Notes under the pieces: model-generated
The model's database searches: none
What the model was told of the DNA's origin: nothing
Seen by the model: the letters and a program-made list of their open reading frames with translations, nothing else
Translations under genes and position numbers: made by a program
Virus record (IMG/VR): IMGVR_UViG_3300021197_000993
Span: 1-64,000 of that record
Reading direction: 5' to 3' (one strand)
Length of the DNA stretch: 64,000 bases
From: a virus
In this document: positions 1 through 64,000 of the stretch, one piece after another
Layout: the number at the start of each line of letters is the position of its first letter
How positions within the stretch are numbered: the stretch's first letter is position 1

Positions 1-39
1 AAGAAGAAGTTCGCTTTGAAAGGTGAGCGCGCATGTTGA
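1..39 (+). CDS. possible 3' end of an upstream gene
   Basis: Reading from base 1, frame 1 stays open for twelve codons (ending FALKGERAC) and stops at TGA 37-39. Frame 3 stops at 24-26 after EEVRFER. Either could be the end of a + strand gene lying outside the window, and the sequence alone cannot decide. An ATG at 33 opens a 41-codon reading frame to 158, but it runs through the AT-rich leader of the next gene and looks non-coding. Confidence 0.25.
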   Translation, partial: KKKFALKGERAC

Positions 40-162
40 ATACTTTAAATACACTCAAAAATTATCTTTATAATAGGATAGTGATAAACAAGAAAATAAG
101 AAATGGTTATAGGATGACCACCACACCCCAAGAGACATCCGCCCCCCAAAGGAGATAGAAAA
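40..162 (+). promoter_or_regulatory. AT-rich leader and probable promoter of the early operon
   Basis: This stretch is much richer in A and T than the flanking coding DNA. It contains a TATA-like element, TTTATAATA, at 67-75, consistent with an archaeal TBP site but unproven. A purine-rich ribosome-binding site GGAGATAG lies at 151-158, four bases before the ATG at 163. It is the only sizeable non-coding gap before the + strand operon, so it is the natural promoter for the four genes that follow. Confidence 0.5.
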
Positions 163-1593
163 ATGCCCCAAAGACAATGGAACCAATATACAGCAGTGAA
201 AGAATACCCAATGATGAAGGAATACCTTGAGCGTTTCCGGACCACTTCGTTTTTCAACGAAGTTCCCGGCCTCATATCCTTCTTCTACCTACAAGGACAA
301 GCCCTCGTGGACTATGTGCGAATACCCGTTTGGGCTTCGGCCCTTGACCCGCGAATCCATGTATTTTGGATTCAAGCAACGCGGTCCGGAAAGTCAATTG
401 CATGGGAGTTCACAGGTGAAGTCGCAGACTTAGCAGGTTTGAACATTGACATGTTCACCAGTGGAACAGACAGCGCGCTCATCGGGTCAATTGATTCAGT
501 GAGCGACGGAGAAGGCGGATACGAACTCGTTCAAAACGAAGGATTACTCGGCGGCAATAAATGTTTGAACTTTGATGAAGGTTCAATCCTTCTTCAATCC
601 AATCCAAAACAATTCTTCTCCGAGGTCATCCTCTACCTACAACAAGCGATGAATCCCGTCGGAAGCCACAGCAACACCTTGACTAAGCACATGAAGAACG
701 GTAAAGTAGAAACAGAATCCCGCGTATCGTTTTGGATTACTTCTTTCCCACCCAGCGGTGTCAAGGAGTATGTGCTGACCAAAGGATTGTTTCAGCGTGT
801 GCTGTTGATTTACCGACCGTGGAGCGACGACATGAGACAGATGGTGTCCGAGAGGCGGATGGAGGGTGTGTTCAAGAACAAGTTGACCGAAGTTCAATCA
901 CTTGAAGACATCGCACAACACTTCATTCGCATTCGTGAAAAATCGGAAGCCCGTCTGTTAAACATAGCAAACATGACCCACCAAGAGTGGGATGCTCTTG
1001 CACCATCCAGCAAAGAAGAAGTTGCGCGTGGCTGTATGCACGAGATGTTTACCGTTGAGCCGTCAGTTCACCCTCAACTGATGAGTTCAGTTGAAGAATA
1101 CTACACGCTTGTTCGCGGTATGGATAAACACTTGAGTGATGTTGTTTGTTCTTTCATCCCAAACATACTCAACTATACTGTTATTTTCGCCACTCACCTT
1201 GCGTTGATGCGTGTTGAGCGTGATGAACTTTCGTTTGACGCGGAATGGAAAATTACAGGAGACGATGTTGAAATGGCTACTGAAATCCTCTATGATATAT
1301 ACGAGCAACTTGTCCTTTGGCTTGAGTCCGAGGTTGAAGTCGGAGCAAAGGCCGCTGAAAAGGTAGCGCGCAAAGAGGAATGGTTGGATGCAATGAAGAG
1401 TCTCAAGACTGTTGAGGTTGAAAACAAAGGTGAAGGTTGGGTTCTCAAGAACGATATGTTTGCACGCTATGCAAGCAAGATGGGATTGAGTATGCCAAGC
1501 GTCTATCGCCGATTCAAAGATGTGGAGAAGATGTTCCGCACTCAAAAAGTTGGTAGCGCGGTTTACATTCAAATGAAGGAGGAATCCCAATGA
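163..1593 (+). CDS. AAA+-like replication ATPase/helicase with C-terminal winged helix
   Basis: This is a predicted P-loop ATPase, probably a replicative helicase or helicase-primase component. Seen in the sequence: a Walker A motif ATRSGKS at about residues 72-78, a Walker B CLNFDEG at 134-140, a sensor-1-like strand (SFWITSFPP) and an arginine-finger-like GLFQRVLLIYRP. The last ~75 residues look like a winged helix-turn-helix (NDMFARYASKMGLSMPSVYRR), as seen at the ends of DUF3987-type and MCM-like ATPases. No primase active site is visible. It starts the + operon with a good ribosome-binding site, and its stop overlaps the next start (ATGA), so it is coupled to the exonuclease. The ATPase assignment is firm; the helicase role is inferred. 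Confidence 0.7.
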   Translation: MPQRQWNQYTAVKEYPMMKEYLERFRTTSFFNEVPGLISFFYLQGQALVDYVRIPVWASALDPRIHVFWIQATRSGKSIAWEFTGEVADLAGLNIDMFTSGTDSALIGSIDSVSDGEGGYELVQNEGLLGGNKCLNFDEGSILLQSNPKQFFSEVILYLQQAMNPVGSHSNTLTKHMKNGKVETESRVSFWITSFPPSGVKEYVLTKGLFQRVLLIYRPWSDDMRQMVSERRMEGVFKNKLTEVQSLEDIAQHFIRIREKSEARLLNIANMTHQEWDALAPSSKEEVARGCMHEMFTVEPSVHPQLMSSVEEYYTLVRGMDKHLSDVVCSFIPNILNYTVIFATHLALMRVERDELSFDAEWKITGDDVEMATEILYDIYEQLVLWLESEVEVGAKAAEKVARKEEWLDAMKSLKTVEVENKGEGWVLKNDMFARYASKMGLSMPSVYRRFKDVEKMFRTQKVGSAVYIQMKEESQ

Positions 1594-2192
1594 GCAAAAT
1601 AATGGCGATTGATATTGAAACAGCAAACTACTCTCACGATGTTGGCGGGTGGGGCAACACCCACATGTTTGAACCGACCGTGGTTGCAACATGGGACGGC
1701 GAAGAAGCACATGTCTTCACCAAAGCCGACGGTGTGATTGTAGCAGACGCGCACATGCACCCTCTCCATCCTCGCGACATTGGTGAACATCTCAAGAAGC
1801 ATGTTGACGATGGTGGTATCATTGTTGGACACAACATACGAGGCTTTGACCTCCCCGTCCTCCGAGACGCGTTGGACATGCACTACGCTGGCGTTCTCCT
1901 TAGCAAAAAAGAAAACATCCTTGATACCTCTTGGTCCCTGCGTGAAGCATGCGGGAAAAGCCATCACCTTGACTCGCTGTGTAAGCACACGCTGGGTAAA
2001 GGAAAAGAAATTATGGATTCAGCAGACGCGCCTGTGGCTTGGAAAGAAGGCCGACACGCAGAAGTCATCAAATACTGCATTGCAGATTGCCAACTCAACT
2101 ATGACTTGTTTCTTCATGGAAGAAATGAAGGCTTCGTAAAAAGCCGGAACCGAGAAACAGGCATCGTTGAAGAATACCACATAGGATGGTGA
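1590..2192 (+). CDS. DEDDy-type 3'-5' exonuclease (RNase H-like fold)
   Basis: This is a 200-residue stand-alone 3'-5' exonuclease domain of the DnaQ/PolB-proofreading type. The metal-binding motifs are all visible: Exo I has D8 and E10 in AIDIET, Exo II is GHNIRGFDLPVL with D87, and Exo III has Tyr162 four residues before Asp166 (YCIAD), the DEDDy arrangement. No polymerase domain is attached, so it could proofread in trans or process DNA ends. The start overlaps the previous stop as ATGA. Place in the operon between an ATPase and a chaperonin supports a replication role. The substrate (DNA or RNA) cannot be read from the sequence. Confidence 0.85.
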   Translation: MSKIMAIDIETANYSHDVGGWGNTHMFEPTVVATWDGEEAHVFTKADGVIVADAHMHPLHPRDIGEHLKKHVDDGGIIVGHNIRGFDLPVLRDALDMHYAGVLLSKKENILDTSWSLREACGKSHHLDSLCKHTLGKGKEIMDSADAPVAWKEGRHAEVIKYCIADCQLNYDLFLHGRNEGFVKSRNRETGIVEEYHIGW

Positions 2193-2199
2193 ACCCCCC

Positions 2200-3699
2200 A
2201 TGACAGAAGAAAGAAAAACTGGAAGAGAAGCCCAAATGAGTAATATCCGCGCCGCTGTGCAAGTAGCCGAAACCGTGAGGTCCACGCTTGGTCCCGCGGG
2301 AATGGACAAAATGCTCGTTGATGAACGAGGAGAAACCATCGTGACCAACGATGGTATTACCATTCTCCGTGAACTTGAAACTGGACATCCCGGTGCGCAA
2401 ATGATGGTGCAAGCCAGTCAAACGCAAGAAGAAGTCTGCAAAGACGGAACCACCAGTGTCGTTGTTCTTGCTGGACAAATGCTTGCATTGAGCGAAGGAT
2501 TACTTCTACGAGGTATTCACCCACAAACAATTGTGCGCGCATTCAACAAAGCATCCAAGATTGCTCTTGAAGATATGCCGGTTCCCGAAACTAATATCGG
2601 CGTTGACCTTGTGGCCGCTACCGCCCTGCGAGGTAAAGCATCCGAGTCTGCTCTTGGGTTTGCCTCTCAACTTGTTGAAAATGCCGCGCTGACTGTTAAC
2701 GGCAACCTTGACCGTGTTCGCACGCTTACTCAAGCAGGTGGAGACATGAAAGACTCTTACCTCCACAATGGTCTTATCCTCAACAAGATGTTTGTCAACC
2801 CCGACTGTTCCGGCAAGGAGAATCCACGCGTATTACTGCTTGACGGTGGTGTTGATGGATTCAACTACGAAGATGTTCAAATGCAAATCCAAGACCCTGC
2901 TCAACTTGCACACATTCGTGAACAGGAGATGCAGATTTTGAGCAACATTAGTGCGACCATAAGCGAGATGGCTGATGTTGTCATTGTTCGCGATGGAGTG
3001 CATGAAGCAGTTGCAAAATACCTTGATGCAAAAAACATAGCCGTTGTGAGTCGTGTTCAACAAAGCGACATGGACAGCATCGCTCGCATTACAGGTATCC
3101 CAATTCATCACCGCATCACCGAAATTGCCGATGACTACGAAGCGCGTATTGAAGGTGCAATCAAACCCATCCGTATCGGTGAACTTGACTATGTTTCAAT
3201 TGAAGCGAAGGAAAGCGACACCATCACCATGATTGTTCGTGGTGCTACCCGACAAACACTGGATGAATACGAGCGTGCTTTTGATGACGCGCTTGGTGTG
3301 GCTTGTCTCTACATGAACGACAAGAGACTCTACCCCGGTGGAGGTGCGGTCTTATCCAAGTTGGCGATGGCTGTGCGCAACCATGCTACTCATGAGCGAC
3401 AATCTACTGCTCGTGAGAGAATGTGTATGGAGGCGTTTGCTGATGCTCTTGAAATCATCCCTGCGGCTATTGCCAGCAATGCTGGAATGGATGCGCTTGA
3501 TGTGGTTATGGAGTTGCGTTCGGTATCACCCGACATGGGACTCTACATCAATTTCAACGGAGAAGGCTCAATCGTTGACATGCGACCACACAATGTGTGG
3601 GAACCTGCCGCGCTTGTTGAACAAATCATCAAGTCAGCAACCGAGGTTGCTTGCTCCATTCTCCGCATTGATGACATCATAGCGAGGCGCGGTCAATGA
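2200..3699 (+). CDS. group II chaperonin (thermosome) subunit
   Basis: This is a group II chaperonin subunit, the archaeal type that forms a double-ring ATP-driven folding chamber. Seen: STLGPAGMDKML at about 29-39, TNDGITIL at 49-56, the nucleotide loop KDGTTSVVVLAG at 81-92, GGGAVLSKLA in the equatorial C-terminal half, NAGMDALDVV, and the family-typical ending ILRIDDIIARRG. The loop is KDGTT rather than the usual GDGTT; the Asp and both Thr are kept. At 499 residues it is some 40-50 shorter than typical archaeal subunits and has no Gly/Met-rich tail. Virus-borne thermosomes are reported in marine euryarchaeal viruses. It may fold the very large virion proteins or join host rings. It lies seven bases after the exonuclease. 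Confidence 0.93.
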   Translation: MTEERKTGREAQMSNIRAAVQVAETVRSTLGPAGMDKMLVDERGETIVTNDGITILRELETGHPGAQMMVQASQTQEEVCKDGTTSVVVLAGQMLALSEGLLLRGIHPQTIVRAFNKASKIALEDMPVPETNIGVDLVAATALRGKASESALGFASQLVENAALTVNGNLDRVRTLTQAGGDMKDSYLHNGLILNKMFVNPDCSGKENPRVLLLDGGVDGFNYEDVQMQIQDPAQLAHIREQEMQILSNISATISEMADVVIVRDGVHEAVAKYLDAKNIAVVSRVQQSDMDSIARITGIPIHHRITEIADDYEARIEGAIKPIRIGELDYVSIEAKESDTITMIVRGATRQTLDEYERAFDDALGVACLYMNDKRLYPGGGAVLSKLAMAVRNHATHERQSTARERMCMEAFADALEIIPAAIASNAGMDALDVVMELRSVSPDMGLYINFNGEGSIVDMRPHNVWEPAALVEQIIKSATEVACSILRIDDIIARRGQ

Positions 3700-3827
3700 T
3701 TGAAAGCGTTTTAATCGTTCTTGGATTATTCTTGCTGTTTGAGATTGCCTATCAAGTCGTGAACTTGGTCGTGCGCAAGTTGAACAACATCCCTATTCCG
3801 GGTTCTGTTGAAAAGGAAGAGGAGTAA
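3696..3827 (+). CDS. 43-residue single-pass membrane protein
   Basis: This short gene was read directly from the sequence. It starts at ATG 3696 in an ATGA overlap with the thermosome stop and ends at TAA 3825-3827. The product is 43 residues: a hydrophobic segment (ESVLIVLGLFLLFEIAYQVV) followed by a short basic turn (RKLNN) and an acidic tail (EKEEE). That suggests one membrane helix with a cytoplasmic C-terminus. Its end overlaps the tail end of the convergent gene at 3793 by 35 bases. No family is recognised; translational coupling to the chaperonin is the best evidence that it is real. Confidence 0.6.
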   Translation: MIESVLIVLGLFLLFEIAYQVVNLVVRKLNNIPIPGSVEKEEE

Positions 3828-4797
3828 GCCCGATTTTTTTGGCTTGCGCGATTTGGTCTTGTCTTCGTTGTTCTTTTTCCTCGGCTTCCTTTAGGGCGGC
3901 TTGTCTTCGTTGTTCCTCCGCCGCAAAGTCAGTCGGCATGAAGGCAGGTCGCCCATCAAGGGTCTTCTGTCCTTGAACGAAGAGTTTCTTCTGCTCCTTG
4001 AGCAACCGCAAAGCGATGTCCATTGGTTCACTTTTATTGTCGTCGTCAAGACCTTCGTAAAGACGCGCCACATCTTCATCGTAGTTATCGTTTTCCAATT
4101 CATAAGACGCTAATCCTTCGTTGTTCATTTTATCCCAAAAGCGTATTGCGTCTAATCCTCCCACAGCCAGCGGTCGTGGGGGCTTAGTCAACTCCGGGGC
4201 AACTTCTCGCAACTCTTCTTTCAAATTGCGCAAAGCCTCACGCCCTTTTCCTTGACCGCGCATATCCCGATGAACAGCCATGAGAGGAATTGTGGCTCTC
4301 GGTTTACCACCAAAGTTTTTGTGTGGTAGTTCTACTCGTGCGCGAGTTGATTGGTCGGGTGAAATGTATAAAAAATCGCTCATCGGTGCTTCATGTTCAT
4401 TGTTCTTGAACGCTCTATCAAACGCGAACTGATACCCCGGTTGTTTCAAATCCGGCAATGGTGCTGGTTGTCCCGCAACTTGTTTTCCTGTGGTTGTATC
4501 GTAAAGCGGTGCTTTGACCACCACCATCTTGAGCGTTGAGCCTACGGATGGATGAGAGCGCGCCCTGTTCGTGTGTGGGTCTTCGGGGACAATCTTTCCT
4601 GTCTTCGTGTGGCTCATGTCTTTACCACCTTTACCTGCGACCCCGCGCTTGCGACGCTCACTCTCCAACTCCCGTCGGTATTTCTTACGCGCGGGCGTAG
4701 ATTCGTATTCAGTTTCGTATTTGCGTTTACGCTCTTTGGCGGCGGGAGACTTGGCCTCCTTTTTCATTTTCGTGATGCGCCACCAAAGGTCCGACAT
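3793..4797 (-). CDS. GNAT-like acetyltransferase fused to a conserved basic viral domain
   Basis: The protein has two parts. Residues ~20-90 form a very basic segment (KERKRKYETEYESTPARKK, then GKGGKDMSHTK and a PHTNRARS stretch). Similar segments occur in many marine phage proteins of unknown role, in my recollection. Residues ~135-235 resemble a GNAT N-acetyltransferase: strand-helix motif A at 170-190 (IPLMAVHRDMRGQGKGREAL, with the acetyl-CoA R-G-x-G-x-G loop) and the late FWDKMNNEGLA typical of GNAT C-termini. The tail (~260-334) is charged and Gln-rich. The ATG at 4797 has GAGGTG five bases upstream. It is the last gene of the late strand and its 3' end overlaps the small + gene at 3696-3827. 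The acetyl acceptor is unknown. Confidence 0.6.
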   Translation of the reverse strand: MSDLWWRITKMKKEAKSPAAKERKRKYETEYESTPARKKYRRELESERRKRGVAGKGGKDMSHTKTGKIVPEDPHTNRARSHPSVGSTLKMVVVKAPLYDTTTGKQVAGQPAPLPDLKQPGYQFAFDRAFKNNEHEAPMSDFLYISPDQSTRARVELPHKNFGGKPRATIPLMAVHRDMRGQGKGREALRNLKEELREVAPELTKPPRPLAVGGLDAIRFWDKMNNEGLASYELENDNYDEDVARLYEGLDDDNKSEPMDIALRLLKEQKKLFVQGQKTLDGRPAFMPTDFAAEEQRRQAALKEAEEKEQRRQDQIAQAKKIGLTPLPFQQNPE

Positions 4798-4806
4798 GCG
4801 CGCACC

Positions 4807-6240
4807 TCATTCATCATAACTTGGGAGTTTGAATCCGTGTTCCTCTTCGCGAGTTTGTGCGAGTTGTCCAATTTGTTGACTTAGGTTGTGCATCTCATCT
4901 TCTTGAGGTGTTCTCTTTGCTTCAAGTCGTGGCGTTCGTTGAATGTGCGGGTCGGGTCCGAAGTTGCCTCCTTCATGGCCGATTTCATGTTGGTCATGCA
5001 TATACTCGCTTGTGTCGCGCTTAGAGCGGTCGCGAGCAAAGTCATGGTGTCCTTGCATGGTTTCTCCACCAACCTTTGTTTGTGCGAATCGTGGCCTTTT
5101 CAACCCTTCACGATATTCGGAGGTGTTTTCATCATCTCGCATGTCCGGTCGCATGTTCAAGTCATCATCATTGTATTGCAACGAGTCTTCAAGCGCGCGT
5201 GCTTGTTGAGCGTGGTTCATCACCGAGGGATGGACAGTATTTCCTTCCGAGTCGGTCATGTCGGGATTCGCTTTCAACAAAGCCCACGCCGCGTCCATGA
5301 CATTTGTGCTATCGGAGGATGTGCGCTTGAGTCCATACATGTCGGCTTCAACCGCGTCCATGTCAGTCTCTTCGTGTTCCGAACCTGCCGAAGTTGGCGC
5401 GTAAGGATTGGCCGCGCCGAATCCGTAAGTTTCACTTTCAACGCTACCCCTCGGTGCGCGCATAGTTGCACGCGGTGTTCTCCTTGTTTTTCCACTTGAC
5501 GCGAACGGTAAAGTGCTTGACGCTGTGGTCGCAGGTTCGTAGAACAAACTACCACGACCGCTAAACCTACCTGTTCTTGTGTGTGTGTCTTCGGGATATT
5601 CTCTCACTATGTCGGGGTCGTCTTCATAATCTTCACCCAATTCTTCATTCGGCTCCGGCTCGTAAAGAACATCATCGGGGTCTTCGGATTCGTTTCTTCG
5701 CTCTCCCCTTGCCCCTCGCTGTTGTTGCCGCTCTTGGTTTCGTCCTTCATGCGCTCTTTCAGCAAGTTGGTCTATACGCTCTTGGAAATCCATGAATGGT
5801 CTATTTTGAACTGACCCTCGGAACGCGGCAGGAGATACTTGTCTCCTTCTCAATAATGCCAGTAATCTTTCTTTTGGTCGTCCGTCTTCGTGAAAGGAGC
5901 CAGCGTTTTGTTGTTTCACACCACGCGCTCGTCGTATGGCCGCCATAATGTCAACATCGCCACCTTTGACTGCATCATTAAGCGACATGTTATGAGTATG
6001 CTCCATGTATTTATTCATGAAATCTGCATCAACACCCGCGCGCTCCATGCGTTCATTGAGGAGATTAGGGTTATTTTCCATCTGTTCTTGAAATAATGCT
6101 TTGGTTGCGCGTTTTGTTTTATCCCCACCACCAATCCGTCGCGGACCACTTTTCTTGAGGTCGCCCTTCTTTTTCTTTGATGGTTTCCCAACACCAATAA
6201 CGATGACCATGCCGCCTTTTTTTGCTTTATTGCTCGCCAT
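4807..6240 (-). CDS. large charged protein of unknown function carrying the AWxLLK motif
   Basis: I do not recognise a family. The N-terminus is Lys-rich (SKKKKGDLKK), followed by helical charged sequence, an Arg/Gln-rich middle, long acidic low-complexity stretches and a Gln/Glu-rich end. A short helix MDAAWALLKANPD near residue 315 (bases ~5268-5306) matches the motif repeated in other proteins of this window. The ATG at 6238-6240 is preferred because GGAG lies nine bases upstream; a TTG at 6249 overlapping the previous stop would add three residues. Composition suggests a disordered, possibly DNA- or capsid-associated protein. It sits between a zinc ribbon protein and the GNAT fusion. Confidence 0.6.
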   Translation of the reverse strand: MASNKAKKGGMVIVIGVGKPSKKKKGDLKKSGPRRIGGGDKTKRATKALFQEQMENNPNLLNERMERAGVDADFMNKYMEHTHNMSLNDAVKGGDVDIMAAIRRARGVKQQNAGSFHEDGRPKERLLALLRRRQVSPAAFRGSVQNRPFMDFQERIDQLAERAHEGRNQERQQQRGARGERRNESEDPDDVLYEPEPNEELGEDYEDDPDIVREYPEDTHTRTGRFSGRGSLFYEPATTASSTLPFASSGKTRRTPRATMRAPRGSVESETYGFGAANPYAPTSAGSEHEETDMDAVEADMYGLKRTSSDSTNVMDAAWALLKANPDMTDSEGNTVHPSVMNHAQQARALEDSLQYNDDDLNMRPDMRDDENTSEYREGLKRPRFAQTKVGGETMQGHHDFARDRSKRDTSEYMHDQHEIGHEGGNFGPDPHIQRTPRLEAKRTPQEDEMHNLSQQIGQLAQTREEEHGFKLPSYDE

Positions 6241-6241
6241 T

Positions 6242-6436
6242 TTATTCAACTCCGTGTTGTTTGAACTTAGGATTCGCCAGTCTTGATTCGCGCCATAGCC
6301 GCGAGCAAAGCGGACACTCCCATATCAGCACACGCGTATCACGGTCATTAACATACCGCCCTTCAAGCCTTTGCGCGAGAACTGTCTCATGACAACCCGG
6401 ACAAGTTTGACTTAAGCGTTCTTTGAGTTTACCCAT
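6242..6436 (-). CDS. small zinc-ribbon protein
   Basis: This is a 64-residue protein with two Cys pairs, CPGC at 13-16 and CPLC near 41-44, separated by a basic stretch. That is the layout of a single zinc ribbon. The rest is short and basic (RLWRESRLANPKFK). It could bind nucleic acid or another protein; nothing more specific can be said. The ATG at 6436 follows the previous stop immediately (TGAATG), and its own stop abuts the start of the next gene, so it belongs to the same coupled set. Confidence 0.65.
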   Translation of the reverse strand: MGKLKERLSQTCPGCHETVLAQRLEGRYVNDRDTRVLIWECPLCSRLWRESRLANPKFKQHGVE

Positions 6437-6595
6437 TCACTTCATCCCCTTGCGTAATCCATCCCAACATGCTTGTTGCAATTCTTCTTCCGACTCAAAG
6501 ATGATGAACGAATCCTTTGATTCAATCGTAGCCAACCACATCGTAATGAAGCCAGCGATAAACGCCATCAAAAACGCAACCCACAACGGTATCAT
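6437..6595 (-). CDS. 52-residue membrane protein
   Basis: The start at ATG 6595 is fixed by an ATGA overlap with the stop of the tail-fibre gene; the longer open frame to 6679 is not needed. The product begins MIPLWVAFLMAFIAGFITMW, one hydrophobic helix, followed by a short acidic, amphipathic tail (ESEEELQQACWDGLRKGMK). The single N-terminal helix directly after a fibre gene would fit a holin-like or membrane-disrupting role, but many viral small membrane proteins look like this and no lysis enzyme is visible nearby. Confidence 0.55.
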   Translation of the reverse strand: MIPLWVAFLMAFIAGFITMWLATIESKDSFIIFESEEELQQACWDGLRKGMK

Positions 6596-9018
6596 GGTAT
6601 CGGCCCTCCTAATGCGAAGAGTTGCGCCGCTAATCGTTGTATTGCTGTATCTAAATCGGCAGGGGGCGCGCCCACCCAATTACCCGCACCGGGACCGGGG
6701 TTGTATGGTTCAGCACCACCTTGTCCGGCTGGCAAAGCGGCGGCGGCCAAAACACCTTGAGCCGCAGTAGCATAGTCGGCGGAGTCAAATGCCTTGACTT
6801 GCGCGAGATTGGTCACTTCACTATCCATTAACGCTCCCGCGGCAGTGACATTGGCCGCATCGGTCACATCTGCACCGTCTTCAACATTGAGTAGGGTTAG
6901 CACTTCTGCTTTGGTGATACCCGAAGCAAACACAGGCGTTCCACTGTTATCTTCAATAGCGGGAGCCGCGCCACCACCACCGCCCGAAGCCGCGGCCCAT
7001 TTGACACCGGATGCCTCCGCGCTATCGGCTGTCAAGACATGGGTATTCGTTCCTACCGCCAAGCGCGTGAGAGTGTTGGCGGCGGTTGCTACGAAGATGT
7101 CGCCCTTGGCATTAACATCGGTTTCCATAACCGCACCAGCGGCGTTGACATTGGTAGCGTCAGTGACATCCGCGCCCGTTTCAATACCGTTCAACTTCGT
7201 GTGGTCAGTATCGGTGAACACATTGGAGTCAGTAGCCGCTTCAACAGCCGCGCGTATTTCAGCATTGGTTTGGTCTGCTGTCGCGCTTGCTTCAATACCG
7301 TCCAACTTAGTTTTGTCAGCACCCGACATAGAACCTGCCGCGCTTGTTGTAGCCGCGCTTATACCAATTGTCCCTGTGGTTGTTATTGTCCCTCCGGTGA
7401 TTGGTGCGGTTGTTGCTACACTCGTTATTGTTCCTGTGCTTGCACCTGCGGTGATACCGTCCAACTTAGTTTTGTCTCCGTTGGCGAATGCTCCTTCGGA
7501 TGGAGGTTGTTGCGCGCTGTCAGCCTTTGCGCCTTGTGCGGCTGTTGCGTAATCGGATGCGGCGAACGCCTTGACTTGAGCAAGGTTCGTGACTTCGCTG
7601 TCCATCAATGCTCCCGCGGCGGTGACATTTGCTGTGTCTGTCACATCTGCGTTGTCTTCAATGTTGAGAAGTGTTTGGACTTCTGCTTTGGTGATACCTG
7701 TGGTGAACGCTGGTGTCCCGCTGTTGTCGTAAATCGCGGCAATCGCACTTCCCGATATGATGGCCGATTGATAGTCGCATCGTATCCAAACACTTCCTTC
7801 GTAAATGAAGGTAGCGCGGTGAGTTGGCCCCACTGTTTCATTAGCACCACTCAAGTCATCAAAAATGATGTTCCCTAAGCCGTTGTTGCACACTTCAATG
7901 ATGTGTCCTTCGGGGAACTTGTAGTTGGTTCCGTCCTTTTCGGGTTGAAGTGTGATGTCAACACCTGCATTTGGCGCAAGCATGAAGAAAGAATCACCGT
8001 CCGATGTGATAACCCATGTGCCGTTTGTGGTTAGCGCGGTAGTGGTTGCGTCAACACCCATACCTTGCAGACGCACCGAGTAGTGTCCGGTCTGTTGATT
8101 GTTGCGCCCCGCGAAATAGAATGTGTCAGCGACATGCCCTGTTCCACGGTCTGCGCCGCGCGATGGTCCTTGACCATATCCGGGGTCGCTGGCTGACGGT
8201 GGCGTTTGAGCAAAGGAGCCGTAGCGCGGATGACTGACCCAATGCACATTGACTGTATCTGTGGTAGCGAGTTCACCGTTATCGTTGTGAATGGCGTTGA
8301 GGTGTGCTATGTTATTGATACCATGCGCGCCTGTATCAACAATTTCACCACTCGCGATTGCGGCAAGCGACAGCGGCACACGGTAATCGGCTGTGCTTTC
8401 TATGAATACACGCTTGTCATTGATTTCAACAATGTTGAGGTTGTTGCTCCCACCACCACTGGCTGTGTATTGAACACGGACATGCGCAAGCACAATGGCT
8501 TTGGCGTTATCACCCAACGAGAGTGACTTGTAGTTGATGAGATATTGGTTGGACGCGGATGGGTAAAGACCGGTCGTTGTATCTGCGGGGCTTCCACCTT
8601 CGTAGTGAACTTTGTTGTTGCCGCCACTTGGTGCGACATAGATAGTGTAGATGGCTTCTTGGTTGGCTGATAGGGCAAGCGCGCCACTACCATGTGAACC
8701 GCTGTTGAGGTCAAGCGTGATGGTGTTGCCAACACCACTCCCGAACTCATAAAGCGCGCCGTCAAGCACAAGGAAGCCACCACTTACAGTGAGCGTGCTT
8801 GAAGAAGCGCGCACCATTGAACCGGGTTGGTTGCCGCTGTTGGTTTCGTTGCGTGAAGAGTCAAAGGCCCCGTCTTGGTATCGGATGATTCCATTACCAT
8901 GCACACCTTGAATCAAGTTCGTTAATGTCGCAGGTGATAATGAATCCCCATCTCGTAGTCCGTCTTCACCAAGTGTGTTCTGCGCGGCTGTATGTCCCGC
9001 GATGTTATCAGTTGCCAT
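6592..9018 (-). CDS. tail fibre / receptor-binding protein with repeated stalk modules
   Basis: This is an 808-residue fibre-like protein. The first ~400 residues are rich in Gly, Ser, Thr and Asn in short beta-type segments (STLTVSGGFLVLDGALYEFG). The C-terminal half is built of Ala/Thr/Asp-rich modules such as KTKLDGI, TKAEVxTLLN, GADVTDAANV and SEVTNLAQVKAF, typical of trimeric fibre stalks in marine phages. One ~60-residue module occurs twice. There is no recognisable enzymatic domain. The start at ATG 9018 overlaps the end of the ADP-ribosyltransferase-like gene. Position at the end of the tail module supports a role in host recognition; the ligand is unknown. Confidence 0.75.
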   Translation of the reverse strand: MATDNIAGHTAAQNTLGEDGLRDGDSLSPATLTNLIQGVHGNGIIRYQDGAFDSSRNETNSGNQPGSMVRASSSTLTVSGGFLVLDGALYEFGSGVGNTITLDLNSGSHGSGALALSANQEAIYTIYVAPSGGNNKVHYEGGSPADTTTGLYPSASNQYLINYKSLSLGDNAKAIVLAHVRVQYTASGGGSNNLNIVEINDKRVFIESTADYRVPLSLAAIASGEIVDTGAHGINNIAHLNAIHNDNGELATTDTVNVHWVSHPRYGSFAQTPPSASDPGYGQGPSRGADRGTGHVADTFYFAGRNNQQTGHYSVRLQGMGVDATTTALTTNGTWVITSDGDSFFMLAPNAGVDITLQPEKDGTNYKFPEGHIIEVCNNGLGNIIFDDLSGANETVGPTHRATFIYEGSVWIRCDYQSAIISGSAIAAIYDNSGTPAFTTGITKAEVQTLLNIEDNADVTDTANVTAAGALMDSEVTNLAQVKAFAASDYATAAQGAKADSAQQPPSEGAFANGDKTKLDGITAGASTGTITSVATTAPITGGTITTTGTIGISAATTSAAGSMSGADKTKLDGIEASATADQTNAEIRAAVEAATDSNVFTDTDHTKLNGIETGADVTDATNVNAAGAVMETDVNAKGDIFVATAANTLTRLAVGTNTHVLTADSAEASGVKWAAASGGGGGAAPAIEDNSGTPVFASGITKAEVLTLLNVEDGADVTDAANVTAAGALMDSEVTNLAQVKAFDSADYATAAQGVLAAAALPAGQGGAEPYNPGPGAGNWVGAPPADLDTAIQRLAAQLFALGGPIP
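6767..6953 (-). repeat. fibre module repeat, copy 2
   Basis: This encodes the protein module running from DNSGTP through GITKAEVLTLLNVEDGADV to SEVTNLAQVKAFDSADYATA. It matches the copy at 7540-7733 closely in protein and substantially in DNA. It lies near the C-terminus of the fibre protein. Confidence 0.7.
7540..7733 (-). repeat. fibre module repeat, copy 1
   Basis: This encodes the same module as 6767-6953 (DNSGTP, then GITKAEVQTLLNIEDNADV, then SEVTNLAQVKAFAASDYATA). Differences between the copies are mostly at third codon positions and a few loop residues, which suggests an old duplication maintained as a stalk unit. Confidence 0.7.
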
Positions 9019-9364
9019 CGTCTTTCACCTCTTCAAATCTGTCTCTCAATACGGGCTTCCGCACAACGATGTGTCGTCCCCCACCTTTCATTTTTATTGG
9101 AGTTCCTTCTACATTTTGCACGCGCACCACACCGGGTCGCTCGTTTGGATTTGACTTAGACTGTGTTGCAAAACCGCGCGCCTCTTGTGGGTCGGTCGTG
9201 AAGAAGAGTCCGGGGCTTGGTGCTTGAGTGTTGTCGGGATAGCGCACGCGCCCTTTCGGTTGCAGTCCCTCTTGGTTGGCTTGATTCATGCGCGATGTGC
9301 CATGATACCACGGTCCTTCGGGTGCTTTGAGCAAACGCCATGCTTTCTCCATCGGACTCATCAT
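9008..9364 (-). CDS. small ADP-ribosyltransferase-like protein with N-terminal AWRLLK tag
   Basis: This is a 118-residue protein. Residues 5-14 are MEKAWRLLKA, the tag-like helix shared with other proteins here. Then comes YHGTS at 20-24 followed by a GLxP turn, and GLFFTTDPQEARGFA at about 52-66. The YHGTS...GLF pattern is that of small ADP-ribosyltransferase/Tpt1-like folds, where the His-Gly pair helps hold NAD. The C-terminal part (VVRVQNVEG, then HIVVRKPVL) would supply the remaining strands. No clear catalytic Glu can be assigned. The start at ATG 9364 has GGAGGTG just upstream and forms an ATGA overlap with the preceding gene. If the tag targets proteins to the virion, this could be an injected host-modifying enzyme, as T4 Alt is. 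Confidence 0.5.
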   Translation of the reverse strand: MMSPMEKAWRLLKAPEGPWYHGTSRMNQANQEGLQPKGRVRYPDNTQAPSPGLFFTTDPQEARGFATQSKSNPNERPGVVRVQNVEGTPIKMKGGGRHIVVRKPVLRDRFEEVKDDGN

Positions 9365-9711
9365 GACACCTCCAAAATGAATGAGAAGCGCACTTCGTTT
9401 TCCGCGCTCTTTGTGAGTGAGTGGATGTCAGCACGATACACCGGAATGAACTCTCCGGTAGACGCGTCTTTGTATTGTAGGTAAACCTCTTGGATAGGGC
9501 TTGCGAAGACATGCGACGCGTTCAGCACGCCTTCAACGAGGATGCTGGTGTCGTCAATGATTTGCACACGAGGAACGACGCGCGCCATCGTGCGCGCACC
9601 ACCGTCTTCGGATGTTGCAATGGTCCCGTCGCTACCAACATGCAACTCGTTGACAAGCGTTGCGAGGTGTTCAACCAAGCGTCTCTTGATAGCGTTGAGC
9701 ATTGGCATCAA
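9361..9711 (-). CDS. small tail/baseplate-region protein
   Basis: This is a 116-residue protein of unknown family. The N-terminal ~25 residues form an amphipathic helix (MLNAIKRRLVEHLATLVNEL). The rest is beta-rich with regularly spaced hydrophobics (VQIIDDTSILVEGVLNASHV, then VYLQYKDASTGEFIPVYRA). It lies between the hub-like protein and the ADP-ribosyltransferase-like gene and is coupled to both by ATGA overlaps. Position suggests a distal-tail structural part. Other roles are possible. Confidence 0.55.
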   Translation of the reverse strand: MMPMLNAIKRRLVEHLATLVNELHVGSDGTIATSEDGGARTMARVVPRVQIIDDTSILVEGVLNASHVFASPIQEVYLQYKDASTGEFIPVYRADIHSLTKSAENEVRFSFILEVS

Positions 9712-11378
9712 ATCTTCCTCCGTATTCGTCGTCCCTTCGTTGTTCGCATTTCATGTGCGCGCGGTCGGAGCATACGCACCTCCGCCGCTGAACCGGGTAT
9801 TGCGGCCCCACTTACCAAACTTACGCCTGTGAATGTAGTGGCTGTTTTTCCACTATACGATACGAGCGATTGGTCAGCGATGATGAGATGGCCGCTTGAG
9901 TCAAAACCATCGGTGCTGGCGACCGTGATAGCCCCTGCCGCATGTGTGCCGCTGATGCGCTTCGTGATACCGAAACCAAGAGCCGACCGTCCCGCGCCAT
10001 ATCCGCTGTTGCGGTGAGCCAAAAGGATGCCAGCGTGGATGTCCGAGCCTGTATTCAACGCGCTCGTTTTGGTTCTCGCCAACTTACCGATGACCGGTCG
10101 CACCAGTAATACACCGCGCACTTTCAACTGCGAACTACCAACACCACTCTTGTTTATGCTGACTACTTGCTGACTGCGGTCTGCTTCACCTTCTTCGTCA
10201 TCCATATCTGCGCTGTCTCCGAAGGCGTTGACCACGGCTTCAAGACCAGCCTCGTATGAAAGCATTTGAAAGTTTGAAGTCCCATCGGATTTGTGTTCTA
10301 ATTCAATAATACCTTGACGCACATCACCAGCAGGTGATTTGTAATTGACAACATCACCGGGTTCTATGTCCCACGATTGCGCGTGTAGATTTGATTGCAA
10401 CGCACCTTGTGCTTTTTTGTTAAGGCGAAGCATTTGATTTGCGCTACTTCGTGCCTTCGTTTCATTGTTGACCGTGGGGTCTTTGACTTTCATTTGCTTG
10501 ATTGAGCCTTGTCGCTTCTGCGCTTCTGCATCATCAACTTCAACGCTAATAGCATCGTTGAGTGCAATACCTGTTCCGCGCATTAGGATGCGATTAGCCA
10601 CATCAGTAATAGGGTCAACCTTCGTTTTACCGATTCCGCGCTGAACACCTAAATCTCGGTCTTTGATATTGAAAATCTTTGGCGCGTAGATGAAGTTCCC
10701 AAAGCGGTCGTAATACATGATGTAGTGGTCATGTCGCCCAAGGAAACGCACTGCTGTGGGTAAGACAGTAGAGTTGAAGTTTTGCGCGACAAAGAGCGTG
10801 CTGTTGCCTTTTGACTCAACGCTGTTCAATCCATGCAGTGCTTTCGTAAACAACTTTTCAACCAAATCTGTGCTACGCAAACCCACGCTTATTGTTTGTC
10901 CAGCGTAAACATGAGTCGTATCAACCATTTGAAAATCGGCCAAACTTCTACCCTTCATGTTGATAAGTTCAATTTGCGCGCCTTTGGATGCTGATGATAT
11001 GCCTTGCGTTCTCAATCGTAGAGTTGGGTCGCGAGTATCAATCAACAAAACAGGACGGTTTGATGTCGCGCTCATTTGTTGACCATCAAAGTAAGGAGCG
11101 TCTTCATGCGTCGTATGCGCTAATCTTACAGAAGATTGAGTCTCACTGATTCGGTAGCGACGCGGATGAGTTGGTTGAAAATCTGCTTGGTTTGGTTTGC
11201 TTACTTGTGTCTTTTTGCTGTTGTCTTGAACTGTTTCGTAAACAACATGGTGAACAGCATTGTCTACAAATGTCGGCTCTTCGGCGATGGCTCCGATTTC
11301 ATCGTGAAGTTCTTTTGCGCGTCCAAGACGCTGACCAACATAGGAAGCGTTTGCTGGCGTAGGGACGGCAAATGTCAT
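9708..11378 (-). CDS. tail hub / baseplate-type structural protein
   Basis: This is a 556-residue protein read directly after the giant tail gene. The middle (~residues 310-385) resembles the tail hub domain of phage gpD/gp27-like proteins: an Ala/Arg helix NQMLRLNKKAQGAL followed by WDIEPGDVVNYKSPAGD, which matches the 'xPGDVV' barrel signature of that family. The region before it (RFLGRHDHYIMYYDRFGNF) would form the preceding tail-hub domain. The C-terminal 100 residues are beta-rich and Gly/Ala-rich. The assignment rests on local motifs and gene order, not on a full alignment. It is coupled by ATGA to its neighbours on both sides. Confidence 0.6.
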   Translation of the reverse strand: MTFAVPTPANASYVGQRLGRAKELHDEIGAIAEEPTFVDNAVHHVVYETVQDNSKKTQVSKPNQADFQPTHPRRYRISETQSSVRLAHTTHEDAPYFDGQQMSATSNRPVLLIDTRDPTLRLRTQGISSASKGAQIELINMKGRSLADFQMVDTTHVYAGQTISVGLRSTDLVEKLFTKALHGLNSVESKGNSTLFVAQNFNSTVLPTAVRFLGRHDHYIMYYDRFGNFIYAPKIFNIKDRDLGVQRGIGKTKVDPITDVANRILMRGTGIALNDAISVEVDDAEAQKRQGSIKQMKVKDPTVNNETKARSSANQMLRLNKKAQGALQSNLHAQSWDIEPGDVVNYKSPAGDVRQGIIELEHKSDGTSNFQMLSYEAGLEAVVNAFGDSADMDDEEGEADRSQQVVSINKSGVGSSQLKVRGVLLVRPVIGKLARTKTSALNTGSDIHAGILLAHRNSGYGAGRSALGFGITKRISGTHAAGAITVASTDGFDSSGHLIIADQSLVSYSGKTATTFTGVSLVSGAAIPGSAAEVRMLRPRAHEMRTTKGRRIRRKI

Positions 11379-14300
11379 GCTCCCAACCCCGTATTGTCAG
11401 TTCTATCTCCTTCCGAACTGTGGTTGCTCGTGTTGAGTTTGTCGCCAGCGAAAAGCGATTGTGTGTAGCGCGGTTGCACCGTATAGTCAAGACGAACAAA
11501 AGACTCATTCCCGTCGTTTACCGACTGCCTACGAGATGCGTCCCCACGGAAGTGTTGCAGTGTGTTATTGCTTACAATCATACGCGCCACAGGTTGTGTT
11601 GCCAGTGTTGTGAAATCACTCGCTTCACTACCGGGTATTTTTGGTCCAACGCTCGCAGGTGCGCTTGTTGATGCTCCACTTCCCGAAATCGTAAACAGAT
11701 AAACAGGCGCGTAGGGAGGGTTGCTTGGTGTTGGATTGCTGTTGCGCATGTAAGAAGACGCTCCATCAGCGGCGCGTGCATTTGGTGCATCGTAAACAAA
11801 TACGCCGTAGCGACCGGCGGCGGTAGCGGATAACACATGCGTCGTATCATCACGGAATAATTCAATGTGTTGGTTGTCAAGCACGCGAACTGGACGCACA
11901 AGGAACTTGATGGTTGTGTCTTTGGTGTTGGTCTTGTAAGAAGTTGAGTCGTGGTTGCTGGTTTGATATGGGTTGGTTGTAATACCGGAAGACGCACCCC
12001 AATGATGGTCGCTGATGTTTTCGCCATCCGACGACACCTCCATGATGTAAGTCCCACCGATTGGAGGAATACCGTGTGTTGTTCCAAACTTCATCACTTG
12101 CTTGGCTGATGAAAGGTTAAGCGTGTGTAGGTTGAGGTTGTCAACTGCGCGGTTTGCTGTGCTGACACCACCTGCAAGAATGAATCGTTGTCCAACTTGT
12201 CGGTCGGTGTGAACGCTTGTTGCTTCTGTGCTGGCAATGATATATCGTGGCGACATTTCTCCATTGTTTTCAACCACACTTGTCCCATCTATCCCAATAC
12301 GCGGTTTTGATTTTGCAATTGGTTCTTGCATAAAATTGAAGTTTGATTTTTCAACATTCGTTCCTACATTCGCTTCGCGCTTGAGTAGTCCGTCATCACC
12401 TGCAAGTTCTAATTTTGCGCTTATACCACGAGGAACTTCATGAGATTGCAATTGAACATTTGAAGGGCGCAAGAAACCACCCATAAACGGAGGTTCACTG
12501 GTGTGGTGCGACAAGACCAAACCGAACGGGCGCATATCCTCCGAAACATCTTGGAGTATGTCTTCGTTGAAGTATGTTGGATAACGAACACCGCGCCCAT
12601 CACCACGGTCGCCTACGCGCTTCGCCGTAGCAGGGTCAAAGAAGTTGACACTGGCTTCGGAAAACACCATACCTGTTATTGTTGAATACATTGATTCAGC
12701 AGACTTTGTTCTATCTGTCGCGCGGTATGCATCTTCGGGGTCCCACGATGGTCGGATACCAAAACCGCGCACAGGGAAACGACGAACCTCTTCACCGGTT
12801 GTGTTGCCCCACCAATCAATCATGTAGTGCGCTTGAGCCAATGCGAGGTTTACCCGTTGGTCATCAACATCTGTTCCGGCTTTATGTCCAGCCGGGAGGT
12901 CTGCGTGGAACTTACGAATTGCTGTGGTTGGGTTGCGGAAGTTCCGAACCGCGCAACCAAACCCTTTGGTCATACGACGACCATCGCTGTATCGCACTTG
13001 TTGAAACTTGAGGTCGCTACCGATTAGCGCGGATGCGTTGGTTTGTCGTTCAATAATACCGACATAGTTTGGGTTGGTGGTTGCTGTGCCTGTTGTGTTT
13101 GAACTGCCCGATTGTTGATTGATGCGCGTTGTTCCGTTTTGACTGCTGATAAACGGTCCCTCCGCTTGGAAGTGGTAGTAGGTTTGAGAATCGCGCAAAC
13201 CTTGATTTGATTTGATAGCCCATCGTGGACGATTGTAGGGTTGACGAAGAGACACACGGTATCCCCAACCTGCTTGTTTATGTGCAGTCTTGGACAAAAT
13301 TGTTTCTGTAATTGTTTCTACATCACCGTTTGTGATGACAAGTCCATCTGCATCCGACACTTGCTTGATGATGTTGCTATCCCATTTATCGCGCCATCCG
13401 GGTGCGGCTGTGCCGTAGAGTGATAGTGAACTCATCTGCGCACCAAAACGATGACCACCCGGCCAAAACGCACCGAGGTTGTATTTGCGCGACTTTCCAT
13501 CTACCCCTGCTTGATTGATAAGCGCGGCTACCGAATATGTGTCAGCGATTGAACCATCCACATTGCTCGGTGATTTCATTCGGAACTTGAAGGGACCATC
13601 GCTCATAGCGTAAGTAAACTCATGGTAGTGAATCATTTCAAAGTGTTCGGGTGCGTGGTTGTATGCTTTCTTGTCAACCGCGGGGTCATTCTTAGTTGCT
13701 CGGTCTGTTTGACTATCGGAGAACCATGTCATCGGGCGACCGAGGTTGTAATGCCATAGGCACAGATACGCGTCGGGTAAGTGTAGGCTGTTGGTATCTC
13801 GCGTTCCCGATAGCAACTGTGGTAAATTGCGCGTAGCCACGCTTGCTTTAGAGTTGGTGTAAACTTCACCAGCACCAAGGTTGTTGTATTTTGATTTAAG
13901 TCGGACAGTTGCGTTTTGAACAGCCGCAGTCCAAAATCCACTTGTTATGGCCGCGACCGAGTTAAAGACGACAGGCCCATTCGCACCTACACCGCTGATG
14001 TATCCTCGGTCTTCGTATGATGCTGTTTGCTCTACCCCATTATCATCAACAATAACAAGATATTGCGCGTAGTAGTCTGCCCCAGCAACAGGGAACAAAT
14101 TGTTGTTGCGCACATACAGTTTGTTGTTCCCTTGGTCCGCATGTTCAACATTTGCGACAGGCGTAAGCGATGTAAGGTAGTCTGTGTAAACATCAAGATA
14201 ATGAGACGGGTATCCAAGCATCGTGGTTTGTGTTCCGACAGCACCAAGCGTAGAGCGACAGAACAAGTAGTAATCGTCGGGATGATACAATTGAGAACCT

Positions 14301-17300
14301 TTCCACGGTGAGGTTGATGAAAACACAGTAGAAGATGCAAGCGCGACACTCCACCACGGAACAGTCACGGTGTGTCCGGGTGTTGAACGATGAAACATGT
14401 TCGGGTGATACGGCAGACTGCGACGCGTAAATGCACCCGAAGAAGTCGCGTTGACACCGAATGGGTTGCTTAAACCAAGCGTAGGTATATTGGTAAACTG
14501 CTCGCGCGTTGACGGGTCAATATCCAAAATGACTTCGTTAAGATAGATTTCACAACCGCGCACATCAGCCATTGTTGCTTCGGAAAGAATAAGGTCGCGA
14601 CTTTTCATTCCGACAACAGTAGCAAACAGTTGGTCAGTGAGTGTGCGCACTGTTGCGTTTGTTGCGCCGGGTTCTTTTGGTGCATCAGTTGATGCGAAGA
14701 CTGTATTTTCGTTGTTCCCCATCAACTGCTTGCTGAACAGATTTGGCTGAATAACAATTTGATACGCGCCTACTTCTGCTGGGTCGGGGAAGTGAAATTG
14801 TGTGTTGTAGTTTGCTCCGTTTGCTGAACCAACTTCAAGTTGTATTCTGTGTCCACCTGCGGCATTACATGCCGCGGTATCATCAGCAATACCGTATCCA
14901 TCAAAGCGCAGTTTTGTTTCAGTCAACAGTGTGAATCCATCACCGTGAATGTCGCTTGGAGGATTGGGTGCTGTGGTTCCGGAGAACCAAAGAAGAGGGT
15001 TGGCGATGGTCTTGGATGTGTCGTAATCAGTTGCACCAAAACATGCGCGGTTTGCTTGATAGATTCGTTGGTAAAGCGGGTGAGCAAGGTGTCCGGGGAG
15101 CATAGCCATTGTTGGCATGACATAATGATGCCCCATACGAGGCAACGGCATTGGGGTAAGTTTGTTTGCCGCGCGGACTAAAGTTGCTGGACTTGTTCCA
15201 GCGGAAAGAGTTGACCAGTTCGTGTGAGGTTTGTCCGGACTGTTGCCACTCACTTCTGCATGGTCGCGCAAACGGCGTGCCGCAAACTGTCGTGTTGAAC
15301 CTGCGGGTATGTAGAATGACGGCTTGATGCTATCATCTTCGGAAGCGGTGAAATCGGGCGCAAACGCAACACCGGTGAACTGTGTTCCACCGTCGGGCGC
15401 ATCTGTGAATGATGCAATTGTGCCGTTGATTGACAAAAAGTAGCGTCCATCGGGTGTAGGGTCTTGTTTCCAAATGTCAGCAACAATAGCCTCTTTGGTC
15501 GTGATTGTGTTTGTTCCAACAGACGCAACCGTAAGACGGTTGAGTGTCATGGTGTTGTTGACAATGCGCAACGGCTCACGCTCCGTGTAGGTGTAGCCCA
15601 TCTTGGTGATGTGAAAATACAACGCGCGGTCGTGAGGTTCGTATGATGTTTCAAGAATGTTTTCCGATTGCAATGCTTTGTTGCTGTCGGGGAAACTGTT
15701 GGGGTTTTGATTGATGTGTTCATACCCGTCTTGTTCCCAAAACGGTTCTGTGCGAGGGTGGCCGTCGCTTTGTCCATTGAAAGCATCAATCGTCTGTTTT
15801 GTTGGCTGGTTTGGATGTTGAAGTCCTCCGCTACCTATTGTTTCATGCTGGTATGCTTGAAGACGGTCAAACCCTGCACGAACGAGTATGTTGCCCGGTA
15901 TCTCATCATGGTCGGGGAGTTGTATTTTCATGTTCGGTGCAACACCGGAACCTGCTAAAGCAGGAGCAAGACCTTCATTTTCTCGGTCATGGACTATTTT
16001 GTAGTCGCGTATAACAACCCCAAGAGGTGAACCTCCTGTCAGTATGTGTTCTTGACCTGTATCATCAACAACAACCATGTCTTTGAATTGCATCTCTTCG
16101 TTTGGTATGTTAAGCGCGTTTTGAACTTCGTAAGGATATTGTTCAGCAAGAGCGGGATGAGCCAACTCTTGTGCTTGGATAACAGGATACATTGCCGCGT
16201 TGGTAGTCTCAAACGAAAACCGCACATTACCGTAGATAGTTTCACCAAATCGGATATATTCCGAACCAACCTTGTGAACTTGCCAAGGCATAGAACCAAG
16301 ACCGCGTGCGTTTTGAGCAGGGAGTGTGAGGTTGCCACCACCCATACGCTTCCATACCACATGTTCTGCAAAGAAATTGCGACCCGCGTATCGTGTTTTA
16401 AAGTAGGAATAGATTGTATCCCTGTGTGTTCCGTAGGTATCATAGCCAACATTTTCAGTCTTCGCCACTTCCGAATCAAAAATGTTATCGTTTGGATAAT
16501 GCGCGTTGTTTGGATTTTCGGTTTTGTCAAAGAATAAATCACCTGTTGGGTAGAGACAAGTTTCACTTTGCGCAAGTGAAGTTGAAGCCGCATGTGTCCA
16601 AAGACGACTATTTGCATTGTCGTTTGTTGGTGTTGTCATTGTTGTGTCATGCATAGCCTCAACATGTGGCCCTGCATTTGATTCAGCGTTGTAGCGGTCG
16701 TTGTTGAAACGCTCATTATGATACGCTGTAATAGTCCCACCTTGTGTTCCTCCCCACTTGAGTTGAAGCATGTCTCCACAGGTCTGTTGTCCGTTGCGCG
16801 CGGCTTTAGCAATGATTGGTAAATCACCTTCGTAAGACACGACAACAAAATGTCGTTGATGCAACGATGTGGCGTTATGTGTATTGGTTTTTGGTTCCCA
16901 CACATGCTCTCCGTTGTCTGTTGTTTCCGCCCCGGACCCCGACACAAGACGCAAAACCCATTCTAATGATTGTGGGTTATGACAAGCAGTAGCCGCACCG
17001 TAAGGTGTGAAGCCCATCATAGGATGCCATGCGCCAAGACCTGCGGCAACCTTGTCGCTGATGTTAAGACTGTTGAAGTATGAATATCGTTCACCATGCC
17101 AACCCACTGCACCAACTGCGCGTGTTCGGTCTATGGCATCAGTTGCACCATTAAAGTGAACCTGTGTTGACGCGTAGTGGTCAAATGGACCGTTTGACAT
17201 TTGACCCGATGATGTTGTTCCTGTTGAGCGTGTTCCGTCAACTGCGTTTTGAAACCCGTTGTCCCAGCGCAAGTTGCCAGCCTTTGACCAAACAAACACT

Positions 17301-20300
17301 TTGTGCCCCTCTCCCTCAACGGATGAAACATCACCTGTTCCGCCAATCGCAGGTTCTTCTAAACGCTTAAATCCGCTACGCATATTTCCTCCAAGAATAA
17401 ATGTTCCTTGTGCAACATCGTAGTGAGAGTAGTAGCCGTAGTAGGATTTTGTGCCGTTGCTGACGCGTATCCAACCATTTTCCGGCAGTGTCATCGGTAG
17501 AGCAGTTCCTACGGAAACAAGACCGTGTGGTTCATTTGTGTAGGCCCCAAGACTACCAACATCAATCCAACCGTAGCGGTCTTGTCGTTGCGCATCTTGG
17601 AATGATGGGAGGAAAGAACCACCAAGAGCCTTGAGGTTTGACCGACCGGGCCATGTATTGATTGCCGCGGCAACAACTGCACCCAACTCTTCGCTGTTTT
17701 GACAACGCGTTGCGTCAATCAAAAACACATCATCGGGGACTACCGCATCTAAATTGTCGTCGTAGTCAGTCAAGACTTGCGAACCAACTCGGAACATTGT
17801 CGCGTTAAGTCCGAGTCGGTCAATGTATTGAACGGTCGCGTTTACCGAATTGACCAGTGTTGCTGTGATTGGATGAGGCGCGTTCTTTCGCACGCTGTTA
17901 TCAAACCAAGACCCACCAGCGGTGTAGCCTCCGTCAAGGTGGAATATCAGTTTATCAAGAGCAAATGATTTGACTCGCGCTGATGAAAAACGAACAGCCG
18001 CGGCGTAGAAAGAGAATGGATGACCGTATTCATTTGCCGCGCTTTGTGCGGCTGATGATGCACCGAAGAAATGACTGCTGACATAGCGTGCTTCTGTTGA
18101 AATAGATTGATTAAACGCGCTGTTTGGTGAACCATACGACGGCTCCCAATGTCGGAAAGTTGTGTAAGGGAATACATTGTTTGCGCTATATGCGTCTGCT
18201 GGTGGTAAGAATTGATTTGCCGCGCCGTTGAGCGTTCCGTTGCTTAACTCATTCGGCAGGAAATAACCCGATTCGTTGCCTTGATTAAAAGTAGTCGCCA
18301 TTGCTCCATCAAGCGAACAGTATTTTTTGAACGCGGCAGTCCATTTTGCAGACGGCTCTTTGGCTACATCTATTGCAACACCTTCACCATACCAATGCTT
18401 AGGAACCGCTTGACCGGGACCAAATATCATGTAGGCTACGCTGTTGGTTGAGTCTGTGTAGCGCGCATAAGGGTGAGCAAAACGAAGCACAACTGGCGTA
18501 GGTTGCGCGATATTGACATTGGTGTAAGTTGTAGTAGGTATCGTATGCGTGTTGGTGTTGCCGTCAATGTCGGGATTGAGAACAGCGTCTTGATTAGCAA
18601 ACGGTGGTGTTGCTTCACCGCGATGCTGGTTGGTAATTATAGCGGCAGGGAACATAGCAAATAACGCAGTAGTGTCAAGAAGCGCATAGGCTCCCATTTT
18701 TTCTCCGATGTCTTGCAGTCCAGCACTTCCTGTTGGTCCGCTGGCGTATGGGTGTTTGTTATGCGCGCTGTAATCTACACGCGAACTATCATTGATGTCC
18801 ATAACGACACCGCTGAATCCACCACCAAAATACAACGGCACATGATGGTCAATGCTGTCTTGTGCGCCACGGAAATACAACAATGGTTTACCTCTACGAT
18901 TAGCGCGAAGTCGCAAACCTTGAATGTCATTAACAAACTTGAATCGTTGAAGAATTGCGTTGACAATTACTTTGTCTTTGAAATCACCTTTGCTGTCGTC
19001 GTGATGCCAAGCGAGTAGGTCTTGCGCAACATCAGTTGGCGCGTCAATTGAACTCAATGCGGCGCAATAAATGTAAGTGTCTTCATCAATATCCATGCGT
19101 TTGAAAGGAGTCCAAGACCCGTCAATTGTGGTGCTACCACCAAACTCGGTTGAAGTGTCATAATTCAAGTTGCTACCGCCGGTGTCAACATGTTGCAATT
19201 GCCACGCGTATTGACGACCAAGAACAGTAAATAAAGCAGGGTCGCGCATTTGGATTTGGTAAGTGTCGTAAGCAGTCCCACCGGGGAATGCTAATCCAGC
19301 GGTTTGCGGGTCAAGTTCGTAAGTCGCGGCTTCAAGCGAGGGTGTAATATGGTCCCCTTCATAGCGTGTAAACTTATCACCGCGCAAATGTTTTTGCCAA
19401 TTATCAATAGGAATAGCATTGTTGGTTTGGTCAACAAGAACAGGCGTTGCTGTGTTTGCATTACTCCCTTTGTATCTTGTAGTAATTGTAAGCAAGGTGT
19501 GAGGGAGATAGCCGACTTCTTCCATTGTTGAACCTACTTTATCCCCAAGACCACCAAATTGTCCCCCCGACGAAAATGAAGCGTTAATGGTAGCATGTTC
19601 AACGATACTGGATTGCAGTCCCCAATCGGGTGATAGCGAAACGGAGAACATTTTGTTCAACGGTATCACTTCTTTGTCTTGATTAAACTTGGTTATTTCA
19701 ATTGCAGTTTGTGCATTGTCGCCCATAATTTCTCCATAGGTGCGACCATCCGGTGCGCGCAGATGTGAACAGTCAAAGTATTGGTTGCCTTCGTTGGGGT
19801 CAACAGTAAAAGCGTAAGCGGTCGCCGCGGCAATCAATTCGTCGGTCACGATGGTTGTTTGGTTGAGATGAGGACTGATAATAACAGGCGCGCGTGAGGA
19901 TGATACGCTGGTTGGTCCAGCCTTATCTTGAGAGTCAAACCAAGTTGCCGCCATTGAGTTTGCACCAAAGCCTTCAACACCAAAAAAGGTATGAGGTCCA
20001 CCGCGACCGTTTTGTGTGCGCGAAGTGTAGGAAAACACCACACCAACATTGTTGTATTGACTTCTTGATGATGGTATAGCCAACCACACCAGTCCACTAT
20101 TGGGAAAGCCCATCCATCCTAACACATCGTCAACATCCGGCAGTTGATGCCAAATACCGCCATTGTGGTATCCGTAGCCACTCGCATCATGAATACCAAG
20201 AGTGTTGTTAGCCATTGCAGTATCCATCGTGACCGCATATCCAGCGTTCGGGGTGTGAACGCCGCGCCATTTATTGCCGCGCCAATTGTGGTCTGTTGTT

Positions 20301-23300
20301 CCTGTGTAGAAAAACGGCGTTCCGTCGGAACCTTTGCCCCACATGTTTGCACCAATTGTAAAACCACCCTGCGCAATATCACGGTCGTTAAAATAAACAA
20401 GCGTTTCTTCGTCAATTGTGTTTGGCATAACCGAGTTTTTGTGTGAGAAAGAATCTCCCGCGCGACGATAAATGTATCGTAGAATATGTGATTTACCGCG
20501 ATGGTCAACCATTTTTAATCCATAAAGCGATTGCGTGCCAACTGACGCGTCGTTGACTTGTAATGACGGCACATACGAATTATAAACGCTGTAATAAGTG
20601 TCATCTGCTTCAAGGTAGTTTCCATAAATTGACGACACAAACCGACCAGTGTCTTTACCGTCTTCGCCAAAACCCCAATCACCAGCATCCGGTGCAAACC
20701 CCGGAACACCTGCGGCAACTATACCACCAAAGTTGATTCTTGCTCGCGCATTACTACCTGTCTGCAATCCTTCACGGATGGTAAACTTTTGACCACTGTT
20801 TTCAAATGATTCCATAGCACCTGTATTTGAAGCGCGACCAGTTGATGTTCCGCTGTTTGGTGTTTCTTGTGTAGATGTGTTGAAATTGCTGTTAAAACCA
20901 AGATGTAAGTTGGTGAAAAACTCATCCGAGTCCTCATCCAACGCTACATATTCGCGCAAAGTTGTAATTGGTGCAAACGGTTTACCGTTTTTGTCAATCG
21001 GCATAGGTGCAGGGTGCATATTTTCACCTGCTATTTCGGGTGGTGCGCAGTAGAAATTGCGGAAACGGCCACCGTGTCCAATAAGGAATTGTGGCTTGTA
21101 TTCAGCCTGTCCTTTGCTGTTGTCAAGCCACGCACAAAAGTTGCGGCTGGTCGCGCCGGGAACGGTGCTGTGAATAACGATGCTGTATCCTTCGTTGCCG
21201 TTTGCATCCTCAACGACACGCCCTAAATGAGCGCGTAAATATCCCATGTGAGAACCGCGGTCAAATGATGTAAAGGCTGTTTGCGCGTTCCAAAATGGCG
21301 CGGGGTCATGCGTGCTACCTGTGGTTGCAAAGTCTGCATGATGATGTGCGGCTGTTGCATCAGTTGGTTCTTCGGTATCAATACCGCCAACAGAAACAGC
21401 GCGACGATTGATGTCAAAGCGTTCTCCCTCACCTGCGTATTGGTCGGATGGTCGTCGTTGACTGCTTTGTCCATTAAGCGCACCCCCTTGATTGATGAGA
21501 CGAACAACTTCGCGAGCCGCCGCTTCAATGTCTGTCACACCTTCGCGCAACCCAATTTCACCCATGTCAATGCTAAGACGACGAACAAAATCCATGTCTG
21601 TCCAGTGAGGCAGTTTGGACAAGTGACTATCACCCACATCCACTATATTGTGAGCAACAGCACGCTTGCCCTTCAAACAAAGAAACGCTGAAATAACACG
21701 CGTCCCTTCGGGCGTATCAAAGAATGTTGATGAAAATTGATAGTGTCCTGTCGTGTTATCAATAATGGCTTCGGATGTGTCGTGGTCAATTGTTTCAGCG
21801 TGTTGCGTTTGTGCGCTATCAACATCAACCGTTGATTGCTGGACCCGTCCTTGTCCGAACTGTGTTGTTTCAGTTCCAAATTGAATTGTATGTTGTGTTG
21901 CGCGTCCTTTTCGGTTGAAACGATTCAGTGCTACATTGTTTGTCAGCATGAACGACTCATCCATCAACCACCATGATTTGTGAGCATACGCGCTTTCAAC
22001 ATATTGTGATTTGCCTTCGTCTTTGATAAGGTTGTAAGAAGTGCTGTTAATTGTTTGAGCGTCAGTAGTTGAAGTTGTTGCGTTGTCTTTGCGCTGTGTT
22101 TTAAATCCAGCCGCTACATCAAGTCCTTCAATGGTCGGAGTAGCCGCGCTTGTTTGAACTTGCATGTGAAGGTCATGAAACGAAATAAACTCACGGTCAT
22201 GCTCTACATCGTAAAGCAATACTCGCGCGTGTGTTTCTGTGCTAAGGTAGGGGTCAAGGAAAGCGACGACGGGTGCGCTTGTGCCGTGTCCAAGTTCAGT
22301 CCAGTTCAACTCTATGGTTTTGTTTACATGTTGAACAAAGTTGCGAGCAGATTCAAGACAAGTATCGCCAATAAGGAAGTTTTCAAGAGGAAGACTGTCG
22401 CGCGCTTCAACTCCCAAAGAGCCTTTCCCACCATCAAATCCACTCCAAACTTCGTATTCGTTAAGAACACCTCGCGATTTACAAAACATTCCTTCAATTG
22501 CGTGAGGGTTGGTGTAGTGCATGTTCATCCAAACCGTGTCGCCGTAGCGCAGTCCACCGGGGCAATATGGATTATTCCATGTCGCGTTTGCGATACCATC
22601 TTCAAGTTTGATAGGGAATGTTGTTGCGCTTGTTGAATAAATACCAAGAAGCGTAAGAGTATCACCTGCCGCGACATTGGGTGCTGTGTTGTCAAGAAGA
22701 GGGTGAGCGTTGATTGTAAGTTGAGTAGCGTTGGTTGTAGAGTTGTAAGTGATTACATACTTACGACCCGTAGCCTCGTTGACAGCGGCAAATGAATAGT
22801 TCGTTGGTAAATGTCCTTTAGGTATATCACCTTTGAATGAAAATGTTTGACCGGTGATGAGTATTAACAAGTCCAACTTTGCATTTTTAGATTTAATTCG
22901 TGGTAAATGAGGATTTGCGCTTGGCCCAGCCTTGAACTCAACTGCACTGACATACTGACGCAGACCATAGTCAAGATTGCCGCCTTGAGTCATTACACTC
23001 CCGCGGTCGTAGTAAAATGGTCGTCGGTATTCTTGTGCTGATGATGCGTAATCATCATCACCCGCGAGAGGAAAACTTGTATTGTTTGGTAGAACACCAA
23101 CAATAATTTGAGAGCCAACAGTCAGCGAAGCAAAGAAGTCGGGACTTGAGTGAGTATCCAACTCGCTTAGTGTGATGGTTGACCCACCTGCATATTCGTA
23201 GTAAGCCCACTCTCCGTTTCCAAGCACCAGTTTGCGTGTGCGTCGTGTGCTGACACCTTTGACGGTTCCAGCCGCGTTGAAGTTTGATTTGGGTATTCGG

Positions 23301-26300
23301 AGAAGACCATCACCAATGTAGAGGATTCTGTTTGTGCCTTGCTGGTCATAGCGACGGACAGTAGCGCGAATAGGCAAATCGTTTGATAGTCGGTATTGGT
23401 ATTGCCCGAATGCTTCGTAATCGTTGGCTGGATAGTTTGGCGCGCGACGACCAACAGGCGAAGGGTTCCAAGCCTGTGCAGTCATCGTTGCATCAAGGTG
23501 CAACTTCATGCTGTTGTCGGGTCCGGGGAAAATACCTGTGTTGCGGTTTTCAAAAAATTGTTGAGGAAAGAGTGGTATTTCAACAAGTGCGCGTGTGCTG
23601 GCGTATTGCGTCCCAAGTTGATAATCGTGTTGAACAGAACCAAGTGATTGAAACAATCGGTCGTTGACGGTTGTCCCATCCGCGCAAATTGAAGAAGTTG
23701 CGAACAACGGGTCAAGCAGAACCAATTGACCCGCGGTAATTCCGCTTTGCGTGACCCAATTAGCAAATGAACCGGTTTCGTTGCCGTTAGGGAGCAAAAA
23801 CTTACCGGAACCCGTATGCACTATTCCGGAAGCAAAAGTAAAAGTGGTTCCTGTCTTGCTTGCGTATTCAGCACTCGCTCCGTTCTCCAAATAGATGCGA
23901 CCAGTAGCGGGGAAACAATATGTCCCCCATGTTGCTAATGTAATTCCAGCGTTGTTCAAAGCGGCTACAACCACTGTTTGACTTGAACTTGATTCTATAT
24001 TTTGAATGATTGCGGCGCAATCATGACGCGTGTTCCAACCTACGCGAGACAGTGATGCAGGGTCCCATGTTGGTTTTGTATTGATAGCACCTTGACCAAC
24101 ACCACCAAGCGTGACCGATACAACAGGTGCGCCCGGTTGAATCTCTTTGACGATGTGTGAATTAGGACTCCCATCACCGCTGTAAGCAACAGTTTGGTCA
24201 GCAATGTCTGCCATTAACCCTTGACCCTCCATGATGAGGTATCGTCCAGCACCACTGTCGTTGACTTGCATAGATGTTATACGCGCGGTTGTTTGAATGT
24301 ATTCAATCGTAAAGTAGGTGTTATCATTGAAGTCTACCGTTGCTGGTGTTGTTCGCGTCAATTGCATGGTGCGTTCGCGCTTACTTGGTTGAACAATAAA
24401 AATGTAAGAATCACCTTCTTTGTCATTATCAATAATGTCAAACATTTCAAACGCACCACCTTTCTGTGAAGCAAACTGTGTGCTTTCTTGGTAATGAGTT
24501 GGTGCTTCACCAACAGGTGGGTCGCTTGCACTTCGTTGCATAGGTTGAAGATGAAGTTTGTGATAGGCTGATGGGTGGGATGTTGTTCCAATACCTTGAG
24601 GGGGTTTTTGTGATTCATCACCTGCAACACGCGGAGTATAGTTGCTTGGCAAAAACGATTCATCTAAATCAGTTTCATACGAAATGCCACCAGTGTTATC
24701 ACCAACAAGATGATGAGGTTTCATTGCAACTTGCGCACTTCCAATATCTTGAGATGAGGCAGTGATAACCCCACCCGGAGAATGAATTGTCGCGCCAGCA
24801 CCAACAGCATTAGCAATATGCGCGGCTACTCGGTTGCCGTCAAGTAGACAACCACCGTCGGGAACTGTTTTGGTGATGAGCAATGCTGGGTTGCTTAATC
24901 CCATTTTACTACCTGTAAGGTCAACCGCGTTGTAATGAATCTCAACATAACCAGCGGTCAATCCCGACACTTCAAGAATAGCAACGCGTGATTCTGTTTC
25001 GGGTGTAAGGTGCTTTGTGTATTGAGCATCGGTAGTTGATGACACACCAATGCCTCCACCTTTCAACAAAAACGGCTCAATGCTATCAACTGATATAGCA
25101 ATGACACCATCACGGTGTGCATCAAGTGAAGCAAGACCGTTTCGCACAATACCGTTGGTTGTTGCTGATGTTTTGATGCTCATTATCCGCGCGTTAAAAG
25201 CCGTATGTGAAATCTCAACTTTGCTGTTAATCGGCATTACATTTTTCAGTCCAAGGTAAGAACCCGCGAAGGTCACAAGAACATCATCAGCAATACCGTC
25301 AATCGTTCTCGTAATTTCTTGTTCGTGAATAGGAGGTAGCATTTGTAAGAAAGGATGCCCTTTTCTGTGAGAATACACATGTCTACCTGCGTGTCCTGTT
25401 TTGAATCGTTCTGCAATTGTCCATGACGAAGGAGCAAACGCGTTGGTGTTTACAGCAATACCGCGCGAGTAGATAAAACCATGAAACTCGTTTTGACTTT
25501 CATCAATCACCATCGCGCCTGTTCGGTCAATGGCTTGGCTACCCGTCCCAAGTCGTTGAAATGGCTTACCGCTTTCGCTGTCAATAAGCAAATCGGAACG
25601 AACGAGAACCAATGATGAATCATTAGCAAAGTTGTTTCCGCTGTTGAATGCAGTTCGTGAGTGTAGCACACCGCGCGAACCTGTGTTGCTTGATACACCA
25701 AAGTCAAGGTGGATGCTTTCAACCGTTATGGTTCCGTTGGTGTTGATTTGTTTAAGACGAACTCGTTCCGGTGGAGTGCCGTTGGGTAGTCCAGTAAGCA
25801 CATCTGTTGCGGTAGGGTTGATAATGAGATTAAATGGAGTATGAGCCACGCTGATTACCTGCGCACCTCCGCTGTGCGCGGCGTTTGCAACTTGATAATT
25901 ACCAAGACTTTCAAGCGGGTAGTTGGTTGCCAGCGTATCGGATTTACCGCTTACCGTTTCGTAAAGGGTTTGACACGCGGTGCTACCAATTGTGATGGTT
26001 GTGTCGCCAGCAGTGATGTTGCTGGTTGCGTAAAATGTTGTTTCATCAACACTGACTGGCTCTTCAAATCGCCAAAGTCCAATTGTGCTGTTTGAAAGCA
26101 TGCATGGTTTTGCGCGTGTTTCAAGTGTAGACACATCGGATTTCCAATGCACTGTCTCAATGTAGCCGCGATACTCACCTCCTTTACCTCCAATGAAAAA
26201 GTCTTGGTCATTCATATTGCATGAGTATTTTTTGTTCATTTTATGCGATGCCAGTAGTTCACCGTTGACATAAAGTTTGACTTGCTCACCATTGAACTCG

Positions 26301-26740
26301 CCGGATATATGATACAACTCGCGCTGTCCTGTGTTGTAGCCAACATTGTTGCTGATAAACGAACCTGCCGCTGTTGGATAATTGTTCGCGCTTGTTGCAA
26401 TAACAGATGTTTGGTTGGTGAGTTGAACCTTGAATGATGCTTTACCGGGGGCATCTACTGTCCCCATGCGTAATTCAAACAGCCCACTCTTGCTTGCAAT
26501 CACACCACCGCAATCGGGCGACACCCACGCTTCAACAGTGAAACTGCTTAGTGATTGGTTGTTGGCGTTTGCAAAGCGATGGCCGTCCCCATCTTGTAAT
26601 ATGGGCGCAGATGAGCGCGCAACGGCTCCGTTTAGTTCGCGCTTATGTCCTGTTTTGACAAAGTTGCCTTGTGGACAAACAATGCTATCGCTCACACCGT
26701 TGAAAAACAACGCGTGGCTTGTTTGTCCAATAACTGCCAT
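11375..26740 (-). CDS. giant tail/adhesion protein (5121 residues)
   Basis: This single uninterrupted frame fills 15.4 kb, about a quarter of the window. The start at ATG 26740 has GGGGAG seven bases upstream; the frame opens slightly earlier at a TTG that overlaps the preceding gene. Residues ~50-230 look like a LamG/concanavalin-type beta sandwich (FTVEAWVSPDCGG, then GEFNGEQVKLYVNGELLASH, then DFFIGGKGGEYRGYIETVHW), a carbohydrate- or surface-binding fold. The remainder is beta-rich and aromatic, with many Asn, Thr, Gly and Tyr. I saw no long internal repeats, no membrane helix and no signal peptide. Position between distal-tail and hub genes suggests a tail-tip or central-fibre protein used for adsorption. 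Function beyond that is inference. Confidence 0.8.
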   Translation of the reverse strand: MAVIGQTSHALFFNGVSDSIVCPQGNFVKTGHKRELNGAVARSSAPILQDGDGHRFANANNQSLSSFTVEAWVSPDCGGVIASKSGLFELRMGTVDAPGKASFKVQLTNQTSVIATSANNYPTAAGSFISNNVGYNTGQRELYHISGEFNGEQVKLYVNGELLASHKMNKKYSCNMNDQDFFIGGKGGEYRGYIETVHWKSDVSTLETRAKPCMLSNSTIGLWRFEEPVSVDETTFYATSNITAGDTTITIGSTACQTLYETVSGKSDTLATNYPLESLGNYQVANAAHSGGAQVISVAHTPFNLIINPTATDVLTGLPNGTPPERVRLKQINTNGTITVESIHLDFGVSSNTGSRGVLHSRTAFNSGNNFANDSSLVLVRSDLLIDSESGKPFQRLGTGSQAIDRTGAMVIDESQNEFHGFIYSRGIAVNTNAFAPSSWTIAERFKTGHAGRHVYSHRKGHPFLQMLPPIHEQEITRTIDGIADDVLVTFAGSYLGLKNVMPINSKVEISHTAFNARIMSIKTSATTNGIVRNGLASLDAHRDGVIAISVDSIEPFLLKGGGIGVSSTTDAQYTKHLTPETESRVAILEVSGLTAGYVEIHYNAVDLTGSKMGLSNPALLITKTVPDGGCLLDGNRVAAHIANAVGAGATIHSPGGVITASSQDIGSAQVAMKPHHLVGDNTGGISYETDLDESFLPSNYTPRVAGDESQKPPQGIGTTSHPSAYHKLHLQPMQRSASDPPVGEAPTHYQESTQFASQKGGAFEMFDIIDNDKEGDSYIFIVQPSKRERTMQLTRTTPATVDFNDNTYFTIEYIQTTARITSMQVNDSGAGRYLIMEGQGLMADIADQTVAYSGDGSPNSHIVKEIQPGAPVVSVTLGGVGQGAINTKPTWDPASLSRVGWNTRHDCAAIIQNIESSSSQTVVVAALNNAGITLATWGTYCFPATGRIYLENGASAEYASKTGTTFTFASGIVHTGSGKFLLPNGNETGSFANWVTQSGITAGQLVLLDPLFATSSICADGTTVNDRLFQSLGSVQHDYQLGTQYASTRALVEIPLFPQQFFENRNTGIFPGPDNSMKLHLDATMTAQAWNPSPVGRRAPNYPANDYEAFGQYQYRLSNDLPIRATVRRYDQQGTNRILYIGDGLLRIPKSNFNAAGTVKGVSTRRTRKLVLGNGEWAYYEYAGGSTITLSELDTHSSPDFFASLTVGSQIIVGVLPNNTSFPLAGDDDYASSAQEYRRPFYYDRGSVMTQGGNLDYGLRQYVSAVEFKAGPSANPHLPRIKSKNAKLDLLILITGQTFSFKGDIPKGHLPTNYSFAAVNEATGRKYVITYNSTTNATQLTINAHPLLDNTAPNVAAGDTLTLLGIYSTSATTFPIKLEDGIANATWNNPYCPGGLRYGDTVWMNMHYTNPHAIEGMFCKSRGVLNEYEVWSGFDGGKGSLGVEARDSLPLENFLIGDTCLESARNFVQHVNKTIELNWTELGHGTSAPVVAFLDPYLSTETHARVLLYDVEHDREFISFHDLHMQVQTSAATPTIEGLDVAAGFKTQRKDNATTSTTDAQTINSTSYNLIKDEGKSQYVESAYAHKSWWLMDESFMLTNNVALNRFNRKGRATQHTIQFGTETTQFGQGRVQQSTVDVDSAQTQHAETIDHDTSEAIIDNTTGHYQFSSTFFDTPEGTRVISAFLCLKGKRAVAHNIVDVGDSHLSKLPHWTDMDFVRRLSIDMGEIGLREGVTDIEAAAREVVRLINQGGALNGQSSQRRPSDQYAGEGERFDINRRAVSVGGIDTEEPTDATAAHHHADFATTGSTHDPAPFWNAQTAFTSFDRGSHMGYLRAHLGRVVEDANGNEGYSIVIHSTVPGATSRNFCAWLDNSKGQAEYKPQFLIGHGGRFRNFYCAPPEIAGENMHPAPMPIDKNGKPFAPITTLREYVALDEDSDEFFTNLHLGFNSNFNTSTQETPNSGTSTGRASNTGAMESFENSGQKFTIREGLQTGSNARARINFGGIVAAGVPGFAPDAGDWGFGEDGKDTGRFVSSIYGNYLEADDTYYSVYNSYVPSLQVNDASVGTQSLYGLKMVDHRGKSHILRYIYRRAGDSFSHKNSVMPNTIDEETLVYFNDRDIAQGGFTIGANMWGKGSDGTPFFYTGTTDHNWRGNKWRGVHTPNAGYAVTMDTAMANNTLGIHDASGYGYHNGGIWHQLPDVDDVLGWMGFPNSGLVWLAIPSSRSQYNNVGVVFSYTSRTQNGRGGPHTFFGVEGFGANSMAATWFDSQDKAGPTSVSSSRAPVIISPHLNQTTIVTDELIAAATAYAFTVDPNEGNQYFDCSHLRAPDGRTYGEIMGDNAQTAIEITKFNQDKEVIPLNKMFSVSLSPDWGLQSSIVEHATINASFSSGGQFGGLGDKVGSTMEEVGYLPHTLLTITTRYKGSNANTATPVLVDQTNNAIPIDNWQKHLRGDKFTRYEGDHITPSLEAATYELDPQTAGLAFPGGTAYDTYQIQMRDPALFTVLGRQYAWQLQHVDTGGSNLNYDTSTEFGGSTTIDGSWTPFKRMDIDEDTYIYCAALSSIDAPTDVAQDLLAWHHDDSKGDFKDKVIVNAILQRFKFVNDIQGLRLRANRRGKPLLYFRGAQDSIDHHVPLYFGGGFSGVVMDINDSSRVDYSAHNKHPYASGPTGSAGLQDIGEKMGAYALLDTTALFAMFPAAIITNQHRGEATPPFANQDAVLNPDIDGNTNTHTIPTTTYTNVNIAQPTPVVLRFAHPYARYTDSTNSVAYMIFGPGQAVPKHWYGEGVAIDVAKEPSAKWTAAFKKYCSLDGAMATTFNQGNESGYFLPNELSNGTLNGAANQFLPPADAYSANNVFPYTTFRHWEPSYGSPNSAFNQSISTEARYVSSHFFGASSAAQSAANEYGHPFSFYAAAVRFSSARVKSFALDKLIFHLDGGYTAGGSWFDNSVRKNAPHPITATLVNSVNATVQYIDRLGLNATMFRVGSQVLTDYDDNLDAVVPDDVFLIDATRCQNSEELGAVVAAAINTWPGRSNLKALGGSFLPSFQDAQRQDRYGWIDVGSLGAYTNEPHGLVSVGTALPMTLPENGWIRVSNGTKSYYGYYSHYDVAQGTFILGGNMRSGFKRLEEPAIGGTGDVSSVEGEGHKVFVWSKAGNLRWDNGFQNAVDGTRSTGTTSSGQMSNGPFDHYASTQVHFNGATDAIDRTRAVGAVGWHGERYSYFNSLNISDKVAAGLGAWHPMMGFTPYGAATACHNPQSLEWVLRLVSGSGAETTDNGEHVWEPKTNTHNATSLHQRHFVVVSYEGDLPIIAKAARNGQQTCGDMLQLKWGGTQGGTITAYHNERFNNDRYNAESNAGPHVEAMHDTTMTTPTNDNANSRLWTHAASTSLAQSETCLYPTGDLFFDKTENPNNAHYPNDNIFDSEVAKTENVGYDTYGTHRDTIYSYFKTRYAGRNFFAEHVVWKRMGGGNLTLPAQNARGLGSMPWQVHKVGSEYIRFGETIYGNVRFSFETTNAAMYPVIQAQELAHPALAEQYPYEVQNALNIPNEEMQFKDMVVVDDTGQEHILTGGSPLGVVIRDYKIVHDRENEGLAPALAGSGVAPNMKIQLPDHDEIPGNILVRAGFDRLQAYQHETIGSGGLQHPNQPTKQTIDAFNGQSDGHPRTEPFWEQDGYEHINQNPNSFPDSNKALQSENILETSYEPHDRALYFHITKMGYTYTEREPLRIVNNTMTLNRLTVASVGTNTITTKEAIVADIWKQDPTPDGRYFLSINGTIASFTDAPDGGTQFTGVAFAPDFTASEDDSIKPSFYIPAGSTRQFAARRLRDHAEVSGNSPDKPHTNWSTLSAGTSPATLVRAANKLTPMPLPRMGHHYVMPTMAMLPGHLAHPLYQRIYQANRACFGATDYDTSKTIANPLLWFSGTTAPNPPSDIHGDGFTLLTETKLRFDGYGIADDTAACNAAGGHRIQLEVGSANGANYNTQFHFPDPAEVGAYQIVIQPNLFSKQLMGNNENTVFASTDAPKEPGATNATVRTLTDQLFATVVGMKSRDLILSEATMADVRGCEIYLNEVILDIDPSTREQFTNIPTLGLSNPFGVNATSSGAFTRRSLPYHPNMFHRSTPGHTVTVPWWSVALASSTVFSSTSPWKGSQLYHPDDYYLFCRSTLGAVGTQTTMLGYPSHYLDVYTDYLTSLTPVANVEHADQGNNKLYVRNNNLFPVAGADYYAQYLVIVDDNGVEQTASYEDRGYISGVGANGPVVFNSVAAITSGFWTAAVQNATVRLKSKYNNLGAGEVYTNSKASVATRNLPQLLSGTRDTNSLHLPDAYLCLWHYNLGRPMTWFSDSQTDRATKNDPAVDKKAYNHAPEHFEMIHYHEFTYAMSDGPFKFRMKSPSNVDGSIADTYSVAALINQAGVDGKSRKYNLGAFWPGGHRFGAQMSSLSLYGTAAPGWRDKWDSNIIKQVSDADGLVITNGDVETITETILSKTAHKQAGWGYRVSLRQPYNRPRWAIKSNQGLRDSQTYYHFQAEGPFISSQNGTTRINQQSGSSNTTGTATTNPNYVGIIERQTNASALIGSDLKFQQVRYSDGRRMTKGFGCAVRNFRNPTTAIRKFHADLPAGHKAGTDVDDQRVNLALAQAHYMIDWWGNTTGEEVRRFPVRGFGIRPSWDPEDAYRATDRTKSAESMYSTITGMVFSEASVNFFDPATAKRVGDRGDGRGVRYPTYFNEDILQDVSEDMRPFGLVLSHHTSEPPFMGGFLRPSNVQLQSHEVPRGISAKLELAGDDGLLKREANVGTNVEKSNFNFMQEPIAKSKPRIGIDGTSVVENNGEMSPRYIIASTEATSVHTDRQVGQRFILAGGVSTANRAVDNLNLHTLNLSSAKQVMKFGTTHGIPPIGGTYIMEVSSDGENISDHHWGASSGITTNPYQTSNHDSTSYKTNTKDTTIKFLVRPVRVLDNQHIELFRDDTTHVLSATAAGRYGVFVYDAPNARAADGASSYMRNSNPTPSNPPYAPVYLFTISGSGASTSAPASVGPKIPGSEASDFTTLATQPVARMIVSNNTLQHFRGDASRRQSVNDGNESFVRLDYTVQPRYTQSLFAGDKLNTSNHSSEGDRTDNTGLGA

Positions 26741-26741
26741 C

Positions 26742-27905
26742 TTAACTCCCCACAATAAAATCAATTGGCATGAATGTCAAAGAGCCTTCGTAAACATTTT
26801 CACCAGCAATGTAGTTGAATGACATAGCAACCACTGTTCCAGCCATGCCTGTCTTCTTATCGGTTGGGTCAAACTTGACACCAACATCAAGGTTGTTTGC
26901 AAGCGCGTCTTGTTGATTTGCATTAGCGCGACCAGTTATCATCATGAGGTTGCGTTCAGTGTAATCGTCAGCGGCGGCTGTGCTGGTAATCAGTGAGTTG
27001 TAGGGGATTTGCACACCAATGATGTAGTCGGATGTTTGTTGCGTCAAAAGACTTGCATCTGCTTCAAGCATTGGGTCATTATCGGGTGTGTTGACTAACA
27101 CACCGGATGCACCAAAGAGGCTGGCGTTGCCAACATACGCGATGAGGTCTTGGAGTTTATCTCCCGCGCTACGACAAGACTTGGCTTGACCACCAGCAAA
27201 CACCTCAAACAACGGTGCTTTTGTAGCCAACCCTTTGCTGAAAAATGGTGTTTCGCTGTTGCCGCCAGCACCTTTGTCCACTTGAGTAAAGGTGAGTTTT
27301 GCGTTGTTTGTCAGTTCACCGTTGCTGGTGGTGATTGTGAACGCGCTACTGAAAGTTGTGCTTGTTGTGCTGACTTGTCGCGGGCTAAAGTTGGCGGCTT
27401 CACACGCTGTCTTAACAGCCGCCGCCAGTCCGTTATCAGTCGTGATGCCTTGAATACCAACAATCACGGTGGGCGGCACATTGATGTCGCTGTGGGATGC
27501 TGTGCTACTATCAAATTGGATTTTGATTGGGTCGCGCGTTGTGTTTTCACCTGTGTAGGTTGATTCAATTGAAAACGACTGACCGTTAAGGTCGCTCAAA
27601 GAAACTGATGGGCTACCCCCACTCAAATACGATTGGCGCGTGCCGCCGTCGCTGTTTGCTAATGCGCTAAAATCAACCGATGCTTTTGCCGCGATTGATT
27701 CAAACGCACTGGCCGCGCAGTCGTCATCAGCAAGAATAACATTGAACTTGAAGTCTGCTGTGACCATGTTGAGGTCAATACCGTAGCGTTCACCAAGAAC
27801 AGGAACAGGCATAACAGGAACGCTTCGCGTGATGTTCATGCTGTAATCGGTAGCGTCCAGCGTCAAGACTTGACCATCGTTGCGAATCAATCGTATTTTG
27901 GTCAA
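26742..27905 (-). CDS. distal tail structural protein
   Basis: This is a 387-residue protein between the tape measure and the giant protein, the usual place of a distal tail protein. It opens with a beta-hairpin (KIRLIRNDGQVLTLDATDY), has many short Thr/Ser-rich strands in the middle and ends with a further beta domain (VVAMSFNYIAGENVYEGSLT). A large central region (about 120-230) has the look of an inserted Ig-like or carbohydrate-binding domain. No catalytic motif is visible. It overlaps the tape-measure stop by four bases, and its stop is followed at once by the ribosome-binding site of the giant gene. Confidence 0.6.
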   Translation of the reverse strand: MTKIRLIRNDGQVLTLDATDYSMNITRSVPVMPVPVLGERYGIDLNMVTADFKFNVILADDDCAASAFESIAAKASVDFSALANSDGGTRQSYLSGGSPSVSLSDLNGQSFSIESTYTGENTTRDPIKIQFDSSTASHSDINVPPTVIVGIQGITTDNGLAAAVKTACEAANFSPRQVSTTSTTFSSAFTITTSNGELTNNAKLTFTQVDKGAGGNSETPFFSKGLATKAPLFEVFAGGQAKSCRSAGDKLQDLIAYVGNASLFGASGVLVNTPDNDPMLEADASLLTQQTSDYIIGVQIPYNSLITSTAAADDYTERNLMMITGRANANQQDALANNLDVGVKFDPTDKKTGMAGTVVAMSFNYIAGENVYEGSLTFMPIDFIVGS

Positions 27906-29608
27906 ACACCCGACCTCCTGTTTCCGTGTGAACGACCGCCACGAGACATTTCAGCGCGGATAAGGTCGCCAATTTCGCGCGCAAGTTGTTTCTTGTCAGT
28001 GCGGTCTGTCACGCCACCGACATTGATGTTGACCGTCATACCTCCGCCCATACCGATACCTGTTGGATTGTTTTTGCGGTTGAGCGGCACAACGGCCTCC
28101 GGACCATCCTCGCCAATCATAGCGAGCGTTGGTTTGTTGACAATACCACCTTGTGCGAGCATTGGGATTTGCGGTAGTTTGAACTCTTTACCGCCAACAA
28201 CAGGAACCCAATCGGGGATGTCAAACGCCATCAAATCTGCGAAGTCATTGTAAATGCCCGATACTGCGTTAAAGACACTTTTGAAAGCGTCAAGCGCGCC
28301 ATCCTTTATTCGCCCCGGCAATTTGGTAAAGAACTCAACAATGCCTTCTCCACCTTTTATGACATTTTCGTAGAACGATATAAACGGCGTGGCTAAAAGA
28401 ACAGCCGCACCTGTAATCAATCCGAGTATTGTTGCAATGACGAGTGTGATAGAAGCAACGATGAAACCTATGACAACGACGAAAGCCGTTTTTATTCCGA
28501 GGAAAATTGCTCCACCGAGGAACTTCAAGAACTCCCACATGCCTGTGAAAAACAGTTTGACCGTATCCCACTCGCGTATCATCAAAGCAATAATAAAAAC
28601 GATGGCCGCGGCGATAGCGGCAGGGACAGCGGCAACACCAATCAAGATAGCACCGACGGCAATTGCAATCGCGCTGACTACACCAATGAGAATACCTTTG
28701 ATACCATCACCAGCACCCATCGCGAAGGCTACCATACCTGCAACTCCACCAATGAAAAGACCAATACCAGCAACGACAGCACCCACAGCACCCACAGTCG
28801 CCGCTTTGACACCAAAAGCGGCGGCAATCGCGGCAGATTTCAATGTAATAAGAATCCCAGCAAACACAATAGCAAGACCAGTAGCGACGACAGTTGCAAG
28901 ACGCGAGTTTTCAAACTCCGCGTTGAACATACGGAATGCTCCAACAACGAGAACAGCCGCACCTGCTAACAGTCCAACGGTTCCTCCAAGTGCTAATGAT
29001 GCGATACCCGCGACCACGAAAGCCGCCGCGAGGATGTCAAGTGCTGTTATCAAACCTCCTTCATCACCTTCTCCGCTGATGACAAACACCAAACCCAGCA
29101 TCGCGTCATGCAGTGGCCCTAAATCCTCCGTCATGTCAAGAATAGGACTATTGGCTCCTTCAAAAGCAATGGACAATGTAGCAAGCGCGAATCCAACAAT
29201 GAGGAAAATGCTTACCAACGAAAATGCCGACACCATAACACGACGGAGCAGTGTGTTCTTTTTGTCCAAATACTTGTTGGCGAACTTAACTGCAACTCCA
29301 TGCGCGATGGTAGCCGCCGCCAACTTCTCCATGACAGTCATGTTTTCTTTCAGTTCATCCTGTTGTTTTGTGTTGAGGTTTGAAAATAATGCGCCGCGTT
29401 TAACCACGGTAGATATGCTTTCAGCAAAGCCTTGCAATTGAAGACGAATGGCGTTAAGTGGTGAGCGTTTTAGCGCGGTTGTGACCTTCTTTTGTTGCTT
29501 CTCAAACACGCCCATTTTTTTCGTCGCGTTCATGTTGAAAACGCCAAACTGCTCAAGTGCGACGGTGAGTTCATCCACTTGGTCTTTTAATTGCTGAATC
29601 TCGCTCAT
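27902..29608 (-). CDS. tail tape measure protein
   Basis: The N-terminal ~120 residues are helical and charged. Several long hydrophobic stretches rich in Ala, Val, Ile and Gly follow between ~125 and 440 (for example MVSAFSLVSIFLIVGFALAT). The C-terminus carries the hallmark GGIVNKPTLAMIGEDGPEA and VPLNRK found at the end of many tape measure proteins. At 568 residues the usual ~1.5 angstrom per residue rule gives a tail near 85 nm, a rough inference. It directly follows the frameshifted chaperone gene, as in lambda-like tails. It lacks visible lysozyme or peptidase insertions. Confidence 0.88.
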   Translation of the reverse strand: MSEIQQLKDQVDELTVALEQFGVFNMNATKKMGVFEKQQKKVTTALKRSPLNAIRLQLQGFAESISTVVKRGALFSNLNTKQQDELKENMTVMEKLAAATIAHGVAVKFANKYLDKKNTLLRRVMVSAFSLVSIFLIVGFALATLSIAFEGANSPILDMTEDLGPLHDAMLGLVFVISGEGDEGGLITALDILAAAFVVAGIASLALGGTVGLLAGAAVLVVGAFRMFNAEFENSRLATVVATGLAIVFAGILITLKSAAIAAAFGVKAATVGAVGAVVAGIGLFIGGVAGMVAFAMGAGDGIKGILIGVVSAIAIAVGAILIGVAAVPAAIAAAIVFIIALMIREWDTVKLFFTGMWEFLKFLGGAIFLGIKTAFVVVIGFIVASITLVIATILGLITGAAVLLATPFISFYENVIKGGEGIVEFFTKLPGRIKDGALDAFKSVFNAVSGIYNDFADLMAFDIPDWVPVVGGKEFKLPQIPMLAQGGIVNKPTLAMIGEDGPEAVVPLNRKNNPTGIGMGGGMTVNINVGGVTDRTDKKQLAREIGDLIRAEMSRGGRSHGNRRSGV

Positions 29609-29609
29609 T

Positions 29610-30238
29610 TCACCACCCTTCGCTAAACGGCATCGGTCCGTGTGTTGAGCCTACGCGCTTCTTGTTATTTGCACCATCGGTTGCTTTCTGTATTTCTTCT
29701 CCTTTGATACGCTCCGAAGCGGTCGCCCAAATGAAAGAAGTCTCAAACGCGCTGATACTCATATCCCACACCTGTTGAATGCTAATCCCGTAATGCTTGG
29801 CTACGAAATACGCCGCCGCGCTAAAACCGTGTTCAAGATTGGGCGATGGTTTTCGTAGAAACTGATAGGCTTCTTCTATTCGCTCGCCCCATCCGCTAAA
29901 GGGTTCGCCAGCAAGTCTTGAGGTTGAGGCAACAATGCGGTGATTTGATTCGCGATGAATGGCCGTAGCGACAACATTTGCGGAATAGTAAGACGCGGTT
30001 CTGTTTTGTCAATGGCTTCGGCGAACATGTATTTCCAGTAGTTGGCGAGGTCAATATCAACCGAGCCACCCGCGCTTAGGTTCACAAAAGTTTTGATTGC
30101 GTCTTGCAACTGCATGAAGGATAATTCCTTCACCCATACTTTCATGACCACTTCGGAGTCATTTTCGTCTGCTTGTATTTCATGCTCCACCGCTTGGCTG
30201 TTCACCAAGAGGCTCATCGGGTCCGCTATTTTCGGCAT
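29610..30238 (-). CDS. tail assembly chaperone, -1 frameshift fusion product (gpGT-like)
   Basis: The frame upstream of the tape measure between ~29900 and 29610 is open and protein-like (RIEEAYQFLRKPSPN, then SAAAYFVAKHYGI, then FETSFIWATASERI) but has no usable start of its own. It lies in the -1 frame relative to the gene at 29876-30238. A slippery heptamer in correct register sits at 29897-29903, so ribosomes slipping back one base would make a ~209-residue fusion. This is exactly the lambda gpG/gpGT arrangement, where both products load the tape measure with tail tube subunits. The stop TGA at 29610-29612 lies one base before the tape-measure ATG. Confidence 0.8.
29876..30238 (-). CDS. 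tail assembly chaperone, short product (gpG-like)
   Basis: This is the zero-frame product, about 120 residues, from the ATG at 30238 to TAG 29876. A GTG at 30247 would add three residues. It is helical with an acidic start and hydrophobic core (MQLQDAIKTFVNLSAGG, then DIDLANYWKYMFAEAIDKT, then IPQMLSLRPFIANQITALL), and ends in a short flexible tail. Size, position just before the tape measure, and the overlapping -1 frame fit gpG-like chaperones. It overlaps the end of the SAP-domain gene by about 60 bases. Confidence 0.75.
   Translation of the reverse strand: MPKIADPMSLLVNSQAVEHEIQADENDSEVVMKVWVKELSFMQLQDAIKTFVNLSAGGSVDIDLANYWKYMFAEAIDKTEPRLTIPQMLSLRPFIANQITALLPQPQDLLANPLADGASE
29897..29903 (-). 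other. programmed -1 frameshift slippery site C CCT TTA
   Basis: On the - strand the bases read C CCT TTA GCG in zero frame, a perfect X XXY YYZ heptamer with three C, three T and A. After slippage the ribosome reads AGC GGA TGG GGC in the -1 frame and continues for 95 codons. The zero-frame stop lies 18 bases downstream. No pseudoknot was modelled. Confidence 0.8.
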
Positions 30239-30617
30239 TGTTCTCACTTACTCCCTCGTCGCTTGTCGCGGCTTCTTCGGAAGGAGCGACTTCATCCACT
30301 TCAACTGCCTCTTCGGAGGGGGTATCGGCTTCAATAAGGCGAGCAATGAGGTCCGCCTTTGCACCAGCAACCGGAAGACCTCGCGCCCGTAATAGGGCTT
30401 TGAGTTCTTCAACAGTCATGGACTCGTAATCGGGTTCAGCAACTTCAACAGATTGTTCTTCTGTTTGTTGCTCTTCGGGAAACGGATTGCCGTCAGTCTT
30501 TGCGGCTTCGGGGTTGAACACTTCGTCAATGACTTCGGGTTCAGCAATGAAAGTCTCTTTTTCAACCGCGCGAATGTGAAGAGGTCGTTCGCCTCCAATG
30601 TGCATGTCTCGCTTCAT
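30180..30617 (-). CDS. SAP-domain protein with acidic flanks
   Basis: This is a 145-residue protein. Residues ~67-98 (MTVEELKALLRARGLPVAGA and KADLIARLIEAD) form a clear SAP motif, a two-helix element that usually binds DNA and is also common in phage head and tail accessory proteins. Both flanks are acidic and Pro/Glu/Ser-rich, probably disordered. The start at ATG 30617 is fixed by an ATGA overlap with the 48-residue gene upstream. It lies between tail tube and tail chaperone genes, so a structural or assembly role is likely; DNA binding is only implied. Confidence 0.75.
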   Translation of the reverse strand: MKRDMHIGGERPLHIRAVEKETFIAEPEVIDEVFNPEAAKTDGNPFPEEQQTEEQSVEVAEPDYESMTVEELKALLRARGLPVAGAKADLIARLIEADTPSEEAVEVDEVAPSEEAATSDEGVSENNAENSGPDEPLGEQPSGGA

Positions 30618-30760
30618 GCGCCACACCCCATTTTCTCACAGGTTGAGCCTTCGGGTTTGCACTTTGGACATGTTTTGCAACCACGACAACCTTTACAGTC
30701 GTCGTCTTTGCACATACTTTCTTTCAACAGCGTTCCCCAACTTTCTCTAAACGGATTCAT
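30614..30760 (-). CDS. 48-residue Cys-rich protein with N-terminal SWGTLLK helix
   Basis: This was read directly from the gap between the tail tube and SAP genes. ATG 30760 follows AGGTGA at a five-base spacing, and the stop at 30614-30616 overlaps the next start as ATGA. It begins MNPFRESWGTLLKES, close to the AWxLLK tag of other proteins here. It then has eight Cys in 30 residues (CKDDDCKGCRGCKTCPKC and two more near the end), suggesting one or two bound metal ions. No family is known to me. Placement among tail genes is unusual for a metal-binding peptide. Confidence 0.7.
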   Translation of the reverse strand: MNPFRESWGTLLKESMCKDDDCKGCRGCKTCPKCKPEGSTCEKMGCGA

Positions 30761-30769
30761 TTTTTCACC

Positions 30770-32683
30770 TCACATGTGCAAGAAAGCATCGTGCGAAATC
30801 ACGCGCACATGCTTTGGCATAATCTTCAACTCACTCTTGATAACACCCTTGTCTTCGGGTATAGGGAGTGGAGCCTCCGTGATAATGTAGTCGTCAACGA
30901 CGATGATGACCTCTTCGCGATTAGAACCCGCACCAGCCTTTGTCAGCGTAAGCGTGATAGGTTCGGTGAAGTCATGAGTTCGGTTGGTTCGGAACTCATG
31001 CCAAATCAACGGGTCGCTGGCGATGACGGTCATGGACAACTCGTATTCCATTGCCTTCTCAATCATGAGGTTCGCGTTGCGTGAACCACCAAACGGGATT
31101 TGTTCAAGCGAATCACCAGCGGTGTTTCGGTCTTCGGCTTGTCCGTTGCCGCGGATTGTGTAAATGCTTTCAACATTGTTGTTGCCGCTCAATGCAAAGT
31201 TCGTGACTTGCGCGATGTTGATTCCAAAGGAACTGATTGAACCGTTGTAGAAGAAGAACGGCTTCTCGGTGTTTGGTGCAATACCAGCCTTCTTGCGGTT
31301 AATGGTGCTGTTCGCGGTGTTTTCAAACATGCGGTGTGCTGTGTAGCGGTCGCCTTTGTTGGAGTCTTCAAGACGACCTGTGTCGGTGTAGCAGTAAAGC
31401 GCGTCAAAGTTGATGCTCAATTTGACTTCTGCGTCTGCATCAGCCGCGAGAGAAAAGTCCTTGACTTTACAACCTTTCCAAACGCGCGTAAGTTGCTTGC
31501 TGTCGTTGGTTGAACCGGGGGCCGCAATGCCTTCTGCGCTGGCGTTGAAAGAGCCTGTGTTGTTGGTTCGGATGCTTGATTCAATAGAAAACGAAGGGAG
31601 TGTTGCACCGGAGAATAATAATCGCGATTGACGGTTGGTGATTGTTCCGAAGGAAGCGGCGGTTGTGACAAAATTGGGCGAACCGTTGGATGCCGCCGCG
31701 TCGTATTTCAAAGCCCTCAATGAATATACACTTGCGAGGTGGTTGAAGTAGAATGGCTCTTCAACATGGATTCGCCTTGTTGTCGTGTCAATGTAGAGGA
31801 CTTGACGGATTTCATTGCGTTCCGTGTTTTCCATGTCAATACCAAGACCGTCAGCACCCCATTCTTTTGAAGCGGCGGCTGGGGTATCCTTGGGGAAATC
31901 TGTGGCTGTGCTGTCTTGCACGACGACATAATCACCTGCCGCGAGATTAGAAAGTGTGCCTGTGTAAGCAATGAAAGTGTCGCCAGCGGCGATGTCCAAT
32001 TTGCCGTGTCCGCTTGGGTCGGTCATGAGTGCGGCGGGAATATCAATGACTTCGCGACCGAGGGAGTAGTAAAGCCAGCGCGCGCTGTTCATCATTATCT
32101 CCATTGAACCACCTTCGTTGGAGAATCGCTGTGGTTCTTGGATGACAACATCACGGCCTACGCCGACGATGTGCGAGCGTCGCACTTCCACTTTGGTTTC
32201 CGGCAATGCGACAGTTGCCGCGAGGCCGATAAATTGGTCTGTGAGAACAGATTCATCGGAAGAAGAAGCAGATGCGTGAAAAGTCATCCCTGCGTCAATC
32301 GTTGGTGTTCCGACCGTATCAATGCGCAACTCATCACCCGACGCAGATGTAGTAGACACTTCTTTCATTGCAGGTGAAACGGTGAGTGTAGCACCACTGT
32401 TTGCGACAATTGTGTAAACATGTCCTTTGGTGGCGTTGTCATCAAGGGTGAAATTGCCACCACCAATGACGCGAAGTTGAGAACCAACAAGCATACCAGC
32501 AGGGTATCGCAACAGTGAGCCGGACGAGAAGAAACCAGCACTCGCGCCTGTGAAAGTGATTAAAGTGCCAGCGGCATTTGTCGCGAAACGAAGACCACCA
32601 AAACTATCAAAGGCTAATGCCAATCCACATTCTTTACCGAATGTCACTTCGGATAGGTCGCCTTTATACACTGTTGATGCCAT
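30770..32683 (-). CDS. major tail tube-type protein (long form)
   Basis: This is a 637-residue beta-rich protein upstream of the tail chaperones, where the tail tube gene normally sits. It has alternating strands throughout (GTLITFTGASAGFFSSG, then FTLDDNATKGHVYTIVA), and the last ~100 residues (YELSMTVIASDPLIW, then PITLTLTKAGAG, then EEVIIVVDDYIITEAPLPIP) look like the closing sheet of tube proteins. It is two to three times longer than common tube proteins, so extra surface domains are likely. The start at ATG 32683 has GGAG nine bases upstream; the longer frame to 32707 is not preferred. Identification is by position and fold-like pattern only. Confidence 0.6.
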   Translation of the reverse strand: MASTVYKGDLSEVTFGKECGLALAFDSFGGLRFATNAAGTLITFTGASAGFFSSGSLLRYPAGMLVGSQLRVIGGGNFTLDDNATKGHVYTIVANSGATLTVSPAMKEVSTTSASGDELRIDTVGTPTIDAGMTFHASASSSDESVLTDQFIGLAATVALPETKVEVRRSHIVGVGRDVVIQEPQRFSNEGGSMEIMMNSARWLYYSLGREVIDIPAALMTDPSGHGKLDIAAGDTFIAYTGTLSNLAAGDYVVVQDSTATDFPKDTPAAASKEWGADGLGIDMENTERNEIRQVLYIDTTTRRIHVEEPFYFNHLASVYSLRALKYDAAASNGSPNFVTTAASFGTITNRQSRLLFSGATLPSFSIESSIRTNNTGSFNASAEGIAAPGSTNDSKQLTRVWKGCKVKDFSLAADADAEVKLSINFDALYCYTDTGRLEDSNKGDRYTAHRMFENTANSTINRKKAGIAPNTEKPFFFYNGSISSFGINIAQVTNFALSGNNNVESIYTIRGNGQAEDRNTAGDSLEQIPFGGSRNANLMIEKAMEYELSMTVIASDPLIWHEFRTNRTHDFTEPITLTLTKAGAGSNREEVIIVVDDYIITEAPLPIPEDKGVIKSELKIMPKHVRVISHDAFLHM

Positions 32684-32703
32684 GTTTTTCGCTCCGCCTT
32701 GTC

Positions 32704-33144
32704 TCACGCGATGAGTTCCGAGAATATAACGATTTCAACTTGAAAGGTCATCCTATGTAGTCTCTTCGTTCGGTCCGAAAGGTCAGTTCGCATCTTATAG
32801 AGTAATCGGTCAAAGTTCGCGCCATCGCCCTTGCGCTGACTGTGAACGATGCGACGAACCTCATCCTCCATTTTCATGAGGTGGCTACGACCGTTCATGG
32901 TGCGCGCGTCAACGGTGATGTTGATTCGCGTGTGAACAAAGTCGTAGAACACTTCGGGTTGCTCTTCGTTGTGGACTGTTTCGTAAAGGAGGATAGCATC
33001 TTTGTTGGTGAGGTCAAGACGCTTACCGCGACCAGCCTCAACCGTGGTGATGTCCTCAACGATAGGTGTGCGTTGGTTCGTGTTGCCACGGTTCCAATTA
33101 TCCGTAAGGATTTTCTTGATGAGTTCAACAGATTCAAGAGCCAA
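32704..33144 (-). CDS. tail completion / terminator-like protein
   Basis: This is a 146-residue alpha/beta protein between connector and tube genes. It has an N-terminal helix (SVELIKKILTDNWNRGN), a central strand pair (VFYDFVHTRINITVDART) and a C-terminal strand after a basic helix (RLHRMTFQVEIVIFSELIA). That layout and size match tail-terminator proteins (gpU-like) that cap the tube before head joining. No sequence motif proves it. It overlaps the start of the tube gene region closely and the previous gene by 11 bases. Confidence 0.5.
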   Translation of the reverse strand: MALESVELIKKILTDNWNRGNTNQRTPIVEDITTVEAGRGKRLDLTNKDAILLYETVHNEEQPEVFYDFVHTRINITVDARTMNGRSHLMKMEDEVRRIVHSQRKGDGANFDRLLYKMRTDLSDRTKRLHRMTFQVEIVIFSELIA

Positions 33145-33406
33145 TTATATTCCTCCCTATTGCAGATTCCCCGCGAGCCTGTTTCTTCGCCAAAGCAACA
33201 ATGGTTTTGTATTCGGGGCTTGATTCATCCATCACCTTTCCGTTCGCGTCAATCAACTCTCCTTCGCTGTTGACAGCCGCCCCGTAGTCAAGAGCGCACG
33301 CATCAAGAAAAACACGCCCTTCATCGCTGAACACGCTGTTCTCGCGTGTTTGCTTGACAGGCTCAATCATAGCCTTCGCAATTGCTTTCTTGATGATTTC
33401 TTTCAT
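33134..33406 (-). CDS. small neck-region protein
   Basis: This is a 90-residue protein of unknown family. It has a basic amphipathic N-terminal helix (MKEIIKKAIAKAMIEPVKQT), a central acidic turn (NSEGELIDANGKVMDESS) and a C-terminal helix (YKTIVALAKKQARG). Position between the connector and the terminator-like gene suggests a head-tail joining or stopper role. The evidence is gene order alone. Confidence 0.5.
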   Translation of the reverse strand: MKEIIKKAIAKAMIEPVKQTRENSVFSDEGRVFLDACALDYGAAVNSEGELIDANGKVMDESSPEYKTIVALAKKQARGESAIGRNIIGS

Positions 33407-33410
33407 GTTA

Positions 33411-34991
33411 TCACAACACCGTCATCACTTCTGTGTAGCGCGGCATGGCCTCCGCCACTTGCGCCTTGAACAATTGATACTTGCTACCCAAGTCCACATT
33501 CTGTGTCCCTTCGGGCAACAGCACGCTTCGGTCGTCGGAGAGAATGAGGTCCATCGCAACCAACTTCGTGCAGATGTCTTCAATGGCCTTCTCAACATAC
33601 CGCTCACCGTAGACATAGGACACCTTGACGGCGTTCCATGAGAAGTAGGGGTAGGAGTTGTTGAAGTAGATGACACCCATGTCGTAGTCAGCCCACCAAT
33701 CGCGAAGACGAGCCTCGTCTCCTGTGGTCGTCCCGACATAATCAATTTTGAACTTCTTTTGGAGAAGGGTCGCGCCGTTGGTTGCCGCCGCGCTAATGTC
33801 GCCTACAAGGTCAGCCACACCGCTCATGACATTGCCGCTAAGACTGGTGTAGTATCCGAACGCACTTCCGATGCTGATGATACCGTAAGGGGCGAAGCCA
33901 GTAGCGTCAGCGACCGTGATGGTGGTCGCGGTGGACGATGATACCGTAGTTGAGTTATCAGTCGCGCCTGTGAAAGTGATACCGGATGATGTGCAAGCGT
34001 AGGTAGCGTTCTCGCCAGCCTCACCGCGTCGCATAGAAGTGATTTTGATTTGACCACCACCGTAGTCAGCGTTTGCGGATGCCATGAACTCATGATGCAC
34101 ATTGGCTGTGGTTGTTCCGTCAGTCTCGGTGATGTCTTCAAACTCAAAGGATGGACTGAACGGTATTGCGTCTTTCCCTTTACGCGCATCCTTATTGATG
34201 ATGTCAGCGAGTTGTTGTGCGGTGCTGACATTATCAAACTGCGCGCGGAACTTAGAACTGCCACTACCAGCCGTGAGCGTGGCGACACCGCCACCACCCG
34301 GACAGAAGAAAACTTTGTCTGTGTCAGCCGTCAGTTGTGTGAAGTCAGCCACTTTGAGGCGGATTTCAGCCGCGGCAATCTCGCGGTAGTCTTGACCTTG
34401 CCATATCTCAAGTCGCAATACCTGCTGAACATTGCGGAACATAAGCGGAACAGACCCAACATAGTCGGTATAGTAGCGACGACGGTAGGGCTTGTAAGTG
34501 TCAAAGTTGAGATATTCAGCCGTCTGCAACATTGGTCGCCATGCGTTGTTCGTGAGGTTGTCAATTTTGTCTTGAGTGCGGAGAATGAGTGTTTCAACTT
34601 GTTTGCGCGTGACACCCTTACGCTTACCGTTGGTGAACGATTGTAGGTTTTGCACTTGCGCGTTTGCCGTAGTCGTGTAGTCGCCTGTTAAAGTTCCCGA
34701 AAAAGAAAGACGAACATTGCCGGAAGCGCGAGCAATTGCTGTGATAGTTCGCTCTTCACCCATTTCAGTATCGCTGGTGATTTCAATTTTATCACCTACT
34801 TCAAAACCAACCAATCGGTAGTCTGCGGGGGAAATATCAACATCTGTGCCACCATCTTCTGCGGCCAAATAAACAGGGTCGGGAAATGGTATTTGAAGAA
34901 TGTCCGCTACTTTCTGTGCGGATGTGTAGTAAAGCCTATCGGGGAATAAAGGTCGTCCTTCACGCTCACCTGTTTGAAAAACTGTCGGCAT
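33411..34991 (-). CDS. head-tail connector/adaptor with large insertions
   Basis: This is a 526-residue protein. Its end (YPYFSWNAVKVSYVYGERYV, then EKAIEDICTKLVAMDLILSD) looks like the helical bundle of gp6/gp15-type adaptors, which dock under the portal. The start (GVTRKQVETLILRTQDKIDN with an aromatic region after it) fits the same fold. Between them lie beta-rich, Thr/Gly-rich insertions that make it several times longer than usual adaptors. These could decorate the neck. Its stop is followed by the small 33134-33406 gene; its start overlaps the previous stop by one base (TGATG). Confidence 0.5.
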   Translation of the reverse strand: MPTVFQTGEREGRPLFPDRLYYTSAQKVADILQIPFPDPVYLAAEDGGTDVDISPADYRLVGFEVGDKIEITSDTEMGEERTITAIARASGNVRLSFSGTLTGDYTTTANAQVQNLQSFTNGKRKGVTRKQVETLILRTQDKIDNLTNNAWRPMLQTAEYLNFDTYKPYRRRYYTDYVGSVPLMFRNVQQVLRLEIWQGQDYREIAAAEIRLKVADFTQLTADTDKVFFCPGGGGVATLTAGSGSSKFRAQFDNVSTAQQLADIINKDARKGKDAIPFSPSFEFEDITETDGTTTANVHHEFMASANADYGGGQIKITSMRRGEAGENATYACTSSGITFTGATDNSTTVSSSTATTITVADATGFAPYGIISIGSAFGYYTSLSGNVMSGVADLVGDISAAATNGATLLQKKFKIDYVGTTTGDEARLRDWWADYDMGVIYFNNSYPYFSWNAVKVSYVYGERYVEKAIEDICTKLVAMDLILSDDRSVLLPEGTQNVDLGSKYQLFKAQVAEAMPRYTEVMTVL

Positions 34992-35362
34992 CAGTCATCC
35001 CTCACTCGCAGTCTGTCAAGTCTTCGCACCATTTTTTTCCCGACTCCCTTTGGGTAATGTCCGTGTTGTTGGTAAAATTGTTCGGTCATGTTTCTTGCTT
35101 CTTTGAGTCTCCCACCCTCTTTTAGCATAACGCGTATGCGCTGACCTTGGTCTATTTTCGCTTGTTTAGCGTCAAGTTGTTGTTGATACGATTGAGCCTG
35201 TGGTGTCATTTTTGGAGCAGTGTCTTGGCCTTGTTGACGAACTTGTTGTTCTTGCGCTTGCATTTGACGCATTTGTTCAGCCGCGGCGCGGAAACCTTGA
35301 GCCTCCATTTCTTCGGGTGTCATCTTGAGCAACCGCCAAGCCGTCTCAAACGCATTCATCAA
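34991..35362 (-). CDS. small basic helical protein with N-terminal AWRLLK tag
   Basis: This is a 123-residue protein. It begins MMNAFETAWRLLKMTPEEM, with the AWRLLK core at exactly the same residue positions (8-13) as in the ADP-ribosyltransferase-like protein at 9008-9364, though the remainders are unrelated. The middle is Gln/Met/Ala-rich coiled-coil-like sequence, and the end is basic (KGVGKKMVRRLDRLRVRDD). It lies between zinc-ribbon and connector genes, coupled by ATGA and TGATG overlaps. Function is unknown; the tag suggests it belongs to the same targeting set as the others. Confidence 0.6.
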   Translation of the reverse strand: MMNAFETAWRLLKMTPEEMEAQGFRAAAEQMRQMQAQEQQVRQQGQDTAPKMTPQAQSYQQQLDAKQAKIDQGQRIRVMLKEGGRLKEARNMTEQFYQQHGHYPKGVGKKMVRRLDRLRVRDD

Positions 35363-35625
35363 ACCACCTCCTCCGTTTTCGCGAGGTTGTAGTCCATAGG
35401 CTTCTTACACGCACCGCACCGTTCAAGGTAGCAAAAATGAAGCATGCCGCAATGACGGCAACGAGTTCCGGAACCGATGTTTACAATATCTCGGATGTTG
35501 CGCGTCTTCATGTTTTGACGCTTGATAACACCCTTCAACTTGTCGCGCTCATCGCGCTTAACCATTGACTCTTCGGCTTTACGCCAGCCCTGTTTTTCAA
35601 GTCGTTGCAATTCAGTCAAGTCCAT
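35359..35625 (-). CDS. zinc-ribbon protein in the head-decoration cluster
   Basis: This is a ~88-residue protein. A basic helical N-terminal half (LTELQRLEKQGWRKAEESM, then DKLKGVIKRQNMKTRN) is followed by a treble-clef-like zinc ribbon: CRHCGMLHFCYLERCGACKK. The ATG at 35625 is preferred because GAGGTG lies six bases upstream; a GTG at 35634 would add three residues. It is coupled by ATGA to the next gene. It could be a structural protein stabilised by zinc, or a nucleic-acid binder. Confidence 0.65.
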   Translation of the reverse strand: MDLTELQRLEKQGWRKAEESMVKRDERDKLKGVIKRQNMKTRNIRDIVNIGSGTRCRHCGMLHFCYLERCGACKKPMDYNLAKTEEVV

Positions 35626-35635
35626 GTCGCTCACC

Positions 35636-35809
35636 TCACGAGGTGACGACTACGACATATAAATTGCCCTGCAAAGTGTAAGAGGTGATTGCTTCAACCG
35701 TCTTTCCGTTGGTGTAGTCATCAAGAACCTTCTGCGCTCCACCGGCCACAGCCGCGCCTGTTTCGCAACCCTCGTTGGGTGTGAACTCAAACACTTTTGT
35801 ATCGGACAA
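35636..35809 (-). CDS. 57-residue protein with TTG start
   Basis: This was read directly from the gap between neighbours. TTG at 35807-35809 follows GAGGTGATTCACC, and the frame ends TGA 35636-35638, just before the zinc-ribbon gene. The product starts SDTKVFEFTPNEGCETGAA, continues QKVLDDYTNGKTVEAITSYT and ends LYVVVVTS. It looks like a small compact alpha/beta protein. It sits among capsid-decoration genes. No family is recognised. Confidence 0.55.
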   Translation of the reverse strand: MSDTKVFEFTPNEGCETGAAVAGGAQKVLDDYTNGKTVEAITSYTLQGNLYVVVVTS

Positions 35810-35820
35810 GGTGAATCACC

Positions 35821-36105
35821 TCATCGCCGTCCAATGACAGTCCACTTTCCTGTGTTTCCGCTTACGCAGTCAATTGTCAAAGTTGTAGCCGCGGTAATCA
35901 AACCAAGCGCACCATCAACACCGCCACCGGTCACATCACCAAGAGTGTCGCCATTTACTTGCGCACTCAAGATGTTGCTAAGGTGGGATGATAGGTCAAT
36001 TGCGCCAGTTGTCGCGCTATCCGCGTTGAATGTTCCGCTGAGAAGAACCAAATCTCCAATACTGTGTGGTCGGTTATCAATTGTTGAACTAAATGCCATA
36101 ATCAT
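35821..36105 (-). CDS. small head-decoration-type protein
   Basis: This is a 94-residue beta-rich protein (GDLVLLSGTFNADSATTGAI, then SNILSAQVNGDTLGDVTGGG, ending TLTIDCVSGNTGKWTVIGRR). The pattern of short strands with a C-terminal Thr-rich sheet is typical of small capsid or tail decoration proteins. ATG 36105 forms an ATGA overlap with the preceding stop; an in-frame ATG at 36099 is an alternative. Role assigned by position next to the major capsid gene cluster. Confidence 0.5.
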   Translation of the reverse strand: MIMAFSSTIDNRPHSIGDLVLLSGTFNADSATTGAIDLSSHLSNILSAQVNGDTLGDVTGGGVDGALGLITAATTLTIDCVSGNTGKWTVIGRR

Positions 36106-36488
36106 TCATCTCCTGTTGTTTGTGCTTCTTCGCCATCGGTTAAAGACTCTTCGGGTGGATTAAGGTGCGCCTCAATTGCCGCGAGCAACTTCTTCTTTGT
36201 GGATAGTGAAGATGAGGCAATGCCTTTCTCCTCCATCCACGAGAGGATGTCGCCTTTGGTCCAACCCATGTCGGGGAGGCCATCATCGCCTTCATCAACG
36301 GTCTTTTCGGCCTCTTTGAAGGTGTATCCTTCAATTCGGAACTCCGGTCCGTCAATAGCCACGCGATGTGCTTCAAGCCATTCAGCCGAAACTTCGCGTG
36401 GTTTACCCCAAGCCCACCAACCTAAGCGTCCACAGTTCGCACCAGTGCGTCGTGGTCCTCGGTAGGTAATCGTAGGCAGAAGAATCAC
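36102..36488 (-). CDS. HeH/SAP-like domain protein in the capsid cluster
   Basis: The start is uncertain. The frame is open to 36518, but GAGGTG near 36486-36491 suggests initiation at or just after it: GTG 36488, or a CTG at 36479. The N-terminal part is aromatic and basic (YRGPRRTGANCGRLGWWAWG). Residues toward the end (GWTKGDILSWMEEKGIASSS and TKKKLLAAIEAHL) form a helix-extension-helix or SAP-like motif often seen in small proteins beside phage capsid genes. The tail is acidic. Probable role is in head structure; direct evidence is limited. Confidence 0.5.
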   Translation of the reverse strand: MILLPTITYRGPRRTGANCGRLGWWAWGKPREVSAEWLEAHRVAIDGPEFRIEGYTFKEAEKTVDEGDDGLPDMGWTKGDILSWMEEKGIASSSLSTKKKLLAAIEAHLNPPEESLTDGEEAQTTGDE

Positions 36489-36489
36489 C

Positions 36490-36951
36490 TCAAACCACAA
36501 GCAGTAGCAGTTCAGCACCAGTCGTATCGTCGGTCACGCCGTCGCTGGATAGTTCAACATCAAAGGTCAAAACAAGCGCGCTGGTCTTGGTCACACCAAG
36601 AGAAGCGGTTGCGTCAACTTGTGAGGTATAAACACCAAGAATGGTGCTGATACCTGCGCCACCAGCGTCCTGTGTAGGGTCGTTGGAGAGCGTAAGCGTG
36701 TTGCCTTCGGTAAGCGCGCCACTCATGGTAAGACCAATCAGTCGCGGGCTTTGGTGAGAGTTCGTTCCGTCGCTTTGTCGTGGTTCAAAAGGCGTAAGAG
36801 TTCCGGGGTAAGTCCCGGCTCCACCTGCCAGCCATGTCGTGCTGTCGTTGTTGCTCGCACCTGCTTGCATTTCAATGTCAAAGTTCACTGCCGTAGTAGC
36901 GGTTCCGCTACAAACATATCGTATTCCTCGGTTGTCTTTTGTCGTTGCCAT
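36490..36951 (-). CDS. capsid decoration-type protein
   Basis: This is a 153-residue beta-rich, Thr/Gly/Ala-rich protein next to the major capsid gene. Strands alternate with loops (YVCSGTATTAVNFDIEMQAG, then LIGLTMSGALTEGNTLTLS, ending ALVLTFDVELSSDG and LLLLVV). Size and position suggest a trimeric decoration protein that cements the shell. The family was not recognised, so this is inference from gene order and composition. Confidence 0.5.
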   Translation of the reverse strand: MATTKDNRGIRYVCSGTATTAVNFDIEMQAGASNNDSTTWLAGGAGTYPGTLTPFEPRQSDGTNSHQSPRLIGLTMSGALTEGNTLTLSNDPTQDAGGAGISTILGVYTSQVDATASLGVTKTSALVLTFDVELSSDGVTDDTTGAELLLLVV

Positions 36952-36962
36952 ATCTCATCACC

Positions 36963-38110
36963 TCATTGTAGGTCGCGAATGCTCCCGCTTGCGCCAAAGA
37001 ATGAACACCAAAGTTCACCCATTGTTCGGTAAAGCCCCTCTTGTCCAAGACGGTTAATCGCGAATGGGTCGCCAGTCTCAATACCGCTTTCGTAGTATTG
37101 GGTTGGGATTGCGGTTTGGAACCACAAGTAGTCAGTGTCCAAGTAGTAGATACGCGACAGACTACCTGCGCCTTCGTCGGGCATATCCTTGGTTGGAATC
37201 ATTGGGACACCGTTGTAGGTTGCGACGATGAACCCAGCCTCAAGACCGGGGACACCCTTCACACCGTTGAAGGTAGGAGTCACGCGCTTGCTGTCCATGA
37301 ATCGCTGTTGCGATTGGAGCAATTGCTGAACGCGCATCAAAGTGTCGTAGCCCGTAAGCATAACCTTCGGGTTGCCACCACGAGTCCAAAGTTGCTGGAA
37401 CAATCCGTCCATTTGGTTGAGGGACAGGTTGCGGTTCGCGCTGGTAGCGTCAACATCAACTTCTGCGCTGTGGAAAGCGGCAGAACCATCGCGAGTGATG
37501 GAATACATGTCGTGCTTGGTCAGCGAAGTGGTGATGTGGTTGGTTCCCGTCGTCATCTTGTCCGGGTCGGAAGTGATTCGGTCAAGTGATTCAAAGTCGT
37601 TGCCAGCGGTTGTGTCAACATCCTCAAGAAGCATACGGTTGATGTGTTCTGCGTGGTGCTTACCCATTTCTTCTTTGAGAACGGTTCGCACATCGCCAAG
37701 TCCGTCGTCCTTGTCGGAAAGGAACATGCTCACTTCGGACAGGTCAAAAGTGTGCGCGACAGTCTTTGGCTTTGCGGCCACATGTAGGAACTCCGGCTTG
37801 GTGGTGTCGGGAAGAACGCCGTTCTCCGCGATACCGCCACCCTTGGTGAAGGATGCGCGCTCCGTGAGGATTCGCCATCCACTTCGTTCCCAAGGCTTCT
37901 TTGGTAGAATTGAAAATGCATTGAACTCTTGGTTCAACTGCGACCATACTTTGCGACCGTAGATTGCTTGGTATGTTCCTGCGGTAGTGGACAACAAAGG
38001 CGCGTCAGCCTTCAAAATGTCTCCGCTTCCGTAGGTGTATCCTGTTTGAGAAGCACCACCGTAGTAGTATCGCTCCATGTCTTGCACTGTTCTTACATAA
38101 TCTCTTGCCA

Positions 38111-38111
<1 letters not shown>
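36963..38111 (-). CDS. major capsid protein (HK97 fold)
   Basis: This is a 382-residue protein directly after the protease-scaffold gene. It contains an N-arm, an E-loop-like segment (RSGWRILTERASFTKGGGIA), a spine-helix region (LSDKDDGLGDVRTVLKEEMG and HHAEHINRMLLEDV), and the P/A-domain pattern PKVMLTGYDTLMRVQQLLQ with VPMIPTKDMP. It ends in a typical YYLDTDYLWF and MGELWCSFFG. No delta domain is attached; scaffolding is supplied by the protease gene. It overlaps that gene by one base (TGATG). Confidence 0.85.
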
Positions 38112-39555
<1,444 letters not shown>

Positions 39556-39559
<4 letters not shown>

Positions 39560-42500
39560 CCTATATCAAGTGAATTGCTCTCAACAACGATAACACCGTC
39601 GTCTTCAAGCGTCGCGCTTTCGCCTTGATTGGTTCGCAGTCGCTTGGTTTTCTTGGCTGTTGCTGGCTTCAACTCATCGTCGGCTCGCGCTTGAGGGTCA
39701 AAATCCGGCATAGTGTTGTCGCGGATATTCTGCGTTGGTCCTCGCGGAGACTCGTCGGGTGTCGCATAATCCATACCTAACCCCTGCACACCAGTGCTGG
39801 TGATTTTTTCTTTAGAGAGATGTTCCAGCCCGCGCTCAATCAATTCAAGTCCACGCTTGATAACTTCTTCTTCTTCTTCAAGAACCTTCTTCGGTTTTTT
39901 TACATGACCCGCGGGTGCTTCGGGTTGCACCTCATCATATTCCGGTTCTTCAACATCCTCTTCTTTCAACAACCAAGCCGCTTTTGAAATCCAATACGCT
40001 TCTTGGTCTTGCGCTAATCGCACAAGATACTCGTTGCCCCATACTGATGATTGCGGTTCTACATACCAAAGACCGTCTTGTTTGCGCGTTTTACAAATAA
40101 CTTCATCATCAAACGCAGTGAAGCGGATGGTGATGTTGCCTTTCTTCATAGATACCTGTTGAGGCACATGATGTTCACCCGACATGATAGCAAGAGTTTC
40201 TACGCTGTTCGCGGCAAACGGTTCGTTGTCGGTGATTTTCGCGGAGCGGATGCGGTAGACGGGGTGTTCTTTCTTTGATGATACACTCACACCTGTGCAA
40301 CGAACAGTAGCAAAATCGCCTACCTTCAACCCGCGTGGACCTTTCGCGCTACCTACATTCATGTAGTGTTCATCACCAACTTGTTGTGCGCGCTTACCGT
40401 AATGTTCGGGATGCATGAGTGGTCCGACACCAACACCATAGGTTGTGCCGGATGCTGACAAAACGATAACATCTACCATTTTCTCTTTGCTCAATAGCAC
40501 CCACTTAGGATGGCGCGATTCTCCTTTCATGTAAGTTGCATTAGCGTCGCGAAGAAGAATGTCAATGTTGTTTTCTTTTTGCAATCCTTCAATAGCGACT
40601 TGCAATCCTTCGTCGTCGCTACGCTTTGTGTTGATAGGTTCGGGCATTTTGATATGCTCACTGGATTCATATTGAGAGCGGAGATGGCGAATCCGGTCTT
40701 TGGTTGGCATATTATGTGTGTCTTCATCAGCAGTCTTGAGGAGGTCAAGAATCGTCATCACTCCATCATGAATAATCGCGTGAACCGTGAAGTCTTTCTC
40801 GTAAACTTTTTCCGCTTCCTCCAAAATAGCCTCATCCAACTTCACCTCTCCATCAATACCGTATGCGGTGATACCTTTTTTGTCTTTGGTTGCAATCACA
40901 TGTTCGCCTTGTGGGTAGAGTGAAATGACCCAATCGCCTGTAAATCCGCGCAAATGTTGCATGTCATCTAAATCAAAAATGCGATGCATAAACTTCACAG
41001 GTTGCGGTTTTCCATCATCCTTGATGAGCAATGTGTCATCAAGCGCGACATCAAGAAGGTGAGAAGAATAGGTGAAGATGCTTTCATCATTCGCGCCCAT
41101 CTCATCTTCTGCAAATGTTGTAGCCGCGTTGATACCTTGTCCCAACCGCATGTTGGTGTTTGCACCTTGATACGCTTGGTAATTGAAGTAATTCATGGGT
41201 TTTGATACATCCAGTTGAGGGAGGTCGGGATTTGCGTGCTTCATGTGCCGAATGTTCATCCTCAACATTTGAGGTGATGGTGCGTTGAAAGTGTGCAAAT
41301 CGTCTGTTTCAAACACAATTTTTCCGTCTCCCAAAAAGTGAGGTTGGTGAACAAACGGTGGAGAGCGAGTTCCTTCAATACCGTAGTTGAACTTTCCTTC
41401 ATGACAGGTATTGATAGGAGTTGCGTGAGCGTTGTTCATGTTGTAGCCACCCATGACGGTTTGCGGTTCGGGTTCAGTTGAACTTTCGTCAAGAAGTTGT
41501 GTGCCTGTTTTGTCGTGAAGAAGTGCCGCGATGTTTTCAAGCGAGTTTGGTTTGTTGAAGTTCATCATACGCTTCAACGATTTTGTATCCATCGCGCCTC
41601 GTTGTATTCCGAAGTTTCTCATGCGTTTGAAATCCATCGCAATGTCGCTACCTCGTTGAGTGGCTTTACCTGCATGTTTCAACACATTGACGATTGCCTC
41701 GCGTTCACGCTTCATGCTGATTGGTTTCATTTTTCTTTTACCCATAAGCACACTTTCACCACCGCTGGTGCATGAATCATCTGCTATGTCATGAAAGATG
41801 CCGCCATCATTGAATGCAAATCTGCTTCCTCCGCGCTTCAATCCTTGGCCTTGTAGTTGCTCATAAAGAATTGATTGTAGATTACCGCGAATAGGTTTAC
41901 CTTTCAAGTCGTGAGGATGATAACGAGCCATGAACGCTTTTTCAAAACCAACACCTTCTTGAGCGTCTGCGGCTTTTTTCACATTCTCCATCACTGCATC
42001 AAATATCTCAACATCCTCATCACTTACGCCGCTACCTTCACGCCGAGCGAGTTTGCTCGCGGCTTCGTGTCCTCTTGGTTGAACACCACCGAATTGCCTA
42101 TCAAGGGCTTTTTCAGCCATATCTGTTGAACCTTTGTGTTTCTCGCGAGAGACATGTAGATTCGCAAGGTTGTCTTTTTCATCATCACTAAGGTAGTCAA
42201 AGGGGATGTTTTGTCCACCGTAGAATATACCGTTCTCAAACACTTGACCGCGCGTGTCGGGGTCAAGCATAGCAATTTGTTCAGCAAGTTTCAGCGTGTA
42301 AGCAGTCGCGGCGTAGGCTTTGTCGTTGCCTTCGGTGAATACATTGGGGAATAATTTCTCAATCGCGGGGCGAATTGCTTTGAAGATTTTTGCAGTTGCG
42401 TTGACTGTTTGCACCTCATTGCGTAATCGTTTATCTTCGTTATTGAAAACAGCCTCACCACCATCTTCGGGTGGAGTAGCGCGACGAACTTGAGATAATT

Positions 42501-45500
42501 TTTGTTCAATCAATTCTTTGGTGTTGTTATCACCACTTTTTTCTGCGAAACGCATTGCTTTCGCCAACTGCGCTTTCATAATAGACGCGAGATACGACGG
42601 TGAAGGGGCAACAACAAGAGATGAAACTGCGGGTTCTTCTTCTGTTCCGTGTTGATGCAACGAAGAGAGAGGCACACCGTCGTCGTTGTCAAGTCTTTCC
42701 TTCATTTGGATAAACTGTTCAAGTTCGTTCGCGCGCTCTCCTCTTGTGTTTTCATCCTTAGCGTTGAGGTATTGCATATCAAGCGTTTTGAGTTCTTGCA
42801 ACAATGCTCGTCGCGTGCGTATGTTTGATGATTGAGTAGGAGGGAGTGAATACGGTTCACTCATTTTAAATTGATTTTGAATGTAATCATCAAGGTCCTC
42901 TTTGAAATAAATTGCAAGTTGAGACGGAGGTTCACGGTCGCGCACAATGTCATTTACCATATCCTTACCAGTCCGACCACCTTCACCGATAACATCCCTG
43001 TGATTCATTTGTTTTAGCGCGGAAAAACGGTCTTCGTGGTCTTCGCGCAACAAGTCTTCAAATTGCTTTTGGTCTGCTTCATCAAACTCATGGAGAGGTA
43101 GATGTGAACCATGCAAAAGAAAGTCAATGAGTAAACGGTCTATGTGAGGCATTGTTCCTTTCTCATATCCAAACTTTCGCGCTTCATCACTCTTTTTTTG
43201 GTCGTGATAACCCGGAGCGTGCCGAGCCTCGTAGAGTTTTTTACCGCCCTTTTTTTGTGAGCGAATGCGCTCTTTTCTCAACCCCAGCATAGGCGTGTCA
43301 AGAGCAACACGCGAACCACGCCTTCTTTTACCGTCAAGGCTCAAGAAACCTACAAAGTCATCCATGTCGCCGCTGTTCAAAAAATCACTGTGCGCCATGT
43401 AAAATGAGTGTAAACCCGCTGTGGATGGTGTTCTTGGTGAAGGCATATCCTTGATGTAATCCTCAAGTGCTTCTTTAGGTGTAGTCCCATCCATGTCCGA
43501 TACCACACCTTTTCCTTTAGAATCAAGTGCTTCTTCAAGCGAGAGGTTTTGTCGCGGCATGTCAAGTTGAACTGCTTTACCGCTCTTGAATTGCTCAATC
43601 AATTTTTCCGCGTCTTCATCATCGCGAGACTCCAACGCATTTTCTAAATCAAGAAGCAATGAACCGTCTACATCCTTCGCTGGGTCGTAAACATCTTTCT
43701 GTTCAACAGTTCTTTTTGAGCCGGTAGCGTCTCGCTCCGGACGCGAAGGTATCAAAAATGTGCGTTGTGATAACGGCGCGCGGAACACATTACCAAATCC
43801 TTCGTCGTAAGCGTTTTGCACATCACCTGTTTCACCACTGTTGTTCCCGCGGCGGCTACCAACACCCTGCATGACGATACCAAGCGGTGAGGGTTCAGCG
43901 AACTGTGGCTCTTCAAGCATGTCAAACTCATCTGCGGTGTTATGCGTGTGCGTGTATCCTTGAACACTTTCACGCAATAAATCACCAAACTCTTGTTGTC
44001 CGTAAGCAATCAGTGTGCGTTCAGCGATACGCTCCGACTCATCATCAGTAAAGAAGTTGTGAAGATTCAAACTGCGCAAATCGGGAGGTTTCTCTTTCAT
44101 GTGAATAGTATCACCATGCTCACCTCGCTTGATGTGCGGATAGCGACCACCGTCTTCAACAATTTCAGCATCGTGTTCATCAGCGTATCGTTTTGCTAAA
44201 TTGTTGAAGTTGACATATTCAACAGCGCGCTCAATGGTTTCGGGTGCTAATCCTTGCCAGTTGTTTTCTTTCAACTGCTCTTTCATTTTTTGACTTCGTT
44301 TTTCAATATCAGTCGCAATCGTTTCTTTGTATTTTTTAGTGTAATGATTGGGTAGCGTTTGGTTGTATCCGTTTCGCCCAGCCCCACCAGCGTAAAGAGT
44401 GTCAATCATGTTATCCATGAGATAAGCGTGGTTTGCCATGTAGCCGCGCATATCGCTACCATATTGTCGGTTGGCGAAAAATGAGTCATCAATTTTACCC
44501 TCGCTGTTTGTCCCACCGTTCGTGACCAGCATCCACTTCATGATGTTGTAGATTTGGCTATACGGGAGCATAGCGATACCTAAACGATAAGCGTCAATAC
44601 CAACGCGACCAAAATTGCGTTCACCTTCTTTCGGCACACGGCGTTGGTCATTGTATTTGTCAGCCATCTTTCTCAACCGTTGCACAGGAGATTCTTTTTC
44701 ATCCTCGTAAACTTGACGAGGCATACCATCATCTTTGAACAAAACTTTCATCACTTCGTCGCGAGGTATGCCTTCATTCTCCCAATTTTTGACGCGAATA
44801 TAATGATTGATGGCTTCCGGGTCTGTGAAAAACTTCTGCATTTCGGGGAACTTTTCAAGGTATGCGCGCTTGAAATCGTCGTAGCCGATGTTGAAGAGAC
44901 GCATCATGGTCGCGTTATTGCCGACCCAATCGGAAAACATGTGTGGTTCTTTTGCTTTCGGATGCATACCTTTCGCGGTCTTCACCATTGCTTTATGCAA
45001 TCGTTCAGCATTCTCACCTTTACCTCCAAACAAATATCGCGTAAGATGTTGAAAGACAGGCATCTCACCATACGATGCTTTTCCTTCGCGTTGAGGGAAC
45101 AGATTTGCCGCATCAAGTTTAGAATGAGAGCCAACAACATCACCATCTCGTTCCGGGTTTTGCATCGTGTGCATACGCCAACCAACATACTTGCGAACAA
45201 TTTTGTCAAGGGGGAGTTCGTCTTCATCCTTAAACGCGACTTTGATTGCATTAAGAAGTTCCTTTTCATTGAATACGGGAATCTGTTTGTAATGACGAGC
45301 GGGTGCGCGCTCTTGGAGGGTATCTCCACGCGGAGATGAAAAAATATCCTTCGTTGCTGATGTGGATTGCGACATCACTGTGGAGGGTTTGAGATATTCT
45401 TCGGCCTCATTCTTCAACAGAATACGCGTGAATCCGTTGTTTTCTAAGTTGTTTGCACTTAGCAAAACATTGACCGCTTCTTCGCGTGCGTCTTCTTTGT

Positions 45501-45564
45501 TGATGACGGCATTGATGAACTCATTCATCACACGGCGATGATATTGACCAGCGTCTTCGCGCAC
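39556..45564 (-). CDS. 2002-residue head-region protein with a ligase-like C-terminal region
   Basis: This is a very large helical protein between small head genes and the protease. Residues 1-~1500 are charged, with no family I recognise. Residues ~1535-1830 resemble a degenerate ATP-dependent DNA ligase core: GFTGDWVISLYPQGEHV (near motif I), FTVHAIIHDGVMTILDLL (motifs III-IIIa), a DRIRHLRSQYE helix, WVLLSKEKMVDVIVL (motif V) and a following OB-fold-like strand set (GLKVGDFATVRCTGVSVS). The nucleotide-accepting Lys of KxDG is not evident, so ligase activity is doubtful. A late AAWLLKEED resembles the AWxLLK tag. The GTG start at 45564 follows GAGGTGA. It could be an injected or inner-head protein; that is inference. 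Confidence 0.6.
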
Positions 45565-45575
45565 ACTTCATCACC

Positions 45576-45926
45576 TCAAGAGTAGTCGGTGATGGTATAT
45601 GCTCCGGCTGGGTTTTTATCGGACGGGTCGCCTTTCTTGTTCTCGCGTGCCTCAAGTGGATATGGATAGCCGATTGGAGTCAAAGTGATGTTCTCCGTCT
45701 TTGGGTTGTCTTTCTTGACATCCTCAACCGTGATTCGTCGTTGATTGGTGTCGTAATACCCTGTGCGGACTGGCTCACTGCCTGTGACATTTGCAAAAAG
45801 GTCGCCACTTTCTGTTCCGAAGTCTTTCGTTTCTTTGTCAACTTTGGCAATCAATTCATTTGCCTCTTTGATGATTTCATCTACATCGGGGGCAAGTTGC
45901 CCTGCTTCAACTTTCATTGGCTTCAT
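45576..45926 (-). CDS. small acidic head-region protein
   Basis: This is a 116-residue protein. A helical acidic N-terminal half (PDVDEIIKEANELIAKVDKE) is followed by a likely extended C-terminal half (RRITVEDVKKDNPKTENITL and YPYPLEARENKKGDP). No family is recognised. ATG 45926 makes an ATGA overlap with the previous gene. It is placed between scaffold-like small proteins and the 2002-residue protein, so it is probably part of the head. Confidence 0.5.
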   Translation of the reverse strand: MKPMKVEAGQLAPDVDEIIKEANELIAKVDKETKDFGTESGDLFANVTGSEPVRTGYYDTNQRRITVEDVKKDNPKTENITLTPIGYPYPLEARENKKGDPSDKNPAGAYTITDYS

Positions 45927-46276
45927 TGGTCAATCCTCCTTCCTTCTGCTTGCGCGGCTGTGTCAGCCATTGCGTGAATCTCATCCCATGACATCTCATG
46001 CCATTCTTCATTTGACGCTGGCATATTCATACCAGCATCGTCAATAGCGGCGGCGGCTTTGCTGATAACTGAATCGCGGTCGCCTCGTAGTGGGTCGCCC
46101 CAAACATCCTCGTTTGCGGGAGTGTTGGCGCGAACGAATCCAGCGCGCTTAAGAAGAAGTTCGGGAGTGTCCATGCTTTTTCGCATAGCGTTGATTTCAG
46201 CATCCATAGTCTCCATTTTGCTGATGAGTGCTTTCATCAGCATCATAGCGTCTCCGGATTCTTCCGACACGCTCAC
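45923..46276 (-). CDS. small helical protein sharing the scaffold's C-terminal motif
   Basis: This is a 117-residue protein with a GTG start at 46276. The N-terminal part is a Met-rich helix or coiled coil (AMMLMKALISKMETMDAEIN). The C-terminus, EEWHEMSWDEIHAMADTAA, matches the last residues of the protease-scaffold protein (MSWDDVHRLAGKAL). A shared ending suggests that both bind the same partner, such as the portal or capsid protein. It lies in the portal-to-capsid interval. Otherwise unknown. Confidence 0.55.
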   Translation of the reverse strand: MSVSEESGDAMMLMKALISKMETMDAEINAMRKSMDTPELLLKRAGFVRANTPANEDVWGDPLRGDRDSVISKAAAAIDDAGMNMPASNEEWHEMSWDEIHAMADTAAQAEGRRIDQ

Positions 46277-46617
46277 ACCTGTCCTTGCTTCTTGAAGTGG
46301 CTACCGATTCGGTCGGGGCCGATGTAGCCCATTGGTCGGTCATTAGATTTCGCGATAACACCTTGAGTGCTGTTGAATTGCATGACAGGCGCGCCACCAG
46401 CGAACATATCGTTGACACCAAGAATGCGGTCATTTTGACCGGTTTGTGATTTGTAGATTTGACCGACATCATCCGCGAGATAATCGCTGGTTGATTGAAT
46501 ACTTCGTAGGAATTGTTCGGCTGATACAAGGTCGTTGTTCGCGAGTGCAACCTTAAACTCCGACACAGCGGTTTCAAGTTTGCGCACCATCGGGTCCATC
46601 TTCTGCAATAGGCTCAT
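46273..46617 (-). CDS. small head-region protein
   Basis: This is a 114-residue protein of unknown family just downstream of the portal. The first two thirds are helical (MVRKLETAVSEFKVALANND, then AEQFLRSIQSTSDYLADDVG), and the rest is extended and Gly/Pro-rich (GGAPVMQFNSTQG, then GYIGPDRIGSHFKKQG). It is coupled to the next gene by a GTGA overlap. It could be a scaffold accessory or head plug protein; only position supports this. Confidence 0.5.
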   Translation of the reverse strand: MSLLQKMDPMVRKLETAVSEFKVALANNDLVSAEQFLRSIQSTSDYLADDVGQIYKSQTGQNDRILGVNDMFAGGAPVMQFNSTQGVIAKSNDRPMGYIGPDRIGSHFKKQGQV

Positions 46618-46648
46618 GGCTCCGACGAAGACGCATCACCACTTTAAC

Positions 46649-48499
46649 CTATTGGAAACCACTGTCTTTCTGTTTAGCAGTTGGGTCTTTCGCGGCTTGA
46701 ACGCTATCAAGAGCCTGTTCAATAGGTGTTTTCTTTGCACCGCGTTGATTCTTTTTGCTTGAAGGCGCGCCGGATTGTTGTGTCTCCGAACTGATTGGTG
46801 CAGGGCCGCGGTCGCGCTGACCTGTGCCTTCACCAAGACCGATTGCCTTCTCCATCATCATAATTTGACCGCCTCCCTGCGGAGGAGGTCCTCCACCGCC
46901 CGGAGGAAGCCCACCGCCGGGCGGCATCATTGGACCCCCACCCTGTGGAGGTATGCCGCCCCCCGGCGGCATAGGTGGAGGCATACCGCCACCCGGAGGC
47001 ATACCGCCACCCGGTGGCATTCCGCCCATCGCGCCGCCACCCTGTTGTTGCATAGCGGCTTCTTGTGGGTCGGGTTTTGTGTAAGTGAATCGTATGTCGC
47101 TACCGCCGTCTTCTGTTAATTCGGGTTGGAACCCAAGTGCTTGCATACGCTGTGCGATGTTGACTTCTTGTTCGTCGCGTCGCAGTCGCGTAATTTCGTC
47201 TTCTTCTTCATTTGGATAGAGTGTGAGCATCCAGTCATGAACACCCATTTGGTCAAGCAAGCGGGGGAATAACTCGCGTGAATACAACTTCTGCCCCGAT
47301 TCAACAGCACGATTCGTGACAAGGATTTGCATTCCTTCGTTGTTCAATCCACCGGACTTACCACTATCCATCATGAAAACATTGGATACGCCATAGAAAG
47401 CCGCTATACGCATTCGTATTTCATCACGGACTTGCGCGTATTGCATTTCATCAAGACTATCCATGAAGCGAACAAACTCAACTTTACCGCGTCCCGACGC
47501 TGATTCAACGCCGACTTTAGGAATGTAGTGGGGGTCGCGCTCCATTTTTTCTTCTGCTCCTTTCCAAAACGAAGCGGTAGATTGAATGTTATCAGTGGTG
47601 ATAGCGAGAACACCACGAGGGATACGACGCTTTTGATACGCGAGGTAAATGTAATTGTCCATAGCAGTGAGTGATTGCGCTTGTCGCCACATGCTGGCGA
47701 CAGGTGAGCGGCCATACAATTTTGACGGATTGAACTTGGAGATGTGCAACACTTCACCGTCAATGTAGTATTGCGTCTTTCCGCTACCGGCAGTGTTGAT
47801 GTAGTGAACATCTTGAAGAGGTAAGCCACAATTGTGAACTTCACACTTTTTGTGGTCGCCGTTGTGGGGGTAGGTTTTGTCGCGGTGGACAGGACACAGA
47901 AGGTATCGTCCTCCGCGCTTACCTGCTTTATCAGCAACAATACGCATGAATGTTGGGTCGCCACGAACCAATTCTTTGACGCGGAAAAACTCTATTTTGC
48001 CGTCTTGAGGGTCAATGAAATACTCTTTGATAAGCAACAAAAACGCGTCATCAACGATGTCCAAGTCCCATTCAATCTCCTTCATCACTTCAATAAATGA
48101 CTGGTCCATAGTGTTGCGTTGTTTCATCAACCATCGCGGGTATAGGATTTGGTCAGCATCGGGGCTTTCAAACTTTTTATTGCCGCAAATACGACACGAG
48201 TCAATCGTGTCATGCTGGTATTCTTCTTCACAGTTGGTGCATTTCTTGTGAAACTTCTTCTCCCAATAATAGCCGCGACGAAAAATCTCTTGACATAGTG
48301 TGTTGATAGTCGTTCGGAGGATGATGGATTCTTGCACTGTTGCATAAAGAGCAGGTATGGATACACCTTGAACGAGAACAGGTTCTTGAATACCCGTTTT
48401 CCAAAGCGGCATCTGCGGTTCGGGGGTTGTTCTACGGCTAAATGGTTTGGTCAACGAAGACAAAAAACGCCCTACTATTCCTTTTTCTTCGGCCATCAT
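46649..48499 (-). CDS. portal protein with two zinc-binding insertions
   Basis: This is a 616-residue portal, the dodecameric ring through which DNA enters the head. Family features include a clip/stem region (YGRSPVASMWRQAQSLTAMD, then IYLAYQKRRIPRGVLAI) and the crown-side helix AQVRDEIRMRIAAFYGVSN. Two inserts carry metal-binding patterns: C87/C90 with C102/C105 (CTNC, then CRIC), and CPVH at 202-205 with a second Cys/His set near 219-224. These are unusual in portals. Residues ~490-560 are a Met/Pro/Gly repeat (MPPGGG units), then a basic end. ATG 48499 overlaps the previous stop as ATGA. Confidence 0.82.
   Translation of the reverse strand: MMAEEKGIVGRFLSSLTKPFSRRTTPEPQMPLWKTGIQEPVLVQGVSIPALYATVQESIILRTTINTLCQEIFRRGYYWEKKFHKKCTNCEEEYQHDTIDSCRICGNKKFESPDADQILYPRWLMKQRNTMDQSFIEVMKEIEWDLDIVDDAFLLLIKEYFIDPQDGKIEFFRVKELVRGDPTFMRIVADKAGKRGGRYLLCPVHRDKTYPHNGDHKKCEVHNCGLPLQDVHYINTAGSGKTQYYIDGEVLHISKFNPSKLYGRSPVASMWRQAQSLTAMDNYIYLAYQKRRIPRGVLAITTDNIQSTASFWKGAEEKMERDPHYIPKVGVESASGRGKVEFVRFMDSLDEMQYAQVRDEIRMRIAAFYGVSNVFMMDSGKSGGLNNEGMQILVTNRAVESGQKLYSRELFPRLLDQMGVHDWMLTLYPNEEEDEITRLRRDEQEVNIAQRMQALGFQPELTEDGGSDIRFTYTKPDPQEAAMQQQGGGAMGGMPPGGGMPPGGGMPPPMPPGGGIPPQGGGPMMPPGGGLPPGGGGPPPQGGGQIMMMEKAIGLGEGTGQRDRGPAPISSETQQSGAPSSKKNQRGAKKTPIEQALDSVQAAKDPTAKQKDSGFQ
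46860..47045 (-). repeat. MPPGGG-type repeat tract in the portal gene
   Basis: G- and C-rich tandem units coding Met-Pro-Pro-Gly-Gly-Gly and variants. The tract is clearly distinct in composition from its surroundings. It likely forms a flexible linker at the portal C-terminus, facing the head interior. Confidence 0.75.
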
Positions 48500-49878
48500 A
48501 TCATCTCCACAAGTCGGTTGGCATCGTCAAGAAGACGAAGGGTTTCACCGTCCCGACTAAACATCGCATGAACTCCCGCTTCATCAATGTTCCACTCTTT
48601 CAACAACTCTTCACGCTTATCGGGAACATCTTTCCAATTCAACCATTTGACAACACGATAAAGTTCGTCGCGTCTTGATTTTATGATGTCAGTTTTGCGA
48701 CCGCGCAAATCCAGTAATTCAAGGACTGCGCCAGCCTGTCCTTTTTTCATGCGGAGATGTGGGCGGATACCTTTCATCAGTGAACGAAGGTCGTTTTCGG
48801 AATAGAATTGAAGACGGTGTTGAGTGCGTCGGCTGTTCTTGTGGATTTTCAAATCAGTTTGTAGCACGCCACATCCAAGTGCTTTGTGTAGTTGTTCGCA
48901 ATGCAACTTACCCCGCTCACCTGTTGCAATGAAACCAGCACGAGGCTCAAGTCGTTTGGTGATGGTGATGTATCCGTCAGCATCAAGGAAACCAGCCGCA
49001 TACGCCCAAACATCCTTGAACACCATTGTGTTATCGCGAACAATACCCCACCCAACGCCGACCTTTTCAATATCGTATTCTACACCATGCATTTTGAAAA
49101 GCGCGCTTAGTTGAGAAATTGAAAGATTTTTGATTTTATCCATGCTCGCGAAAACCTCACTTGTAGGTAAAGGACCGCGCTCTTCAAGAATTGTAGCGGC
49201 TTTTGTTAAATAAATAGCATCCGTTTTTTTGATGTTATCAATAGAATGAAGCGCGTTCCTCCATTCCTTTTTTGCGTTCTTTTTAACCTCTTGACAATCA
49301 ACCCACAGTTGCCTTTGTTCATCGTTGAAATCACCTTCAATCAACAACAATTTTGTGATTGAATCATTGGCTCTTTCCCATTGAACACAAGCACGACGAA
49401 GCGCATATTCGCGTGATTTGCCGTGTTTCCGCAACGCTTGTAAATCTCTTTCACTGATACCCAAATTGCGAACAGTCGGCTCATGTTTACCAATCCAATC
49501 AATGGATTGAAGCGTAGCCTCTACTTCTTGCTTCTTTGCGATACGGATAGCGTCAATTGCATAGTCAATGGCTTCACGCATTTCTTTGTGTTCGCGTCGC
49601 GCCATGCGGAGGTCTTTCACTAAATCCCCAGCACCACGACCAAACATAGACTGAAACCAACCACCTTTGGGGAGAGAACGATTGAGTTGCTCCCGTATTT
49701 TCTTCTTCTCTTCGCCTTCTTCAATTTGATTTGGGCGTGGAGGTGTAGGGTTGGCATTGGCTTCACCTTGACCTTGAGATACAGGCATAGGCGCATCACC
49801 AAATGTAGGACCCTCAATGACATTCTTCAACAACGGATTATCGTTGAACAGGTTGGAGTCCGATAAATCAATTTTCAA
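48496..49878 (-). CDS. head-region protein carrying a LAGLIDADG homing-endonuclease fold
   Basis: This is a 460-residue protein with a TTG start at 49878 after AGGTGA. Residues 1-~285 are helical and charged, as in portal-associated head proteins (RMARREHKEMREAIDYAIDA). Residues ~288-400 look like a single LAGLIDADG domain: AAGFLDADGYITI at 294-306 with the metal-binding Asp kept, then CEQLHKALGCG, LQFYSENDLRSLMKGIRPHL and KKGQAGAVLELL. No intein splicing motifs are present at the junctions and the frame continues to a charged C-terminus. The domain is therefore fused to, not spliced from, this protein. It is coupled to the portal by ATGA. Whether it cuts DNA is unknown. Confidence 0.65.
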   Translation of the reverse strand: MKIDLSDSNLFNDNPLLKNVIEGPTFGDAPMPVSQGQGEANANPTPPRPNQIEEGEEKKKIREQLNRSLPKGGWFQSMFGRGAGDLVKDLRMARREHKEMREAIDYAIDAIRIAKKQEVEATLQSIDWIGKHEPTVRNLGISERDLQALRKHGKSREYALRRACVQWERANDSITKLLLIEGDFNDEQRQLWVDCQEVKKNAKKEWRNALHSIDNIKKTDAIYLTKAATILEERGPLPTSEVFASMDKIKNLSISQLSALFKMHGVEYDIEKVGVGWGIVRDNTMVFKDVWAYAAGFLDADGYITITKRLEPRAGFIATGERGKLHCEQLHKALGCGVLQTDLKIHKNSRRTQHRLQFYSENDLRSLMKGIRPHLRMKKGQAGAVLELLDLRGRKTDIIKSRRDELYRVVKWLNWKDVPDKREELLKEWNIDEAGVHAMFSRDGETLRLLDDANRLVEMI

Positions 49879-50020
49879 CGCGATTCACCTTTCTCTCATT
49901 CCAAGCCATTATTTGCGGACTACCGTTTTTCTCCCAACACTTTTTACAAAATCCAAAAGGATATACCTTATCTGTTGTGTAGCAACAAGTGTGATAGTGA
50001 TACTCAACAGATTGGGTCAT
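49868..50020 (-). CDS. 50-residue Cys/His zinc-binding-type protein
   Basis: This was read directly from the gap. ATG 50020 overlaps the preceding TAA (TAATG), and the stop lies within the next gene's ribosome-binding region. The product contains YHYHTCCYTTDKV, then FGFCKKCWEKNG and MAWNERKVNRVEN. Two Cys plus His upstream and CKKC downstream suggest one zinc site. It belongs to the run of small Cys-containing genes between terminase and portal. Family unknown. Confidence 0.6.
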   Translation of the reverse strand: MTQSVEYHYHTCCYTTDKVYPFGFCKKCWEKNGSPQIMAWNERKVNRVEN

Positions 50021-50433
50021 TAACAATTCCACCTTTTCAACGCCGCGCCTTTCGGAGTCATCTTACCACCTTTGCTGGTTGGACCTTTAACGCCACTCAT
50101 TCGCGCGCAAAAAGACTTTCTACGCTTGGCTTTTTTACCGCCCGGTTTTAGTTTGCTTGGTTTTGTCGTGACCGGAGGTTTGAGGTTTGCACCACTCTTT
50201 CGCTTTGCCGCGGCGCGACCTTTCGCGTTCAGTCCACCTTTGCGACTGTGTTTGTTTGGATTGTATCCGTGAAACGGCTTGCTCTTTTTCTTCGCTTTCA
50301 ACACCGTGTTTGCAATGTCAAACGGTGAGCAACATGTGCAAAACGACACCTCTTTCGCGATGTCGTCGTCGTTCATCATTGCTAATTCTTCTGCTGTTAT
50401 TGGTTCATGCATTATGTATTCGTATTCTGTCAT
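50020..50433 (-). CDS. conserved basic viral protein (DUF6321-like)
   Basis: This is a 137-residue protein. The C-terminal 80 residues, SRKGGLNAKGRAAAKRKSG, then KRRKSFCARMSGVKGP, then PKGAALKRWNC, match from memory a domain found in many marine phages (DUF6321-type) whose function is unknown. It is strongly basic with Cys at fixed points. The N-terminal ~55 residues are acidic with a CTCC pair and then PFDIANTVLKAKKKSKPFHG, which loosely resembles the AWxLLK...KK tag. It may be a DNA-binding head protein. It lies with four other tiny genes between terminase and portal. Confidence 0.65.
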   Translation of the reverse strand: MTEYEYIMHEPITAEELAMMNDDDIAKEVSFCTCCSPFDIANTVLKAKKKSKPFHGYNPNKHSRKGGLNAKGRAAAKRKSGANLKPPVTTKPSKLKPGGKKAKRRKSFCARMSGVKGPTSKGGKMTPKGAALKRWNC

Positions 50434-50434
50434 G

Positions 50435-50890
50435 TTATCCCCTCGTCAAATGATGATACCCGCATACGCATGGGTATGTTGAAATCGGTCGTCCCGATTG
50501 GCGCGATTGATAGTCTCTATCGCGTTCCGCATGTGCGGGTGATTCGTATTTGTTCTTCTCCGGAGTAGGGCATGGTGGATAATTACCGCGACCCTTCATG
50601 AACACCCACGCCTCGTCCATCCCTTTAACGATGGTGGGCTTTCCGCCTACGCCCTGTTTCTTGCTACGCTTGCGTTTCGTTGCCGCGCGCTTTTGACCTG
50701 CTGACATAGAACCGCTGGTCTTCGGAGTCTTGCTTGATACCTTGACGGAGGGGCGACACTTGGGGTATCCTTTGCTACCCTTCTTTGCCTTAGAACGCCC
50801 ACAGGGAGGATGCTTACCATCCTTACCTGTGCGCGAAACATCAACCCACTTTTCCTTGAACCAACGATTCAAGTTTTTCTCAACCGTCAT
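50435..50890 (-). CDS. conserved basic/Cys protein (DUF5872-like) with internal AWVFMK motif
   Basis: This is a 151-residue protein with its start fixed at ATG 50890 by an ATGA overlap. The N-terminal ~75 residues (NRWFKEKWVDVSR, then PPCGRSKAKKGSKGYPKCRP, then MSAGQKRAATKRKR) match from memory a family widespread in viruses (DUF5872-like). Residues 91-99, MDEAWVFMK, are the shared tag, here internal as if it began a second fused unit. The end carries PPCPTPEKNKYESP and STYPCVCGYHHLTRG, a Cys/His metal-site pattern. Function is unknown; a basic, metal-stabilised virion protein is plausible. Confidence 0.65.
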   Translation of the reverse strand: MTVEKNLNRWFKEKWVDVSRTGKDGKHPPCGRSKAKKGSKGYPKCRPSVKVSSKTPKTSGSMSAGQKRAATKRKRSKKQGVGGKPTIVKGMDEAWVFMKGRGNYPPCPTPEKNKYESPAHAERDRDYQSRQSGRPISTYPCVCGYHHLTRG

Positions 50891-51090
50891 TTTCCAGCCC
50901 ACGCATCACAAATATATTCTTTGTTGCAAGTAAAATCATACCACTTGCAGTAGCCCGTTTGAGGGTCTTCTGTTGCTGAATCGTCCCACGCCTTGCAGTT
51001 GCCACACTTCTTCGGACCTGTGGCCTTGCGATAATTCGGCGCGTCTTTCTTGGCTTTCATCAAAGCCCACGCTTCTTCAAGAGGAATCAT
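50887..51090 (-). CDS. 67-residue Cys protein with N-terminal AWALMK tag
   Basis: ATG 51090 follows GGGAGG and overlaps the previous stop as ATGA. The protein opens MIPLEEAWALMKAKKDAPNY, the clearest N-terminal copy of the tag. The stretch EEAWALMKAKKDAP aligns with DDAFEMIRKKKDAP in the protein at 56192-57463. The rest, CGNCKAWDD, GYCKWYDFTCN and YICDAWAGK, has five Cys in a pattern like small high-potential iron-sulfur-type proteins reported in phages, and could also bind zinc. Its job is unknown. Confidence 0.65.
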   Translation of the reverse strand: MIPLEEAWALMKAKKDAPNYRKATGPKKCGNCKAWDDSATEDPQTGYCKWYDFTCNKEYICDAWAGK

Positions 51091-51278
51091 TTCTTTTTGC
51101 CTCCCTTCTTTTTCTTGAACTTGCCGCGACAGTATTGAACAGCCCATCCATTTGCATACGCGCTTGGATAAACTTTGAACTTACGCTTCGCCGCGGCCTT
51201 ACCCGCCGGACACAGTTTCTTCTCAAGATAGCCGAACGCGGCTTCTCCGCCTACGCAAAACTCACAATTACAAGCCAT
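51087..51278 (-). CDS. 63-residue conserved Cys/basic viral protein
   Basis: The short N-terminal CNCEFC cluster is followed by the stretch LCPAGKAAAKRKFKVYPSAY and then ANGWAVQYCRG, which I recognise as a recurrent small-protein motif in cyanophages and other marine viruses. It ends in a Lys run (KFKKKKGGKKK). Function is unknown. The basic tail and Cys pairs suggest a DNA-associated, metal-stabilised protein. It is the first of five tiny genes after the terminase and is coupled by ATGA to the next. Confidence 0.65.
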   Translation of the reverse strand: MACNCEFCVGGEAAFGYLEKKLCPAGKAAAKRKFKVYPSAYANGWAVQYCRGKFKKKKGGKKK

Positions 51279-51307
51279 TCAAAAACCCCATTCAGTAAAA
51301 GGATACA

Positions 51308-52708
51308 TCAATCTAACAACCCCTCCATTATTTCATCCAAGTCCACAATGCGCTCACGGAACTCCGTGGTGGCCCAATGAGCCAACGCGAGAGCAATAGC
51401 AAAGTCATCGTGCCTACCAATACTGTCAAGCCGACCTTTCTTGCTCATACCAAACATAAGCAACTCTCGTTCAAGTTCCGACATCATCGTTCGTGAACGG
51501 TCATCACCCCACGGCAATCGCATCTGCTCATTTTCAAAGCGCAACACCAAACCCATGAGAAGAGACTCACGGCGTTGGCGTGTGGAGATGAATGTTTTGA
51601 TAGGGAGGTCTGTATCTGCGCGTAGTTCAGTAGCGAACACACGCTGAAAGTTGTTGGCTTCAAGTTCAATAACATCGGGATTAAACTTCGCGTTGAGTCT
51701 TTGAATCTCCATTATCTGTGTTCGGAAGTCCATATTCTTGCGACGAACCGCGTGAACCAATTCAAGCAGTTCGGGGTTGGTTGATGGGCGACGAAGCACC
51801 ACCATGACAGTATAGTCAGCCGCGCGGTCCGAAGAAATAGCAGGGTCCCAACCGATGAAGTATTGGTCATCGGGGTCGCCTACTTCGCGTTCAATCAGTT
51901 TGAGTGTGTTGTCTTTTGCGGCTTGCAGAATGGTTGAAGGGAACAAACTGCTCACATCGTCCATTGGTTCGCACAAGTATTCACGAGCAAATGCGATGGC
52001 TGGCATATCATTGCGACGCGCATCAAGAGAATCTAAATCCCAACGCTCCGGCCAAAGAGCCTCACCTTTGGCGTTGATAGCAGGGTAGGTTTCAACGAGA
52101 TAACCCTCCCTACTCTCCAACTCCGTGTAAAGGTCAGTTGGTGTAAACGGTGTCCCGACAATCATCAATTTGGATGTGTGGTGAAGTGTAGGAACAAGAA
52201 CCTCGTAGAACCATGAAGCAACGCGAGCGAGTTCAGTATCAGTCGTTCCCCACAGAATGTCGTCGCAAAGGATGAGGTCGGGGTGAATACCACGGATAGC
52301 ACCACCAACTGACTTCGCGCTAATGTTGGAGCCGTTGCTAAAACCGAAGAATGTCTTTGACCAAGAATCTGCTTTCTTCATTTTCGCGAGGAACGGCACT
52401 CCATCAATCAAGTCATTGAGTGTGCGCATGTGGTGAATGGACTGATGAAGACTGTGTGAAATTAACACGGCTTTGGTCTTTGGGTTAAACGCTGTTTTCC
52501 ACAGCATGTAGCCAAGAAAGAGCGTTGATTTACCGTGGTCGCGAGCCGCTTTGACACAATATCGTTTGCGTTTTTCAAGGTTGTTATACCAGTCTTCGTG
52601 ATGATGTGATAATTGAAAACCGAGTATCTCTTCAAAAAAGAATCTAAAATCGCGCTTCGCTACCTCAAAGTCAATCTCTTCAATTGCTTCAAGTGATAGG
52701 GATTGCAC
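51308..52708 (-). CDS. terL: terminase large subunit
   Basis: This is the DNA-packaging motor. The ATPase half has Walker A AARDHGKST at 54-62, Walker B LILCDDI at 145-151 and coupling motif VGTPFTPTD near 184-192. The nuclease half has the RNase H-like acidic residues D288 (FIGWDPAISSD), E350 (VIELEANNF) and D434 or D435 (GRHDDFAIAL). At 466 residues it is complete. It starts with GTG at 52708, preceded by GGTGATGAAGT, the same leader as the 2002-residue gene. It is read just after the unknown gene at 52715 and before the small Cys-protein cluster. A headful or cos mechanism cannot be told apart here. Confidence 0.93.
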   Translation of the reverse strand: MQSLSLEAIEEIDFEVAKRDFRFFFEEILGFQLSHHHEDWYNNLEKRKRYCVKAARDHGKSTLFLGYMLWKTAFNPKTKAVLISHSLHQSIHHMRTLNDLIDGVPFLAKMKKADSWSKTFFGFSNGSNISAKSVGGAIRGIHPDLILCDDILWGTTDTELARVASWFYEVLVPTLHHTSKLMIVGTPFTPTDLYTELESREGYLVETYPAINAKGEALWPERWDLDSLDARRNDMPAIAFAREYLCEPMDDVSSLFPSTILQAAKDNTLKLIEREVGDPDDQYFIGWDPAISSDRAADYTVMVVLRRPSTNPELLELVHAVRRKNMDFRTQIMEIQRLNAKFNPDVIELEANNFQRVFATELRADTDLPIKTFISTRQRRESLLMGLVLRFENEQMRLPWGDDRSRTMMSELERELLMFGMSKKGRLDSIGRHDDFAIALALAHWATTEFRERIVDLDEIMEGLLD

Positions 52709-52714
52709 ACTTCA

Positions 52715-54391
52715 TCACCGAATCTTGAACCCCTTCAACAGTGAATCCCACGCCGCTTGGTGCTTATCCGAGGACATTTTGAACGCACCACCTTCGGACA
52801 TACCGCCCTCGTCGTCTTCTTGTTCGGTTGGTTCACCAAAGTTCAATTTCATACCCTTGGTTTTTTCTTCTGCGATGTCTTTTGCTCCTTCTGTATCACC
52901 AGCGGCAATAGCCTGTTGAAATCGCGGGTCGGCTTGAAGCGTTTGCATGAAATACTTTCCTTGTCGCGATTTGGGGTTAAGACCAAAACCGTCAAGCATT
53001 TCTTGTGTAATTTTCATCGCGGTGTCGGCAGGGTCAAAACCTGCATCCATCATGCGCTGTGCTAATCCCGATTGGCTACCTTTTTCTCCAATCGTGCGCT
53101 GGCCGTAATACTGTCCTTTTTCGCGACCCTCTTTGGATGTAAGGTAATCGCGGATTCGGCCAAGTTGTCCGCCATCGGCTTCGGTCGCCATAGCGGTTTC
53201 TCCACCACCGCCTTCCATAGCCATTCTCTTGCGCTTGTTTTCTTGCACTTTGTCAAACAACTTAGCCGCTTCATCCGCTTTTGAAGGTGTTGGTGCGGCT
53301 GGTTCAGCCGGTGCTTCGGGTTCAACCGGTGTCGGTGGCCCCGCTTGAGGAGCCGGTGGTTCTTCGGTTGCTGGTGGTGTTCCAAAGTTCAAATCTATAC
53401 CAGTCGGTCCGGGGTCTGTGTCAGTGAGCGCACTTTCTTCTTGCTCCTGTGTCCCCGGTTGCATCTCTTCTAAGGATTCTTCTTCTTCTACGGCTGGCTC
53501 TTCTTCTGCACCACGCATCATGTCGGGTCGGAATGCTACACCCGCGTCTTGCGCTCGCTTTCTGTCGCGCATTTGTCGTGCGCGGTCAAATCGCCCTTGC
53601 ATCGGCTTTTTCGCACCCGCTGTTATGTCAGCAATTTGTCTGTCTATTGCTTGTTGCGTTGTCAATTGATTACCTTCTTCATCATCCATAGGGTCAATGT
53701 TAAAGTCTCGCGCTAATCGTCGGTTTTGCTCACCTTCAAACGCAAGCATGTTTTCATCATAACCTTGGCTACCGGGGACATAACGCCTCATGGCTTGTTG
53801 TCGTCGTTGTTCGGTATCAGCGAGCGCGCCTTCAAGACGAGTGCGTCGCGCCGCTTGGTTGTCACGCTCGGATGATGCTCGGCGATAATCGCGGAACGCG
53901 CCGGGTAGTTGTCGTGCCGTCGCGAATCTGTCCTTCATGCGTTGACGCACTCCGGGTTTAATGAGGCCACCAAGTGAAGCGACATTCCGGAGAGCCGTTC
54001 CAGCGGCCATCATAGGTTGACCACTCACAGCATAATCTCGCATTTGCCCGCGATAGGGTTGACCAGTAGCCTGTGCTTCGGACAACCGCTGTCCAGCACC
54101 TATACCCTGTAAGTTTTGAGAAAAGTTTTGTCCACCACCTTGTGCCATCAACTGGTCATTGGTGAAGTTTTGGCTAAACGCAGGTTGTTTCCGAATGATG
54201 TCGGGGTGTGAATTATCGCGTTCCGCGATTGCTTTGATAAGCGGTTCCCAAGTGTTATCCTCAACGCCAAAAAACACATAATTGATGTCGCTAAGGTTGC
54301 CCCCTTTATTGATAATGAACTCAACAGTTCCGTCTTCTTTACCATGCTTAAGCATGCTGTCGTTCCATTCAATCTCCCAATTATCAACCAT
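52715..54391 (-). CDS. 558-residue disordered protein ending in the AWxxLLK motif
   Basis: The start at ATG 54391 overlaps the preceding gene's end by eight bases; the longer frame to 54529 is antisense-like extension. The N-terminal ~70 residues form a compact beta/alpha domain (VDNWEIEWNDSMLKHGKEDG, then SDINYVFFGVEDNTWEPLIK). The rest is Arg/Gln-rich, then Pro/Glu/Ala-rich and probably disordered. Near the end, YFMQTLQADPRFQQAIAAGD may be a helical segment. The last 15 residues, KHQAAWDSLLKGFKIR, are the shared tag at the C-terminus. Its place before terL suggests a packaging or inner-virion role. The family is unknown. Confidence 0.55.
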   Translation of the reverse strand: MVDNWEIEWNDSMLKHGKEDGTVEFIINKGGNLSDINYVFFGVEDNTWEPLIKAIAERDNSHPDIIRKQPAFSQNFTNDQLMAQGGGQNFSQNLQGIGAGQRLSEAQATGQPYRGQMRDYAVSGQPMMAAGTALRNVASLGGLIKPGVRQRMKDRFATARQLPGAFRDYRRASSERDNQAARRTRLEGALADTEQRRQQAMRRYVPGSQGYDENMLAFEGEQNRRLARDFNIDPMDDEEGNQLTTQQAIDRQIADITAGAKKPMQGRFDRARQMRDRKRAQDAGVAFRPDMMRGAEEEPAVEEEESLEEMQPGTQEQEESALTDTDPGPTGIDLNFGTPPATEEPPAPQAGPPTPVEPEAPAEPAAPTPSKADEAAKLFDKVQENKRKRMAMEGGGGETAMATEADGGQLGRIRDYLTSKEGREKGQYYGQRTIGEKGSQSGLAQRMMDAGFDPADTAMKITQEMLDGFGLNPKSRQGKYFMQTLQADPRFQQAIAAGDTEGAKDIAEEKTKGMKLNFGEPTEQEDDEGGMSEGGAFKMSSDKHQAAWDSLLKGFKIR

Positions 54392-56195
54392 GTAGTAAGC
54401 CCCCGCAAGACCTCTTGATAGCGCGAACCACATCATGCGTAGTGTTAAAGGATTTCGCAATGATACCCCAATCACCAAGCGACATAGCAATCGCGCGAAC
54501 TGTTGTGCTGGATACACCGACTTTACCACTCAACTTTTGCATATCGTATGCGTCCATTGGGTCATACTTGGTTATCAAAGAGCCACCAGCGTCGTGCATT
54601 TGCACACGCTCCATGATGGTCGCGATAACACCCATAGGGTCGTCATCGGAAAATTGAAAATCTTCTCCAAAGTCAAGCGGGTTGCCGAACTGTCCTTGTG
54701 ATGGGTCAAACGGAATAGGCTCTCGCGCTACTGCTTGTGGAGGCATATCATCACCAATCGGCTCTTGAGTTGTATCAATTGCTGGTGGCGCGCTCATTGG
54801 CTCTTTCGGCATGACAGGAGCGACAGGTCGGTCATCTCCAAGCGCACCACCGCTCAAATGTGCAGGGAACTCACCGTAGCGATGTTCTGTATCTCGCGAC
54901 ACATTGCCGCGCAAAGAGTGTCCTTCATCCACCACTCCCAACGCCTCCATGTCAATTTCTTTACCACCTGCTTGAAGTGCTACATTGCGCCAATTGCTGG
55001 TGTTTGATTCGGAGGTTGGTCTTGCTGAAAACTTGTTGGGGTCAATGCCCAACTGCTCGGCTGTTTTCAACATCGCTAAAATCTCAATGGCGGCTGTTTG
55101 ACGGCCTTTGTCATTACCAGCATCAACCATAGGAGCAACATGGTCGCGATGGTTTCGGAACATAGCATGTATCTCATCATTGCTATCAATTTGCAATCCC
55201 GCGCGCATGTTGCTCATCACCTTACGCAATCCTGTCGCCGCTCCGTCTTTACCTCGTCCGTAGAGCAATTGGTTGACTGGTGCGCGCGCCATTTGGCGAG
55301 CCGTGTTTTGGTTGTAGCCCATACCTTCTAAATCGTGCATTATTCTACTTGACATACCACCAGCGGTTGAAGGTGCGAAGAAGTCGTTGGGGAGAATGGA
55401 TACAATGTCCATAGGTGAAATGCGACCGTATGCCGCACTTTGAGCGTGCAAATCCTTGTGGTGAGAAGGATATTTGGTGTTGTCGCGTGAAGTAGGGTCT
55501 TTGTCGTTGGATGTATAGCGATGCGTGACACCGTTGGTGATTTGTTGAGGTTCAATGACATTTTGACCCGCGCCTATTGTGCTTTTCAAACCCATACTCT
55601 CGGCTTCTTCTTGTATTTCTTTAGCGGCGTGAAGAGCGGCGGATTCAAGGTGTTGACCGAGTTCGGGGTGTGTCTCGTTTCGTGCGTGGTTATTGATGAG
55701 TTTTCCATCAGTTGTTCGGGTTTTGCGTTGAGCAGTAGGAATACGCTTGTGTTGGTGTCCGCCGTAGTGGTTGTTTTTGTAATCGGGGTGAAGCATACCA
55801 CTGTCGCTAAACGGTGTGGGTAGAATATGAAAATCGTCGCCATTTTCGCGCTTAATTTTATTGAAGCGTTTGGTGGCATTATTGAATATGGTATGCGCTA
55901 ATCGCGTTGCTGATTGTTCGGATGAGGGTTTTTGACGAACCCCACCTTCGCCTGTGTAGCCATTTTGCATCAATTCTCGCGCCATGATGCGTGCGGCAAT
56001 CTCCATAGGGAATAAACCAAGCAACCCCGATTCAATCAATTCATTGAATGGTTTGCCGGTTTTGGAGTGAATGTGAAAGTGAGACAAATCCTCATGGTCG
56101 GAGTCATTTGGAGGAAAAGTCATGTCCTCCATTTCACCCGTTTCGGGGTTGAGATACCAAACACCCTTACCCTTGAGAATAATATCACTCATCAA
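54384..56195 (-). CDS. 603-residue protein with C-terminal helix-turn-helix
   Basis: I recognise no family. The N-terminus (DIILKGKGVWYLNPETGEME, then HFHIHSKTGKPFNEL) looks like a small beta domain, followed by ~400 residues of polar, His/Asn-rich helical sequence. The C-terminal 60 residues, DIQ/AYDMQKLSGKVGVSSTT and VRAIAMSLGDWGIIAKSF with a following TTHDVVRAIKR, form a convincing winged or tandem helix-turn-helix. It could bind viral DNA, possibly a packaging start site, given its place between two terminase genes. That is inference. It is coupled by ATGA to the gene before it. Confidence 0.55.
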   Translation of the reverse strand: MMSDIILKGKGVWYLNPETGEMEDMTFPPNDSDHEDLSHFHIHSKTGKPFNELIESGLLGLFPMEIAARIMARELMQNGYTGEGGVRQKPSSEQSATRLAHTIFNNATKRFNKIKRENGDDFHILPTPFSDSGMLHPDYKNNHYGGHQHKRIPTAQRKTRTTDGKLINNHARNETHPELGQHLESAALHAAKEIQEEAESMGLKSTIGAGQNVIEPQQITNGVTHRYTSNDKDPTSRDNTKYPSHHKDLHAQSAAYGRISPMDIVSILPNDFFAPSTAGGMSSRIMHDLEGMGYNQNTARQMARAPVNQLLYGRGKDGAATGLRKVMSNMRAGLQIDSNDEIHAMFRNHRDHVAPMVDAGNDKGRQTAAIEILAMLKTAEQLGIDPNKFSARPTSESNTSNWRNVALQAGGKEIDMEALGVVDEGHSLRGNVSRDTEHRYGEFPAHLSGGALGDDRPVAPVMPKEPMSAPPAIDTTQEPIGDDMPPQAVAREPIPFDPSQGQFGNPLDFGEDFQFSDDDPMGVIATIMERVQMHDAGGSLITKYDPMDAYDMQKLSGKVGVSSTTVRAIAMSLGDWGIIAKSFNTTHDVVRAIKRSCGGLLHG

Positions 56196-57463
56196 TGTCC
56201 ACCTCTTCGCACATACAAGTCATACGGATGCGCGCCCCAGCGTGTCGCGTCATCATCGGGGTCAGTCTCCGTCGCACCCGTTGGAGCGGATGTCAAACCA
56301 CCCGACGCGTTATCACTTGGTCCTTCACTCGCACCTTGCATGGATTTGTCTTCTTTCCGCATCATGCGTCGCAACAAATGATTGAGTTGGTCTATTAGTT
56401 GACGATATTCAATTTTATCGCGTGGTGAAATGCGATTGGTAATTTTAACACGCTGTGCGCGCGCTTTCAAGAACTCCTCGGATGCAAGAATAGCGTCGGA
56501 TGCACCTATGCCACCAGCACCGCCAGTAAGCGATGTTGCTTCGGACATAATTTTACCACCCGGTGTTTTTGCTGTGCGTGGTTGGCGCATTGCTTTACCG
56601 TGTGGTCGTGAATCACGAGAACCGCGAATTGCTTTCGGTATTCGCGCCTTCGGAGTCACTGTGGGAATAGGTGGTGTAAGGTCTTGTGTGGGTTGACTTT
56701 GACGCTGTTGTTGTCGCATAGCCTCCGCTTCACGCTGTCTTGGGTCGGAGTAAGATTGTTTTGCTCGTGAACGACCACTCGCACCACCAACTCGGATGGG
56801 TGCTGTTCGTTGTCGGTAGGTGTATCCCGCACCAAACGAAGCATACGGAGCGCGAGCGGCACTCATACTTGCCATGTATTGCGGTTGGCGTATGTTCCCC
56901 GCTTTGAGACGGACACCGCTACCCTTTTTTCTTCGCTTACGCTTGATTGATTCGGTGGTGACATTTTTACGCGCTTTCCGTTTTTTACCAGTTTTGGCGC
57001 GTTCACGAGCGCGAATTGTTTGAATTGTAGTCGTTTTCTGCGGTTTATCGGTATCAAACTTCGGCGCATCTTTTTTCTTACGAATCATTTCAAATGCATC
57101 GTCAATGAATGGAGCGGTGGAGAGCATCATGTTCATACCCATACCGCTTGCGCGTGGGTTTGCACCAGCGTTGGCTTCACTTTGTCCGACTTGTCCTGTG
57201 AGTTGACTCAATTCAGCCTGTTGTTTCACTTGACTGTCCTCTTCGTCATCGGGGTCTTTTTGCGGTATTTTGACTTTCATGTGTTGCAATCCTTGCAACT
57301 TATGTGCGCGCTGTTCTTGTTCTTCACGCTTCTTCGCATCATCTCGTGCGCGCTCATCGGAATCTTCGCGACCGACAGTTGAATCGCCCTGCAACTCTTC
57401 TGCGCTCTCGCGAGGGTTGAAACGCATACCTGCTGTTCCGCCTTCGGGTCCACCAACCATCAT
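56192..57463 (-). CDS. 423-residue basic protein with internal AFEMIRKKKDAP motif
   Basis: The protein begins acidic and Glu/Arg-rich (probable coiled coil, ~20-90). It then has PFIDDAFEMIRKKKDAPKFD at 119-138, the tag-like segment that best matches the 67-residue protein at 50887-51090. A strongly basic stretch follows (RERAKTGKKRKARKN, then KRKRRKKGSG), then Arg/Gln-rich low complexity, then a short helical part (REIxYRQLIDQLNHLLRRMM type) near the end. It likely binds nucleic acid or packs inside the virion. It is coupled by ATGA to the probable small terminase. No family identified. Confidence 0.55.
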   Translation of the reverse strand: MMVGGPEGGTAGMRFNPRESAEELQGDSTVGREDSDERARDDAKKREEQEQRAHKLQGLQHMKVKIPQKDPDDEEDSQVKQQAELSQLTGQVGQSEANAGANPRASGMGMNMMLSTAPFIDDAFEMIRKKKDAPKFDTDKPQKTTTIQTIRARERAKTGKKRKARKNVTTESIKRKRRKKGSGVRLKAGNIRQPQYMASMSAARAPYASFGAGYTYRQRTAPIRVGGASGRSRAKQSYSDPRQREAEAMRQQQRQSQPTQDLTPPIPTVTPKARIPKAIRGSRDSRPHGKAMRQPRTAKTPGGKIMSEATSLTGGAGGIGASDAILASEEFLKARAQRVKITNRISPRDKIEYRQLIDQLNHLLRRMMRKEDKSMQGASEGPSDNASGGLTSAPTGATETDPDDDATRWGAHPYDLYVRRGGH

Positions 57464-58128
57464 TCATCACCTCCCATGAGTTTACCGCGTAATCTCGCCC
57501 ATACTTCGGGAGACTCTTTCGCTAATTCAACTTTGAGGATGTTGATGGTTTGTGCCGTCATGTGTTCATTGGTAGTTCCAGCCGCACGCTCTTGGACTCT
57601 CATAATGTCTTTTACCGTTTCGCGAACTTCTTTGTGCAACGAAACGATGTTGCGCACATACTGTGGGTCGTTTCGGTCAGCATCATCAAGAAAATGACCC
57701 AATTCACCATTCATGCGAGCCAAATTGTTGCGCAGACTTTCCATCTCTTGACCCGCTTCAACAATGATGATGTCAGCCGCACCCTTCTGCACAACTGGTT
57801 TGAGGTGATGTTTGAGGTGGTGATACACACTGGATTCGGGCATTTGAATATCCAAAGCAATCTCTTCGGCAGTCATTGAAGCGTTAAAATACGCCAATTC
57901 TAATTCTTCGCGTTTAACAGACACACATAATTTGCATTCACTATTTGATGCCATGTGGTATTCGCCCATGTGGTTGCGAAAATGACGGTCAGCCGTTCCT
58001 TCGCGCCAACCTTTGTCTTTATCCAATTGCTTTGCTGTGATGATACCATGTGTCATCATTTCTTCAAGACCGTCGCGGTCGGAATCTTGACAGAACTTGC
58101 AAGATGCTCGCGTTATACGCTCCGCCAT
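57460..58128 (-). CDS. probable terminase small subunit (HTH, two Cys pairs)
   Basis: This is a 222-residue protein using ATG 58128; the longer frame to 58308 is antisense to the + gene at 58166 and is dropped. It has CKFC at 10-13 and CKLC at 65-68, then a helix-turn-helix at ~84-108 (MTAEEIALDIQMPESSVYHH). A long helical segment follows (GQEMESLRNNLARMNGELGH, then IVSLHKEVRETVKDIMRVQE) suited to oligomerisation. DNA-binding N-terminal plus helical oligomerisation domain, three genes before terL, fits a small terminase. The Cys pairs are extra. No strong ribosome-binding site is seen. Confidence 0.55.
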   Translation of the reverse strand: MAERITRASCKFCQDSDRDGLEEMMTHGIITAKQLDKDKGWREGTADRHFRNHMGEYHMASNSECKLCVSVKREELELAYFNASMTAEEIALDIQMPESSVYHHLKHHLKPVVQKGAADIIIVEAGQEMESLRNNLARMNGELGHFLDDADRNDPQYVRNIVSLHKEVRETVKDIMRVQERAAGTTNEHMTAQTINILKVELAKESPEVWARLRGKLMGGDE

Positions 58129-58165
58129 AGGAAAGTCCAAGTAGCCGTAGCAAAAGAGCGTTTCT

Positions 58166-58495
58166 ATGAGAAAGCGGCTTGGTCGTGCGCCAAAAATCGC
58201 GGGTGTTCCTCTCACTATACAGACTACCAAGAGCCTTTCACGCGCGGCTATGGACATTCTCGCCAACAATAAAGCGTCGTTATCCGAGCGTGAACGAAGA
58301 ATGAACATTTGCCGTCAATGTCCGGAACGGAATCACGACCGATGCGGCCTATGCGGTTGCTTCATCAAGACCAAAACAATTCTCAATAATAGCGAGTGTC
58401 CTGTTGGTAAATGGTCAACCTTGTTGTCCGAGACGACGGTAGACGATACCAGTCGCGCTGAAACAAACGAAAAGCGCGCCGATAATCCAACTTAA
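58166..58495 (+). CDS. zinc-ribbon protein on the opposite strand to the late operon
   Basis: This is a 109-residue + strand frame inside the - strand late region. Its core, ICRQCPERNHDRCGLCGCF, then ECPVGKW, is a pattern I know from many phage genomes: four to six Cys making one or two zinc sites and ending CPxGKW. That makes this strand, rather than the antisense extension of the small terminase, the coding one. The N-terminus is basic (MRKRLGRAPK). Only 37 bases separate it from the divergent start at 58128, and its end overlaps the convergent gene at 58415 by 81 bases. It may have its own promoter. Function unknown. Confidence 0.55.
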   Translation: MRKRLGRAPKIAGVPLTIQTTKSLSRAAMDILANNKASLSERERRMNICRQCPERNHDRCGLCGCFIKTKTILNNSECPVGKWSTLLSETTVDDTSRAETNEKRADNPT

Positions 58496-58648
58496 GTCAG
58501 TTGAAGTCATTTTAGGTCCGGAAAAAACCAAAATGAGGAAACAACCGAGCGTCAACGCGATAAGTTGCACCATAATCATGTCAACAACGACTGATTTGCG
58601 CAAATTGGTCATGTCGCTCAATGCGCCATAGAGACTTGTCATATCCAT
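58415..58648 (-). CDS. small two-helix membrane protein
   Basis: This is a 77-residue protein with two hydrophobic helices (MIMVQLIALTLGCFLILVFS and LSWIIGALFVCFSATGIVY), joined by a short polar loop and flanked by basic residues (RRLGQQG). It belongs to the membrane module with 60121-61610. Two helices and small size would also fit a holin. It overlaps the + gene at 58166-58495 over its last 81 bases. The family is unknown. Confidence 0.55.
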   Translation of the reverse strand: MDMTSLYGALSDMTNLRKSVVVDMIMVQLIALTLGCFLILVFSGPKMTSTDLSWIIGALFVCFSATGIVYRRLGQQG

Positions 58649-58649
58649 T

Positions 58650-59222
58650 TCAGCGACCTCCTACAAGACCACGCGCCAGCGCACCGATGCCACCACCGAC
58701 ATTTTGCATCATACCGGGGTCTGCGAGCGCACCATCCAGCATGGTTTGCATTGTGCTTTGATTCGCTATGGCTACCATCTGCTGAAATTGCATACTCATT
58801 TGCTGAACATTGTTTGAAGCCGTGTTCAACATTTGTGTTTGGCTCATGGTCACGCTATCAGCGGTCGGCATACCTTGAACGCCACTAAAATCAAACTTGT
58901 AGCCGTCTCCGTCTTCAATCAAGCGCGCATTTGCCAAAAGACTACTCATTGAAACAGTCATCAAGTTGCTCAACAATGCAATAAGCATGTTCATGTTCGC
59001 GCCGTTATTATCCGAAAGCCACCTGTCAATCATCGGATTAGAGGTTATCATTGATGAAAGAATCTCCATTTCAGTAGGTGGTGGAGGTGGCGCATACGGA
59101 TTGTATCCACCAGCCGCACCATAGCCCGCACCAGCGGGGATTTGTTGCTGTCCATTCGGTAAACCGAGGTTCAATGTTCCCGTATTTTGCACAGGTTGTT
59201 GGTTATTTGACCACCATGCCAT
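58650..59222 (-). CDS. 190-residue Gln/Met-rich protein of unknown function
   Basis: The N-terminal 50 residues are Gly/Pro/Gln/Asn-rich and probably disordered (GYGAAGGYNPYAPPPPP). Residues ~55-110 are hydrophobic, amphipathic helices (MNMLIALLSNLMTVSMSSLL). The end is a Met/Gln helix (QMSMQFQQMVAIANQSTMQT) and a Gly-rich tip. It may associate with membranes through the Met-rich helix. It lies between two membrane-module genes. No domain recognised. Confidence 0.5.
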   Translation of the reverse strand: MAWWSNNQQPVQNTGTLNLGLPNGQQQIPAGAGYGAAGGYNPYAPPPPPTEMEILSSMITSNPMIDRWLSDNNGANMNMLIALLSNLMTVSMSSLLANARLIEDGDGYKFDFSGVQGMPTADSVTMSQTQMLNTASNNVQQMSMQFQQMVAIANQSTMQTMLDGALADPGMMQNVGGGIGALARGLVGGR

Positions 59223-59231
59223 AATACCACC

Positions 59232-60116
59232 TCACGCGCTACCCTCATTTTGTTGTTGCGGTAGAGGGAGAGGCGCACTTTGTTGCTGTAATTGGTGCAT
59301 CGCGAGTGCGTCATGAAGCAATTTTGTGTTGTTCCCTGCTTGAAATTGACGCATATCAAAGACAATCATAACCAAATCGTTCATTCCTGTTGCGGAATTG
59401 GTAAAATGAGTGATAGGGATGTTGTCTTGTTTCAACATCGCGAAGAATTGTTCGTATTTTGCAAGTATTGGCGGTGTGTTATCTCTCTTTTTGATGCTAT
59501 TTACAGGAACAGCAACAACAGAAACACCCTTTTTCAACTTGGCTTTCAGTGTTCCTCCACTCGCTTCTTGCTCCGCTTCTTCTTCTCTTTCCCATTTACA
59601 AAGCAAATGATAGAGGTGTAGGTGTTCGGGACAGTATGTTCCGCGCATTTTGCGTCCGCTGGTCACATTTTCTCGCGCTACGAAGGCTTCAACCTCTCCT
59701 GTGACCGGATTTTTGAAGTAAATGTCCCATAATGACTGTCCAGTTTCCTCATCAATGATTTGTTCGTAGATATTACCAGCCATCCGCAATAAATGTTCAA
59801 CATCTGCACCGTCAATGACACAACGCATGGTATTGGTGTTATAGCGGTATTTTCCCCCGAATAACCACCTTCGCGGAGAGAACATGCTTCTTTTTGTCGG
59901 TTTTAAGAGGCGATATGCCTGTTTTATGTCCTTTCTTCGCGCTTTTTTGGGGTTTGGGTGCTGTGAAGGGTAGAAGTTGACCTGCGGAACCTCAATATGT
60001 TCACTCACATTGCTCATTGCGGCTTGCGCGGATGCCTGTTGTTGCATCTGTGCAAGGCTCATTTGGGTCTGTGCGGCAAGCCTAAGTAGGTCATTTTGGG
60101 GTTTATTTCCGAGCAT
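59232..60116 (-). CDS. 294-residue protein in the GTPase module with an AYRLLK motif
   Basis: The first ~40 residues are a Gln/Ala-rich helix (QTQMSLAQMQQQASAQAAMS). Residues 64-72, IKQAYRLLK, resemble the shared tag and are followed by a basic region (PTKRSMFSPRRW). The centre (~95-180) looks like a folded domain (MRCVIDGADVEHLLRMAGNI, then YCPEHLHLYHLLCKW) with Cys and His that could bind a metal. The C-terminal ~90 residues are alpha/beta (ILAKYEQFFAMLKQDNIPIT, then DLVMIVFDMRQFQAG) and then Gln/Pro-rich. It lies directly downstream of the GTPase, so a partner role is possible. Family unknown. Confidence 0.5.
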   Translation of the reverse strand: MLGNKPQNDLLRLAAQTQMSLAQMQQQASAQAAMSNVSEHIEVPQVNFYPSQHPNPKKARRKDIKQAYRLLKPTKRSMFSPRRWLFGGKYRYNTNTMRCVIDGADVEHLLRMAGNIYEQIIDEETGQSLWDIYFKNPVTGEVEAFVARENVTSGRKMRGTYCPEHLHLYHLLCKWEREEEAEQEASGGTLKAKLKKGVSVVAVPVNSIKKRDNTPPILAKYEQFFAMLKQDNIPITHFTNSATGMNDLVMIVFDMRQFQAGNNTKLLHDALAMHQLQQQSAPLPLPQQQNEGSA

Positions 60117-60120
60117 TTTA

Positions 60121-60843
60121 TCACCAATTCAACATTTCAATCATCGTTTTTTCAACATTCCAGCCGATTTTGGTCGCCATCATGCTAACGCGACACGGAA
60201 TACCTGCTTTTTGGAGTCTTCGCATGGCTGGGCGGTGCAAATTGAACACTTTATGCTCGCGTAAACGCCCCGATTGCCACAAAATGTTCGCATTTTCGTC
60301 CCACCACTCGTCTGCTTTGTTCGCGACAAGCCATATTTGCTTCGGAGAGTAGCGTTTCCCGCGTAAACGCGACTTGAGAGAGCGATAGTTCCACCTTTTT
60401 TCAATCAAAGCGTCCACAAGATACTCAAAACCGCCTACTGCGTCAATGACCTGCGCTCCGTTTCCTTTCAAAACACGCGTATCGGTCATGAAGACAGCAA
60501 TTTCTACCTGCCTATCAACCATATCGTCAATCCACAGGTTCCAAAATCGTTGTTGACCGCCAATATCGGACGAATGAACAACTCTTTTCTCACCTTGCCA
60601 ACGGATTCGTTTGCGTGTTGCGTTCGGAAGCACATATCCTCCTCCTAAGAGTCGTTTCGCGTGCATTGTGCGCTCTTCAATGTCATCCATTTCACCGGGA
60701 GTGCGCATAAAGAGGTCAAGAGTTGTTTTACCGACCTGTGTTGGTCCATAAACACCTATTCTGCGCGGTTTGAGGAAGTTATAGAGTTCCCGTCCGTAAA
60801 CAACCGCACCCATCAGCGCGCTACCTGCCATCGTCGCGACCAT
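60121..60843 (-). CDS. membrane-anchored Arf-like small GTPase
   Basis: This is a 240-residue protein starting at ATG 60843 in a TAATG overlap. The N-terminus (MVATMAGSALMGAVVYG) is a likely membrane anchor. G motifs: G1 GPTQVGKT at 33-40, G3 DIGGQ at 93-97 (the Arf/Galpha form with GGQ), G4 NKAD at 175-178, and a G5-like stretch SMMATKIGWNVE near 220-231. A G2 Thr may lie in NATRKR near 76. The order and spacing are those of Ras-like GTPases, with an inserted helical segment between G3 and G4. GTP binding is well supported. Its partners and job are unknown. Neighbours are membrane proteins, which suggests action at the host membrane. Confidence 0.78.
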   Translation of the reverse strand: MVATMAGSALMGAVVYGRELYNFLKPRRIGVYGPTQVGKTTLDLFMRTPGEMDDIEERTMHAKRLLGGGYVLPNATRKRIRWQGEKRVVHSSDIGGQQRFWNLWIDDMVDRQVEIAVFMTDTRVLKGNGAQVIDAVGGFEYLVDALIEKRWNYRSLKSRLRGKRYSPKQIWLVANKADEWWDENANILWQSGRLREHKVFNLHRPAMRRLQKAGIPCRVSMMATKIGWNVEKTMIEMLNW

Positions 60844-61079
60844 TATGACACCCATCCGCGCACTTTGTTGTAAAACCATTCAATGGTGTTCTCCCAAATG
60901 CTCACATCGGAATGCAATTCAAAAAAAGACACGCTCAAAGCAGTAGCAAAACCTGTGATGATACAATACACCAATGCTTTACCCTTCTCGTAGTAGGTAT
61001 CAAGAGTGTTTTGAGTGTGCAAAGCCCGCAAAGTGGCCTCCGTCGCGTCATCGCTCGGAGTTTTGAAAAGCCAACCCAC
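60843..61079 (-). CDS. 78-residue membrane protein next to the GTPase
   Basis: The product is a basic and acidic N-terminal helix (DATEATLRALHTQNTLDTYY), one hydrophobic segment (ALVYCIITGFATALSVSFFE) and an aromatic amphipathic C-terminus (WENTIEWFYNKVRGWVS). One membrane pass is likely. Its stop overlaps the start of the GTPase (TAATG), so the two are translated together and may form a complex. No family known. Confidence 0.55.
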   Translation of the reverse strand: MGWLFKTPSDDATEATLRALHTQNTLDTYYEKGKALVYCIITGFATALSVSFFELHSDVSIWENTIEWFYNKVRGWVS

Positions 61080-61085
61080 GCAAAA

Positions 61086-61610
61086 TCACTCCTTTTTCTT
61101 AGCGTAAGTTCCATCAGTGTTGCGTTTGCGCGTATCTCCGCCCAATTTCATTGGTTTTTTGTGATTCGCTTTGTGTTGAGGTGCTTCGGGTTCAATCTCA
61201 CCGTTCATCAGCCCAAGATATTGCTGGACTTCGGGGTCTTTCTCCAATTCCTCCATCTGTTTTGCGAAGACAACCTCTTGTTTTTTAATCTCCATCTCCA
61301 TTTGCGCTTGAGCAAAACGCATTTGTTGGTTTTGCATTTGACGCGTCATGTTGCGTTGCATGTTTGAAACAACAGCGCGCTGGTCCATACCGTCTTGCGC
61401 CAGCATTTTGTAGATGAAATACGCCATACCTTGCAAAGTAAACGCGCCCATCGTGTAAGTGATAGCATTCGTGTAGGTGTCGGGTGATGTCAACCACAAC
61501 CCTGCGTCAAATACCGCGATTGCGCATCCAACGAGTATGCTGACGAATGAAATCAGTCCCAGCACTCGTAATTCGTCTTTGTTTTGGGGGGTTTGTTGTT
61601 GCATCAGCAT
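61086..61610 (-). CDS. multi-pass membrane protein with cytoplasmic coiled coil
   Basis: This is a 174-residue protein, first gene after the AT-rich intergenic region. ATG 61610 follows AAGGAGGATT, the strongest ribosome-binding site in this part. Two or three hydrophobic segments lie at ~17-75 (VLGLISFVSILVGCAIAVFD, then TYTMGAFTLQGMAYFIYKML). A long Met/Gln/Arg coiled coil follows (RNMTRQMQNQQMRFAQAQME and beyond), and then a basic tail (NHKKPMKLGGDTRKRN). The topology suggests a membrane scaffold with a cytoplasmic arm. It probably works with the adjacent small membrane protein and GTPase. No family recognised. Confidence 0.6.
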   Translation of the reverse strand: MLMQQQTPQNKDELRVLGLISFVSILVGCAIAVFDAGLWLTSPDTYTNAITYTMGAFTLQGMAYFIYKMLAQDGMDQRAVVSNMQRNMTRQMQNQQMRFAQAQMEMEIKKQEVVFAKQMEELEKDPEVQQYLGLMNGEIEPEAPQHKANHKKPMKLGGDTRKRNTDGTYAKKKE

Positions 61611-61732
61611 AATCCTCCTTACATCGCGACATCGCGTGCGCTACATAAGGATGTTGATTCACCCTTTTATTGATATTATCATATTATTGTTAGAACAATA
61701 ACAATTATTATCATTATAAGAAAAATATGAGA
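61611..61732 (-). promoter_or_regulatory. AT-rich intergenic region, probable late promoter
   Basis: This is the largest gap in the late strand. Bases ~61660-61732 are extremely AT-rich with TATA-like elements (CTTATAATGATAATAATTG on the - strand) and an inverted repeat at 61684-61701. AAGGAGG lies just before the ATG at 61610. The region probably ends the transcript of the large gene at 61733 and starts that of the membrane, packaging and head genes. No transcription data are available. Confidence 0.5.
61684..61701. repeat. inverted repeat TTATTGTT-AG-AACAATAA
   Basis: This is a perfect 8-base palindrome arm pair with a 2-base centre inside the AT-rich gap. The tight centre and lack of a T-run argue for a dimeric regulator operator more than a stem-loop terminator, but either is possible. 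Confidence 0.5.
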
Positions 61733-64000
61733 TTATTGCGAATCCTGTTGTTGACTTTGGTCAATATGCGCTTGAGGCTGATATGGAGGGAACGCCGCCA
61801 TACCTTCTCTCAACTCTTGCCCTGCGACTTGTCGTTGACGATATGCCGTTCTTGGGTTTTGCATCACCGGCGGCATGTTCGGGTCCGGTTGCGCTGGCCG
61901 ACGGCGGTCTACACTCGCGTCAAACCTTTGTCGCGCAATTTCTTGGCGTTCATCAAAGTCCATCGGTTGTTGTTCACCATTGACTTGTTTATTTGCGTAG
62001 TCGTAATGAGCCATCGTATCATAATTGTGTGGTCGCAATGTAGGATGCGCGAATGCTGACATCGTTTTCATGTTTGTAAGTTTCTTCATCACATCATCGG
62101 GTAGCGCGCCTTCTTTGTAAGCGCGTTGCAATTCTTCGTAGTTGTCAAACCCGTCAATACCTTCTTGTCCTTGCATCAGTTTGGTGAGGTCTTCTTGCAT
62201 AGACCAGTTTGGACGCAAATGATAACGCATCATATCCAACATCGTATCAAACTTACTACCGTCAAGTTCCGACATTGCTTCTCCCTTGTCCAGCATTTTG
62301 TCTACTTCAACCGGCTCAATAGTGGTCGTTGGGTTTCCGTTTCCGTCTTTGCCGTATTGAGCATGGCTGAAACCAAGTTGGTCGCCGACTTTTTCTGTGA
62401 TGTTTCTCATCACTTCTGCCTTGAATGCTTTCGGGTCAAGAACGAAGTCGCCACGATTACCGCGCGGAATGTGATGTTTCTTGATGAGGCCCATTTTACC
62501 TTTACCTTTATCCATGCTTTTTTCATCCGCGTAGCCGTAAAGTTTTGCTACTTCGTCATAGAACAATTCGGGGTTGTATTGTTCTTTCTGTTGCCCGAAT
62601 TGTTCAATCGTCAACCCTTCGGGTATAAACGGATGGTCAAGAGGATTTGCGTGGTCAGCCAAGAAAATCTCCAACCCTTTGAGTTTAGCGTATTGAAGAT
62701 ACATTGCGCGTATCTGCTTATTCAATTTAGAGGTGTAATCGCCACCAATACTTCGTCTACGACCGTTTTGTATCGTTGAAAGCATGTTTCCAACATCCTT
62801 CGCTCCGTTTTCTTTGAACGCTTTGGTAAGTTCATCGCTGAATGACAGCCCTTCTTCAACCATGTCGTAATTCTCCAAAGGCATTCCAGCGCGATTAGAA
62901 ACTTCTGTGAGGTCAGCATGTTCAAGCCCAGTTGCCTTTTTCATAACCATAGGTAGGTTCTTCAAACCACCAATAGAGTCTACAATAGGTTTCAATTTTT
63001 CATCCGACAAATCGTGTTCGCGCTGTTTCATTTTAATGAGGCGACGCGCTTCTTTGTTATTGGCGAAGAAGTCTTCCATATCCTCAAAACGAATATCGCG
63101 AGGTTGCGCATTTGTTCGCGACGGGTCAAACAAACCTTCGCTTATTTCAGTTGGCGTTAAGAAACGACCGTGATAGAAGTGCAATGGTGGGTAATGCTGA
63201 AACTTCATCGGTAGTTCACCCGAAAATACATCATCAACTCCCAAATTGAATGCACCTTTTTCATCAACGGGTAAAGTTGGGGTTTGAGGCATTCTACCCT
63301 TCTCATCCGGGTCAACCGTGAAGTGCATCTCGGCCATCTCTTGCAACTCTTGCAGGTCATCGTTGAGTGAATGCATGTCATCGTTATGTAGACTGTGCGA
63401 ATCGGGTTGTAGCAATCTGTTAATGTAATCTTGCGCTTCTTCAATGAAGGCATCCTTTTCGTTTTGAGTCATACTGTTGCCGCTCTTTGCAACAAAACTT
63501 TCAATAATTTTACCAAGAATCATCACACGCTCGCGAAGAGCCGTTTTGTGGTGTGAATCCATGAAGGCGTTATGTGTGCTTTGAAAGTTCAACTGCGCTA
63601 AGGCTTGTTTTGCTGGTGTTTCTTCACCCGCTTCTTTGGTGGGTTCGGGCTTTGGATTGGCGGCGAGTTCTTTGGCGCGTTCAGCGGCGCGGGCGCGGCC
63701 TTCTTCTTCTTCTTTTTCGTAGTTGCGTCCCACATCGGGGAGTTCCGGAGCATAATCATCCATTGAGAGTGGTATGTGTTGTTTCTTTCGCGCTCGCATA
63801 AGTTGCGCGCGGCTCATGTATTTACCACTTTCAAGTGCGTCTGCGTAAACTTGCGACGGTAAGGGAATCCGCGGCATCATGTCCCTCAAGAAGTCCGGCA
63901 TATCATTTCTCAAGCGCGCATCAAACACTTGTCCGAACATTCTGTTGAGCAAATCAAACCCTTGACTCGTCATGCCGTCGTAATGGTGATTCTTTCCTTT
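61733..64000 (-). CDS. large helical protein, 5' end probably outside the window
   Basis: The frame stays open past the ATG at 63973 to the right edge, and the upstream codons (KNHHYDG) look coding. No ribosome-binding site precedes that ATG, so the gene probably starts beyond the window. At least 746 residues are present, charged and helical throughout, with an Arg/Glu/Ala-rich coiled region (~85-130), several Asp/Met-rich helices and a Pro/Gln-rich end. The style resembles the N-terminal 1500 residues of the protein at 39556-45564, but no alignment could be made by eye. It may be another large inner-virion protein. The stop is TAA 61733-61735. Confidence 0.6.
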   Translation of the reverse strand, partial: KGKNHHYDGMTSQGFDLLNRMFGQVFDARLRNDMPDFLRDMMPRIPLPSQVYADALESGKYMSRAQLMRARKKQHIPLSMDDYAPELPDVGRNYEKEEEEGRARAAERAKELAANPKPEPTKEAGEETPAKQALAQLNFQSTHNAFMDSHHKTALRERVMILGKIIESFVAKSGNSMTQNEKDAFIEEAQDYINRLLQPDSHSLHNDDMHSLNDDLQELQEMAEMHFTVDPDEKGRMPQTPTLPVDEKGAFNLGVDDVFSGELPMKFQHYPPLHFYHGRFLTPTEISEGLFDPSRTNAQPRDIRFEDMEDFFANNKEARRLIKMKQREHDLSDEKLKPIVDSIGGLKNLPMVMKKATGLEHADLTEVSNRAGMPLENYDMVEEGLSFSDELTKAFKENGAKDVGNMLSTIQNGRRRSIGGDYTSKLNKQIRAMYLQYAKLKGLEIFLADHANPLDHPFIPEGLTIEQFGQQKEQYNPELFYDEVAKLYGYADEKSMDKGKGKMGLIKKHHIPRGNRGDFVLDPKAFKAEVMRNITEKVGDQLGFSHAQYGKDGNGNPTTTIEPVEVDKMLDKGEAMSELDGSKFDTMLDMMRYHLRPNWSMQEDLTKLMQGQEGIDGFDNYEELQRAYKEGALPDDVMKKLTNMKTMSAFAHPTLRPHNYDTMAHYDYANKQVNGEQQPMDFDERQEIARQRFDASVDRRRPAQPDPNMPPVMQNPRTAYRQRQVAGQELREGMAAFPPYQPQAHIDQSQQQDSQ

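What the first reader, a model, noticed from the sequence alone, without database searches (positions are those of the whole stretch)
9008..60116. A short [E/D]xAWxLLK helix is shared by at least eight otherwise unrelated proteins
The motif is N-terminal in 9008-9364 (MEKAWRLLKA), 34991-35362 (FETAWRLLKM), 50887-51090 (LEEAWALMKAKKDAP) and, slightly altered, 30614-30760 (RESWGTLLKE). It is internal in 4807-6240 (MDAAWALLKANPD), 50435-50890 (MDEAWVFMK), 56192-57463 (DDAFEMIRKKKDAP) and 59232-60116 (IKQAYRLLK), and C-terminal in 52715-54391 (QAAWDSLLKGF). In two proteins it starts at the same residue although the rest is unrelated. Several carriers look like cargo (an ADP-ribosyltransferase-like enzyme, Cys/basic peptides). 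T4 internal proteins carry a short N-terminal capsid-targeting helix, so an analogous targeting or docking signal, possibly cut by the prohead protease, is a reasonable hypothesis.
Basis: partly seen in the sequence, partly recalled or inferred. Interest (0 to 1): 0.85.

Follow-up and report, generated by a model that had tools for sequence, protein, structure and literature searches.

The report
Cargo tag of marine archaeal viruses
Viruses of abundant ocean archaea put one short helical tag on a large and changing set of late-made proteins, most likely to load them into the virus particle, as phage T4 does with an unrelated tag; this points to a delivery system that nobody appears to have described.

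Summary
The window belongs to a 68.8-kb magrovirus (virus of Poseidoniales archaea). AWx[LFM][LMI]K occurs 5 times in its proteins against 0.016 in shuffles. In 160 relatives' loci fetched by capsid or terminase genes alone, the full motif occurs 181 times, all on those genes' strand, never in reversed proteins. It is a 12-residue tag: M-x-[P/A]-[MFIL]-[DEN]-x-A-W-x-L-L-K at N-termini, [GS]-EPMD-[LI]-A-[WMF]-[RQ]-LLK between domains. It precedes about 137 sequence-distinct modules (acetyltransferase-like, ADP-ribosyltransferase-like, HExxH, ParB-like, zinc-binding), up to eight times per protein. Carriers lie in the virion-morphogenesis cluster, almost never in the replication cluster. The late regions of haloviruses HVTV-1 and HCTV-1 lack it. 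Best explanation: a cargo-loading tag for the virion, working like T4's capsid-targeting sequence but unrelated in sequence. Destination and cleavage are inferred, not shown.

The parts
9326..9361 (-). N-terminal tag (M)MSPMEKAWRLLK of 9008-9364, in front of an ADP-ribosyltransferase-like module (WYHGTS...GLFFT)
   Evidence: 40 bits; no Pfam, PHROG or convincing PDB match for the module, so its identity is by motif only
35324..35359 (-). N-terminal tag MNAFETAWRLLK of 34991-35359
   Evidence: 35 bits; in 12 relatives (30-65% identity) the invariant columns are M1 A7 W8 L11 K12 and two Gly; AlphaFold2 model has a helix at residues 3-12, then a break
51055..51090 (-). N-terminal tag MIPLEEAWALMK of 50887-51090, in front of a Cys-rich module
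   Evidence: 28 bits; site covered in 22 relatives
50594..50629 (-). Inter-domain tag VKGMDEAWVFMK in 50435-50890, between a DUF5872 domain and a Cys-rich domain
   Evidence: 21 bits; DUF5872 match; 35 relatives cover the site
5272..5307 (-). Inter-domain tag TNVMDAAWALLK in 4807-6240
   Evidence: 28 bits; in relatives the following module has the tag at its N-terminus, MNPMNDAWTLLKGN
3997..4032 (-).
   Evidence: 27 bits; weak GNAT match in Pfam
30725..30760 (-). Variant N-terminal tag MNPFRESWGTLLK of 30614-30760, in front of a Cys-rich module
   Evidence: 5 bits because of one inserted residue; the same module follows a normal tag in relative G004
52736..52771 (-). C-terminal variant SDKHQAAWDSLL(KG) of 52715-54391
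   Evidence: [A/S]WDSLLKGL kept in orthologues of about 30% identity; does not match the matrix
57080..57115 (-). Divergent site APFIDDAFEMIR(KK) in 56192-57463, possible tag relic
   Evidence: kept in 49 relatives; same gene position holds SEPMDDAWSTLLK-type proteins in other magroviruses
50296..50331 (-). Degenerate tag CSPFDIANTVLK in 50020-50433
   Evidence: 9.9 bits; the same basic module (KKSKPFHGYNP) follows a normal tag, MSAFDEAWDLLEKG, in relative G026
36963..38111 (-). Major capsid protein, HK97 fold; marks the late cluster
   Evidence: PHROG major head protein E=1.7e-56; 33-34% identical to HVTV-1 and HCTV-1
38111..39559 (-). Prohead protease (S78) with a long C-terminal part; candidate processing enzyme
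   Evidence: Pfam Peptidase_S78 E=1.7e-9
46649..48499 (-). Portal protein
   Evidence: Phage_portal E=4e-9, just below the curated cut-off
51308..52708 (-). Terminase large subunit, inferred; anchor used to fetch relatives
   Evidence: sequence, gene order next to portal and capsid, 179 viral relatives; name by inference
2200..3699 (+). Group II chaperonin, a magrovirus hallmark, on the opposite (replication) strand
   Evidence: read from the sequence; present in relatives on the strand opposite to the capsid gene

Best explanation
The motif is a portable 12-residue docking tag that magroviruses add to proteins made late in infection so that these are loaded into the assembling virion, most likely the prohead, and delivered to the next host cell. 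It works like the capsid-targeting sequence of phage T4 internal proteins but is unrelated in sequence. The tag forms a short amphipathic helix (residues 3-12) with one hydrophobic face, [M/F/I/L]4, A7, W8, L11, for docking, and ends in L-L-K. Separate cargo proteins carry it at the N-terminus. Cargo proteins fused into strings carry one copy in front of each module. Shown: the tag, its portability, its restriction to the late gene cluster, selection at the protein level, and modular strings. Inferred: the helix binds a capsid, scaffold or core protein; the carriers are inside virions; the S78 protease cuts at or near the tag (L-L-K followed by a small residue, or [T/A/K/R] followed by [G/S]EPMD); the released modules act on the host.
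For: Enrichment: 5 against 0.016 in the window, 119 against 1.55 in relatives; 143 against 1.85 with 0 in reversed proteins in 28 contigs. Unbiased loci: 181 hits on the capsid/terminase strand, 0 on the other, 0 reversed. Gene map: tags sit in a cargo block at the start of the late cluster and in gaps between head and tail genes; the few opposite-strand carriers lie among other carriers. Portability: about 137 module clusters behind a tag; strings with up to 8 tags, median spacing 161 residues. The KRHK-type domain occurs in cyanophages and Flavobacterium phages with matches that begin after the tag, and with or without the tag inside magroviruses. Protein-level selection: codons at the tag are about as varied as elsewhere, 212 distinct 18-mers of 242. 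N-terminal position: Ala at residue 7 or 8 in 96 of 120 N-terminal cases. Helix 3-12 then a break in the model of 34991. T4 IPIII needs only its first 10 residues, with targeting at residues 4 and 7 (PMC9026906), and P1 DarB has an N-terminal capsid signal (PMC9024508). Cargo types (GNAT, ADP-ribosyltransferase-like, HExxH, ParB-like, basic and Cys-rich proteins) fit injected proteins.
Against: No magrovirus has been grown, so no virion proteome exists. The binding partner is unknown. Tagged genes also lie among tail genes, so a non-capsid destination is possible. The T4 cut consensus [L/I]xE is absent. The proposed LLK cut resembles conserved sites in the capsid protein and protease, but those may be structural. 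Most enzyme assignments of the cargo rest on weak or motif-level matches.
Confidence: 0.57

Rival explanations
1. A docking helix for another late complex. The tag recruits its carriers to something other than the capsid interior, such as the tail tip, an assembly site in the cell, or a host protein targeted late in infection.
For: Tagged genes also occur between tail genes; nothing links the tag directly to a head protein.
Against: The main cargo block adjoins terminase and portal genes. Enzyme-like cargo made only late makes most sense if carried to the next cell (inference from T4 and P1).
Confidence: 0.2
2. Mainly a processing signal. The helix and its flanks are the recognition site of the S78 protease, which cuts strings into modules; targeting is secondary or absent.
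For: One tag per module in strings; a more constrained [T/A/K/R][G/S]EPMD flank only in internal tags; [I/L][L/I]K followed by a small residue recurs at conserved sites in the capsid protein and protease.
Against: More than 100 tags are already at the N-terminus, starting at a fixed distance from Met, where a cut would only remove the tag. A 12-residue amphipathic helix with near-invariant Trp is more than a cut site needs.
Confidence: 0.13
3. Shared descent or a DNA element. The carriers are paralogues with a slowly evolving N-terminus, or the coding DNA serves as a recombination site for shuffling modules.
For: Internal tags share a rather uniform GEPMD[L/I]A form, so copies have probably spread by module duplication; one Leu codon (CTC) is overused at the tag.
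Against: Modules behind the tag differ (137 clusters) and include a domain with untagged homologues in unrelated phages. Codons are nearly as diverse as elsewhere, so selection acts on the protein.
Confidence: 0.06
4. Chance or composition. Lys-, Leu- and Ala-rich helices give the pattern by accident.
For: One of the nine listed sites (59232) does look accidental.
Against: 0 hits in reversed proteins and 283 in real ones at 9 bits or more; 0 in the late regions of HVTV-1 and HCTV-1.
Confidence: 0.01

Closest known systems
Capsid-targeting sequence (CTS) of phage T4 internal proteins IPI, IPII, IPIII
   Same: Short N-terminal peptide (10 residues) on several unrelated late proteins that vary between relatives; residues 4 and 7 matter for targeting (PMC9026906).
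   Different: Unrelated sequence; no [L/I]xE cut site; the magrovirus tag is also used between and behind domains, up to eight times per protein, on far more cargo types; capsid entry not shown here.
N-terminal capsid signal of phage P1 DarB (Dar system)
   Same: The first 30 residues suffice to send a foreign protein into the head; the cargo protects DNA in the next host (PMC9024508).
   Different: Known for one 250-kDa protein; no tag shared across many proteins is described there; sequence relation not tested.
Ejection proteins of giant phages (SPN3US type)
   Same: Many different proteins are packed into the head, some processed by the prohead protease (abstracts).
   Different: No repeated portable tag in strings known to me.
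Encapsulin cargo-loading peptides and bacterial microcompartment encapsulation peptides
   Same: Short portable peptides or amphipathic helices at a terminus or beside a linker that load unrelated cargo into a protein shell (own knowledge).
   Different: Cellular compartments, not virions; no sequence relation known; encapsulin peptides are mostly C-terminal.
Structural modules of Druskaviridae (HVTV-1, HCTV-1)
   Same: Closest isolated relatives by capsid protein (33-34% identity); same order of terminase, portal, protease and capsid genes.
   Different: No tag in their late regions.

Membership tests
T4-type capsid-targeting sequence | Short N-terminal peptide shared by otherwise unrelated late proteins | tested here: met
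   120 N-terminal tags, Ala at residue 7 or 8 in 96; 137 module clusters
T4-type capsid-targeting sequence | Sequence similarity to the T4 CTS and a gp21-type [L/I]xE cut site at its end | tested here: not met
   Tag ends in L-L-K; no [L/I]xE at that place in the position counts
T4-type capsid-targeting sequence | Necessary and sufficient for entry into the prohead | not testable with these tools
   Needs a cultured virus or recombinant procapsids
T4-type capsid-targeting sequence | Removed by the prohead protease | not testable with these tools
   An S78 protease is encoded; candidate sites are only suggestive
Encapsulin or microcompartment cargo peptide | Portable short helix on unrelated cargo | tested here: met
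Encapsulin or microcompartment cargo peptide | Part of a cellular compartment operon with a shell protein | tested here: not met
   Carriers lie in viral contigs with terminase, portal, capsid and tail genes
Magrovirales (viruses of Poseidoniales) | HK97-type virion genes and chaperonin, with replication and morphogenesis genes in two opposed clusters | tested here: met
   description in PMC10768690
Magrovirales (viruses of Poseidoniales) | Host is a Poseidoniales archaeon | not tested
   Host taken from the literature on relatives

The most novel reading that the evidence does not exclude
Magroviruses run a general cargo platform: interchangeable effector modules are strung together with one tag each, the strings are taken into the prohead by the tags, the maturation protease cuts them there into single proteins, and many different effectors are injected with the genome.
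Probability: 0.3. Interest if true: 0.93.

Novelty: new variant of a known kind. Interest (0 to 1): 0.83.

Why it matters
Magroviruses are among the most abundant ocean viruses, yet none has been cultured and most of their late genes have no assigned function. The tag marks, from sequence alone, which of those genes probably belong to one cargo set, so hundreds of unknown proteins become a defined list of candidate injected effectors of archaeal hosts. If confirmed it would be, as far as I know, the first capsid-targeting-like signal in an archaeal virus, and a natural example of tagged modules strung together, which could serve as a loading system for HK97-type shells.

Tried and rejected
(1) AlphaFold2 of 9008-9364 alone gave pLDDT 35: unusable, so the ADP-ribosyltransferase label rests on the YHGTS-type motif; phmmer against PDB sequences gave nothing convincing. 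(2) The 2002-aa protein site KAAWLLKEE and the 59232 site were examined and dropped because orthologues do not keep the tag residues. (3) Cleavage-site reading: both LLK followed by a small residue and [T/A/K/R] followed by [G/S]EPMD were considered; neither is decisive. (4) PHROG 9713 (23 positions) matched a tag in two carriers, but a genome search with that profile found nothing significant; left open. (5) PADLOC found no defence-system proteins among carriers. (6) DNA-level repeat or recombination-site explanation: disfavoured by codon diversity. (7) A cellular origin: the DNA pattern gives 45 scattered hits in 257 Gb of prokaryote genomes, not concentrated in one group. (8) The main magrovirus discovery paper (PMC5434244) is not held; the magrovirus paper read, PMC10160649, has no occurrence of 'N-terminal' or 'motif'.
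Full report
WHAT THE WINDOW IS. The window is 64 kb of a 68.8-kb IMG/VR virus record. Its late strand (-) encodes an HK97-type major capsid protein (36963-38111; PHROG major head protein E=1.7e-56; 33-34% identical to the haloviruses HVTV-1 and HCTV-1), an S78 prohead protease (38111-39559) and a portal (46649-48499), and, by gene order and relatives, a terminase large subunit (51308-52708). The opposite strand has a group II chaperonin (2200-3699). This is the layout described for magroviruses, viruses of Poseidoniales archaea, with replication and morphogenesis genes in two opposed clusters (PMC10768690).

IS THE MOTIF REAL. With simple gene calls of my own, AW.[LFM][LMI]K occurs 5 times in the window's proteins; 500 shuffles give a mean of 0.016 and reversed proteins give 0. 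In the window plus 161 further loci (nearly all relatives fetched by capsid or terminase genes) it occurs 119 times against 1.55. I then took 28 whole or partial magrovirus contigs (2.0 Mb, 2042 called proteins): [AS]W.[LFMI][LMI]K occurs 143 times against 1.85 in shuffles, and 0 times in reversed proteins. Positions before AW, not used for picking hits, turned out strongly conserved (P/A at position 3, M/F/I/L at 4, D/E/N at 5). A 14-column matrix finds 270 sites in 198 proteins at 10 bits or more, none in reversed proteins. Because some of the 28 contigs were chosen through tag hits, the fair control is the 160 loci fetched by capsid or terminase alone: 181 hits at 14 bits or more, all on the strand of those genes, none in reversed proteins; 85 of 116 loci of 10 kb or more have at least one.

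TWO FORMS. N-terminal form: M-x-[P/A]-[MFIL]-[D/E/N]-x-A-W-x-[L/V/I]-L-K, with Ala at residue 7 in 73 and residue 8 in 23 of 120 cases. Internal form: [G/S]-E-P-M-D-[L/I]-A-[W/M/F]-[R/Q]-L-L-K, often preceded by T, A, K or R; its first residue falls where the initiator Met of the N-terminal form falls. A few tags end proteins, e.g. GDPMDLAWRLLKNG at a C-terminus.

IT IS PORTABLE. Cutting the carriers at their tags gives 302 modules in 161 BLAST clusters, 137 of which occur directly behind a tag; 39 of these are in two or more genomes. The clusters are by sequence at E 1e-3, so some may be distant relatives of each other. 37 proteins have two or more tags, at most eight (L322:1-3618, 1205 aa), with a median spacing of 161 residues, and the tag falls between visibly different modules. 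The domain that begins SPEAKRHKLEYD is instructive: in cyanophages and Flavobacterium phages its matches begin at query residues 14-38, always behind the 12-residue tag, and within magroviruses it is found with an N-terminal tag, an internal tag, or none. Codons at the tag are about as varied as in the rest of the genes (212 distinct 18-mers of 242), so selection is on the protein and not on a DNA repeat.

WHERE IT OCCURS. On contigs with a capsid gene, 125 hits are on the capsid strand and 5 on the other; those few opposite-strand genes lie among other carriers. Tags form a block at the start of the late cluster, upstream of terminase and portal, and fill gaps between head and tail genes; the replication cluster is nearly free of them (one carrier each in G042 at 87 kb and G019 at 51 kb). 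Three DNA patterns of the tag hit 37, 33 and 55 stretches in IMG/VR. Of the hit contigs examined, nearly all carry a magrovirus hallmark gene (capsid, 60121-type GTPase, chaperonin or tail gene). The exceptions are G018, an 11-kb fragment in which the genes tried gave no match, and four fragments without a capsid match that were not tested further but share identical tag sequences with tested contigs (G047, G049, G051, G052). The capsid proteins of these viruses range down to 62% identity. The late regions of HVTV-1 and HCTV-1 have none, and a similar pattern gives only 45 scattered hits in 257 Gb of prokaryote genomes.

Five of nine are canonical (9008, 34991, 50887, 50435, 4807). 30614 is a variant with one inserted residue whose Cys-rich module follows a normal tag in a relative. 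52715 (C-terminal [A/S]WDSLLKG) and 56192 (DDAFEMIRKK) are conserved in orthologues but diverge from the tag. 59232 fails. For 34991, aligned with 12 relatives at 30-65% identity, the only invariant columns are M1, A7, W8, L11, K12 and two Gly; AlphaFold2 on that alignment gives a helix at residues 3-12 followed by a break (mean pLDDT 79, about 75 in the tag).

WHAT IT CARRIES. Sequence libraries say little: DUF5872 (5 of 106 carriers), GNAT (2), DnaJ-type zinc finger, SLOG, ParB-like, and single matches to other families. By motif I add several HExxH modules, more GNAT-like and ParB-like modules, and a few with a YHGT or FHGT sequence as in ADP-ribosyltransferases. Many others are short, basic or Cys-rich. 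These labels are leads, not tests.

MECHANISM. A short helix, fixed to the N-terminus or to module starts, with one hydrophobic face and kept while the cargo changes, is the anatomy of a docking tag. Late-only expression of enzyme-like cargo suggests that it travels in the virion to the next cell, as T4 internal proteins and P1 Dar proteins do. In T4, the first 10 residues of IPIII suffice, with residues 4 and 7 for targeting and 8 and 10 for processing; the magrovirus tag has its face at 4, 7, 8 and 11 and ends in L-L-K, followed by A, N, G or S in about 60% of N-terminal cases. The virus encodes an S78 protease, and [I/L][L/I]K followed by a small residue is conserved near the capsid protein's N-terminus and at places in the protease. 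That is suggestive of a common cut site but could be structural. I put 57% on cargo loading into the virion, 20% on docking to some other late complex, 13% on a mainly proteolytic signal.

NOVELTY. The kind, a capsid-targeting peptide, is known from T4 and P1. This one is unrelated in sequence to the T4 one, appears confined to magroviruses, and differs in its scale, its inter-domain use and its strings. I found no description of it in the papers on magroviruses that could be searched, but the principal discovery paper was not available.

Noticed in passing
window 38111-39559 (C-terminus) and 45923-46276: A second shared helix: NMSWDDVHRLAGKALK at the end of the protease/scaffold protein and EMSWDEIHAMADTAAQ near the end of a 117-aa protein. 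It could be a scaffold docking motif.
   Followed up: no
window 11375-26764: A single open frame of 5129 codons between tail genes, with relatives in most of the magrovirus contigs examined; probably a giant tail or adhesion protein.
   Followed up: no
window 48496-49878: A 460-aa protein between portal and terminase whose C-terminal half has a LAGLIDADG-like stretch (AAGFLDADGYI), so perhaps a homing-endonuclease domain in a head gene.
   Followed up: no
window 60121-60879: GTPase-like protein (GPTQVGKTT, NKAD) that lies directly downstream of the cargo block in most magroviruses; a good marker gene of unknown role in the late cluster. In six contigs the match is read through one stop codon.
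   Followed up: partly
window 46649-48499: The portal has a four-Cys zinc-ribbon-like insert (CTNCEEEYQHDTIDSCRICGNKKF) near its N-terminus.
   Followed up: no
L322:1-3618: PHROG 9713, a 23-position family of unknown function, matches the tag itself (residues 1189-1198, E=1.1e-5), so a fragment of the tag may already sit unnamed in that database.
   Followed up: partly
window 36963-38111: The magrovirus capsid protein lacks the roughly 75-residue N-terminal extension of the HVTV-1-type capsid profile, so scaffolding is probably done by separate proteins.
   Followed up: partly
L340:14910-16499, G014:19352-21001 (L214/L215), window 56192-57463: A protein encoded between the 59232 and 54384 genes carries up to three [S/G]EP[M/I][D/E]DAWS[T/S/N]L[L/M/I]K repeats with one extra residue in some magroviruses; it could be a core or hub protein of the same docking system.
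   Followed up: partly

What the first reader, a model, noticed from the sequence alone, without database searches (positions are those of the whole stretch)
58415..61610. A viral membrane module built around an Arf-like GTPase
The GTPase (G1 GPTQVGKT, G3 DIGGQ, G4 NKAD, G5-like MATKIGWN) has an N-terminal hydrophobic anchor. It is translationally coupled to a single-pass membrane protein, preceded by a multi-pass membrane protein with a coiled coil, and followed by unknown proteins and a two-helix membrane protein. Arf-like GTPases steer membranes in eukaryotes and polarity in prokaryotes (MglA). A membrane-bound one in a tailed archaeal virus could organise assembly sites, entry or release. 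I know of no described system of this type.
Basis: partly seen in the sequence, partly recalled or inferred. Interest (0 to 1): 0.8.

Follow-up and report, generated by a model that had tools for sequence, protein, structure and literature searches.

The report
Ocean archaeal viruses' Arf-like GTPase module
Tailed viruses thought to infect ocean archaea carry, next to their virus-head genes, a fixed set of genes built around a small membrane-linked GTP switch of the kind that steers membranes in our own cells, which suggests that these viruses bring their own tool for organising or reshaping the host membrane.

Summary
The 240-aa protein at 60121-60843(-) is a Ras-superfamily GTPase on the Arf/Rag side: conserved G motifs, a predicted fold with Z 14.0 to Arl10B, and a profile that finds Arf-family proteins in Asgard-class genomes. 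It is a core gene: of 46 records fetched by capsid gene, all 16 with at least 23 kb upstream carry it. The order B-C-D-E-F-G-H holds in 80 of 80 loci apart from contig ends. A second, divergent clade keeps B'-C'-D'-E'-F' in 117 of 129 loci, the other 12 cut by contig ends, but at another place, just after its capsid gene. Profiles link D, E and F between clades; B and C match only in position and layout. G is clade-specific. Best guess: a virus-borne, membrane-anchored GTP switch (D) with a zinc-type partner (E), acting late at the membrane beside head assembly or release; closest in kind to the haloarchaeal ArvABC vesiculation system. Function is inferred, not shown. My searches found no earlier description.

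The parts
60121..60843 (-). D: Arf/Rag-like small GTPase, 240 aa, start ATG at 60843 (an in-frame ATG at 60879 also exists)
   Evidence: G motifs; AF2 model pLDDT 75.4, pTM 0.74; VIA-align Z 14.0 to Arl10B; TIGR00231 small_GTP weakly in 28 of 47 members
60772..60840 (-). D residues 2-24: N-terminal hydrophobic helix, likely membrane anchor
   Evidence: helix 2-24 in the model; Eisenberg hydrophobicity median 0.47 (clade 1) and 0.70 (clade 2), moment about 0.2
60724..60747 (-). G1 / P-loop GPTQVGKT
60553..60567 (-). G3 DIGGQ; the last residue is Q, E, D or H in clade 1 and always E in clade 2
   Evidence: 94 Q, 43 E, 8 D, 1 H of 146 distinct clade-1 cores; 107 of 107 E in clade 2
60310..60321 (-). 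G4 NKAD
   Evidence: 146 of 146 distinct clade-1 cores
60157..60180 (-). G5-like MATKIGWN (canonical VSAK at this place in clade 2)
60843..61079 (-). C: 78-aa single-pass membrane protein; its stop overlaps the start of D (TAATG)
   Evidence: in 79 of 80 loci, the miss being at a contig end
61086..61610 (-). B: 174-aa membrane protein, hydrophobic hairpin plus long charged helix
   Evidence: in 78 of 80 loci, both misses at contig ends
59232..60116 (-). E: 294-aa protein with Cys/His cluster (C99, C162, H165, H167, H170 invariant in 42 sequences) and signature GRxxRGTYCPEH
   Evidence: homologous to clade-2 E' by profile comparison; no known fold found
58650..59222 (-). F: 190-aa protein, low-complexity N-terminus, probably helical (sequence inspection, not modelled)
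   Evidence: tblastn in 76 of 80 loci, an F-like ORF read in the other 4; homologous to clade-2 F'
58415..58648 (-). G: 77-aa two-helix membrane protein, neighbour in the window's clade only
   Evidence: 80 of 80 clade-1 loci; 6 of 6 clade-1 and 0 of 13 clade-2 large records
57460..58308 (-). H: protein with Cys/His motifs and helix-turn-helix; likely start ATG at 58128 (by homology with relatives); candidate small terminase or regulator
   Evidence: HTH_20 in 24 of 30 members, best E 3.2e-9; in 80 of 80 loci
51308..52708 (-). terminase large subunit, context for the module
   Evidence: Pfam Terminase_6N and 6C over cut-off

Best explanation
B-C-D-E-F is a virus-encoded, membrane-anchored GTP-switch module of magrovirus-type archaeal tailed viruses. 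Shown by computation: D is a Ras-superfamily (Arf/Rag-like) GTPase with a hydrophobic N-terminal helix; B and C carry membrane segments; E has a Cys/His cluster; the block is conserved as a unit in two virus clades. Inferred: D sits on the inner face of the host membrane beside B and C. Its GTP-bound form recruits or holds E and F, and E, or the B/C complex, helps to switch it off, because the catalytic glutamine is replaced by an acidic residue in many members. The module is probably made late, with the head genes, and uses the switch to mark and deform a patch of host membrane where heads are assembled or let out, much as ArvA drives membrane vesiculation in haloarchaea.
For: GTPase identity: motifs; fold; weak Pfam Roc in 12, Arf in 11 and RagA in 4 of 47 members; its profile matches GTPases in 18 further genomes of the class of G061 (19 of 58 with G061, whose hit is a viral contig; best cellular E 5e-10), and both of the two hit proteins that I scanned belong to Pfam Arf over its cut-off. 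Membrane link: hydropathy and anchor helix. Unit: conserved order in 80 of 80 loci, and 117 of 129 loci of a second clade at another genome position, the rest cut by contig ends. D, E and F are homologous between the clades with clean off-diagonal controls. E always lies with D: 76 of 80 E loci have D, and the other 4 have E within 112 bases of a contig end. Core gene: 16 of 16 records with at least 23 kb upstream of the capsid gene, 28 of 28 large records (these were fetched by D, so the count shows one copy each rather than prevalence). Late context: upstream of the terminase region in clade 1, close after the capsid gene in clade 2. Analogue: ArvA needs a partner (ArvB), and a zinc-ribbon partner (ArvC) restrains it (PMC10927574, abstract and passages).
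Against: No experiment and no virion proteome. B and C are not detectably homologous between the clades. E and F have no known fold or function (E; F: not modelled). No ArvB/ArvC Pfam domain (DUF2073/DUF2072) was found among the neighbours scanned. The N-terminal helix is not strongly amphipathic, unlike what is described for Arf and ArvA. The position beside head genes could equally mean a structural role without membrane remodelling.
Confidence: 0.42

Rival explanations
1. Spatial organiser without vesiculation: D works like MglA or the signal-recognition receptor beta subunit, a membrane-tethered switch that positions the prohead or packaging machine at one membrane site.
For: N-terminal hydrophobic helix plus GTPase domain is the receptor-beta layout (recalled); SRPRB is among the weak Pfam matches of clade-2 D' (E 0.0022); the block adjoins the terminase region or the capsid gene in the two clades.
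Against: No roadblock- or longin-like partner recognised; no other evidence of membrane docking of heads in these viruses.
Confidence: 0.27
2. Lysis or release control: B, C and G are holin-like membrane proteins and D times their opening.
For: Small one- and two-helix membrane proteins beside the switch; no lysis gene recognised among the window ORFs that I scanned.
Against: G is missing from the second clade (0 of 13); no holin family matched; the genes adjoin head genes, not a separate lysis block.
Confidence: 0.13
3. Virion component used in entry: the module is packaged and acts on the membrane of the next host.
For: Neighbours are structural genes; clade-2 F' weakly matches a PHROG of virion structural proteins (E 0.028).
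Against: Membrane-anchored proteins are unusual in tailed virions (recalled); no GTP source in the virion (inference).
Confidence: 0.1
4. Not a GTPase: a P-loop protein that binds another nucleotide or has lost activity.
For: The catalytic Gln position is acidic in all of clade 2 and in 43 (E) plus 8 (D) of 146 clade-1 cores; no member scanned passes a Pfam cut-off that the output showed.
Against: NKxD, the guanine-specificity motif, is in 146 of 146 clade-1 cores and in all 108 clade-2 sequences; canonical VSAK or ISAK in clade 2; Ras-type fold.
Confidence: 0.04

Closest known systems
ArvABC, the archaeal vesiculating GTPase system of Haloferax volcanii (PMC10927574)
   Same: Arf-like GTPase with an N-terminal helix, in an operon with partners, one of them a zinc protein; the closest archaeal precedent for a small GTPase acting on membranes.
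   Different: Here it is virus-encoded, beside virion genes, with membrane-protein partners; no DUF2073/DUF2072 partner found; direct sequence comparison with ArvA was not possible.
Arf/Arl and Rag GTPases (solved structures, Asgard ones included)
   Same: Fold, order of G motifs, GGQ-type G3 in most clade-1 members; Z 14.0 Arl10B, 13.9 Arl8b, 13.1 LokiRagO, 12.8 Arf1 and Gerd ArfR1.
   Different: Below the Pfam Arf cut-off; no glycine at position 2 in the window protein (inspection); acidic residue at the glutamine position in many members.
Signal-recognition receptor beta subunit (recalled)
   Same: N-terminal hydrophobic helix followed by a small GTPase domain.
   Different: No receptor alpha partner seen; only weak Pfam matches.
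MglA/MglB polarity switch of Myxococcus (recalled; abstracts in search listing)
   Same: Prokaryotic Ras-like switch with a neighbouring regulator.
   Different: No roadblock partner recognised; MglA has no anchor helix (recalled).
Rab/Ras genes of giant viruses of eukaryotes
   Same: Virus-encoded Ras-superfamily GTPases; most of the 50 best BFVD matches are such or other G-domain proteins of giant viruses.
   Different: Those are eukaryote-like single genes (recalled); this is an order-conserved module of archaeal tailed viruses.

Membership tests
Ras-superfamily small GTPase | G1 GxxxxGK[ST], G3 DxxG, G4 NKxD, G5 SAK-type motifs in order | tested here: met
Ras-superfamily small GTPase | G-domain fold | tested here: met
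   AF2 model; 988 PDB chains at Foldseek E <= 0.001; Z up to 14.0
Arf family (Pfam PF00025) | score over the curated cut-off | tested here: not met
   weak matches only, 11 of 47 members, best E 0.021; none for window D
Arf family (Pfam PF00025) | GGQ in G3 | tested here: inconclusive
   94 of 146 distinct clade-1 cores, 0 of 107 clade-2 cores
Arf family (Pfam PF00025) | N-terminal amphipathic helix | tested here: inconclusive
   a helix is predicted but is hydrophobic with low moment
ArvA family | sequence similarity to Haloferax ArvA (HVO_3014) | not testable with these tools
   no ArvA sequence was reachable
ArvA family | ArvB (DUF2073) and ArvC (DUF2072) genes close by | tested here: not met
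   no such Pfam match among window genes B-H, 42 E members or one set of clade-2 B', C', E', F'
MglA/MglB | roadblock-domain partner gene | tested here: inconclusive
   no Pfam match; E model matched no known fold
Order Magrovirales (virus) | 90-110 kb genome, family B polymerase, chaperonin, capsid related to Druskaviridae | tested here: met
   large relatives chosen are 92-118 kb, one 185 kb record apart; PolB in 15 of 15 large clade-1 relatives, window record none; Cpn60/TCP1 in 28 of 29 records; capsid 33-34% identical to Druskaviridae; traits as in PMC10768690 and PMC12999244
Order Magrovirales (virus) | phylogenetic placement with the named exemplars | not testable with these tools
   the two accessions tried are not in the collections

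The most novel reading that the evidence does not exclude
A whole lineage of ocean archaeal viruses carries its own Arf-type membrane-remodelling system, a GTPase with a zinc-type regulator and dedicated membrane partners inherited as one block. It would be the first such system known in a virus of prokaryotes, bending the host membrane for virus assembly or vesicle-like release.
Probability: 0.3. Interest if true: 0.9.

Novelty: new variant of a known kind. Interest (0 to 1): 0.76.

Why it matters
How uncultured marine archaeal tailed viruses assemble at, enter or leave their hosts is not known from culture (PMC10768690 says that no member of its family has been cultured). A conserved GTP-switch module gives a concrete handle on this. 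It also puts Arf-like membrane switches, usually discussed for eukaryotes, Asgard archaea and haloarchaeal vesicles, into prokaryotic virology, and it names a small gene set that can be expressed and tested.

Tried and rejected
Single-sequence searches of window D led nowhere: Pfam, PDB by phmmer, annotated phages by tblastn, NCBIfam. Only family-wide scans and the fold gave the assignment. PHROG weak matches of D were not repeated by five other members. The PDB profile hits to RecA are P-loop matches only. An odd NCBIfam match to a dehydrogenase in 6 of 47 members, best E 4.3e-6, has no bearing that I can see and was not followed. Foldseek's own top rows for D are Rab and Rho, while VIA-align puts Arl and Rag first; rows within 1 Z are ties, so Arf against Rag is not settled. 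E gave no fold (best Foldseek E 1.3, best Z 3.2). MCM was sought as a magrovirus marker and was over the cut-off in 0 of 15, which disagrees with the published exemplar of one family. The haloarchaeal and methanogen relatives HVTV-2 and vir335 have no D. In one search I gave 46 of the 80 capsid loci, leaving out mostly short contigs. In one search, four records with 20.2-22.7 kb of room lack D; the 23 kb line was drawn after seeing the distances, and capsid-to-D spacing in positives runs about 21-24 kb. The motif counts include 4 of 53 rows with wrongly cut ORFs; replace them. The 158 and 108 sequences include the same protein with different starts; one search recounts distinct cores. dN/dS was computed for 8 relatives per gene (7 for B), but several synonymous distances are saturated or failed. 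In clade 2, three loci (L408, L418, L329) have 291-675 bases after D without a recognised E'; there another small frame follows D', and in L418 and L329 the contig ends in what looks like the start of E'. Not run: a phylogeny of D with cellular GTPases, co-folding of D with its neighbours, and any comparison with ArvA itself.
Full report
WHAT IS THERE. The window is 64,000 bases of a 68,810-base virus record. It encodes a terminase, portal, prohead protease, SU10-like capsid protein and tail tube and a group II chaperonin (thermosome-type). Its capsid and portal proteins are nearest, among named viruses, to haloarchaeal Druskaviridae (33-34% identity for the capsid). Relatives of 92-118 kb carry family B DNA polymerase (15 of 15 clade-1 relatives; the window record itself, a fragment, has none) and the chaperonin (28 of 29 records of both clades). 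These are traits given for magroviruses, viruses linked to Marine Group II archaea (PMC10768690 and PMC12999244, read whole). The named exemplars that I tried were not in the collections, and MCM, present in one exemplar, was over the cut-off in 0 of 15 relatives; so I say magrovirus-type, not more. The host is taken from those papers and was not tested here.

THE GTPASE. Alone, window D matches nothing in Pfam, the PDB sequences or the annotated phages. As a family it is clear. 146 distinct clade-1 cores all hold NKAD, and all but one hold an M[AS]TxxGW motif; the G3 motif is D-x-[GA]-G followed by Q (94), E (43), D (8) or H (1). Of 47 members, 12 match Pfam Roc, 11 Arf and 4 RagA, all weakly, and 28 match the small-GTP-binding domain model TIGR00231, also weakly. 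The AlphaFold2 model (47 sequences, pLDDT 75.4, pTM 0.74; the P-loop and switch I region is the weakest part of the domain) has the Ras-like order of strands and helices. VIA-align puts Arl10B (Z 14.0, rmsd 2.7, 160 aligned), Arl8b (13.9), LokiRagO (13.1), ARL1 (13.0), Arf1 and an Asgard ArfR1 (12.8) near the top; rows within 1 Z are ties. A seven-sequence profile of the viral family finds GTPases in genomes of the class of G061 (record title 'Asgard group archaeon'): 19 of 58 genomes counting G061, whose hit is a viral contig, with best cellular E 5e-10. The two hit proteins that I scanned, of five read, both belong to Pfam Arf over its cut-off.

THE MODULE IN THE WINDOW'S CLADE. In 80 IMG/VR loci the order B-C-D-E-F-G-H is the same: B 78, C 79, D 80, E 80, F 76, G 80, H 80 by tblastn. 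The B and C misses lie at contig ends, and in the four loci without an F hit an F-like ORF of 213-218 aa stands in its place. C ends and D begins within a few bases in most loci, with a one-base TAATG overlap in the window. E was not seen without D: 76 of 80 E loci have D, and the other four have E within 112 bases of a contig end. Of 46 records fetched by their capsid gene, 16 have D; these are exactly the 16 with at least 23 kb upstream of the capsid gene, a line drawn after seeing the distances, and four records with 20.2-22.7 kb lack it. All 28 large records searched have D, though these were fetched by D. Selection on D is strong (dN/dS 0.03-0.07, 8 relatives).

A SECOND CLADE, AND THE BLOCK IN ANOTHER PLACE. 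Searching the MAGs that had taken in some of these contigs turned up two distant relatives (L292, L293), and from them a second virus clade (188 and 208 relatives reported, overlapping sets, 80 kept per call). Its capsid protein is 42% identical to the window's by profile alignment, and its GTPase 31-35% identical, with GxxxxGKT, DIGGE, NKxD and a canonical SAK. In 117 of 129 loci B'-C'-D'-E'-F' stand in order within 4 kb; in the other 12 the contig ends within 675 bases of D on the side of the missing gene, and in three of these another small frame lies between D' and the contig end. Here D' begins 1.8-4.2 kb after the start of the capsid-gene match, whereas in the window's clade D lies some 21-24 kb from the capsid gene, before the terminase region. 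Profile-profile comparison of all clade-1 with all clade-2 families gives D-D' E 5e-35, E-E' 7e-9 and F-F' 3e-6, while no unlike pair is better than 0.0017; B and C match only in place, size and membrane layout. G is absent from 13 of 13 clade-2 records and present in 6 of 6 clade-1 records tested. The unit shared by both clades is therefore B-C-D-E-F.

HOW IT MAY WORK. D has a hydrophobic N-terminal helix (residues 2-24) of moderate hydrophobicity and low moment, more like an anchor than Arf's amphipathic helix. B and C are membrane proteins by hydropathy. E carries invariant Cys and His residues in clade 1 (C99, C162, H165, H167, H170; the Cys at 104 in 35 of 42) and C-x2-C with GTYC-x2-H in clade 2 (120 and 119 of 120). 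I infer a membrane-tethered switch with E as regulator or effector. A GAP-like part for E would fit the loss of the catalytic glutamine in 52 of 146 clade-1 and all 107 clade-2 cores. In Haloferax, ArvA, an Arf-like GTPase with an N-terminal helix, drives vesicle formation; loss of ArvB lowers and loss of the zinc-ribbon protein ArvC raises vesicle numbers (PMC10927574, abstract and passages). The viral module resembles that layout, but its partners carry neither ArvB nor ArvC domains in the scans made, so I do not file it under ArvA. The place beside head genes in both clades points to the late phase: assembly at, or release through, the membrane. This step is inference.

NOVELTY. No held paper was found that describes a small GTPase in magroviruses or other viruses of prokaryotes; several key magrovirus papers are not held, so this is a limited search. 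Structural matches in the viral library are, in the top 50, nearly all giant-virus proteins. Six members of the D family scanned match no PHROG better than E 0.005.

Noticed in passing
window 11375-26764 (-), 39556-45564 (-), 61733 to record position about 68602 (L208): Very large open reading frames of 5129, 2002 and 2289 aa in one virus record.
   Followed up: no
window (two ORFs), L210, L211: A short N-terminal peptide of the type AW-x-LLK recurs on otherwise unlike proteins, for example MNAFETAWRLLK and MSPMEKAWRLLK.
   Followed up: partly
G122 (record of L305, 184,733 bases): Chaperonin and GTPase both occur twice about 90 kb apart, so the record is probably an assembly dimer.
   Followed up: no
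L122, L123, L124 and genome G062: Contigs of these viruses sit in MAGs labelled Cytophagaceae, Asgard group archaeon and Maricaulis, likely by misbinning; one MAG holds contigs of both clades.
   Followed up: partly
G050, GTPase match at 24362-25078: One in-frame TGA in the matched stretch of an otherwise intact GTPase gene.
   Followed up: no
window 50020-50902 (-): Two small proteins with DUF6321 and DUF5872 domains beside the terminase gene.
   Followed up: no
clade-2 loci (L295-L421), e.g. L408, L418, L329: In some loci 291-946 bases lie between C' and D', and in three another small frame follows D', perhaps inserted genes.
   Followed up: partly
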